DNA of 33,984 nucleotides. Origin: an uncultured Eubacteriales bacterium (GTDB lineage: Bacteria; Bacillota; Clostridia; Oscillospirales; Acutalibacteraceae). Under the pieces are notes generated by a model that ran no database searches, had not been told where the DNA came from, and saw nothing but the letters and a program-made list of their open reading frames with translations. The translations under genes were made by a program, and so were the position numbers. Positions 1 to 33,984 of this stretch are shown piece by piece; position 1 is the first letter of the stretch; every line of letters starts with the position of its first letter. The stretch is from the NCBI GenBank assembly GCA_900315195.1, contig OMYD01000011.1, forward strand, positions 1-33,984, read 5' to 3'.

Positions 1-1
1 C

Positions 2-964
2 GAGCCCGTTGAGGGACTGCGCGGCAAGCTTGGTATCCCGATGGGACTTAACATGTATGAGCTTTATCCGTTCTGGTACCGTTTCTTTACCGAGCTTAAA
101 TTTGAGGTTCACCACTCGCCCGCGTCGTCGCGCAAGCTTTACCAGAGAGGTCAGCAGACAATCCCGAGCGACACCGTCTGCTTCCCCGCGAAGCTTATGC
201 ACGGCCATGTGCAGACGCTGATTGACGAGGGTATGGAAAATATTTTCTACCCCTGCCTTTCCTATAACTTTGACGAGCGCCTCGGCGACAACCATTACAA
301 CTGCCCCGTAGTTGCGTACTATCCCGAGGTTATCAAGAACAACATGAAGGACGTCCGCAAGGTCAACTTCATCAAGGAGTACCTGGGAATCCACCGTCCT
401 AAGGACTTTCCTAAGAAGGCGTATGAGCGGCTGTCGTTCTATTTCCCCGATTTGACTCTAAACGAGGTCAGAATAGCCGCCAGAAAGGCTTACGAGGAAT
501 ACGACGCGTACATGGCAAAGGTTCGCAAAAAGGGCGACGAAATAATTGAGCGCGCCGAAAAAGAGGGCAAGAAAATCTTTGTGCTGGCGGGCAGACCTTA
601 CCATATCGACCCCGAAATCAACCACGGAATCGACAAGCTAATTGCTGGCTTTGACGTGGCGATTGTCAGCGAGGACGTTGTATCGCCGCGCGTAAACGCG
701 TTCCGCACCCATGTACTCAACCAGTGGACATACCACTCAAGGCTGTATGCCGCGGCAAAATACGTCACAACCAGAAAGGACATGGAGCTTGTTCAGCTTG
801 TTTCGTTCGGATGCGGCGTTGACGCTATTACCACCGATGAGGTCAGAGAGATACTCGAGAGCAAGAATAAGATATACACACAGATAAAAATCGACGAAAT
901 CACCAATCTGGGCGCGGTCAAAATCAGAATCAGAAGCCTGCTTGCGGCTATTGAAAACGATTGA
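2..964 (+). CDS. Acyl-CoA dehydratase activase-related protein, C-terminal part (5' truncated by window)
   Basis: The reading frame is open from the window edge, so the start and the expected N-terminal ASKHA ATPase domain lie outside. What is visible is the DUF2229-type region common in large 2-hydroxyglutaryl-CoA dehydratase activase-like proteins: it opens with GKLGIPMGLNMYELYPFWY and continues through a dehydratase-like fold with Cys-containing segments (TVCFPAKL, YPCLSYN, SFGCGVDA). Family knowledge: these ATPases receive one electron from ferredoxin or flavodoxin and pass it, with ATP hydrolysis, to a 2-hydroxyacyl-CoA dehydratase. The next gene starts 15 bp downstream and is the likely partner, so the two form an operon. 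The internal ATG near position 41 is not the true start, because homologous sequence continues upstream of it. The physiological substrate cannot be told from the sequence. Confidence 0.85.
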   Translation, partial: EPVEGLRGKLGIPMGLNMYELYPFWYRFFTELKFEVHHSPASSRKLYQRGQQTIPSDTVCFPAKLMHGHVQTLIDEGMENIFYPCLSYNFDERLGDNHYNCPVVAYYPEVIKNNMKDVRKVNFIKEYLGIHRPKDFPKKAYERLSFYFPDLTLNEVRIAARKAYEEYDAYMAKVRKKGDEIIERAEKEGKKIFVLAGRPYHIDPEINHGIDKLIAGFDVAIVSEDVVSPRVNAFRTHVLNQWTYHSRLYAAAKYVTTRKDMELVQLVSFGCGVDAITTDEVREILESKNKIYTQIKIDEITNLGAVKIRIRSLLAAIEND

Positions 965-979
965 AAAAAGGATTAAATT

Positions 980-2281
980 ATGGCTGAATTAAAATACGAC
1001 AAAAAAACAGGGCGCCTTATGTTTACCAAGCAGATGAAGCGCGAGGGCTACACGATTCTCATGCCCAACATGGCTCCGATTCACTTCCGGATTCTGGCGA
1101 GCGTGTTCCGCAGCTTCGGCTACAACTGCGAGCTGCTTGAAACAACGGGTCCCGAAATTGCCCAGACAGGCTTAAAATACGTTCATAACGACACCTGCTA
1201 TCCCGCGCTGCTTGTTATCGGTCAGTTTATAAACGCGCTCCAGAGCGGAAAATACGATGTTCACAAAACCGCGCTTATGATTACCCAGACAGGCGGCGGA
1301 TGCCGTGCCTCAAACTATATCCACCTGCTCAGAAAGGCGCTTAAAAGGGCGGGTTACGCGTTTGTTCCCGTTATTTCGCTCAGCTTCGGAATGGAGAAAA
1401 ACAGCGGCTTTTCGCTGACTCTGCCGTTGATCCGCCGCTTTGTGGGCGGCCTTGTTTACGGCGACCAGCTTATGCTGCTGTCAAACCAGACAAAGCCTTA
1501 TGAGGTGAATAAGGGCGAGACCATGGCGCTTGTAGAGCGCTGGAGCGAAAAAATCTCAAATATGCTCATCGACGGCAAGGGCTATTCGCTTGAGGAGGTA
1601 GACGAAAACCTTCATAAGCTTACAAAAGACTTCTCGAAAATCGAGCTTAACCGCGTTCCCAAGGTAAAGGTCGGCGTTGTGGGCGAGATTTACGTTAAAT
1701 ACTCAAAAATGGCTAATAACGGGCTGGAGGAATTCCTGGCCGAGCAGGATTGCGAGGTCTGCCTTCCCGGGCTTATGGGCTTTGCCTCGTTTAAGGTCGA
1801 CAACCGAATTGAGGACTACAAGATGTTCGGCGGCAGCCGCATTAAGTATGAGTTCTGCAAGCGGCTTCTCGACTACCTCACAAGCCTTGAAACCCTTATG
1901 ATAGAGTCCGCCGAAAGGTTCAACTTTGTACCGCCTCACAAGTACGCACACACCAAAGAACTTGTTAAGGGTGTTATCGGCTACGGAAGCAAGATGGGCG
2001 AGGGCTGGCTGCTGACTGCTGAAATGCTTGAGCTTGCCGAGACCGGCTACGAGAATATCGTATGCACACAGCCCTTCGGCTGCCTTCCCAACCACATCAA
2101 CGGCAAGGGCGCGATCCGCAGGATCAAGGAGGTCAAGCCTAACGCCAACATAGTAACAATCGACTACGACCCCGGCGCTCCGAAGGTCAACCAGGAAAAC
2201 CGTATAAAGCTCATGCTCGCCGTAGGCAGAGAGGAGCTTAAAAAGAAGGTTGAGCAGGAGGCCGAGCCCGAGGCGGAATAA
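980..2281 (+). CDS. 2-hydroxyacyl-CoA dehydratase (HgdB-like) partner protein
   Basis: A 433-residue protein of the 2-hydroxyglutaryl-CoA dehydratase-like family. Characteristic segments are HNDTCYPALLVIGQF, QTGGGCRASNY near residue 110 and CTQPFGCLPNHINGKG near residue 360; the conserved cysteines are candidates for iron-sulfur ligands. In many Clostridia this module is the C-terminal third of a single ~1400-residue activase/dehydratase polypeptide; here it is a separate gene directly after the activase-related gene, with an AAAGGA ribosome binding site about 9 bases before ATG. The C-terminus ends in a short Glu/Ala-rich tail. A terminator follows at 2310-2339, closing the operon. Substrate unknown; many such pairs in gut anaerobes are uncharacterised. 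Confidence 0.85.
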   Translation: MAELKYDKKTGRLMFTKQMKREGYTILMPNMAPIHFRILASVFRSFGYNCELLETTGPEIAQTGLKYVHNDTCYPALLVIGQFINALQSGKYDVHKTALMITQTGGGCRASNYIHLLRKALKRAGYAFVPVISLSFGMEKNSGFSLTLPLIRRFVGGLVYGDQLMLLSNQTKPYEVNKGETMALVERWSEKISNMLIDGKGYSLEEVDENLHKLTKDFSKIELNRVPKVKVGVVGEIYVKYSKMANNGLEEFLAEQDCEVCLPGLMGFASFKVDNRIEDYKMFGGSRIKYEFCKRLLDYLTSLETLMIESAERFNFVPPHKYAHTKELVKGVIGYGSKMGEGWLLTAEMLELAETGYENIVCTQPFGCLPNHINGKGAIRRIKEVKPNANIVTIDYDPGAPKVNQENRIKLMLAVGREELKKKVEQEAEPEAE

Positions 2282-2309
2282 AAGCCGAGTATATAATCAG
2301 AATACCAAT

Positions 2310-2339
2310 GCCGCTCCGTTTGGGGCGGCGTTTTGTTTT
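2310..2339 (+). terminator. Rho-independent terminator of the dehydratase operon
   Basis: Eight-base-pair stem GCCGCTCC/GGGGCGGC (one T-G pair) with a GTTT loop, followed by GTTTTGTTTT. It starts 28 bp after the dehydratase stop codon. Confidence 0.9.
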
Positions 2340-2407
2340 AAGATGATTAGTTTTTACCTCTTAGCGGTCAGGGGTTTGAGGGCCGGTCAATGCGCGATTC
2401 GCAACAC

Positions 2408-2436
2408 AAAAAAGCGCGCGCTTACGCGCACGCTTT
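2408..2436 (-). terminator. Rho-independent terminator of ilvB
   Basis: Read on the minus strand: an 11-bp GC-rich stem (AAAGCGTGCGC pairing with GCGCGCGCTTT, one G-T wobble) with a 4-base loop, ending in a run of six T. It lies just downstream of the ilvB stop, so ilvB is the last gene of its transcript. Confidence 0.9.
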
Positions 2437-2447
2437 CTATATATTAT

Positions 2448-4115
2448 TTACATTTCTGTGACAATTTCGTTTACGGTTTTTCCCGGAGGAATCATCGGGA
2501 GAACATTTGCGTCGGGGCTGATCTGGCAGTCAATTACAACAGTGGTGTTCATCTCAAGCGCCTTTTTCAGCGTGGAAAGTATTTCATCGCTCTTGGTGAT
2601 TCTCATTCCCTCAACGCCGAATGCGTTTGCAAGCTTTACGAAATCCGTAGCGCGGTGAGGGTCGGTCTGGGAGAAACGGTTGCCGTAGAAAAGCTTCTGC
2701 CACTGGCGCACCATGCCGAGTACCGTGTTGTTCATTACAAGGACGATAACGGGCAGGTCGTAGGACTTCATTGTAACAAGCTCGTTGAGGTTCATGTGGA
2801 AGCTGCCGTCACCGGTAAAGAGGAATACGCGCTTATCGGGGTGAGATACCTGAGCGCCGATCGCGGCGCCCATGCCGAAGCCCATTGTTCCCATGCCGCC
2901 TGAGGTGAGCAGGGTCTTTTCGGCTTCAATTTTGGCAAACTGAGCAACCCACATCTGGTGCTGACCTACGTCGGTAGCTATGATGTCGCCGTCGCTTTTG
3001 AGCTGATTTACCGCGTCGATGAATTCGTCGGGAAAGGGATATTCCGAATAAGGCTTTGACGCGTTGTCGAAATGGTGCTTCCATTCGTCAATTTTCGCGA
3101 GCCAGACGTTATGCTCCTGCTGCTCCATGTCCTTTACAAGAGCCTGAAGAATAAGCTTTGCGTCGCCGAGAATATACTCGTCAACCTGGACGTTCTTGTT
3201 GATTTCGTTTTTGTCGATTTCAAGCTGAACAATCTTTGCCTGCTCGCCGAATTTTTCACGGTCGCCCGCGACACGGTCGGAGAAACGCGCTCCGCACGCG
3301 ATGATAAGGTCGCAGGCCGCGGTGATCATGCCTGTTTCGTAGCCGCCGTGCATACCGATGTTGCCGATACAGAGCGGATGGCTTGCGGGCAGACAGCCCA
3401 GTCCCATAAGCGAGCAGCATACGGGAGCGTCGATAAGCTCGGCAAACCGCTTGAATTCCGCGCACGCATCGGCGCTGATGATTCCGCCGCCGGCGTAAAT
3501 CATTGGGCGGCGAGCCTTGCGGATAAGCGCCTGAACACGGGCGATGCTGTCGGGGTTTGCGATTTTATCGGGCTGAGGCGTTTTTGGAGTCATAGGCTCA
3601 AACTCGGTTACGGTTGAAGTTATGTCCTTGGGCACGTCAACCAGAACGGGGCCTTTTCTTCCGTCGTGGGCAAGCTTGAACGCCTTGCGAAGGGTCGGCG
3701 CCAAATCCTCAACCTTGGTGATCAAAAAGCTGCCCTTGGTGATGGGCTTGGTGATATTTACAATGTCGACCTCCTGAAAGCTGTCGCGGCCGAGCTGGTC
3801 GAGGTTGACGTTTGCGGTAATGGCTACCATGGGAATACTGTCGATATTCGCGGTGGCAATACCCGTGACGATATTTGTCGCTCCGGGACCGGATGTTGTG
3901 ATAACAACGCCTGTTTTGCCTGTTGAGCGCGCGTAGCCGTCAGCGGCATGAGAAGCGCCCTGCTCGTGGGCGGTGAGAACGTGCTTGATTCTGTCGCTGT
4001 ATTTGTAGAGCGCGTCATATGTGTTCAGCGCCGCGCCGCCGGGATAACCGAAAACGGTATCTACTCCCTGCTCAAGCAAACACTCGCAAATAATATCCGC
4101 ACCTGTTAACTTCAT
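2448..4115 (-). CDS. ilvB: Acetolactate synthase, large (catalytic) subunit
   Basis: Thiamine-diphosphate enzyme condensing pyruvate to 2-acetolactate (or with 2-oxobutyrate to 2-aceto-2-hydroxybutyrate), the first step of branched-chain amino acid synthesis. The 555-residue length fits the anabolic enzyme. The catalytic glutamate is E51 in HEQGASHAADGYARS; the FAD/GG region runs GGGIISADA near 209; the ThDP-Mg motif is GDGS at 435-438 closing with NN at 462-463; GMVRQWQ (467-473) and the C-terminal VLPMIPPG are typical of acetohydroxyacid synthases rather than of catabolic AlsS. ATG is preceded by AAAAAGGGG on the minus strand. A TTGACA/TAAAAT promoter lies 45 bp upstream and a terminator just downstream, so it is monocistronic. 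No ilvN (regulatory subunit), ilvC or ilvD is adjacent, and the ~38-base leader is too short for a T-box or peptide attenuator. Confidence 0.96.
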   Translation of the reverse strand: MKLTGADIICECLLEQGVDTVFGYPGGAALNTYDALYKYSDRIKHVLTAHEQGASHAADGYARSTGKTGVVITTSGPGATNIVTGIATANIDSIPMVAITANVNLDQLGRDSFQEVDIVNITKPITKGSFLITKVEDLAPTLRKAFKLAHDGRKGPVLVDVPKDITSTVTEFEPMTPKTPQPDKIANPDSIARVQALIRKARRPMIYAGGGIISADACAEFKRFAELIDAPVCCSLMGLGCLPASHPLCIGNIGMHGGYETGMITAACDLIIACGARFSDRVAGDREKFGEQAKIVQLEIDKNEINKNVQVDEYILGDAKLILQALVKDMEQQEHNVWLAKIDEWKHHFDNASKPYSEYPFPDEFIDAVNQLKSDGDIIATDVGQHQMWVAQFAKIEAEKTLLTSGGMGTMGFGMGAAIGAQVSHPDKRVFLFTGDGSFHMNLNELVTMKSYDLPVIVLVMNNTVLGMVRQWQKLFYGNRFSQTDPHRATDFVKLANAFGVEGMRITKSDEILSTLKKALEMNTTVVIDCQISPDANVLPMIPPGKTVNEIVTEM

Positions 4116-4159
4116 TTTAATACCCCTTTTTGAGTTATTCTAAAACAATGCTAACCCTT

Positions 4160-4188
4160 ATTTTACCGCATTAAAGCGCCGATGTCAA
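4160..4188 (-). promoter_or_regulatory. Sigma-A promoter of ilvB
   Basis: Minus strand: -35 TTGACA (4183-4188), 17-bp spacer, -10 TAAAAT (4160-4165). The -35 box is a perfect consensus. The resulting 5' leader is about 38 bases. Confidence 0.8.
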
Positions 4189-4213
4189 TATTTTGTGACA
4201 AATCCGTAGGTAA

Positions 4214-4909
4214 TCACTGAGCTTTTGTAAAGCTGTCGATTGCGAACACGGTTTTTTCAGCGGCAAGCTCGCAGAATTTTACAAAGTCCATGCCCTTGTT
4301 TTCGTCCAGATCATCGGAAATAGCGCGGATAATCGCGAACGGCACATTGCAGCAGTAACATACATGGCCTATCGCCGCACCCTCCATTTCGCAAGCGATC
4401 GCTCCGAAGCGGTCGTTTATCAGCAGGCGCTTTTTTCGGTCGGAGATAAACACATCGCCGCTGGCTATAATTCCGCGGACGGTTTTTGTGTCGGGCAAAT
4501 CCGCGCAAACCGTTTCAAGCAGACGCGCGGCGTTTTTGTCGCACTCAAAAAACATTACCTTGCCGTTCGGGAACGATACCTCGCCCTGTTTGTCGCCGAG
4601 GGCGGTTACGTTCATGTCGTGTTCGACCGCCTTGGAACCGATTGCTATATCGCCTATGCTTACAACGGGTGAAAGCGCGCCCGCGACTCCGCTGTTGATT
4701 ACAAGCTCGGGCCGGTAGTCGTTGATAAGGGTGACGGCGCACATCGCCGCGTTGACCTTGCCCACTCCGCAGACAACAACAACTACTTCTTTGCCGTTTA
4801 GTGTGCCTTGGGTGAAGGTCATTCCGTATTTTTGAGATGTCTGTTTGTTTTCGCAGAGAGCCAGGATTCCGTCTGCCTCAATCTGCATGGCGCATATTAT
4901 TCCTATCAT
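4214..4909 (-). CDS. mtnN: 5'-methylthioadenosine/S-adenosylhomocysteine nucleosidase
   Basis: Hydrolyses MTA and SAH to adenine plus the methylthioribose or ribosyl-homocysteine moiety, recycling by-products of SAM-dependent reactions. At 231 residues it matches MtnN/Pfs. Active-site landmarks are in place: E11 in AMQIEADG, the phosphorylase-fold motif INSGVAGAL at 71-79, E176 in ACEMEGAAIGHVC, and D199 in RAISDDLDEN, corresponding to Glu12, Glu174 and Asp197 of the E. coli enzyme. A GAGGAGAT ribosome binding site precedes the ATG. It follows rsmE by 13 bp on the same strand, so the two are probably co-transcribed; a SAM-using rRNA methyltransferase beside a SAM by-product hydrolase is a sensible pairing, although rsmE itself yields SAH only in small amounts. 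Confidence 0.95.
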   Translation of the reverse strand: MIGIICAMQIEADGILALCENKQTSQKYGMTFTQGTLNGKEVVVVVCGVGKVNAAMCAVTLINDYRPELVINSGVAGALSPVVSIGDIAIGSKAVEHDMNVTALGDKQGEVSFPNGKVMFFECDKNAARLLETVCADLPDTKTVRGIIASGDVFISDRKKRLLINDRFGAIACEMEGAAIGHVCYCCNVPFAIIRAISDDLDENKGMDFVKFCELAAEKTVFAIDSFTKAQ

Positions 4910-4922
4910 TTTTATATCTCCT

Positions 4923-5633
4923 CTAAAAATTATCTGTCTGATACATTATTATGGACATTGCCGTAAGCGGGGCGGTTTCCGCCCGAAGGATCCTTTTGCC
5001 GAGCGTTGCGGCCTTTCCGCCGTTTTGAATCACCATATCGACCTCGGACTGTTCATAGCCGCCCTCGCTGCCGATGAATATTCCGATTGACTTGGGCTTG
5101 TCGGTCAGGATTTTTTTCACGGACTCGCCGCCATGCTCATAGAAGAAAATTGTTTTGTCGTTTTCTTTTGTCAGCTCCGCCGCCTTTGAAAAGCTTACGC
5201 AGTCGCCGACCTCGGGAATGATTCCGCGCCTGCTCTGCATTGCCGCCTGAAGCGCGATTTTTTGCCAGCGCGCGCGCTTTTTGCTAAGCGACTTTTCGTC
5301 GGGGCGCGACACGCACCTGGCGGAAATCAAAGGCACAATGCGGCTTACGCCAAGCTCAACACACTTTTGCACTATATAATCCATTTTATCGCCCTTTGGA
5401 AGCGCCTGATACAGCGTTACAAAGACATCGGGCTCGTTTTGGCAGAGCTTGCGGCTGACAACTTTCAGAAGGCTGCCCTCAAGCACCTCGCACTCGCACT
5501 GCTCGCCGCACGGAGTCACAACGGTAACCGCCTCGCCCGGGCGAAGCCTCAGCACCTGAGCGTGCTTTGCGTTATCGCCGTCTAATATATATGTGTCGGA
5601 TTTGATTTCGGTTTCACTGAAAAACCAAGCCAT
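4923..5633 (-). CDS. rsmE: 16S rRNA (uracil-1498-N3)-methyltransferase
   Basis: SPOUT-fold methyltransferase that methylates U1498 of 16S rRNA with SAM, acting as a dimer on the assembled 30S subunit. The 236-residue length is typical. The N-terminal PUA-like part contains DGDNAKHAQVLRLRPGEAV; the C-terminal trefoil-knot part contains IGSEGGYEQSEVD and LGKRILRAETAP, the SAM-binding signatures of the family. An AAGGAG ribosome binding site stands 8 bases before the ATG. It is the first gene of a two-gene minus-strand unit with mtnN. I could not find a convincing promoter in the 76-bp gap that separates it from the divergent pncC-like gene. Confidence 0.95.
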   Translation of the reverse strand: MAWFFSETEIKSDTYILDGDNAKHAQVLRLRPGEAVTVVTPCGEQCECEVLEGSLLKVVSRKLCQNEPDVFVTLYQALPKGDKMDYIVQKCVELGVSRIVPLISARCVSRPDEKSLSKKRARWQKIALQAAMQSRRGIIPEVGDCVSFSKAAELTKENDKTIFFYEHGGESVKKILTDKPKSIGIFIGSEGGYEQSEVDMVIQNGGKAATLGKRILRAETAPLTAMSIIMYQTDNF

Positions 5634-5660
5634 ATAAAATGCTCCTTATATTAATTAGTA

Positions 5661-5689
5661 TTGCATTCGGGTTGATTAGGTGTTAAAAT
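5661..5689 (+). promoter_or_regulatory. Candidate sigma-A promoter of the pncC-like gene
   Basis: -35 TTGCAT (5661-5666), 17-bp spacer, -10 TAAAAT (5684-5689), 20 bp before the ATG. Placed in the divergent gap with rsmE. Confidence 0.6.
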
Positions 5690-5709
5690 AAAACTAATGA
5701 GGTGAGAAC

Positions 5710-6258
5710 ATGGTAACATTAACCGATATAGACATTATTAAGCTGCTGAGAAAAAACAATCTGAATCAGGATACCATGCAGGAGGACGTTGTAGCAAAGC
5801 TCAGAGAGCTTGGGCTTAAAGTGGCAACCGCCGAAAGCTGCACGGGCGGGCTTATTAGCGAACGCATTACGCGCGTAAGCGGCTCGAGCGAGGTGTTTGA
5901 CTGCGGTGTTTGCTCGTACGCCAACGCTATAAAGTCAAAGGTGCTGGGTGTAAGCGAGGAAACGCTTGCGATTCTGGGTGCGGTGTCCGCGGAAACGGCG
6001 ATTCAGATGGCTGAGGGCGTAAAGAGAATCTCAGGCGCGGATATTGCCGTAAGCACAACGGGTATCGCGGGCCCCACCGGAGGAACCGCCGAAAAGCCCG
6101 TAGGGCTTGTGTTCGTCGGTGTTTGCACCAAGGACAAGGCTTATGCAGTAAAGCTTATGCTGGGCGGCGTAAATACCGTTAATTCGCGGACGTATATCCG
6201 CAGGCTTGCTTCCGACGCGGCGCTGTTTACCGTGCTGTCGGAGTGTCATAATCGCTGA
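5710..6258 (+). CDS. pncC: Nicotinamide-nucleotide amidohydrolase (stand-alone CinA C-terminal domain)
   Basis: A single CinA C-terminal domain, the module that deamidates nicotinamide mononucleotide to nicotinate mononucleotide in the pyridine nucleotide cycle. The core runs from about residue 23: ATAESCTGG carries the conserved nucleophilic-serine region and GIAGPTGGTAEKPVG is the second signature. The N-terminal CinA (MoaB-like) domain is absent, as in stand-alone PncC proteins. About 22 residues precede the usual domain start; a GAGGTGAG ribosome binding site sits directly before the ATG at 5710, so I keep this start, although an ATG at 5776 would give the shorter canonical protein. The gene is monocistronic, bounded by a promoter and the terminator at 6273. 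Confidence 0.88.
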   Translation: MVTLTDIDIIKLLRKNNLNQDTMQEDVVAKLRELGLKVATAESCTGGLISERITRVSGSSEVFDCGVCSYANAIKSKVLGVSEETLAILGAVSAETAIQMAEGVKRISGADIAVSTTGIAGPTGGTAEKPVGLVFVGVCTKDKAYAVKLMLGGVNTVNSRTYIRRLASDAALFTVLSECHNR

Positions 6259-6272
6259 TTTCCGATAATATG

Positions 6273-6304
6273 ATTGGGCTGTTCGGTTGAACAGCCCGAT
6301 TTTG
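6273..6304 (+). terminator. Rho-independent terminator of the pncC-like gene
   Basis: GGGCTGTTC/GAACAGCCC stem of nine perfect pairs around GGTT, extended by three A-T/T-G pairs and followed by TTTG. It lies 14 bp after the stop. Confidence 0.88.
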
Positions 6305-6367
6305 CTTTGCGAGGTATAGCTGTATTGTCTGTATGCAGGCGACCCTGCCGATTGCAGTGTGTTTCAA

Positions 6368-6422
6368 GGCTCCCCCCCTGCGCAAGGGAGCTGTCAATCC
6401 ATCAAGGATTGACTGAGGGGTC
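6368..6422. repeat. Double-hairpin intergenic element
   Basis: Two adjacent inverted repeats fill this gap: GCTCCC (6369-6374) with GGGAGC (6386-6391), and GTCAATCC (6393-6400) with GGATTGAC (6406-6413) around a five-base loop; AGGGG at 6416-6420 can also pair with the C-run at 6372-6378. No coding capacity and no T-run. The pattern resembles dispersed repeats that I recall from gut Clostridia, but only one copy is in this window, so its repeat status is inferred. Confidence 0.5.
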
Positions 6423-6465
6423 GTAAACATAAATGAGATTGCTAATCTTTCGTTATGTCTACGGC

Positions 6466-7215
6466 TTAATTATTTGTGTGATTCTTGCCAAACAAATAAT
6501 CAATCATCTTATAAACGTCGCCGTCCATTATTGTGTATGTGCTCCTGAGTTCGCCGTCGATATCGGGCGAAATGCTCTGGTGAATGTAAAGACTGTCGAT
6601 TCCGAAGTCCGCGGCACCGCCTATATCGGAGCGGAAGTCGTTGCCTATCATTATGGATTCCTCTTTTTTTAGTCCGTAGCGGTCAAAAAGAATCTGATAG
6701 TAATGCGCGTCGGGCTTTGAGCACTCCTCGTCCGAGCTTATGCAGATTCCGTCAAAGTACGGGGTCAGCCCCAGCATGTTAAGCTCGTTTTCGGTAAAGG
6801 TGCGCTGCGCGTTTGAAAGCAGGTATATTCTGCCGCCGTTCTCCTTGATTGTGTCGAGAAGCTCGCGGACTCCGTCGTAAAGCTTGATGTACTTTGTTGA
6901 GAAGCAGCGGAAAACCTCGCAGATTTCAAGAACCGCAGCCTTTTTGGGTTTTACGCCCTTTTGGGTGAAAAGTCGGCGGAAAACCTTTTCTATTTTAATG
7001 TCGATAACCGTATATTCGGGATGGCGGCGAGTTACGGCGCGCTTTTCTTTGTCGACAAGCCTGCCGTACTCCGCGCCGAGCTCCTTGTAGGTGTACTGCG
7101 CTCCGTAGTAGCCGTAGAGAATAGCCATTTTTTTCCACAGTTGAGCGCTCCACTCGTTGGTGTTGATGTCGATTAAGGTGCCGTACAGGTCAAATATATA
7201 GTTTTTGTATTTCAT
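6466..7215 (-). CDS. HAD-superfamily hydrolase (subfamily IA, YjjG/phosphatase-like)
   Basis: A 249-residue HAD phosphatase. Motif I is FDLYGTLIDI with nucleophile D9; the residue two positions later, usually the acid/base Asp, is Tyr here, a DxYGT arrangement also seen in 2-haloacid dehalogenases and several clostridial HAD proteins. A helical cap occupies about residues 15-90. Motif II is YLLSNAQ, the motif III lysine is in CSKPDAHYY, and motif IV is MIGNDFRSDIGGA. The substrate cannot be predicted. The gene is transcribed divergently from nth, and the two promoters share one palindromic -35 hexamer (see the promoter entries). Confidence 0.85.
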   Translation of the reverse strand: MKYKNYIFDLYGTLIDINTNEWSAQLWKKMAILYGYYGAQYTYKELGAEYGRLVDKEKRAVTRRHPEYTVIDIKIEKVFRRLFTQKGVKPKKAAVLEICEVFRCFSTKYIKLYDGVRELLDTIKENGGRIYLLSNAQRTFTENELNMLGLTPYFDGICISSDEECSKPDAHYYQILFDRYGLKKEESIMIGNDFRSDIGGAADFGIDSLYIHQSISPDIDGELRSTYTIMDGDVYKMIDYLFGKNHTNN

Positions 7216-7246
7216 ATAATCACTGCCCTTTGTTTGTTATTAATCT

Positions 7247-7275
7247 ATTGTAACAATTTTCGGCTTTGTTTGCAA
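7247..7275 (-). promoter_or_regulatory. Sigma-A promoter of the HAD hydrolase gene, sharing its -35 box with nth
   Basis: Minus strand: -35 TTGCAA (7270-7275), 17-bp spacer, -10 TACAAT (7247-7252), about 30 bp before the start codon. TTGCAA is its own reverse complement, so the same six bases also serve as -35 for the divergent nth promoter. Confidence 0.7.
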
Positions 7276-7298
7276 TAGTTTTTAAAATATGATAAACT
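7270..7298 (+). promoter_or_regulatory. Candidate sigma-A promoter of nth, overlapping the divergent -35
   Basis: -35 TTGCAA (7270-7275), 17-bp spacer, -10 TAAACT (7293-7298), then GAGGTG ribosome binding site and GTG start. The -10 is weaker than that of the opposing promoter. Confidence 0.55.
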
Positions 7299-7316
7299 GT
7301 TTTTGAGGTGATTTTT

Positions 7317-7964
7317 GTGACGAAAAAGCAGATTGCAATAGCCGCGGTTGAGGCGCTTAAAGAGGAATATCCCGACGCTAAATGCTCGCTTACATATACA
7401 ACGCCGCTGCAGCTGCTTATAGCCACGCGGCTTTCGGCGCAGTGTACCGACGCCCGCGTTAATATGGTGACTCCCGCTCTGTTTGAGCGGTTCAAGACCA
7501 CCCAGGACTTTGCCGAAGCTGACTGTGACGAGGTAGCCGAATATATAAAAAGCTGCGGCCTGTTTAAGACAAAGTCGAAGGACATTGTTGAAATGAGCAA
7601 AAAAATCCTTTCCGATTTCGGCGGAGAGGTCCCCGATACAATCGAAAAGCTGACTACGCTCCCCGGGGTGGGGCGAAAAACCGCCAATCTTATATGCGGC
7701 GATGTTTTCGGGAAGCCCGCGGTTGTAGTCGATACGCACTGCATACGCATTACGACGCGGCTTGGGCTCCACAAGCTCACCGACCAGAAGAAAATCGAGA
7801 TGGAGCTTAAAAAGCTGCTGCCGCCCGAAGAGAGCAATGATTTTTGCCACAGGCTTGTGCTGCACGGCAGGGCTGTATGCTCGGCGCGTTCGCCTAAATG
7901 TGAAAGCTGCTGCATGAACGGCTTTTGCAGAACGGGGGTTAAGGAGCTGAAAAATGGAAATTAA
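7317..7964 (+). CDS. nth: Endonuclease III (DNA glycosylase/AP lyase)
   Basis: Base-excision repair glycosylase with AP-lyase activity for oxidised pyrimidines. The 215 residues carry the helix-hairpin-helix LPGVGRKTAN with catalytic K121, the catalytic aspartate D139 in VVVDTHC, and the C-terminal [4Fe-4S] ligand pattern C-x6-C-x2-C-x5-C (CSARSPKCESCCMNGFC). K121 and D139 correspond to K120 and D138 of E. coli Nth. I take the GTG at 7317 as start: the ribosome binding site GAGGTG ends 6 bases before it, whereas the in-frame GTG at 7308 lies inside that site. Its 3' end overlaps the next gene by 11 bp, so the two are translationally coupled. Confidence 0.95.
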   Translation: MTKKQIAIAAVEALKEEYPDAKCSLTYTTPLQLLIATRLSAQCTDARVNMVTPALFERFKTTQDFAEADCDEVAEYIKSCGLFKTKSKDIVEMSKKILSDFGGEVPDTIEKLTTLPGVGRKTANLICGDVFGKPAVVVDTHCIRITTRLGLHKLTDQKKIEMELKKLLPPEESNDFCHRLVLHGRAVCSARSPKCESCCMNGFCRTGVKELKNGN

Positions 7965-8781
7965 GCTTATCGCCCTAGACCTTGACGGCACGGCGCTGAG
8001 GTCTGACAACACGCTTTCGCCTGCGGTTGCCCGTGCGATTGAGGCGGCAGGCGACATGGGGATTGAAATTATCGCGGCGAGCGGCAGACCGTACTGCTCA
8101 ATGCCCGAAAGCGTGCTTGGACTGCGCGGCGTAAATTTTGTTATTTCGTCAAACGGAGCCGCCGTTCACGATAAAACGGGAGCCAGAATTCAAGAAACGC
8201 TGATGAAGGAGTCGGAGATCATTAAGCTGCTGAGCCTGACTAAGGAGCACGATTTGATTTGGGAGGCGTTTCTCGACGGCGCTACCTACACCGACAACCG
8301 ATATTTAAGCGACCCTTTAAAGTATGGCTGCACGCCCGCTTATGTCAGCTATGTAAAAAACTCGCGCGGCGGGCTTGACGACATGCGCCGATATATTTAC
8401 GATAACCGCGCGCGTCTTGACAGTGTTGAGTATGTATGCACCGACAGAGAGCTCAGAGAGGAAGTAAGGGCGCTGCTTGAGAGGGAGCTTTCCGAGACCT
8501 ATATCACGTCCTCGTCGGCAAATTTTGTGGAGTTCATGCACAAAGACGCCACAAAAAGCAACGCGCTTAAATGGCTTTGCGGACGGCTTGGTATTTCGCC
8601 CGACAATACAGCGGCATGCGGCAACGCCGACAACGACGCGGATATGATAGCCTTTGCGGGGCTTAAAGCTGCCGTGGGCAACGCGAGCGATAGCTGCAAG
8701 GCAGCGGCTCAGCTGATTCTGACGACAAACGATAATGACGGCGTGGCAAGGCTGATAGAAACGATAATTCTGGAACATTAA
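7954..8781 (+). CDS. Cof-type HAD-IIB family hydrolase
   Basis: A 275-residue HAD phosphatase with a C2B cap. Motif I is ALDLDGTALRSD (nucleophile D9, acid/base D11), motif II IIAASGRP, the conserved SSNGAAV follows, and the late motifs are TKSNALKWLC (lysine) and AACGNADNDADMI. Relatives dephosphorylate sugar phosphates, nucleotides or FMN; the substrate is not predictable. The start ATG lies inside nth, with AAGGAG just upstream, also inside nth. There is no clear terminator after it. Another member of this family sits at 26288-27097. Confidence 0.9.
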   Translation: MEIKLIALDLDGTALRSDNTLSPAVARAIEAAGDMGIEIIAASGRPYCSMPESVLGLRGVNFVISSNGAAVHDKTGARIQETLMKESEIIKLLSLTKEHDLIWEAFLDGATYTDNRYLSDPLKYGCTPAYVSYVKNSRGGLDDMRRYIYDNRARLDSVEYVCTDRELREEVRALLERELSETYITSSSANFVEFMHKDATKSNALKWLCGRLGISPDNTAACGNADNDADMIAFAGLKAAVGNASDSCKAAAQLILTTNDNDGVARLIETIILEH

Positions 8782-8803
8782 TTTTTTCCGCATTACGCAT
8801 TCG

Positions 8804-8817
8804 GAATTCCGCATTAA
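8804..8817. repeat. Short dispersed motif GAATTCCGCATTAA
   Basis: This 14-mer recurs in inverted orientation at 30948-30961, each time just after the 3' end of a gene. The surrounding CATTACGCATTCGG is also low-complexity and related. The rest of the gap 8782-9012 is AT-rich with a promoter at 8926-8954. Confidence 0.4.
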
Positions 8818-8925
8818 CTCCAAACTCCGCTCTGAACGCTATTCTAAAAATGTCGGGAAATTTTCGCAAAAAACGCTGTACTTTGTGCATTACGCTGTTT
8901 ATTTTTTGAGCCAATATTTATTACT

Positions 8926-8954
8926 TTACAAAACAGACGGTTTATTGTATTATA
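8926..8954 (+). promoter_or_regulatory. Sigma-A promoter of the glycerophosphotransferase/YidC-phosphatase operon
   Basis: -35 TTTACA (8926-8931), 17-bp spacer, -10 TATTAT (8949-8954). The GGAGG ribosome binding site follows at 9000-9004. Confidence 0.72.
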
Positions 8955-9012
8955 CTACATGGTGAAAAAAAGCACTTTTTGACGAACTATATTAAAGTTG
9001 GAGGATATCGGC

Positions 9013-10254
9013 ATGATAAAATTGTATATTGACCCCGGAACGGGCAGTATGCTTTTTGCTATACTCATCGGTGTTTTGGGCGCCGCGGGCTTTGTGCTCA
9101 GAAACGCGCTGGCAAAGCTGCGTTTTGTGCTGTCGGGCGGCAAGGGAAAACGCGAGGAAATGAAAAAACAGCCGCTTGTAATTTTTTCGGACGATAAGCG
9201 TTACTGGAAAAATTTTGAGCCGATTTGCCGTGAGCTTGACAAGCGCGGCTTCGATGTTACCTACATGACGGCTTCGCCCGATGACCCTGTGCTGGAAAAC
9301 CCTTATCCTCATATTCACGGAGAGTTTATCGGCGCGGGCAACCGCGCTTTTTATAAGCTGAACTTTCTCAACGCGAAGATAGTTTTCGCTACAACCCCCG
9401 GTCTTGAGGTTTATCAGTGGAAGCGCTCCAAAAACGTTGACTATTATGTCCATATAGCCCACGCTCCGAACGACATCACGCTGTACCGCATGTTCGGTAT
9501 CGACTACTACGACGCGGTGCTTTTGTCGGGCGATTACCAGATCGATCAGGTGCGCAAGCTTGAAAAGCTTCGCGGCCTGCCCGAGAAGGAGCTTGTCAAG
9601 GTAGGCTTGCCGTATATGGACGAGATGGCGGCAAGGCTTGCCGCCGACACCGAAAAGACAGAAGATAAGGTTAAAACCGTTCTGCTTGCTCCGTCTTGGG
9701 GCAACAGCGCTATTTTCGCGCGTTTCGGCGAAAAGATCATTCAGGAGCTTTTAAATACCGAATATAACATAATCGTGCGACCGCATCCGCAGTCGGTTAT
9801 GTCCGAGAAGGATATGCTCGACCGCCTGATGAAAAAGTTCCCCGATTCCGACAGGCTTAAATGGAACTACGACACAGATAACTACGAGGTGCTTAAAAAG
9901 TCCGATATTTTGATTTCGGATTTTTCGGGCGTATTGTTTGAGTTTTCGCTTGTTTACGACAAACCCGTTATCTATACAAATACAGGGCTTGACTGGGCTG
10001 AGTACGACCAGTGGTGGCTCGACGACGAGCTTTGGACGTTCAAGGTGCTTCCGACCTTGGGCGCGGAGCTCAGCGAGGAAAGCTTTGACAAGCTGTCCAC
10101 CGTTATCGACGACTGCCTTACAAACCCGAAATATGCTCAGAACCGTCAGACCGCCCGCAATGAAACATGGGCGCATTACGGCAAGGGCGCCGAGGCTGTT
10201 GCGGATTATCTTATTGATAAGTATAACGAATTACAGGGAAAGGAGAATAAGTAA
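9013..10254 (+). CDS. CDP-glycerol glycerophosphotransferase family protein, membrane anchored
   Basis: A 413-residue protein with one N-terminal membrane segment that starts with the conserved YIDPGTGSMLFAILIG (residues 5-20), then a GT-B-like transferase domain. Family signatures are HIAHAPND near 148, VRPHPQS at 256-261 and SDFSGVLFEFSLVYDKPVIY at 302-321, typical of TagB/TagF-type glycerol-phosphate transferases. The predicted chemistry is transfer of glycerol phosphate or a related unit from a CDP-activated donor to a lipid-linked or glycan acceptor at the inner membrane face. The start at 9013 is chosen because GGAGG ends 8 bases before it; the TTG at 8998 would overlap that site. The stop codon abuts the ATG of the following YidC-phosphatase fusion, implying tight co-expression. 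The acceptor and polymer are unknown; no tag or tar genes are nearby. Confidence 0.85.
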   Translation: MIKLYIDPGTGSMLFAILIGVLGAAGFVLRNALAKLRFVLSGGKGKREEMKKQPLVIFSDDKRYWKNFEPICRELDKRGFDVTYMTASPDDPVLENPYPHIHGEFIGAGNRAFYKLNFLNAKIVFATTPGLEVYQWKRSKNVDYYVHIAHAPNDITLYRMFGIDYYDAVLLSGDYQIDQVRKLEKLRGLPEKELVKVGLPYMDEMAARLAADTEKTEDKVKTVLLAPSWGNSAIFARFGEKIIQELLNTEYNIIVRPHPQSVMSEKDMLDRLMKKFPDSDRLKWNYDTDNYEVLKKSDILISDFSGVLFEFSLVYDKPVIYTNTGLDWAEYDQWWLDDELWTFKVLPTLGAELSEESFDKLSTVIDDCLTNPKYAQNRQTARNETWAHYGKGAEAVADYLIDKYNELQGKENK

Positions 10255-12993
10255 ATGTCATTTCCATCAATGCTGTATTCTTTCTTTCTGACGCCGATTC
10301 AGATGATATTTGAGCTGATATACAGCCTTGCTTACAGGTCTATGGGCAGCGACCCGGGCTTGGCGATTATCGCGCTCAGCCTTGCCATGAACCTGCTTGT
10401 GCTTCCGCTTTACAGACGCGCCGACGCTATGCAGGAGGAAGAGCGCGTTCTTGAGGCTAAGCTTCACGACGGCGTGGCGCACATCAAAAAGACATTCCAC
10501 GGCGACGAGCGCACAATGATTCTCCAGACCTACTACCGCCAGAACAACTACAGCCCGCTGTATGTTCTGCGAAGCGCCGTTTCGCTGCTGCTTGAAATTC
10601 CGTTCTTTATCGCGGCGTACCGCTTTTTGTCGGAGCTTTCGCTGCTTCAGGGTGTTTCGTTCGGCCCGATTTCCGATTTGGGCAAGCCCGACGGACTTCT
10701 TTCATTCGGCGATGTTTCAATAAATATACTGCCCGTTATCATGACGGTCATTAACCTTATTTCGACATACATTTTTACAAAGGGATATCCGCTTAAAACA
10801 AAAATCCAGCTTTACGGCATGGCGGTATTCTTCCTTGTTTTTCTGTACGATTCGCCCGCCGGCCTTGTATTTTACTGGACGCTTAACAACCTGTTCTCGC
10901 TTGTTAAAACAATCTTCTACAAGCTTAAAAACCCCAAAAAGGTTCTGCGCGTTTTTATGCTCTGTGTAGGCGTGTGCGCGATAGCAGGCGGCGCTGTCGA
11001 TTACTGCGTAAACGATATTTTTGAGAGATTCTTATTTCTCATGGGCGTTGGTCTTGTTCTGCTGGCTCCGTTTACCGTGGCTCTTGTCAAGAGCAAAATG
11101 AAGCCGCCCAAGTTCAAAAAGCCCGAGGTTGAGTACGAGCCTAACAAAAAGCTGTTTTTGGGCGGCGCGGTGTTCCTGACGGTTTTGGCGGGTATTCTTA
11201 TTCCGTCAAGCGTAATCAACGCCTCTCCGCAGGAGTTTATAATTGTGGGAAGCGACCTGCACCCCATATGGTATGTCGTCGGCACGTTTCTGACGTCGGC
11301 AGGCTTGTTCATTCTTTGGATGAGCGTTTTCTACTGGCTGTTTTCACCCAAGGCAAAGGTTATTTTTGAGCGCCTTATCGTTATGGCGTGCAGCGCCGGT
11401 ACCGCTACGTACCTGTTCTTCGGAAACCACCACGGAACGCTGTCGTCCGAGCTTGTTTATGACGGCGGAATCAGCTACACTGTATGGCAGATGCTTTTAA
11501 ACCTGGCTGTGATTATTGCGGTTTCAAAGCTTTTCCTTATTATGACCAAAAAGAAGGTTAAGCTTACCCAGGGTGTTTTGGTGACCGCTACGCTTGCGGT
11601 GCTTGTTATGTCGGGCATTAACATAGCGGGAATTATGAGCTCTGTTTCACAGGTTGATATGAAGTCGCTCACACTTACCGAAAATCAGCCGAAGCTGACG
11701 CTGAGCAAGGACGGCAAAAATGTTGTTGTGCTTATGCTCGACCGCGCAATGGGCGAGTATGTTCCGTATATTATGCAGGAGTACCCCGAGCTTAAAGAGG
11801 ATTTTGAGGGCTTTACCTACTACTCGGACGTTGTTTCGTTCGGAGGCTACACAAACTTCGGCGTTCCCGCGATGTTCGGCGGATATGAGTACACCCCTGC
11901 CGAGCTTAATAAGAGGGACACCGAAAAGCTCCAGACCAAGCACGACGAGTCGCTAAAGGTCATGCCCGTACTGTTTGACGAAAACGGCTACAAAACAACC
12001 GTCTGCGACCCGCCTTACGCGGGCTACAAGCAGATTCCCGACCTGACTATCTACGACGACTATCCCGAAATCGACCGCTATATTACTCAGGGCACGGTTC
12101 TGTCACCCGACAAAAAGCCGCTGATTATCCCTAACCGTCAGCGCAACTTCTTCTGCTACAGCATAGTTAAAATGCTGCCCACCTGTATTCAGCCCGCGAT
12201 TTATGACGAGGGCGTATATCATCAGCTTAATTCCGTATTCTCAACCTTTGAAAAGTCATACGATGTGTTGAAGAATATGTCGGATATAACCGTAGTCAAC
12301 AACGATAACGACAAATGCTTTGTTATGATGGACAACGAAACGACTCATAACTTCGTTTCGTTTAACGACGATGATTTTATGGAGTATTCGTCCAAAAAAG
12401 AGCTTAAACCCGCAAGAACAATCAAGCTTGAGGGAACCGGCAGGGAGCTGAAGCTCAATACGGTTATGCAGCAGGCGCACTACGAAACAAACGTCGCGGC
12501 GTTCAAGCGTCTGGCGGAGTGGTTCAAATCGCTTAAAGAGTCGGGCGTATACGACAATACCAGAATCGTTCTCTGCTCCGACCACGGACGCGGCACTCAG
12601 CAGATAAGCGACCTTATGATTGACAGCACGGCTTACGACGAGGACGTTGAGGTGCGATACGGCGACGTTGAGTTCTATTTCCCGCTGCTTATGGTAAAGG
12701 ACTTCAACAGCAAGGAGTATAAAACCTCGGATGAGTTTATGACAAACGCCGATGTTCCCGCGCTTGCTACAGATGGTTTGATTGAGTCGCCCAAGAATCC
12801 GTTTACGGGCAAAACTCTGGACAGCAGCGCCAAGGAAAACCCCGACAACCTGACGGTAATAGCCTCGGCTGAATGGGATGTTTTCAAAAACAACGGCACA
12901 ACCTATATTCCCTCAAGGTGGTATTCGGTAAAGGATTCCATCTGGAAAAAGGAAAACTGGAAGCTTCTTCAGGAAAAATCGGTCAATCCGTAA
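10255..12993 (+). CDS. YidC/Oxa1-domain protein fused to an extracytoplasmic alkaline-phosphatase/sulfatase-fold domain
   Basis: A 912-residue fusion. Residues 15-225 form a YidC/Oxa1 domain: the first core helix ends NLLVLPLYRR, a cytoplasmic charged hairpin spans about 54-100, and the last core helix carries SPAGLVFYWTLNNLFSL (200-216). About six further membrane helices follow (about 230-465). Residues 485-870 form an alkaline-phosphatase-superfamily domain: VVLMLDR (metal Asp496), FGGYTNFGVPAMFGG with candidate nucleophile Thr533, NETTHNF (His698) and CSDHGRG (Asp776, His777), as in LtaS and phosphoethanolamine transferases. In canonical Gram-positive YidC the groove arginine sits five residues before the Pro; here that position is Asn46. 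AAGGAG and direct abutment couple it to the glycerophosphotransferase gene. Inference: a membrane enzyme that transfers or cleaves phospho-groups on a surface glycopolymer. It is unlikely to be the housekeeping insertase. Confidence 0.85.
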   Translation: MSFPSMLYSFFLTPIQMIFELIYSLAYRSMGSDPGLAIIALSLAMNLLVLPLYRRADAMQEEERVLEAKLHDGVAHIKKTFHGDERTMILQTYYRQNNYSPLYVLRSAVSLLLEIPFFIAAYRFLSELSLLQGVSFGPISDLGKPDGLLSFGDVSINILPVIMTVINLISTYIFTKGYPLKTKIQLYGMAVFFLVFLYDSPAGLVFYWTLNNLFSLVKTIFYKLKNPKKVLRVFMLCVGVCAIAGGAVDYCVNDIFERFLFLMGVGLVLLAPFTVALVKSKMKPPKFKKPEVEYEPNKKLFLGGAVFLTVLAGILIPSSVINASPQEFIIVGSDLHPIWYVVGTFLTSAGLFILWMSVFYWLFSPKAKVIFERLIVMACSAGTATYLFFGNHHGTLSSELVYDGGISYTVWQMLLNLAVIIAVSKLFLIMTKKKVKLTQGVLVTATLAVLVMSGINIAGIMSSVSQVDMKSLTLTENQPKLTLSKDGKNVVVLMLDRAMGEYVPYIMQEYPELKEDFEGFTYYSDVVSFGGYTNFGVPAMFGGYEYTPAELNKRDTEKLQTKHDESLKVMPVLFDENGYKTTVCDPPYAGYKQIPDLTIYDDYPEIDRYITQGTVLSPDKKPLIIPNRQRNFFCYSIVKMLPTCIQPAIYDEGVYHQLNSVFSTFEKSYDVLKNMSDITVVNNDNDKCFVMMDNETTHNFVSFNDDDFMEYSSKKELKPARTIKLEGTGRELKLNTVMQQAHYETNVAAFKRLAEWFKSLKESGVYDNTRIVLCSDHGRGTQQISDLMIDSTAYDEDVEVRYGDVEFYFPLLMVKDFNSKEYKTSDEFMTNADVPALATDGLIESPKNPFTGKTLDSSAKENPDNLTVIASAEWDVFKNNGTTYIPSRWYSVKDSIWKKENWKLLQEKSVNP

Positions 12994-13012
12994 ATAGTAT
13001 TGTTAAGAAAAA

Positions 13013-13042
13013 CCGCGGCGCTAATAGCGCTGCGGCTTTTTT
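13013..13042 (+). terminator. Rho-independent terminator of the surface operon
   Basis: Nine-base-pair stem CCGCGGCGC/GCGCTGCGG (one G-T pair) with loop TAATA and a CTTTTTT tail, 19 bp after the stop codon. Confidence 0.9.
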
Positions 13043-13083
13043 AGTGGTTAGTGGCTGGTTAGTGGTTGGAATGAAAGCAGAAA

Positions 13084-13110
13084 GCTTTCCTTTATGAAAG
13101 GAGCTTTTGT
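13084..13110. terminator. Candidate bidirectional terminator hairpin at a convergent junction
   Basis: AAGCT...CCTTTATGAAAGG...AGCTTTT forms an imperfect hairpin between the plus-strand surface operon and the minus-strand Crp gene. Its 17-base core TCCTTTATGAAAGGAGC (13088-13104) is repeated exactly at 29470-29486, at the other convergent junction. The T-runs on both sides are short. Confidence 0.5.
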
Positions 13111-13117
13111 TCCCGCG

Positions 13118-13262
13118 GTCGGCTGAGCCGACGGACAGGACGCGAATCAAATGTTTATAATAAACAAACCTTCCGTTCCCGCGAGTTAAGTTGCGCCGTT
13201 ATACTGAGCTTTCCAAATAAACCGACTTCTAAATAGGCGCGCCGGATGGAACGTCACGTTCC
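13118..13262 (+). repeat. 145-bp palindrome-ended repeat, copy A
   Basis: Starts with the hairpin GTCGGC-TGA-GCCGAC (13118-13132) and ends with GGAACGT-C-ACGTTCC (13248-13262). The interior shares blocks with the three other copies: GGACAGGACGCGAATCAAA, CCGCGAGTTAAG, GCGCCGTTATACTGAGCTT and GGCGCGCCGGATGG. It is closest to copy C. There is no ORF inside. Its 3' end is 13 bp from the Crp stop codon, and a further palindrome GCCGCGTGGCGGC (13264-13276) overlaps that stop. Confidence 0.88.
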
Positions 13263-13275
13263 TGCCGCGTGGCGG

Positions 13276-13998
13276 CTAATATTTAAAGTGTTTTGTGTCG
13301 AGTATTTTGAAGTGCTTTTTTCGGAAGTCTATTATGCCGTCGCGCTTTAATTCACCCAGCGTGCGGGAAAGAGAGGCGCGGTCAACGGCGAGATAATCAG
13401 CCATCTCCTCGCGCGAGAGCCGTATGTCAAACTCATAGGCGTGCTCGGCTTCGCAGCGGAAAAACAGAAAGCGCAGCACCTTGTCGCGTATGCTTTTCTG
13501 CGACAGACACAAAAGGTGCTCCGAAATCGAAATAAAAAGCCCGCGCGAGTATTCCAGAAGATTTATAGTCAGCCTGTGCTGGGTCGCGGCTATTTCCCTG
13601 CAGGTGCCACTTAAAAAATGCGGGTCAAAAAGCACGGCGCGGCTCGGAACATCCGCCGAAAGCTCAAACACTAAATTGTAATAATGCACCATAAACAGCA
13701 GCGGACCCAGCGAGCCGTGATCCTTCAGCGTGTTTATCACCGCGCGGTTGCCCTCGCAGTCCGTGACGAATATCGTAATGCCGCCCTTTATTACAACTCC
13801 GAACTTTTTGTCGGCGTCGGTTGTCAGCAAAAGCGGTCTGCCGGGCTCTATGTCTATAATGCTCGGCTTTGAAAATTCAATAAATTCCTTTATTTCATCC
13901 TCGCCCAGTCCGGCAAAAAGCGGATGGGCTTTAATCAGCTCAAGGTTTTCGCCGTACATCAGCGTTCGGTAATCGTCCGTGCTTTTCGGAATGTTCAT
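13276..13998 (-). CDS. Crp/Fnr-family transcriptional regulator
   Basis: A 240-residue regulator. Residues 12-140 form a cyclic-nucleotide-binding-type beta barrel (HPLFAGLGEDEIKEF, then VVIKGGITIFV), a long dimer helix follows, and the C-terminal winged helix contains LSREEMADYLAVDRASLSRTLGELKRDG. There is no N-terminal FNR-type cysteine cluster, and I cannot tell its ligand. A longer reading frame begins upstream, but the ATG at 13998 has AAAGGGG at the right distance and a TTGCAT/TATAAT promoter just upstream, so I use it. It is divergent from rnfC and shares a 230-bp intergenic region with the rnf operon, making rnf a plausible target, possibly sensing redox or energy state. Confidence 0.9.
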   Translation of the reverse strand: MNIPKSTDDYRTLMYGENLELIKAHPLFAGLGEDEIKEFIEFSKPSIIDIEPGRPLLLTTDADKKFGVVIKGGITIFVTDCEGNRAVINTLKDHGSLGPLLFMVHYYNLVFELSADVPSRAVLFDPHFLSGTCREIAATQHRLTINLLEYSRGLFISISEHLLCLSQKSIRDKVLRFLFFRCEAEHAYEFDIRLSREEMADYLAVDRASLSRTLGELKRDGIIDFRKKHFKILDTKHFKY

Positions 13999-14029
13999 AA
14001 GGACGCCCCTTTCAATATTGTTCAGGTAT

Positions 14030-14057
14030 ATTATATCACAATATTTTGCAAATGCAA
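14030..14057 (-). promoter_or_regulatory. Sigma-A promoter of the Crp/Fnr regulator gene
   Basis: Minus strand: -35 TTGCAT (14052-14057), 16-bp spacer, perfect -10 TATAAT (14030-14035). Confidence 0.72.
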
Positions 14058-14132
14058 CGGTTTGCGGCTGAAAAAACATATCATCATCTAAGCGCTTTGT
14101 TTAATTGCACAAAAAGCAAAAATATATATGTT

Positions 14133-14172
14133 GAATGTGTACATTGGCTATCGGAGCGGAATGTGGTACAAT
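14133..14172 (+). promoter_or_regulatory. rnf promoter with candidate operator repeats
   Basis: -35 TTGGCT (14144-14149), 17-bp spacer, extended -10 TGG-TACAAT (14167-14172). Two direct repeats overlap the boxes: GAATGTGTACA (14133-14143) just before the -35 and GAATGTGGTACA (14159-14170) across the -10, 26 bp apart. The first also contains the inverted repeat AATGT-GT-ACATT (14134-14145). The arrangement would suit a repressor, for instance the divergent Crp/Fnr protein; the binding itself is inferred. Confidence 0.65.
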
Positions 14173-14228
14173 TAACATATATGCGCCGTTTGGCGCAAAT
14201 TTGACGATTCTTAATCCGGAGGAGCGTT

Positions 14229-15554
14229 ATGAAAATAAAGGGTATTAAGGTACCTCACAAGAAGCACACTGCCGGTTCGGTTCCCGAGCGCATTGCGATG
14301 CCGAAGCTGGTGACTATTCCGATGTCCATGCACATCGGACGCCCCGCCAAGCCCGTTGTAAAGCGCGGCGACGAGGTAAAGGTAGGCCAGCTTATAGCGG
14401 AGGCTGACGGGTATATTTCCTCTCCCGTCCATTCAAGTGTTTCGGGCAAGGTACAGAAAATTGACGAAATGACGACCGCCATGGGCTTAAAGGTTCCCGT
14501 GGTGATTATTGAGACCGACGGCCTGCAGGAGGTAAGCGAAACCGTGCAGCCGCCCGATGTTCACGACCTTACAAGCTTTGTTGACGCGGTGCGTCAGAGC
14601 GGTTCGGTTGGTCTTGGAGGCGCGGGATTCCCGACCTTTGTAAAGTTCAGCTTCAATAACGACCTCAGCGTTGTTGACGCGGTCGTTATCAACGCCGCCG
14701 AATGCGAGCCGTATATAACCTCGGACACCCGCACAATGCTCGACAGGACAGACGAGATTTTTGAGGGCATAGCTTTGCTTAAAAAGTATCTCAAGGTGAA
14801 CCGCTATATAATCGGAGTTGAGGCAAACAAGCCCGAGGCGATTAAAAAGGCTCAGGAGCTTGCCGCAAAGACCGAGGGCGTTGAGGTTCACGTGCTTCCG
14901 TCCGTTTACCCCCAGGGCGGCGAAAAGGTGCTTGTTTACAACACGCTTGGAAGGCTGATTCCTAAGGGCGGCTTGCCGCTTGACGTGGGAGTAGTTGTAA
15001 TAAACGTAACGACGCTCGCGTTTATCGCGAGATATGTAAAAACGGGTATGCCGCTTGTTGAAAAGTGCCTTACCGTTGACGGCTCGGCCGTAAAGGAGCC
15101 CAAGAATGTTATCGCGCCCATAGGCACGCCGATTTCGGATGTGCTTGAGGCTGCGGGCGACTGCAAGAGCGAGCCCGCCAAGGTGCTCTACGGCGGCCCG
15201 ATGATGGGAATAGCTGTTCCCGATTTGAGCGCGCCGATTCTTAAAAATACAAACGCCATAATAGCCATGGACGAAAAGGAGGCGCGTCCTCCGAAAACAA
15301 CGCCGTGCATAAACTGCGGCGCGTGCTTAACGCACTGCCCGTTAAAGCTTGACCCGCGTGAAATAGCGCGCGCGTATAAAAAGAACGAGCCCGAGGATTT
15401 GAAAACCCTCTGTGTGGATTTGTGTATGGAGTGCGGCTGCTGCTCTTATGTCTGCCCCGCAAAGCGCCATCTGGTGCAGACAAACAAGCTTGCCAAGGCG
15501 GTGCTGCGCGATTATCTTAACAAGCAGAAAGCGGAAAAGGAGGGCGCTAAATGA
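14229..15554 (+). CDS. rnfC: Rnf electron transport complex, subunit RnfC
   Basis: Peripheral subunit that carries electrons between the NADH-binding site and the membrane subunits of ferredoxin:NAD+ oxidoreductase (Rnf). The 441 residues include the NAD/FMN-binding region (GLGGAGFPTFVKF near 131-143, NAAECEPYI), a Complex I 51-kDa-like fold and two [4Fe-4S] motifs, CINCGACLTHCPLKLDP and CMECGCCSYVCPAKRHLV. GGAGG ends 6 bases before the ATG. It is the first gene of the rnfCDGEAB operon and its stop overlaps the rnfD start (ATGA). Confidence 0.97.
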   Translation: MKIKGIKVPHKKHTAGSVPERIAMPKLVTIPMSMHIGRPAKPVVKRGDEVKVGQLIAEADGYISSPVHSSVSGKVQKIDEMTTAMGLKVPVVIIETDGLQEVSETVQPPDVHDLTSFVDAVRQSGSVGLGGAGFPTFVKFSFNNDLSVVDAVVINAAECEPYITSDTRTMLDRTDEIFEGIALLKKYLKVNRYIIGVEANKPEAIKKAQELAAKTEGVEVHVLPSVYPQGGEKVLVYNTLGRLIPKGGLPLDVGVVVINVTTLAFIARYVKTGMPLVEKCLTVDGSAVKEPKNVIAPIGTPISDVLEAAGDCKSEPAKVLYGGPMMGIAVPDLSAPILKNTNAIIAMDEKEARPPKTTPCINCGACLTHCPLKLDPREIARAYKKNEPEDLKTLCVDLCMECGCCSYVCPAKRHLVQTNKLAKAVLRDYLNKQKAEKEGAK

Positions 15555-16492
15555 GCAGAATGATTTCATCAGTGTCGCCGCATTTCCATAAGCCGCGCAC
15601 CACGCGCACTATAATGCTCGACGTTATTATCGCGCTTGCTCCCGCTATGATAGCGTCCGTTATCTTTTTCGGACTGCGCAGTCTGGCGGTAATTGCCGAC
15701 TGTGTGGCGGTCTGCGTTTTGTCGGAATGGGGCTTTCAAAAGCTCTGCAAAAAAGAGAGCACGGTTGACGACCTTTCTGCCGTGGTTACGGGCATTATTT
15801 TAGCGCTTAACCTGCCCGTTACAATTCCGCTGTGGCAGGCGGCGCTTGGCAGCGTAGTTGCGATTGTTGTTGTAAAGCAGCTCTTCGGCGGAATAGGACA
15901 GAATTTTGCAAACCCCGCCGCTACCGCGAGAATTATACTTATGACCGCGTTTTCGGGCACCATGACCAGCTGGGCGGTTCCCAAGGCGTTTGATTTGGTT
16001 CCCGACGCCACTACAAGCGCGACTCCCCTTGCCATGATGGCTAAGGGAGACACCGACAGCCTGCCGTCGTACCTCGACATGTTTTTAGGCAACACGGGCG
16101 GCTGTTTGGGCGAAACCTGCGCGCTGGCGCTTATTCTCGGCGGCGTGTATCTGATGGTTCGCCGCGTAATTACATGGCACACTCCTGTGGCGTTTATCGG
16201 CACGGTTGCGCTTATGTCGCTTGTCTGCGGAAAAGATGTTTTGGCTCAGGTGCTTTCGGGAGGCCTGGTGATAGCGGCGTTCTTCATGGCGACCGACTAT
16301 TCCTCAACCCCCACAACAAAATGGGGCAAGCTTGTTTTCGGCGTTGGCTGCGGACTTATTACGATATTAATAAGGTTCTGGGGCAACTTCCCCGAGGGCG
16401 TAAGCTTTTCACTGCTGATTATGAATATCCTCACGCCATATATCGATAAGCTCACGCGCGCTAAGCCGCTTGTAGGGGAGGTGGACGAGTAA
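15551..16492 (+). CDS. rnfD: Rnf complex, membrane subunit RnfD
   Basis: Integral membrane subunit of 313 residues with a covalently bound FMN, related to NqrB. Multiple hydrophobic helices flank conserved GGIGQNFANPAATARI near 115-130 and the flavinylation region ATTSATPLAMM near 155-166, whose threonine would carry FMN by a phosphoester bond through the flavin transferase ApbE (not in this window). It overlaps rnfC by 4 bp and rnfG by 1 bp, indicating translational coupling. Confidence 0.96.
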   Translation: MSRMISSVSPHFHKPRTTRTIMLDVIIALAPAMIASVIFFGLRSLAVIADCVAVCVLSEWGFQKLCKKESTVDDLSAVVTGIILALNLPVTIPLWQAALGSVVAIVVVKQLFGGIGQNFANPAATARIILMTAFSGTMTSWAVPKAFDLVPDATTSATPLAMMAKGDTDSLPSYLDMFLGNTGGCLGETCALALILGGVYLMVRRVITWHTPVAFIGTVALMSLVCGKDVLAQVLSGGLVIAAFFMATDYSSTPTTKWGKLVFGVGCGLITILIRFWGNFPEGVSFSLLIMNILTPYIDKLTRAKPLVGEVDE

Positions 16493-17022
16493 TGAAAGAC
16501 ATAGTTAAGCCTATTGTCGTGCTCGCCGCCATCTGTCTGGTGGTTACGGCGCTGCTGGCGTATATCAATTCCGTTACCTCGCCCATTATTGCCGAGGCAG
16601 AGGCTGAGGCTGAGGCAAAGGCTCAGCATGAGGTGCTCAGGGAGGCCGACAGCTTTGAGGAAGTAACGGGCGTAAGCCTGCCTGCCGGCATTACAAAAGC
16701 CGTTAAGGCTAAAAACGGCACGGGCTATGTGTTCTCGCTGACAACCAAGGGCTACGGCGGCGACATCAACCTTATCTGCGGCATTAAGTCCGACGGCAGC
16801 ATTGAGAGCGTTCAGACGCTAAAGCACAGCGAAACCAGCGGTATCGGCTCAAAGGTTGTCGATAACGGCAGCTCGTACCGCAAACAGTACGAGGGCAAAA
16901 CCGCCGACAACTACAACACCGTTGACGCGGTAACGGGCGCTACCATTTCCTCTAAGGCATACAAAAAGGCGATTGACACCGCGTTTGAAGCGTACAGCGC
17001 GGTTACAAAGGAGGCGAAGTAA
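16492..17022 (+). CDS. rnfG: Rnf complex, FMN-binding subunit RnfG
   Basis: Subunit of 176 residues with one N-terminal membrane helix (about 8-28) and an extracytoplasmic FMN-binding domain. The flavinylation motif VTGATISSKAYKKAI near 149-163 contains the acceptor threonine. A short Glu/Ala-rich stretch (AEAEAEAEAKAQ, near residue 35) links helix and domain. A GGGGAGGTGG ribosome binding site lies before the ATG, inside rnfD. Confidence 0.96.
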   Translation: MKDIVKPIVVLAAICLVVTALLAYINSVTSPIIAEAEAEAEAKAQHEVLREADSFEEVTGVSLPAGITKAVKAKNGTGYVFSLTTKGYGGDINLICGIKSDGSIESVQTLKHSETSGIGSKVVDNGSSYRKQYEGKTADNYNTVDAVTGATISSKAYKKAIDTAFEAYSAVTKEAK

Positions 17023-17718
17023 GTGAATCAGCTGCAAAACTTTTCAAAGGGACTTATTAAAGAGAACCCTGTTTTGGTGCTTGTTCTGGGAACTTGCCCC
17101 ACGCTTGCTACCTCTACCAGCGTAAGCAACGCGCTGGGCATGGGCGCGGCTGCTACCATTGTACTTCTGTGCTCCAATATAGTTATTTCGGCGCTTCGCA
17201 AAATTATCCCCGACAAGGTGCGTATTCCTTGCTACATCGTCCTTATAGCGGGCTTTGTAACGATGGTGCAGATGCTTGTAAAGGCGTTTGCTCCGGCGCT
17301 TGACCAGTCGCTGGGCATATTCCTGCCGCTTATTGTTGTAAACTGCATTATCCTGGGCAGAGCCGAGATGTTCGCAAACAAGAACACCGTGCTCAGCTCG
17401 GCGGTTGACGCTGTGGGCATGGGCGCGGGCTTTACGCTGGCGCTGACGCTGATGGCGACGATCCGCGAGGTGTTCGGCAACGGCACGTTTCTGGGAATGG
17501 AGATTCCCGTGCTCGCCGATAACAAAATCTCGATTCTTACCATGGCTCCGGGCGGATTCTTTGTATTCGGTCTGCTTATTGCCATGATGAACAAATTCGC
17601 AAAGCACAAGCCCAAGAAAAAGGACTTCGGCTGCGAGGGCTGTCCTCAGGCGGCGGCCTGCGGCAGAGCCGGCTCGGGCGGCTGTGACGGCGCGTTGACC
17701 TCGGAGGTGGCTAAATGA
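17023..17718 (+). CDS. rnfE: Rnf complex, membrane subunit RnfE
   Basis: Integral membrane subunit of 231 residues homologous to NqrD and RnfA, with LGTCPTLATSTSVSNALGMG and VVNCIILGRAEMFA, the conserved cysteine-bearing half-helices that hold the intramembrane iron-sulfur centre together with RnfA. It starts at GTG immediately after the rnfG stop, with AAAGGAGG upstream. After the last helix it has a cytoplasmic tail with four cysteines (CEGCPQAAACGRAGSGGC, residues about 204-221), beyond the part shared with NqrD. It overlaps rnfA by 4 bp. Confidence 0.96.
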   Translation: MNQLQNFSKGLIKENPVLVLVLGTCPTLATSTSVSNALGMGAAATIVLLCSNIVISALRKIIPDKVRIPCYIVLIAGFVTMVQMLVKAFAPALDQSLGIFLPLIVVNCIILGRAEMFANKNTVLSSAVDAVGMGAGFTLALTLMATIREVFGNGTFLGMEIPVLADNKISILTMAPGGFFVFGLLIAMMNKFAKHKPKKKDFGCEGCPQAAACGRAGSGGCDGALTSEVAK

Positions 17719-18308
17719 CAAAGTTTATCGTTATTCTGCTTTCCGCGGTATTTGTAAATAACTATGTACTGTCGCGCTTTTTGGGAATATGTCCGTTCCT
17801 CGGCGTTTCAAAAAAGCTCGACTCCGCTACGGGCATGAGCCTTGCGGTTATCTTTGTAATGCTTATGGCCACGGCGGCAACATGGCCTATACAGCATTTT
17901 CTGCTTGTCCCGAATGATTTGGGGTATTTGCAGACGATCGTGTTTATCCTTGTAATAGCGGCGCTGGTTCAGCTTGTTGAAATAGTCTTAAAGCGCTACA
18001 TACCCTCGCTGCATAAGTCGCTGGGCGTGTATCTTCCGCTTATTACCACAAACTGCGCGGTGCTGGGCGTTACTATACTGAACATCACCGAGGACTACGA
18101 TTTTCTGCAGTCAATGGTAAATTCGCTGGGAAGCGGTCTGGGCTTCTTCCTGGCTATGGTAATGTTCTCGGGCGTGCGCTCAAAAATCGAGGGCGCCGAT
18201 ATTCCCAAAAGCTTCAAGGGCTTGCCCGTAACTCTGATTGCGGCGTCAATTACCTCGCTGTCGTTTTTGGGCTTCGGCGGCGTTGTTGAAAACATGTTTC
18301 CCGCATAA
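17715..18308 (+). CDS. rnfA: Rnf complex, membrane subunit RnfA
   Basis: Integral membrane subunit of 197 residues, paralogous to RnfE and homologous to NqrE. It has six predicted helices, with RFLGICPFLGVS near 21-32 and LITTNCAVLGVTILN near 108-122 carrying the conserved cysteines for the shared intramembrane [2Fe-2S] centre. The start overlaps the rnfE stop (ATGA), with GGAGGTGG just upstream. Confidence 0.97.
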   Translation: MTKFIVILLSAVFVNNYVLSRFLGICPFLGVSKKLDSATGMSLAVIFVMLMATAATWPIQHFLLVPNDLGYLQTIVFILVIAALVQLVEIVLKRYIPSLHKSLGVYLPLITTNCAVLGVTILNITEDYDFLQSMVNSLGSGLGFFLAMVMFSGVRSKIEGADIPKSFKGLPVTLIAASITSLSFLGFGGVVENMFPA

Positions 18309-18323
18309 CGGAGGTGGCGCGAT

Positions 18324-19151
18324 ATGAATGAAATTTTGATTGCGGTAATCCCCGTTGTGATTATCGGTATTGTGTGCGCTGCCGTCCTTGTGGTCGCCTC
18401 AAAAATAATGGCGGTCAAGGAGGACGAGCGCTTTCCGGCTGTGCGCGACTGCCTGCCGGGCGCCAATTGCGGCGCGTGCGGCTACGCAGGCTGTGACGGC
18501 TACGCGAAAGCTCTGTGCGAGGACAGCTCGGTTCCCGCTAACCTTTGTATTCCGGGCGCCGACTCGGTAGCAAAGCAGCTCAGCGAGGTCTTGGGCGTTG
18601 AGTTTGAGGATGTTGTTGAGCAGGTGGCGGTTGTTCACTGCTCGGGCGACTGCGCGCATACTCAGGACAAGGTCGTATACAGCGGCATCGAGAGCTGCTC
18701 GGCGGCTAAAATGATGTACGGCGGCAAGGGCAGCTGCACCTTCGGGTGCCTGGGCTTGGGCGACTGCCTGAAGGCGTGCCCGCAAAACGCCATTCAGATT
18801 GTAAACAGCGTGGCTCAGGTGAAAAACTGCGAGTGCATAGGCTGCGGGATCTGCGCCAAGGCGTGCCCCAATCACCTGATTTCGCTTGTGCCCGACATTA
18901 AAAGAGTTGTTGTCGGCTGCAGCAACCGCGACAAGGGCGCCGTTACGCGAAAGGTCTGCTCGGCGGGCTGCATAGGCTGCAAAAAGTGCGAAAAGGTATG
19001 TCCGAGCGGCGCTATAAAGGTGACCGACAACGTGGCGGTTATCGACTACGGCAAGTGCACCGACTGCGGCGCCTGCGCCGAAAGCTGCACAACAAAATGT
19101 ATTGAGGTAGTTGACCTGAGGGGCAGCCACCATTTTAAGGCTGAAAACTAA
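18324..19151 (+). CDS. rnfB: Rnf complex, ferredoxin-oxidising subunit RnfB
   Basis: Entry point for electrons from reduced ferredoxin. The 275-residue protein has one N-terminal membrane helix (5-27), the characteristic PGANCGACGYAGCDGYA cluster motif near 45-61, then four ferredoxin-type cysteine groups: CTFGCLGLGDCLKACP, CIGCGICAKACP, CIGCKKCEKVCP and CTDCGACAESC. In the last group the usual Pro after the fourth Cys is Thr. A GGAGGTGG ribosome binding site precedes the ATG. It is the last gene of the operon, followed by a terminator 14 bp after the stop. Confidence 0.97.
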   Translation: MNEILIAVIPVVIIGIVCAAVLVVASKIMAVKEDERFPAVRDCLPGANCGACGYAGCDGYAKALCEDSSVPANLCIPGADSVAKQLSEVLGVEFEDVVEQVAVVHCSGDCAHTQDKVVYSGIESCSAAKMMYGGKGSCTFGCLGLGDCLKACPQNAIQIVNSVAQVKNCECIGCGICAKACPNHLISLVPDIKRVVVGCSNRDKGAVTRKVCSAGCIGCKKCEKVCPSGAIKVTDNVAVIDYGKCTDCGACAESCTTKCIEVVDLRGSHHFKAEN

Positions 19152-19165
19152 ATAGCTTTGATTGT

Positions 19166-19199
19166 AAAACCGCGGCGTTTTGAGCGCTGCGGTTTTTTT
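19166..19199 (+). terminator. Rho-independent terminator of the rnf operon
   Basis: AAAACCGCGGCG/CGCTGCGGTTTT stem (one G-T pair), seven-base loop and a run of seven T. It closely resembles the terminator at 13013-13042. Confidence 0.92.
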
Positions 19200-19223
19200 A
19201 GTGTCAAGCGGCTAGAATGTAGA

Positions 19224-19319
19224 GGCGTGCATTGCACGCCCGAGATAGGAACAGCGGCTTTTCTAAATGAAATCGGCATGAAAGGACATCGCGGTTCAGC
19301 GGGCGGCCAATGGTCGCCC
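19224..19319. repeat. Pair of hairpin motifs in the rnfB-FHA gap
   Basis: Two strong palindromes lie in this 301-bp intergenic region: GGCGTGCA-T-TGCACGCC (19224-19240) and GGGCGGCC-AAT-GGTCGCCC (19301-19319, one G-T pair). Neither has a T-run. After the second, CACAGGAATCAAA resembles the segment after the 5' hairpin of the 145-bp repeats, so this may be a diverged relative. I see no credible gene in the gap. Confidence 0.5.
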
Positions 19320-19380
19320 CCGCACACAGGAATCAAACCCTGCTCAAAAACCAACTCCACATTCTACACTAACATAAATA

Positions 19381-19409
19381 TTGACATTTTGCCCTGTTTG
19401 GGGTATTAT
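19381..19409 (+). promoter_or_regulatory. Sigma-A promoter of the FHA-SEDS/PBP operon
   Basis: Perfect -35 TTGACA (19381-19386), 17-bp spacer, -10 TATTAT (19404-19409), about 44 bp before the start codon. Confidence 0.82.
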
Positions 19410-19452
19410 TTAATTTGTATAGCTATCGAAACATAAAGGAGGTCTGCTGATA

Positions 19453-21126
19453 ATGGATATATCCGTAATTTATGACGCGGGCGTTGTGGGACTGCGCATG
19501 CTTATGCCCCTGTTCGCTATAATTATTGTTTATCAGTGCTACGCGGCAATGCGCCGCCGCAGACGTCCCGAAAAGCCGCTGGTATCATTGTATAATCCCA
19601 ATTCGGGAGGAATGATTCCCGTGGTGTTCTGGGAAAACTCCATCGGCAGAAGCAAGTCGAGCGATATTATTATCGACGACCTTTCTGTCGCGCGCAATCA
19701 CTGCGTACTTTTGCGCCGAAGCGCCGGCTGGTTTATATCGGATGTGGGTTCGGTTACAGGTACATATGTAAACGGAGTTCCCGTTCACGGCAGGGCTCAG
19801 GTGCTTATAGACGACATAATTACAATCGGAAGTACAGAGTATCAGCTAAAGCGCGGAGGCGACTTCAACTCAAAGCTGCGCCCCAGCCGCTTTTTGTCAA
19901 AGGTTAGCGACAAGCCTGCGATTCAGGCGTGGAAGCTGATGTTTATGATTACGCTGTTCCACCTGTTTATGGCGGTTGAGGCCATGTTCTGGAACGACGG
20001 CACGCACGTTTATTCTCCGCTGATTATCTTCGGCGCTCTGGCGGTTGTTGAGTGGGGCTTCTTCTGCGTTTCGTATTTTGCGTTAAGGCGCGTCAACTTT
20101 GAGCTTGAGGCTCTGGCGCTGTTTTTGACTGGCATAGGCGTTATGATGCTTGTGCGCCAGCTTGAGCGCTCGGCGTATGTCCAGCTTGTAGCGGCGGGCA
20201 TAGGAATAGCGCTTTACTGCCTTATAGTAAAATTTATTGAGGATCCCGACAGGGTAAACAAGCTGAGGCTGCCGGTGATGATTGCCGCGGTTGCCTTTCT
20301 GTCGACCAGTATTGTATTTGGCAGAGTTACAAACGGCGCGGCGAACTGGGTAAGGATCGGCTCAATTTCCTTCCAGCCCTCGGAGTTTGTAAAAACACTT
20401 TTCATATTTATAGGAGCCAGCGCGCTCGACCAGTTGATGACAAAAAAGAATTTGATTGAGCTGATTGTGTTCTCGGTAGTCTGCGTCGGACTTCTGGCGT
20501 TTATGGGCGACTTCGGAACAGCTCTTATCTTCTTTATAACCTTCCTGCTGATAGCGTTTATGCGTTCGGGCGATTTCAGAACCGTTATTCTGGCGGTTGC
20601 GTCGGCTGTGTTCGGCGTTGTGCTTGTGCTCAGCTACAAGCCTTATGTAGCCGACCGATTCAAAACGTGGCGGCATGTTTGGGAATACACCGCTACGGGC
20701 GGTTTCCAGCAGGCTACGGCGCTGATGTATATTGCCAGCGGCGGCCTGTTCGGCGTGGGTATCGGTAACGGATTTTTTAAGCAGATAGGCGAGTCCGAAA
20801 GCGATTTGGTGTTTGCGCTTATAGGCGAGGAAATGGGTGTTATCGTTGCTATTGTAATAGCAATGGCGGTCGCCCTGCTGATAATCTACGCGCGCGCTAT
20901 TACCACCAGAAGCCGAAGCGCGTTCTATTCGATTTCCGCCTGCTGCGCGGCCGGACTTCTTGTTGTTCAGCTATCGCTCAATGTTTTGGGCGCGGTTGAC
21001 ATTTTGCCCTTTACGGGCGTTACCTTCCCGTTTATCAGCGCGGGCGGTTCCAGTATAATATCCTGCTGGGGTCTGCTGGCGTTTATCAAGGCGGCTGACG
21101 AACGGACTTATTCAATTAAAAGATAG
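19453..21126 (+). CDS. FHA-domain/SEDS (FtsW/RodA/SpoVE) fusion, peptidoglycan polymerase
   Basis: A 557-residue fusion. A membrane helix (about 13-31) is followed by a cytoplasmic FHA domain (62-133: IGRSKSSDI, RNHC, NG at 107-108) and then a ten-helix SEDS glycosyltransferase. SEDS landmarks are GAANWVRIGSISFQPSEF (295-312), MGDFGTA (351-357), DRFKTWRHVW (401-410), SDLVFALIGEE (450-460) and TGVTFPFISAGGSS (521-534). It polymerises lipid II and pairs with a class B PBP, here the next gene 44 bp on. FHA domains bind phosphothreonine, so a PknB-type kinase is a likely input, but none lies in the window. At the conserved Ser of the FHA SxxH motif this protein has Ala80 (ARNH), so phosphopeptide binding may be altered. 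AAGGAGG precedes the ATG by 10 bases. Confidence 0.93.
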   Translation: MDISVIYDAGVVGLRMLMPLFAIIIVYQCYAAMRRRRRPEKPLVSLYNPNSGGMIPVVFWENSIGRSKSSDIIIDDLSVARNHCVLLRRSAGWFISDVGSVTGTYVNGVPVHGRAQVLIDDIITIGSTEYQLKRGGDFNSKLRPSRFLSKVSDKPAIQAWKLMFMITLFHLFMAVEAMFWNDGTHVYSPLIIFGALAVVEWGFFCVSYFALRRVNFELEALALFLTGIGVMMLVRQLERSAYVQLVAAGIGIALYCLIVKFIEDPDRVNKLRLPVMIAAVAFLSTSIVFGRVTNGAANWVRIGSISFQPSEFVKTLFIFIGASALDQLMTKKNLIELIVFSVVCVGLLAFMGDFGTALIFFITFLLIAFMRSGDFRTVILAVASAVFGVVLVLSYKPYVADRFKTWRHVWEYTATGGFQQATALMYIASGGLFGVGIGNGFFKQIGESESDLVFALIGEEMGVIVAIVIAMAVALLIIYARAITTRSRSAFYSISACCAAGLLVVQLSLNVLGAVDILPFTGVTFPFISAGGSSIISCWGLLAFIKAADERTYSIKR

Positions 21127-21170
21127 TATTCATTCAACATTAATCTTTCATACTGAAAGGCGGTGGACAG

Positions 21171-22565
21171 ATGAAACGAATGCTCAGGCGAAGCACATTT
21201 ATTCTTATTTTCACCTTGGCGTTTATTATCGGCATAAGCTCTTTTACTGTTGAGTTGGTCGCGAACGCGAACAAATGGGTTGACCAGCCGTATAACGACC
21301 ATATTTATGTTAAGGGCGGATTACAGGAAGCGGGCGAGATTTTTGACCGCAACGGCACATCTCTTGCCAAAACCGTTGACAAGAAGCGCGTTTACAACAG
21401 CGACGAGAGCATACGCAAGTCGCTGCTACATACGGTGGGCGACGACAGCATGAATATCTCAACCGCCGTGCAGAGCAAGCTCCGCTCTACTTTGACAGGC
21501 TACAGTTTTATCTGGGGCATGAATATGCCTGAGTCTGCGCGTTATTCGCGCGATATCACACTTACGGTGGACGCCGATACATGCAAGGCCGCTTACGATG
21601 TTCTTACCTCCGGTTTTGAGGAGCCTAAGCGCGGCGCGTGCGTCATTTACAACTACAAAACAGGCGAGGTAATATGCTCGGTCAGCACTCCCGGCTACGA
21701 CCCGTCTGATCCGCCGAAGATAACAGAAGATAACGAGAGCGAGTACGAGGGCGTGTACCTCGACAATGTTCTTTCGTCTGCATATACACCGGGCTCGGTT
21801 TTCAAAATAGTTACCGCGGCGGCGGCAATTGAAAACATTCCCGATATTTATCAGCGTACCTGGTACTGCAGCGGCAGCGAGGAAATCGGCGGCCATGACA
21901 TAAGGTGCGTGGACGGCGAGGCTCACGGCGAAATAAATCTGAAGCAGGCTATGGAACAGTCCTGCAACATCGTGTTTGCTAAGCTTGCTGTTGAGCTGGG
22001 CCCCGAAAAAATGAAGGCGGCGGCTGATAAAATGGGTATCAACATGAGCTTTGACGTCGATGACACAAAAACCGCCAAGGGGCATTATAACACCGACGGC
22101 GCCGACACAAATGCGCTTGCGTGGTCGGGCGTAGGTCAGGGCATAGGCGAGTACGAGGATAAGGTCAACCCCATGCAGATGGCGATTATGTGCGGAGCCA
22201 TAGCAAACGGCGGAACCGCCAAGGGCGCCACATGCATTAAGAACGCCGAGGGAGATACTCTCAGAAAAATCGGCTTCAAAAAGCCCGGAGACCACTCGCT
22301 TGTTAATTCCGATACGGCGCGGCAGCTGCTTGACATAATGCCCGAATACTCAATAGGCGGACTAAAGGTTCACGCCAAAACGGGTACCGCCGAGGTCGGC
22401 GACAACAAGAAGAATAACGCGTGGTTTGTTGGCTGCGCTCTTGACGAGGACTGTCCGCTGGCATTCGCGTGCGTTGTAGAGGACGCGGGCTTCGGTAACT
22501 CATATGCCCGTCCCGTTGTAGAGGCGGCGCTGTCCACTGCGGCTCAGAAGCTGCGAGGAACGTGA
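21171..22565 (+). CDS. Class B penicillin-binding protein (transpeptidase), PbpA/FtsI-like
   Basis: A 464-residue peptidoglycan transpeptidase with an N-terminal membrane anchor (8-28), a short dimerisation/pedestal region starting at EIFDRNGTSLA (56-66), and a transpeptidase domain with all three signatures: SVFK (S209, K212), SCN (264-266) and KTGT (403-406). It resembles actinobacterial PbpA, which also follows a SEDS gene. It is co-transcribed with the FHA-SEDS gene; GGCGGTGG stands before the ATG. The last three codons and stop (R-G-T-TGA) run into repeat copy B: the stop codon lies within the repeat's terminal palindrome at 22557-22571, so the native C-terminus may have been slightly different. 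Confidence 0.94.
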   Translation: MKRMLRRSTFILIFTLAFIIGISSFTVELVANANKWVDQPYNDHIYVKGGLQEAGEIFDRNGTSLAKTVDKKRVYNSDESIRKSLLHTVGDDSMNISTAVQSKLRSTLTGYSFIWGMNMPESARYSRDITLTVDADTCKAAYDVLTSGFEEPKRGACVIYNYKTGEVICSVSTPGYDPSDPPKITEDNESEYEGVYLDNVLSSAYTPGSVFKIVTAAAAIENIPDIYQRTWYCSGSEEIGGHDIRCVDGEAHGEINLKQAMEQSCNIVFAKLAVELGPEKMKAAADKMGINMSFDVDDTKTAKGHYNTDGADTNALAWSGVGQGIGEYEDKVNPMQMAIMCGAIANGGTAKGATCIKNAEGDTLRKIGFKKPGDHSLVNSDTARQLLDIMPEYSIGGLKVHAKTGTAEVGDNKKNNAWFVGCALDEDCPLAFACVVEDAGFGNSYARPVVEAALSTAAQKLRGT

Positions 22566-22728
22566 CGTTCCATCCAAAGCCGCCTTTGGATCACAGGATA
22601 TATTATAAAAGTTTCTGCAACGGCGTGTCTAAACTCGCGGGTTTGGAAGTTTTATTAAACGCAATTGTATGATTCACGTCATGTGCGTCGGCTCAGCTGA
22701 CCGCGTACTGTCCATCGCGTCACGCGAC
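22557..22728 (-). repeat. 145-bp palindrome-ended repeat, copy B (inverted, with 27-bp 5' extension)
   Basis: On the minus strand the core runs 22701 to 22557, exactly 145 bp, ending in GGAACGT-C-ACGTTCC (22571 to 22557). A second 5' hairpin unit precedes it: GTCGCG-TGA-CGCGAT plus GGACAGTACGCG (22728 to 22702), then GTCAGC-TGA-GCCGAC (22701 to 22687). So both hairpin types seen in other copies occur in tandem. Interior changes relative to copies A and C include a perfect ATCCAAAG-GCGG-CTTTGGAT hairpin. It overlaps the PBP stop and fills most of the gap before secA; no clear secA promoter is seen in the remaining 55 bp. Confidence 0.85.
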
Positions 22729-22783
22729 TGCAAACTAAATTCTTAAAATAAAACTAAAAGCATACATAGAAAGGAAATTATAA

Positions 22784-25657
22784 ATGGCAAACTTTTTAAA
22801 AGCAATGTTTGGCAACTACAGCAAGCGTGAGGTCAAGCGCGTTCAGCCCAAGGCTAACAAGGTTCTTGAGCTGGAGGAAAAATACGCCGCTATGTCCGAA
22901 AGCGAGCTGAAAAACCAGACCGCTATTCTCAAGGAGCGTCTCGCCAACGGCGAAACCACCGACGATATTTTGCCCGACGCATTTGCCGTATGCCGCGAGG
23001 CGAGCTGGCGTGTGCTTGGCATGAAGCACTTCCCCGTACAGGTTATCGGCGGTATTGTGCTTCACCAGGGCAGAATCGCCGAAATGAAAACAGGTGAAGG
23101 TAAAACCCTTGTGGCTACCCTGCCCGCGTATCTTAACGCGCTTACCGGCAACGGCGTTCATATCGTAACCGTCAACGACTATCTTGCCCGCCGTGACTCC
23201 GAGTGGATGGGCAAGCTGTATAAATACCTCGGCCTGACTGTAGGTCTTATCGTTCACGACCTCGACAACGACGGAAGAAAGGCCGCTTACAACGCCGACA
23301 TCACCTACGGCACAAACAACGAGCTCGGCTTTGACTACCTGCGCGACAACATGGTTGTTTACAAGGAGAACAAGGTTCAGCGCGGCCATGCCTTCGCTAT
23401 TGTCGACGAGGTCGACTCGATCCTCATAGACGAGGCGCGTACCCCTCTTATCATTTCAGGTCAGGGCGACAAGTCCACCGACCTCTATGAGCGCGCCGAC
23501 AAGCTCGCCAAAACCCTTAAACTTGAGCGCTTTACCGAAATCGACTCAAAAGAGGACATGGACGAGTACTACGCCGAAAACAACATCGATTATGTTGTTG
23601 ACGAAAAGCAGAAAACCGCCACTCTTACCCAGCTCGGCGTTAAGAAGGCGGAGGAATACTTCAATATTGAAAACCTTACCGACCCCGAAAACCTGACGAT
23701 TCAGCACCATGTAAACCAGGCTATCAAGGCTAACGGCGTTATGAAGCTGGATGTTGACTATGTTGTAAAAGACGGCGAGGTCATCATCGTCGACGAGTTT
23801 ACAGGCCGTCTGATGTACGGCAGACGCTTTAACGAAGGTCTGCACCAGGCTATTGAGGCTAAAGAGGGCGTTAAGGTTCAGTCCGAGAGCAAAACCCTTG
23901 CTACAATCACCTTCCAGAACTACTTCCGTCTGTACAAGAAGCTGTCGGGTATGACAGGTACAGGCCAGACAGAGTCCGAGGAGTTCCAGGAAATCTATAA
24001 GCTCGACGTTGTTGAGATCCCCACCAACAAGCCCGTTATCCGTGAGGATTTGCGCGACGCGGTATTCAAGACCGAAAACGGCAAGTTCAACGCGGTTATC
24101 GATCAGATCGTTGAAGTGCACGAAAAAGGCCAGCCCGTACTGGTAGGTACAATTTCAATCGAAAAGTCCGAGCTGCTCTCAAAAATGCTCAAGCGCCGCG
24201 GAATCAAGCACAACGTGCTCAACGCAAAGCAGCATGACAAGGAAGCGGAAATCATCGCCCAGGCAGGTAAGTTCGGCGCTGTAACAATTGCTACAAACAT
24301 GGCGGGCCGCGGTACCGATATTATCCTCGGCGGTAACGCCGAGTACATGGCCAAGTCCTCAATGCGCAAGCAGGGCTATCCCGAGGAGCTTATCGAGGAA
24401 GCTACGGGCTACGCCGAGACCGACAACGAGGAAATTCTTGAAGCCAGAAAGACCTTCCAAGAGCTCAACGAGAAGTATAAAGAGGAAATCAAGGACGAGG
24501 CAGACAAGGTTCGTGAAGCGGGCGGACTTATGATTATCGGCACCGAGCGCCACGAGTCGCGCCGAATCGACAACCAGCTTCGCGGACGTTCCGGACGTCA
24601 GGGCGACCCGGGTGTGAGCCGCTTCTTCCTCTCAACCGAGGACGACCTTATGCGCCTGTTCGGCGGCGACAGAATGCGCGCCATGATGGAGCGCATGAGG
24701 GTTGACGAGAATACTCCCATCGAGAACAAAATGCTCACCAATATCATAGAAAGCTCGCAGGAAAAGGTTGAAATGCGCAACTTCGGTATTCGTAAGGACG
24801 TACTGCAGTACGACGACGTTCTCAACCGCCAGCGCGAGATTATCTACGGTCAGCGCGACCAGGTTCTCGACGGCGAGGATCTGCACGAGACCGTGCTGAA
24901 AATGCTTAACGACACCATCGATACCTCGATTTCCCACTATCTGCCCGAAGGCCCCAAGGAGAACTGGAACTACCAGAGTCTTGTTGAGTACTACAGGGGA
25001 TGGATTATCACCGACGAGGCAAAATATAAGCTCGACGAGGACGACCTTGCTGATATGGAAGCCGACGAAATCGGTCAGATGATCAAGGACGACGCCCTCG
25101 CAATCTTCAAGGAGAACGAGGAGCTGCTGCCCCCCGAGACTATCCGCGAGATGGAGCGCGTTTATCTGCTCAAGAGCGTTGACACACACTGGATGGATCA
25201 TATCGACGCCATGGATCAGCTGAAAGCGGGAATCCGCCTGCGCTCTTACGGTCAGCACGACCCCGTTGTTGAGTACCGTCTTGAGGGCTTCGACATGTTC
25301 GACGAGATGATTGAGAACATCCGCGAGGACACAATCAAGCTGATGCTCATTATGCCCAAGCGCGTTTATGAAATTCAGAAGCGCCAGGAGGCTATTGAGG
25401 CCGCCAGAAAGGCAGCCGAGGCCGCAGCCGCGGCAGCGCATCAGGTGATGCTCAATAAGGAAGAAGAAAAAGAGCAGCCCAGCGCCGTTCAGGCAGCGCT
25501 CAAGCGCGAGCAGGTCGCTAAGCCCGTCCAGACATCGGGCGACGGCACCGACACAGCAAACAAAACCGTGCGCAAAGGCAAAAAAGTCGGCAGAAACGAT
25601 CCCTGCCCCTGCGGAAGCGGCAAAAAATATAAAAAATGCTGCGGCAGAGACGCATAA
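22784..25657 (+). CDS. secA: Preprotein translocase ATPase SecA
   Basis: Motor ATPase of the Sec translocon. The 957-residue protein has Walker A MKTGEGKT (101-108), Walker B/DEAD-like [16 protein letters not shown] near 210, the preprotein cross-linking region, the second nucleotide-binding fold with [11 protein letters not shown] and [25 protein letters not shown] written as [10 protein letters not shown], and a C-terminal zinc finger (C941, C943, C952, C953 in [13 protein letters not shown]) that contacts SecB or the ribosome. It is longer than B. subtilis SecA (841), mainly in the helical regions and an Ala/Glu-rich linker before the zinc finger. Codon choice looks more biased to C-ending codons than in neighbours, in keeping with high expression. 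AAAGGAAA precedes the ATG; transcription may come from the PBP operon reading through repeat B. Confidence 0.98.
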
Positions 25658-25671
25658 TTTAAAACTATCCC

Positions 25672-25704
25672 AAAAGCCCCTTCTGTTCTGAAAGGGGCTT
25701 TTTT
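25672..25704 (+). terminator. Rho-independent terminator of secA
   Basis: AAAAGCCCCTT/AAGGGGCTTTT stem of 11 pairs, nine-base loop, run of six T, 14 bp after the stop codon. Confidence 0.92.
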
Positions 25705-25784
25705 AGTGGTTAGTGTTTTGTTTGTTGGAACGCGCTTTAACGTAAAACATAGGGAGATGGATTGTTATTACAAATAACAGCGGA

Positions 25785-26120
25785 ATGTATGACAGAATAT
25801 ACCGCGCAGTGCAAATGATACCCAAAGGCAGGGTAGCGACCTACGGTCAGGTCGCGGCGATGGCAGTCGGCTGAGCCGACGGACAGGACGCGAATCAAAC
25901 GTTTGTTATTACCAAAACTTCCCAACCCGCGAGTTAAAATGCGCCGTTATACTGAGCTTACCTAAAAAACCGACTTTTCCAAAGGCGCGCCGGATGGAAC
26001 GTCACGTTCCCGGGCTTTGCTTTCGGAGGAAAAAATGAGCAGCGGAGACTGCTTGAAAAAGAGGGCGTAGAGGTTGTTGACAACCGCGTTGACCTGAAAA
26101 AGTATCAGTTCAGAGGATGA
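25785..26120 (+). pseudogene. Alkyltransferase-like (MGMT-family) gene disrupted by repeat copy C
   Basis: The 5' fragment from the ATG at 25785 reads MYDRIYRAVQMIPKGRVATY and continues GQVAAMA, the N-terminal wing of MGMT-family alkyltransferase-like proteins, and then hits a TGA (25872-25874) inside the repeat. After the repeat, in the same frame, 26013-26120 reads GFAFGGKNEQRRLLEKEGVE and ends DLKKYQFRG-stop, the family's C-terminus. About 35 central residues, which would include the PCHR (or PWHR) alkyl-acceptor-site motif, are missing and replaced by the 145-bp repeat. Intact relatives are about 100 residues. The 5' end lacks a clear ribosome binding site, so the original start is uncertain. 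Loss of function is essentially certain if no second copy compensates. Confidence 0.85.
25866..26010 (+). repeat. 145-bp palindrome-ended repeat, copy C
   Basis: Exactly 145 bp, from GTCGGC-TGA-GCCGAC (25866-25880) to GGAACGT-C-ACGTTCC (25996-26010). It is nearly identical to copy A in the first 35 bases and through GCGCCGTTATACTGAGCTT, and contains GGCGCGCCGGATGG. Because it sits inside a recognisable gene, its two edges are defined by coding sequence rather than by alignment alone. No target-site duplication is visible. Confidence 0.9.
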
Positions 26121-26178
26121 CATTAGATTACAAATCGATTAACAAATCCCCGCCACGTCTTACATCTTGTTAATAAAG

Positions 26179-26207
26179 TTGCATTTCCCCACAAAATGTG
26201 GTATAAT
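26179..26207 (+). promoter_or_regulatory. Sigma-A promoter of the Cof-type HAD gene with an inverted repeat in the spacer
   Basis: -35 TTGCAT (26179-26184), 17-bp spacer, extended -10 TGG-TATAAT (26202-26207). The spacer holds CCACA-AAA-TGTGG (26189-26201), a perfect 5-bp inverted repeat positioned where a repressor would block RNA polymerase. Confidence 0.75.
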
Positions 26208-26287
26208 ATACGCGATTGATGTGTAATGCTTTTGCAAACCTTATCCGCCGAAGTTTATCCGGACGAATATGTATTTGGAGAGATAAT

Positions 26288-27097
26288 ATGGATTACAAAT
26301 TAATCGCACTTGACATTGACGGCACGCTTACCAACTCAAGAAAAGAGATTACACCGCGCACGCGTTACGCGCTGCTTGAGGCGCAGGCTCAGGGCAAGAA
26401 GATCATTCTCGCCTCGGGCAGACACCCGATCGGGGTGTATCCTATTGCGCGCGACCTCAGACTGGACTTGAACGGCGGCTATATAATGTCCTTTAACGGG
26501 GGCAAAATAATTGAATGCGCCACCAACCGCACAATAGTCACAAAGCTTTTTCCGCGTGAGTATCTCGCCGACATAGTAAGTGTGCTCAAGGATTCCAACA
26601 TCACGGTTATTACCTGGGACGACAGGCGCATTTACGCCGACAGTAAGCGCAATGACTATACCGACGTCGAGCAGGATGTGCTGAAAACAGAGATGGTTGT
26701 GGTGGACGATTTTGTGTCTGAAATCAAGTTCGATATAAATAAGATTCTGCTGGCGGGCGAGCCTGACGAGCTTGACGAGTATCAAAAAATCCTCGCAAAG
26801 CGTTACGACGGTTTGCTTGAGGTTTATAAAAGCGCGCCGTATTTTCTGGAGCTTATGCCGCTTGGCGTTTCAAAGGGCTCGATGCTGCCCCTGCTTCTTG
26901 ACAAACTGGGGGTAAAGCGCGACGAGCTTATTGCCTTCGGCGACGAGTACAATGACATGACCATGATCGGTTATGCGGGTATGGGTGTCGCAATGGCAAA
27001 CGGCGAGCTCGAGGTGCAGAAAATCGCCAATTACGTCTGCCCATCCAACGACGAGGACGGAGTTGCCGACACTCTGCAAAAGTTTGTTTTGAAATAA
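26288..27097 (+). CDS. Cof-type HAD-IIB family hydrolase
   Basis: A 269-residue HAD phosphatase with motif I ALDIDGTLTNSRKEI (nucleophile D9), motif II ILASGRHP, then SFNGGKI, the lysine motif GVSKGSMLPLLL and motif IV FGDEYNDMTMI. This layout is typical of YidA/Cof sugar-phosphate phosphatases; the substrate is unknown. The start is the ATG at 26288, with GGAGAG 5 bases before it; a longer frame from 26216 would begin at the transcription start of the promoter and adds a tail unlike the family. It is monocistronic, with its own promoter and terminator. It is a second HAD-IIB protein besides the one at 7954-8781. Confidence 0.9.
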   Translation: MDYKLIALDIDGTLTNSRKEITPRTRYALLEAQAQGKKIILASGRHPIGVYPIARDLRLDLNGGYIMSFNGGKIIECATNRTIVTKLFPREYLADIVSVLKDSNITVITWDDRRIYADSKRNDYTDVEQDVLKTEMVVVDDFVSEIKFDINKILLAGEPDELDEYQKILAKRYDGLLEVYKSAPYFLELMPLGVSKGSMLPLLLDKLGVKRDELIAFGDEYNDMTMIGYAGMGVAMANGELEVQKIANYVCPSNDEDGVADTLQKFVLK

Positions 27098-27125
27098 CGG
27101 GGCGTATATCGCTCCGTTTTGTTTT
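27097..27125 (+). terminator. Rho-independent terminator of the HAD gene
   Basis: ACGGGGCG/CGCTCCGT stem (one G-T pair) with TATAT loop and TTTTGTTTT tail, beginning at the stop codon. Confidence 0.82.
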
Positions 27126-27210
27126 GCCATGATTTTTTACTGTGCAATACGCACACCTTAATTATGCAGTATTGCCTTAACATTCGTAAATATTTGCATA
27201 TTTCAAAAAG

Positions 27211-27239
27211 TTGCCTTTTCTTAAAAAGTATGGTATAAT
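27211..27239 (+). promoter_or_regulatory. Sigma-A promoter of the citrate synthase gene
   Basis: -35 TTGCCT (27211-27216), 17-bp spacer, extended -10 TGG-TATAAT (27234-27239). Confidence 0.8.
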
Positions 27240-27288
27240 ATATAGTCTGAGAAAATATGATTAAGTAGAATGGAGAGGAAGTGATTAC

Positions 27289-28659
27289 ATGACGCACGCT
27301 GAATGGGAGTATTCTGATATTACCCCGGAGATTAACGTTCTTGCCGAAAAGATGTCCGAGAACTCAAAAATCGACATTGATTTGTACAGCAAATACGATG
27401 TAAAAAGAGGTTTGCGTGACATTGACGGAAAGGGTGTTCTGACAGGACTTACCGATATTTCCACTATTAAGCAGAACAAGCTGGTGGACGGAAAGCTGGT
27501 TCCCTGCGACGGCGAGCTTTATTATCGCGGCTACAATGTCAACGATATTGTCAACGGCATTATGAAGGACAACCGCTTTGGCTTTGAGGAGGTTGTTTAT
27601 CTGCTGCTGTTCGGCGAGATGCCTACCGCTGAGGAGCTTAAATCCTTTAAAGAGCTGTTGGTGCGTTACAGAACCCTTCCCCAGAACTTTGTGCGCGACG
27701 TTATTTTAAAGGCGCCCAGCGACGATATGATGAACACTATCGCGCGAAGCGTGCTGACTCTGTTCTGTTACGATAAACACGCTAACGACACCTCGATAAA
27801 CAACGTGCTCAGGCAGTGCATACAGCTGATTTCGGTATTCCCGATGCTTTCGGTTTACGGCTATCACGCCTATAACCACTACCTGCGCGACAAGAGCCTT
27901 TATATCCACTACGCCGAGCCCACCATGTCAACCGCGGAGGTTATTCTTTCGCTGCTGCGCCCCGACCGCAAGTACACCGAGCTTGAGGCTAAGGTTCTGG
28001 ACATGGCGCTGATTCTGCATATGGAGCACGGCGGCGGCAACAACTCCACCTTTACGACCCACGTTGTAACTTCGTCGGGCACCGATACATACTCGGCGGT
28101 TTCCGCTGCTCTGGCATCACTTAAAGGCCCGAAGCACGGCGGCGCGAACGTCAAGGTCTTTGAAATGTTTGAGGATTTAAAGAAAAACGTCACCGACCGC
28201 AAGGACGACGACGCTATTACAGATTATCTTGAAAAGCTGCTCGATAAAAAGGCTTTTGATAAAAAAGGCCTTATCTACGGCATGGGACATGCGGTATATA
28301 CAATAAGCGACCCGCGTCAGAAAATTCTCAAGGGCGCTGTTCAGACGCTCGCGCATGTTGAGGGATATTCCGACGACTTTGATTTATATGAGCGCGTTGA
28401 GCGTTTAGCGCCTCTCGTTATCGGCAAAAAGCGGAGAATCTACAAGGGCGTAGCCTCAAATGTAGACTTCTACAGCGGCTTGCTTTACAGTATGCTTGAT
28501 ATTCCCTGCGAGCTTTACACACCGCTGTTTGCTACGGCGCGTATCGCGGGATGGAGCGCTCACCGCATGGAAGAGCTTATTAACGCGGGCAAGATTATCC
28601 GCCCGGCGTACATGAGCATTTCTACGGAAAAGAATTATACACCGCTTGCGGAAAGATAA
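27289..28659 (+). CDS. gltA: Citrate synthase
   Basis: Condenses acetyl-CoA and oxaloacetate to citrate, here probably feeding the oxidative branch toward 2-oxoglutarate and glutamate, as is usual in anaerobes with a partial TCA cycle. The 456-residue protein carries the citrate synthase catalytic triad regions: HMEHGGGNNSTF (first His), GMGHAVYTISDPR (second His) and ASNVDFYSGLL (Asp), with GPKHGGAN as the substrate-loop signature. It has about 50 extra N-terminal residues compared with short bacterial enzymes, as in other clostridial members. A GAGAGGAAG ribosome binding site precedes the ATG. No aconitase or isocitrate dehydrogenase is adjacent. A weak terminator follows, so the DUF1275 gene may be partly co-transcribed. 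Confidence 0.95.
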   Translation: MTHAEWEYSDITPEINVLAEKMSENSKIDIDLYSKYDVKRGLRDIDGKGVLTGLTDISTIKQNKLVDGKLVPCDGELYYRGYNVNDIVNGIMKDNRFGFEEVVYLLLFGEMPTAEELKSFKELLVRYRTLPQNFVRDVILKAPSDDMMNTIARSVLTLFCYDKHANDTSINNVLRQCIQLISVFPMLSVYGYHAYNHYLRDKSLYIHYAEPTMSTAEVILSLLRPDRKYTELEAKVLDMALILHMEHGGGNNSTFTTHVVTSSGTDTYSAVSAALASLKGPKHGGANVKVFEMFEDLKKNVTDRKDDDAITDYLEKLLDKKAFDKKGLIYGMGHAVYTISDPRQKILKGAVQTLAHVEGYSDDFDLYERVERLAPLVIGKKRRIYKGVASNVDFYSGLLYSMLDIPCELYTPLFATARIAGWSAHRMEELINAGKIIRPAYMSISTEKNYTPLAER

Positions 28660-28687
28660 GCGGCGTGACTAACCCCAATACATAATT

Positions 28688-28713
28688 AAAGGCGGCCTCA
28701 GGGGTCGCCTTTG
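28688..28713 (+). terminator. Weak terminator-like hairpin after gltA
   Basis: AAAGGCGGCC/GGTCGCCTTT stem of ten pairs (one G-T) with a TCAGG loop, but only TTTG follows, so read-through into the next gene is likely. Confidence 0.55.
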
Positions 28714-28754
28714 CTGTATCAGACAGAATTCGGGACAGATAAGGAATGTTAAAA

Positions 28755-29432
28755 ATGAAAAAGATAATTCAGCGGCAAAAGCTTGTCCACTACTCCGCCT
28801 CGCTGATAGGCGGATTTTTGGCAGGGTACACCGTCTTTAATCACATGGAGATTTTGGGAAACGCCCAGACGGGCAACCTTATCAGAATGATGCTCGACCT
28901 GTGCCGCGGGAACCTGACATTTATATGGTTTATGGTGCTCAGCTTTTTGATTTACTGCGGCGGAAATGTGTTTTATGTGCTTGTCAGACGCAAGGTGAAA
29001 ATCAGCATGAAAATTGTCAGCCTGATCTGCACCTCGGCGGCGGTTATCGCTGTGGGGGCGATCCCCTATGTGCGCAACGACTATGTGGCGTGTTACCCGA
29101 TTATTTTCGTCGCGCCCATTCAGTGGAACGCATTTAAAATCGCCGCGGGAAACTCAAGCTCAACTATATTTTCGTCGAATAACGTGCGTCAGGCGTCGAT
29201 GCTTACGACAAATTACATTCTGTCCCGCGACAAGGCGACGGGCGCAAAGGCGCGCTTTTATTGGCTGACGCTCTTGTCGTTTAATTCGGGCGTTGCAATG
29301 GCAGGCTTGCTTAGTATGTGGCTCGGTGTTTTCAGTATTTGGTTCTGCTTTGTGCCGATCGGAATTACGGTTGTAAACTATTATTTTTACATGAGCGAGA
29401 AGCTGCGCGTAGCGGCGCTCGTGAATGCATGA
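28755..29432 (+). CDS. DUF1275 (YoaK-like) membrane protein
   Basis: A 225-residue polytopic membrane protein with about six hydrophobic segments. The family signature GFLAGYTVFNHMEILGNAQTGN is visible near residues 19-40; I quote only its landmarks GNAQTGN and SSSTIFSSNNVRQ. The function of this family is unknown; transport roles have been proposed. The start is taken at the ATG at 28755 because AAGGA ends 9 bases before it; the ATG at 28746 directly abuts that site. No promoter was found, and it may rely on read-through from gltA. It converges with the CpXC gene. Confidence 0.85.
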   Translation: MKKIIQRQKLVHYSASLIGGFLAGYTVFNHMEILGNAQTGNLIRMMLDLCRGNLTFIWFMVLSFLIYCGGNVFYVLVRRKVKISMKIVSLICTSAAVIAVGAIPYVRNDYVACYPIIFVAPIQWNAFKIAAGNSSSTIFSSNNVRQASMLTTNYILSRDKATGAKARFYWLTLLSFNSGVAMAGLLSMWLGVFSIWFCFVPIGITVVNYYFYMSEKLRVAALVNA

Positions 29433-29461
29433 CGAGGGATTGACAGTTGGATTACTGATCC

Positions 29462-29487
29462 AAAAAGCCTCCTTTATGAAAGGAGCC
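29462..29487 (-). terminator. Terminator of the CpXC gene at a convergent junction
   Basis: On the minus strand GGCTCCTTT-CAT-AAAGGAGGC (one internal mismatch) is followed by TTTTT. Its 17-base core is identical to that at 13088-13104. On the plus strand it lacks a T-run but could act as a hairpin for the DUF1275 transcript. Confidence 0.75.
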
Positions 29488-29511
29488 TGTTGCGCGCCGC
29501 TAACCGCTAAA

Positions 29512-30210
29512 TCATTCCTTCAGTTTGTTCAGTTTTTCGATTTGCTTTGCTCGCTTATAGCGGTAGAGGATGTTTTCCGCCCACTCGCGGTCGATTTTTA
29601 TAAAGCCCTTCAGCTTTTTGTCCTTTACGGCGAAGTTCTCGATAATGTCCTTTGACTTGCCGTAGATTTCCAGCCTTGCGGTCTGGACGTAAGGCGTTCT
29701 GTCTTCGCCCGTAAAGTAAGTAAAGCCCATTGTGTTGCTCTCGCGGTCATACATCGACAGGTAGCCCTCATTTACAGAAACGCCGCCGAGCTTTTTTGAA
29801 ACGGTCTGGCTTATGGCGACCTTTGTAAGCTCAACAGCCATGTCGTCAAGACGGGACTCAAAAATAAAAATCTTCTCCTTAAATGAGTTGAAATCGGAGA
29901 CAACGCGCTTGCTTATGTTGCGAAGGTTGCTGTATTTGTCCTCAAGCTCTTTGTCACAGAGCTGAAAACGGTCGATTTTAGGAATAAGATAAACCATAAA
30001 GCGGTTTTTCATATCATTGTAAAGAATCGGGTATGTCAGACGGGCGTTGTATTTGCAAGACGGACATGTCCACGCGAAAAGCGAGCCGTCAAGCACGCGT
30101 TCACGGTATTTTTTATTTTTAACAACGTTTACGCTTGTGTAAATTTCCGCTTTGCCCAGGTTGCCGCACATGGGGCAAACGACAGCTTTGTTGGTCTTGT
30201 TTTCAGACAT
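29512..30210 (-). CDS. CpXC-domain protein
   Basis: A 232-residue protein whose first 75 residues form a zinc-ribbon-like CpXC domain: CPMCG at 12-16 and CPSC at 49-52, with the conserved VLDGSLFAWTC and LTYPILYNDMKNRFMVYLIP. The C-terminal 120 residues are charged and predicted alpha/beta; no further motif is recognised. It looks cytoplasmic, with no signal peptide. CpXC proteins are common in Clostridia and of unknown function; nucleic-acid or protein binding through zinc is a guess. AAAGGAG lies before the ATG and a TTGTGA/TATAAT promoter 42 bp upstream. It is divergent from the unknown gene at 30379. Confidence 0.85.
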   Translation of the reverse strand: MSENKTNKAVVCPMCGNLGKAEIYTSVNVVKNKKYRERVLDGSLFAWTCPSCKYNARLTYPILYNDMKNRFMVYLIPKIDRFQLCDKELEDKYSNLRNISKRVVSDFNSFKEKIFIFESRLDDMAVELTKVAISQTVSKKLGGVSVNEGYLSMYDRESNTMGFTYFTGEDRTPYVQTARLEIYGKSKDIIENFAVKDKKLKGFIKIDREWAENILYRYKRAKQIEKLNKLKE

Positions 30211-30251
30211 TGCGGCTCCGCTCCTTTCTGAAAGCGCTTACTTTACTCTAT

Positions 30252-30280
30252 ATTATACCAACCCGACGCAATTTTCACAA
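30252..30280 (-). promoter_or_regulatory. Sigma-A promoter of the CpXC gene
   Basis: Minus strand: -35 TTGTGA (30275-30280), 17-bp spacer, extended -10 TGG-TATAAT (30252-30257). Confidence 0.72.
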
Positions 30281-30298
30281 GTAAATTTTAAAAAAATG

Positions 30299-30327
30299 TT
30301 GATTTTATTCAAAATATCTGTCATAAT
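30299..30327 (+). promoter_or_regulatory. Candidate sigma-A promoter of the 170-residue unknown gene
   Basis: -35 TTGATT (30299-30304), 17-bp spacer, -10 CATAAT (30322-30327), 51 bp before the start codon. Confidence 0.6.
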
Positions 30328-30378
30328 AATAGCGTAAAAAAAATACGTGGCAATAAATCTAAGTCGGAGGTATTGAAT

Positions 30379-30891
30379 ATGGAATTTTTTAATACATTAA
30401 AAAGCGGATTCGGCACAGCGGTTGAATCCATCTCAACCATTGCTATGAATCTGATTGAAAACAAACGCACCGCCGCAAAGCTTAATCGCCTCAGAGATGT
30501 TATGAAGAGCGAGAGCGAGCTTATGAACCGTGCGTATATAGCGCTTGGCAAGGGTTATTACGAGCAAATCAAAAAGGGCGAAAAACCCAACACCGAGCGC
30601 GAGGCTAAGCTTGTTGAGCTTATTGACAACTGCAAGGCCAAGATTGCCAGAGCCAGAGAGTGCTACAGAAAAATTGTAGAGAATCAGAACGCAGACCTGT
30701 TTTCCGCTCCCGCGGAAAAGACGGTTGAGGAGCCGTTTGAGAAGCAGGACGTAGTTGACATCACCGTTGCCTGCTCAAACGAGAGCGACTACGCTTCAAG
30801 CCCCTTTGATAACTGCGGCAAGAAGGACGTTGTAGAGGAAATCGCCGACGAGTTTATCGACGACGAATCCCCGATTGACGAGCTGTTTTAA
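30379..30891 (+). CDS. Conserved-looking small protein of unknown function
   Basis: A 170-residue soluble protein that I do not recognise by name. Residues 1-105 are predicted helical and probably coiled-coil, rich in Lys/Arg/Glu (LNRLRDVMKSESELMNRAYI, then GKGYYEQIKKGEKPN); the last 60 residues are acidic and low in structure, ending DDESPIDELF. There is no membrane segment or signal peptide. The start is the ATG at 30379, 8 bases after GGAGG; the upstream in-frame TTG is too close to that site. It has its own promoter and a hairpin after the stop. The two-part layout, basic helical then acidic tail, could suit a scaffold or nucleic-acid-associated protein, but that is a guess. Confidence 0.8.
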   Translation: MEFFNTLKSGFGTAVESISTIAMNLIENKRTAAKLNRLRDVMKSESELMNRAYIALGKGYYEQIKKGEKPNTEREAKLVELIDNCKAKIARARECYRKIVENQNADLFSAPAEKTVEEPFEKQDVVDITVACSNESDYASSPFDNCGKKDVVEEIADEFIDDESPIDELF

Positions 30892-30904
30892 ATAGTACAA
30901 AAAC

Positions 30905-30946
30905 CGCCGGCTTAAACTCAGTCCGAGTTGAGCCGGCGATTATATT
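30905..30946 (+). terminator. Hairpin terminator of the unknown gene
   Basis: CGCCGGCT/AGCCGGCG stem extended by an inner AACTC/GAGTT part with one bulge; the tail ATTATATTT is only moderately T-rich. Confidence 0.68.
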
Positions 30947-30947
30947 T

Positions 30948-30961
30948 AATGCGGAATTCGG
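30948..30961. repeat. Short dispersed motif TTAATGCGGAATTC
   Basis: Inverted copy of the motif at 8804-8817, here directly after the hairpin of the preceding gene. The rest of the gap 30892-31226 holds repeat copy D and a bidirectional terminator. Confidence 0.4.
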
Positions 30962-31003
30962 AATGCTGAATTGCGCAGCGTTTTATTTCTCGGTGCAGGG
31001 GCG

Positions 31004-31149
31004 GTCGCGTGACGCGACGGACACGACGCGCAACTAACGTTTGTAAAAAAATATTACCGTTATTTCCGCGTTAAGATGCGCCGTTGCAGAAAGGTTTTTT
31101 TGTTATATCATCGCTTTCCAAAGGCGCGCCGGATGCAACGTCACGTTGC
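31004..31149 (+). repeat. 145-bp-type palindrome-ended repeat, copy D (146 bp)
   Basis: Starts GTCGCG-TGA-CGCGAC (31004-31018) and ends GCAACGT-C-ACGTTGC (31135-31149). Compared with copies A and C, two pairs in the 5' stem and one pair in the 3' stem are changed on both strands, so pairing is kept. CCAAAGGCGCGCCGGATG is conserved before the 3' hairpin; the middle has diverged (T-rich). The element ends 3 bp before the terminator that serves the minus-strand DUF6465-type gene. Confidence 0.85.
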
Positions 31150-31152
31150 AAC

Positions 31153-31184
31153 AAAAAGGCTGTCGAAAAACGACAGCCTTTTTT
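31153..31184. terminator. Bidirectional terminator between repeat D and the DUF6465-type gene
   Basis: AAAAAGGCTGTCG/CGACAGCCTTTTT stem of 13 pairs with AAAAA loop and T-runs on both strands. It ends the minus-strand gene and would also stop plus-strand transcription crossing the repeat. Confidence 0.88.
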
Positions 31185-31226
31185 GTTGAAATTGAAATTG
31201 TGTTTGAAATAATAAATAGTTACTGA

Positions 31227-31628
31227 TTAGCAGAAGAAAACGTCCATTTCGCCGTTTTCGCCGTCAGCTACGAAGTAAGCCTTGCTCTCTTCGGGCTTGA
31301 GGTATACAGCGATTTCCTTGGCGTCCTTGCCGTAGGTAGCCTTAACGTCAGCAACAACCTTCTCAATGGAAACCTGTACGCCGCCGAACTCTACAAAGAA
31401 GTCAACCTTAGCCTCAGCGGGCTTCTTGGGAGCAGCTTTCTTAGCAGGTGCCTTCTTGGCGGGAGCCTTCTTAGCAGCAGCCTTCTTGGGCTCAGCCTTT
31501 TTAACCTCTGCCTTTTCTACAACCTTTTCAGCGGGCTTTTCAGCAGCCTTGGTTACCTTTTCGGCAGCCTTAGTTACTTTTTTTTCTTTCTTCTCTGCTG
31601 CCTCTGCAGCCTTCTTTGTTCTAGGCAT
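31227..31628 (-). CDS. Histone H1-like Lys/Ala-rich protein with C-terminal DUF6465-type domain
   Basis: A 133-residue protein in two parts. Residues 1-75 are almost only Lys, Ala, Pro, Glu and Val, with tandem KKAPAKKAPAKKAAPKK near 53-69, like eukaryotic H1 tails and bacterial histone-like proteins. Residues 76-133 form a compact domain (FFVEFGGVQVSIEKVVADV, then EIAVYLKPEESKAYFVADGE) that matches what I recall of the DUF6465 family in Clostridia. DNA or ribosome binding through the tail is likely; the folded domain's role is unknown. AGAGGG precedes the ATG by 8 bases. A perfect consensus promoter and a strong terminator frame it as a monocistronic, probably highly expressed gene; codon choice is strongly biased. 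Confidence 0.85.
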   Translation of the reverse strand: MPRTKKAAEAAEKKEKKVTKAAEKVTKAAEKPAEKVVEKAEVKKAEPKKAAAKKAPAKKAPAKKAAPKKPAEAKVDFFVEFGGVQVSIEKVVADVKATYGKDAKEIAVYLKPEESKAYFVADGENGEMDVFFC

Positions 31629-31693
31629 TAAAAATCCCTCTTTCCAGTAAATATTTTATTTGTTATAGTATTATTTTCTTTGCCTGTACCCTC

Positions 31694-31722
31694 ATTATAC
31701 ATACATAAAAAATATTTGTCAA
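31694..31722 (-). promoter_or_regulatory. Perfect consensus sigma-A promoter of the DUF6465-type gene
   Basis: Minus strand: TTGACA (31717-31722), 17-bp spacer, TATAAT (31694-31699), the only promoter in the window that matches both boxes exactly at optimal spacing. The flanks are very AT-rich. Confidence 0.88.
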
Positions 31723-31854
31723 TAAATACAAATTATTTTTGTCGGTTAGTACATATTTCAAGAAATTCTGATTTTCAGTTGGTGAATTTTAACAATATAT
31801 TTTGCCATATTTTGTAGATAATACAGTATTGACAGGGTTTTCGGCTATGTTTTA

Positions 31855-31883
31855 TTGAAAATTTTTCGGTCATATGATACAAT
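31855..31883 (+). promoter_or_regulatory. Sigma-A promoter of the AEC transporter gene
   Basis: -35 TTGAAA (31855-31860), 17-bp spacer, -10 TACAAT (31878-31883). It overlaps an in-frame ATG at 31874, which therefore cannot be the usual start. Confidence 0.7.
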
Positions 31884-31906
31884 ATCACAGGAAAGAGGGT
31901 AGGGTT

Positions 31907-32842
31907 TTGTTTTTAGAAAACTTTGTTTTGATAGGCCAGCAGGTGCTGGTGCTTTTTATACTTATCGCGGTTGGCTTTGCATGCGGAAAACTGGGCGCGA
32001 TCACTGAGCACGCGTCAAAAAAGATGACGGATATAGTTTTGTACGTCGTCACCCCGTGCGTTATGGTAAACGCCTTTCAGCGTAAGTTTACGGCAGAGCT
32101 GCTGAGACAAGTCTTTCTGGCGGCGGGGATCGCGCTGGCAATACTTATTCTGTCGATTTTGCTGACAAAGCTCGTGTTTCACGACAGAGATATATCGAGA
32201 AGAAAGGTTCTGCAGTTTTCGGTTGTTTTCTCAAACTGCGGTTTTATGTCGCTTCCGCTTCAAAACGAGCTGCTGGGCGACGAAGGAATGTTCTTCGGCT
32301 CAATATTTGTGGCGATTTTTAATGTTGTTGTATGGACATACGGACTGCTTGATATGAGCGGCAACAAAAAGCAGCTCTCGGCAAAGCGGCTTGTTACTAA
32401 TCCGGGAATACTCGGCTTTGCCGCGGGAATGATCATTTTTATGTGCGGCGTGCAGCTTCCCGTTTTCGTCGCGCAGCCGGTAAAACACCTTGCAAACCTA
32501 AACACACCCATGCCTATGCTGATTATCGGGTTTTACTTATCCAACGCAAAAATCAAGCGGGCGTTTACCGACGCCGGAGGGTACATAGCAATGGCGCTGA
32601 GGCTTTTGGTAATTCCCTTGGCGGTGCTGTTCGCGCTTGCACCTTTTGGTGTTAACCGCAATCTGCTTATCGCGTTTGTCATTGCCTGCTCTGCTCCTAC
32701 TGCCGCGACGACTACCATGTTCTCGACGAAGTTCGACAGAGATGTTGAGCTGTCGGTCGGAATTGTAGCCGCCTCAACACTTCTGTCAATTGTAACCATG
32801 CCGCTTGTTGTATCGCTTGCGTATACGGTTTGCCCGGCGTAA
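31907..32842 (+). CDS. AEC (auxin efflux carrier) family transporter
   Basis: A 311-residue polytopic membrane protein with about ten hydrophobic segments. Typical family features are GFACGKLGAITEHASKKMTDI near 24-44 (landmarks GKLG and the VTPCVMVNAF that follows), a broken helix with SNCGFMSLPL, and ACSAPTAATTTMFSTKF near 270-286. Relatives in bacteria export or import malate, other carboxylates or amino acids; the substrate here is unknown. I choose the TTG at 31907 as start: GAGGGTAGGG lies just before it, while the ATG at 31874 falls inside the -10 region of the best promoter. It has no operon partner in view; the WYL regulator follows 118 bp later on the same strand. Confidence 0.87.
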   Translation: MFLENFVLIGQQVLVLFILIAVGFACGKLGAITEHASKKMTDIVLYVVTPCVMVNAFQRKFTAELLRQVFLAAGIALAILILSILLTKLVFHDRDISRRKVLQFSVVFSNCGFMSLPLQNELLGDEGMFFGSIFVAIFNVVVWTYGLLDMSGNKKQLSAKRLVTNPGILGFAAGMIIFMCGVQLPVFVAQPVKHLANLNTPMPMLIIGFYLSNAKIKRAFTDAGGYIAMALRLLVIPLAVLFALAPFGVNRNLLIAFVIACSAPTAATTTMFSTKFDRDVELSVGIVAASTLLSIVTMPLVVSLAYTVCPA

Positions 32843-32919
32843 AATGTGACATTGCCCTATACAAATACGGTCGGGCACGAAATGTATTTTTTATAAAAAT
32901 CCGGCTGCACGACCTAAAT

Positions 32920-32945
32920 TATTCATTATTCACTATTCACTATAA
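32920..32945 (+). repeat. Low-complexity ATTCATTATTCACTATTCAC tract
   Basis: Short direct repeats of ATTCAT/ATTCAC directly before the ribosome binding site of the WYL gene. A comparable simple tract, AGTGGTTAGTGG, follows the terminators at 13042 and 25704. No other feature was seen in the 32843-32960 gap. Confidence 0.4.
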
Positions 32946-32960
32946 ATAAAGGAGGTCCCT

Positions 32961-33974
32961 ATGTCCCGAAGCTCAAGACAAAAAGAAAAGCTTTTGTATC
33001 TGCAAAAGATTATGCTTGAAAAAACCGATGAAGACCACGCGCTCACCATCAACGAAATCAAGGATTTGCTGGCGGGATATGATATTCAGACAGAGCGCAA
33101 GTCGCTGTATGATGATTTGCGCATACTGGAGACCTTCGGACTGGACATCTGCCGTACACGCGGCAGAGACACGCGCTATTTTGTGGGCAGCCGTGACTTT
33201 GAAATACCCGAGCTCAAGCTTTTGGTGGACGCGATTCAAAGCTCAAAGTTTATTACCCACAGCAAAAGCATAAAGCTGATTTCAAAGCTTGAGAAACTTG
33301 TAAGTGAAAACGAGGGAAAGCAGCTTCAGCGCGAGGTTTATGTGACAAACCGCGTCAAAACACTGAATGAGCAAATATATTATAACGTCGATGAAATCCA
33401 CAACGCGATTTCCGACAATAAAAAGATTTCGTTCCGCTACATGAAGTGGGCGGTTGATTTCGGCGGCAGGCAGAAAATCGTAAGAGTTGAGCGCCATCCC
33501 GACAAAAAATATCTTGTGTCACCCTTTGCTCTTTGCTGGGACGACGAAAACTATTATCTGATAGCTTACGACAGCGCGGAGGATAAGCTCAAGCATTTCC
33601 GCGTCGATAAAATGGAAAAAATCAAAATTGAGGACGCAAAGCGGGATGGCATGGACAGGTTTGAGAAATTCAACCTTGCCCATTACGCAAAGAGCGTGTT
33701 CTCAATGTTCGGCGGCGAGGAGTGCGAGGTAAAGCTGAGCGTAGACAACGACCTTATAGGCGTAATAGTCGACAGATTCGGGTCGGATATATATATAGTC
33801 AGAGAGTCCGATACCTCTTTTTTAGTAAATGTAAGGGTTGTTTTAAGTCCGCAATTCTTTGCGTGGCTGTTTGGCTTAGGCCTAAAGGTCAGGATAATTT
33901 CTCCGAAAAAAGCATTGGACGAATATAAAACAAAAATTCAGGAACTCAGCGCGCTATATTGTTCCGAAAAATGA
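32961..33974 (+). CDS. WYL-domain transcriptional regulator
   Basis: A 337-residue regulator. The N-terminal part (about 1-75) is a winged helix-turn-helix of the DeoR-like type (LTINEIKDLL, ERKSLYDDLRILETFGLDI). A linker helix region follows, then the WYL domain at about 145-240 (ISFRYMKW, then KYLVSPFALCWDDENYYLIAYD and HFRVDKM), and a C-terminal WCX-like extension to the end. WYL domains bind nucleic-acid or nucleotide ligands, and such regulators control DNA-damage responses, phage defence or metabolism. AAGGAGG ends 6 bases before the ATG. It lies at the window edge and its targets may be further downstream. Confidence 0.92.
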   Translation: MSRSSRQKEKLLYLQKIMLEKTDEDHALTINEIKDLLAGYDIQTERKSLYDDLRILETFGLDICRTRGRDTRYFVGSRDFEIPELKLLVDAIQSSKFITHSKSIKLISKLEKLVSENEGKQLQREVYVTNRVKTLNEQIYYNVDEIHNAISDNKKISFRYMKWAVDFGGRQKIVRVERHPDKKYLVSPFALCWDDENYYLIAYDSAEDKLKHFRVDKMEKIKIEDAKRDGMDRFEKFNLAHYAKSVFSMFGGEECEVKLSVDNDLIGVIVDRFGSDIYIVRESDTSFLVNVRVVLSPQFFAWLFGLGLKVRIISPKKALDEYKTKIQELSALYCSEK

Positions 33975-33984
33975 GTATTAACAG

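What the first reader, a model, noticed from the sequence alone, without database searches (positions are those of the whole stretch)
13118..31149. Four copies of a ~145-bp intergenic element with compensatory changes in both terminal palindromes
Seen directly: copies at 13118-13262, 22557-22701 (inverted), 25866-26010 and 31004-31149 are 145, 145, 145 and 146 bp. The 5' palindrome is GTCGGC-TGA-GCCGAC in A and C but GTCGCG-TGA-CGCGAC in D; two base pairs are swapped on both arms. The 3' palindrome is GGAACGT-C-ACGTTCC in A, B and C but GCAACGT-C-ACGTTGC in D, again with both arms changed. Such paired changes imply that the folded form is selected. Each end is a self-palindrome rather than one half of a terminal inverted repeat, there is no target duplication, and no ORF. 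Inference: a non-autonomous element moved in trans by a hairpin-recognising HUH (IS200/IS605- or RAYT-like) transposase, or a structured RNA family.
Basis: partly seen in the sequence, partly recalled or inferred. Interest (0 to 1): 0.78.

Follow-up and report, generated by a model that had tools for sequence, protein, structure and literature searches.

The report
Hairpin-capped repeat family in uncultured Clostridia
The four repeats belong to a family of about a hundred short, palindrome-capped DNA elements scattered through this bacterium's genome and those of its close relatives, and the small hairpins at their ends are often exchanged as whole units between related species.

Summary
The four copies belong to a large dispersed family: 103 covariance-model matches at E<=0.001 in the window's genome, matches in 83 of 150 genomes drawn from its genus, own included, and in 0 of the 196 other genomes drawn from the order. 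A full element is a ~110-nt body capped at both ends, in inverted orientation, by a hairpin cassette: 6 bp, mostly a TGA loop, 6 bp, a short tail, then CGCG. Cassettes can be stacked at 25 or 27 nt spacing. Relatives have element-free orthologous sites. Copy C stands in place of 106 bp of an MGMT-type gene that two sister species carry uninterrupted. It is REP/BIME/REPIN-like dispersed DNA, without the GTAG or CGTC tag. The HUH idea is not supported: no significant association with Y1/RAYT genes, and 0 of 34 RAYT loci has such a hairpin within 800 bp, though only 7 lie in copy-rich genomes. A structured RNA is unlikely: 134 two-sided changes against 3 one-sided. The 'compensatory' changes are largely whole-hairpin swaps: at 14 of 21 orthologous ends the flank is kept and the hairpin differs (my reading). 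The mobilising enzyme is unknown.

The parts
13118..13262 (+). Copy A: 5' hairpin 13118-13132, body, 3' hairpin 13248-13262. In G006 and G085 the site holds only an older 3'-half element.
   Evidence: (152.1 bits)
22557..22701 (-). Copy B: on the minus strand, between a PBP2-like gene and secA. Its TGA loop is the stop codon of the PBP2-like gene (22563-22565). The site is element-free in G006, G085, G013 and G154.
   Evidence: (137.7 bits)
22702..22728 (-). A second 27-nt 5' hairpin cassette (hairpin, tail, CGCG) stacked outside copy B
   Evidence: 27 nt, 96% identical to a cassette in G085
25866..26010 (+). Copy C: interrupts an MGMT/ATL-type gene; 106 bp present in G006 and G085 are missing
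   Evidence: (151.7 bits)
25785..25865 (+). Left remnant of the interrupted MGMT/ATL-type gene
26011..26120 (+). Right remnant of the interrupted MGMT/ATL-type gene
31004..31149 (+). Copy D: the 3' part is shared with G006, G085, G103 and G154, but the terminal hairpin is of three different types among the five genomes
   Evidence: (125.2 bits)

Best explanation
The copies are members of a family of REP/BIME/REPIN-like palindromic elements that was found only in this genus. The unit is a cassette of 25 or 27 nt: a 6-bp hairpin with a mostly TGA loop, a tail xxxC(A/G), then CGCG. The typical element is a conserved body with such cassettes at its ends in inverted orientation; cassettes can be stacked, and the 3' half can stand alone or in 83-bp tandem arrays. 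SHOWN: the copies are dispersed, relatives have element-free sites, the hairpin pairs are almost always Watson-Crick, and at orthologous sites hairpins are found replaced whole while the flanks stay. INFERRED: the extruded single-stranded hairpin is the substrate of a DNA-processing activity encoded elsewhere. New places are taken without target duplication, sometimes with target loss. Existing copies then exchange their end cassettes by structure-dependent breakage, possibly at the loop or foot of the hairpin, and by repair or recombination at the CGCG boxes. The enzyme is not identified.
For: Copies: 103 matches at E<=0.001 in the own genome, 83 of 150 genus genomes, 0 of 196 others in the order. 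Spacing among 245 distinct hairpins: inward-facing pairs peak at 141-146 nt, same-orientation pairs at 27 and 25 and at 81 and 83 nt; an 83-bp array of 3.7 copies. Symmetry: 20 places match the model on both strands at the same coordinates, and several stems occur at both ends. Structure: in 38 aligned copies 97.8% of cells are paired against 71.0% shuffled, with 134 two-sided and 3 one-sided changes. In 63 elements (126 ends, none dropped) 102 hairpins are perfect, 11 are off by one or two, 13 are absent; in the 113 present there are 665 Watson-Crick, 3 G.T and 10 mismatched cells. Empty sites: copies B and C, the argB-GNAT and argC-argJ sites. Whole-hairpin swaps: copy D site, and 14 of 21 orthologous ends read. 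Intermediates: L126 and L002 keep the 5' arm and loop of a relative's hairpin, followed by a new hairpin; L065 joins the 5' arm of one type to the 3' arm and tail of another.
Against: No enzyme was found; only Y1-type genes and the neighbours of four clusters were looked at. No copy was caught moving. In one search the best match to copy C outside itself is 88% identical, so there is no sign of a very recent burst. Copy C shows a 106-bp target loss, which a simple precise insertion does not give. Intergenic flanks are often too diverged to place junctions to the base. The swap count was read by eye from one listing, not scored blind, and in one case (L149) the other hairpin stands outside a further hairpin. 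The 38 rows were chosen from hits of a model that carries the structure, which leans towards pairing; 13 of 126 ends have no such hairpin. The genomes compared for sites and hairpins are draft assemblies of many contigs.
Confidence: 0.6

Rival explanations
1. REPINs moved in trans by a Y1/HUH transposase (RAYT or IS200 type); the gene has since been lost in part of the clade.
For: Matches to the RAYT model NF047646 exist in 81 of 150 genus genomes at E<=1e-5 (some of the weaker ones are at the places of the IS200-type genes), and two lie in the window's genome. The element ends are hairpins and no target duplication is seen. RAYT copies or remnants at the arg operon in several relatives suggest an ancestral presence. 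RAYT frequency is somewhat higher in element-bearing genomes, 38 of 83 against 21 of 67 at E<=1e-10, p=0.09. Loss of the gene with repeats left behind is described for REPs (PMC6006769, passages).
Against: The association is not significant. Of 23 genomes with at least 7 listed matches 8 match neither model, and of 12 with at least 15 it is 4. None of 34 RAYT loci has a TGA-type hairpin with tail within 800 bp, but only 7 of them lie in copy-rich genomes. GGGC-led palindromes lie in or beside 4 of 34 RAYT genes, and palindromes of that look are nested inside these elements at L062 and L118.
Confidence: 0.25
2. The palindromes stay perfect without selection: template switching within quasi-palindromes copies one arm onto the other, and ectopic gene conversion between copies replaces hairpins.
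For: G.T and mismatched pairs are rare. Swaps occur as blocks. Hybrids have their junction at or near the loop (L126, L002, L065).
Against: It does not explain the first arrival at empty sites (copies B and C; argB site). Conversion alone would not obviously stop at the outer edge of the hairpin, where donor and recipient share no flank.
Confidence: 0.3
3. A structured RNA family, for example a repeated small RNA or mRNA element.
For: Conserved stems, including an internal GCGCC/GGCGC stem with two-sided changes in 3 of its 4 pairs.
Against: Strand is unbiased relative to genes, 24 of 47. G.U is almost absent. One copy interrupts a gene. No Rfam match at gathering score. Partial and stacked forms are common.
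Confidence: 0.06

Closest known systems
REPINs / REP dimers (Bertels and Rainey 2011, PMC3116915, passages read)
   Same: Two palindromic REP units in inverted orientation with a spacer, many copies, mostly extragenic, singlets and clusters also present.
   Different: In P. fluorescens SBW25 REPIN clusters lie beside RAYT genes; here the RAYT loci examined lack the hairpins. The body here is long and conserved, and the terminal hairpins differ between orthologous copies.
GTAG- and CGTC-tagged REPs (Di Nocera et al. 2013, PMC3733652, abstract, passages and section 16 read)
   Same: Small hairpins with an unpaired tail, inverted dimers with spacers mostly of 20-100 bp, preference for gene 3' ends, some providing a stop codon to a flanking gene or lying inside genes. 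CGTC REPs also lack a dedicated transposase.
   Different: Those carry an unpaired GTAG or CGTC at one end; here no such tag prevails. The words Clostridi and Firmicutes do not occur in that paper's main text.
TnpA-REP classes (PMC6006769, passages read)
   Same: REP-like hairpins in high copy number exist with and without a neighbouring Y1 gene; some (class 3) have an atypical foot, CnGA.
   Different: Those structures were found flanking Y1 genes; the relation of CnGA structures to the present hairpins was not tested.
BIMEs (bacterial interspersed mosaic elements; features as given in the start of the abstract of PMC2817692, seen in search listings only)
   Same: Mosaic of palindromic units in alternating orientation, modular arrays.
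   Different: Different sequence and units; hairpin replacement at orthologous sites is what is described here.
IS200/IS605 (HUH) elements
   Same: Hairpin ends, no target duplication (general knowledge).
   Different: No copy with the same ends around a Y1 gene was noticed in the loci examined.

Membership tests
REP / BIME / REPIN | Small (20-40 nt) palindromic unit with an unpaired conserved part, present in high copy number | tested here: met
   25 or 27 nt cassettes, 245 distinct hairpins in the loci examined; 103 model matches at E<=0.001 in one genome
REP / BIME / REPIN | Units paired in inverted orientation at preferred distances | tested here: met
   inward-facing pairs peak at 141-146 nt
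REP / BIME / REPIN | Mostly extragenic, near gene 3' ends | tested here: met
   of 47 copies: 13 unidirectional, 13 convergent, 3 divergent, 7 inside stop-to-stop frames, 11 one side only; median distance to gene 3' end 56.5 nt, n=46 (simple ORF calling)
GTAG / CGTC-tagged REPs | Unpaired GTAG or CGTC tag at the foot of the stem | tested here: not met
   stems begin at the element end; just outside, C at -2 in 27 and G at -1 in 29 of 42 flanks, often the end of another cassette
REPtron / RAYT-mobilised REPIN | Cognate units flank the RAYT gene, and the gene occurs with the repeats | tested here: not met
   0 of 34 RAYT loci, 0 of 7 in copy-rich genomes, with a hairpin within 800 bp; association not significant
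IS200/IS605-type non-autonomous element | Autonomous copy with the same ends around a Y1 gene | tested here: inconclusive
   none beside the Y1 loci examined, but whole genomes could not be scanned for it
Classical MITE | Terminal inverted repeats and target site duplication | tested here: not met
   no duplication at A-D; the ends are related in structure, not simple inverted repeats
Structured RNA family | Conserved fold with wobble-tolerant covariation, transcribed strand | tested here: inconclusive
   fold conserved but G.U almost absent, no strand bias; transcription not testable here

The most novel reading that the evidence does not exclude
The 25-27 nt hairpin cassette is itself a mobile or exchangeable unit. 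A structure-specific process cuts at the foot or loop of an extruded hairpin and replaces it with the hairpin of another copy, keeping the flank to the base. That would explain perfect palindromes, stacked cassettes, hybrids joined near the loop, and paired changes, without a dedicated transposase.
Probability: 0.3. Interest if true: 0.72.

Novelty: new variant of a known kind. Interest (0 to 1): 0.5.

Why it matters
How REP-type palindromes spread and stay palindromic without a dedicated transposase is open (stated for CGTC repeats in PMC3733652). This clade offers closely related species with many copies, empty sites and orthologous sites whose hairpins differ. Hairpin exchange, arm copying and insertion can therefore be told apart by comparison. 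It also warns that 'compensatory' changes in repeats may be module swaps rather than selection on an RNA or DNA fold.

Tried and rejected
Y1/RAYT as the obligatory mobiliser: tested by co-occurrence with two models and by neighbourhood; not supported. One search used a fixed offset and counted one gene twice (1 of 35 with a hairpin); one search repeats it with the true coordinates and is the one reported. The list of 21 copy-rich genomes missed two genomes with 7 matches (G079, G130); one search recounts it. Rfam at gathering score: nothing. Phage and plasmid records with copy C and viral contigs with the element pattern: nothing; viral contigs with a RAYT protein: nothing. Genes next to four dense clusters as an enzyme candidate (10 proteins of L050, L064, L065, L066): ordinary genes (S1 domain, cyclophilin, MBOAT, L17/RpoA, ABC transporter, PLP enzyme and the like), nothing shared. 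Strand bias against gene direction: none. The single Bosea hit of the pattern scan was set aside as likely chance and not examined.

Dropped before counts. Swap count: 4 cases dropped as ambiguous or paralogous (L021/L009/L022, L027/L153, L064/L153, L025/L118), leaving 21 ends. Alignment A1: 21 full-length copies out of 108 profile hits. Alignment A4: 30 of the 42 hits printed plus 8 others; of the 12 left out, 8 have no recognisable 5' hairpin. One search set aside 6 of 102 ends; one search counts all ends of 63 elements without dropping any.

Literature searches on which the novelty statement rests: (open-access library only; two returned no paper). In these listings and in the passages read I saw no description of this family.

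Recalled, from no call: that RUG stands for rumen uncultured genomes; that SbcCD-type nucleases cut DNA hairpins (abstract starts in the listing agree); that G.U pairs are common in covarying RNA helices.
Full report
CHECK. All four copies are at the stated coordinates with the stated lengths and palindromes. Seven of their eight end hairpins are perfect 6-bp stems; the 5' hairpin of copy B has one mismatch. Read inward from either end, each end is a hairpin with loop TGA, then a tail xxxC(A/G), then a GC-rich box. The ends are therefore inverted relatives, not unrelated palindromes.

EXTENT. BLAST with copy C gave 50 matches in the window's own genome, a draft of 2.11 Mb in 125 contigs. A covariance model built from 21 copies gave 114 matches at E<=0.1. 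Of these 103 are at E<=0.001; two of them are opposite-strand matches to the same places and some overlap in arrays, while only 150 of 924 candidate places were scored. In 150 genomes drawn from the genus, own included, 83 have a match at E<=0.001 (21 candidates scored per genome). In 197 genomes drawn from the order only the own genome has one at E<=1e-4, and none of the 13 listed from other genera of the same family (stricter filters, 16 candidates scored per genome). In 17 of 20 element-bearing genomes compared, SecA is 88-98% identical to the window's; the others are G152 (81%), G074 (79%) and G117 (86% and 68% in two pieces). Two genomes with SecA at 88 and 89% (G044, G045) show no match, so presence does not follow relatedness strictly. 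Contig lengths identify G006 as RUG447, G085 as RUG196, G103 as SRR8387717_bin.37 and G106 as RUG277, all titled uncultured Clostridia or Clostridiales.

ANATOMY. The element is hairpin, tail, about 110 nt of body, tail, hairpin. In 38 chosen copies, 97.8% of cells of the named structure are paired, against 71.0% after shuffling and 27-54% when slid. Fifteen of 16 pairs have two-sided changes, including 3 of 4 pairs of an internal GCGCC/GGCGC stem. Two-sided changes number 134 and one-sided 3. The rows come from hits of a model that carries the structure, and 12 of 42 printed hits were left out, 8 of them without a 5' hairpin, so the percentage leans towards the structure. With nothing dropped, 63 elements have 126 ends: 102 perfect hairpins, 11 off by one or two, 13 without (9 at the 5', 4 at the 3' end); the 113 hairpins hold 665 Watson-Crick, 3 G.T and 10 mismatched cells. 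Of 96 hairpin ends, 76 have the loop TGA. The near absence of G.T speaks for a DNA palindrome rather than an RNA fold (inference; the expectation for RNA is recalled knowledge). Twenty places match the model on both strands at the same coordinates, so the element is itself a rough palindrome. Hairpins of one orientation follow each other at 27 or 25 nt, and at 81 or 83 nt; inward-facing pairs span 141-146 nt. Stacks of three or more cassettes occur (L209; L169 and L189), copy B has a second cassette outside its 5' end (22702-22728), and L050 has a tandem array of 83-bp units. 3' halves occur alone (for example model positions 70-144 at G000:C93:17722-17796).

MOBILITY. Copy C sits in a gene that is uninterrupted in G006 and G085: 106 bp of the gene are missing and 145 bp of element stand in their place. 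The G006 protein matches PF01035, the DNA-binding domain of O6-methylguanine DNA methyltransferase. Copy B's site is element-free in G006, G085, G013 and G154. Between argB and a GNAT gene the element is present in G000 and G085 and not seen in G013, G154 and G058; G103 and G106 have other hairpins there. The argC-argJ site is occupied in G000 and G085, also in G006 and G106, and element-free in G103, G013 and G058. Copy A's site in G006 and G085 holds only a 3'-half remnant, so A looks like an addition to or replacement of an older copy. No target duplication was seen. Because many intergenic flanks are diverged, the junctions of B and of the arg sites cannot be set to the base.

HAIRPIN SWAPS. 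At copy D's 3' end, G000, G085 and G103 carry the GCAACG hairpin, G006 carries GCCCGC-CAC-GCGGGC in the same place, and G154 a third one. In G006 the sequence agrees on both sides of a 20-nt block. I read the listing for element ends with an element-free 70-nt flank whose ortholog in another genome is also occupied. There were 21 such ends: at 14 the hairpin is of a different type, and at 7 it is the same. Four ambiguous or paralogous cases were dropped. In one of the 14 (L149) the different hairpin stands outside a further hairpin, so that case is a stack. L126 and L002 (both RUG447) keep the 5' arm and loop of the hairpin type seen in relatives and continue with a new hairpin. L065 has the 5' arm of one type joined to the 3' arm and tail of another. 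The evidence is mainly about 3' ends, and 11 of the 14 involve one alternative hairpin kind (CAC loop with tail AGGAA).

WHICH ENZYME. The Y1 family PF01797 is in 42 of 83 element-bearing and 36 of 67 element-free genomes, p=0.74. The RAYT model NF047646 at E<=1e-5 is in 50 of 83 against 31 of 67, p=0.10; at E<=1e-10 in 38 of 83 against 21 of 67, p=0.09; either model in 53 of 83 against 40 of 67, p=0.62. A weak association is thus not excluded. Of 34 distinct RAYT loci none has a TGA-type hairpin with tail within 800 bp of the match; only 7 of the 34 lie in copy-rich genomes, so this is a small test. GGGC-led palindromes lie in or just beside 4 of the 34 RAYT genes, and palindromes of that look are nested inside these elements at L062 and L118. 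If the RAYTs serve that other repeat family, this would fit (inference). Genes beside the four dense clusters examined are ordinary.

KNOWN KINDS. By the features given in PMC3733652 (abstract, passages, section 16) and PMC3116915 (passages), this works and looks like REP dimers or REPINs: small hairpins with a tail, inverted pairs, gene 3' ends, occasional provision of a stop codon, occasional gene interruption. It fails the tag test (no GTAG or CGTC) and the RAYT-neighbour test. CGTC repeats are reported there as also lacking a dedicated transposase. I therefore file it as a new variant of REP/BIME-type repeats, not as a member of the GTAG or CGTC superfamilies. In the searches I saw no description of it; the library holds open-access papers only.

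VERDICT. A real, large family of dispersed palindromic elements, found in this genus and not in the sampled rest of the order. The HUH inference is unproven and not favoured. The most interesting part is the replacement of whole hairpins at fixed places.

Noticed in passing
G000:C122, locus L049 6131-6645 and 9157-9634: Two RAYT-like genes lie inside the arg operon (argH-RAYT-argC and argJ-RAYT-argB). The first is absent with a short junction from G006, G085, G154 and G103 and present in G058 and G106; the second is absent from G085, G154 and G058, present in G013 and G106, and seems a remnant in G103. The second looks frameshifted in G000.
   Followed up: partly
L036, L047, L039 (RAYT genes); L062 and L118 (elements): GGGC...GCCC palindromes lie inside some RAYT genes, and similar ones are nested in the TGA-type elements. 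This suggests a second REP family.
   Followed up: partly
window 22563-22565: The stop codon of the PBP2-like gene is the TGA loop of copy B's hairpin.
   Followed up: yes
window 10255-12990 and 19453-21123: A 912-aa protein with a YidC-like part at residues 35-222, and a 557-aa FtsW/RodA-like protein whose N-terminal part matches FHA-domain models.
   Followed up: no
L119, Bosea vaviloviae contig: One exact match of the 25-letter element pattern in an unrelated bacterium, probably chance.
   Followed up: no
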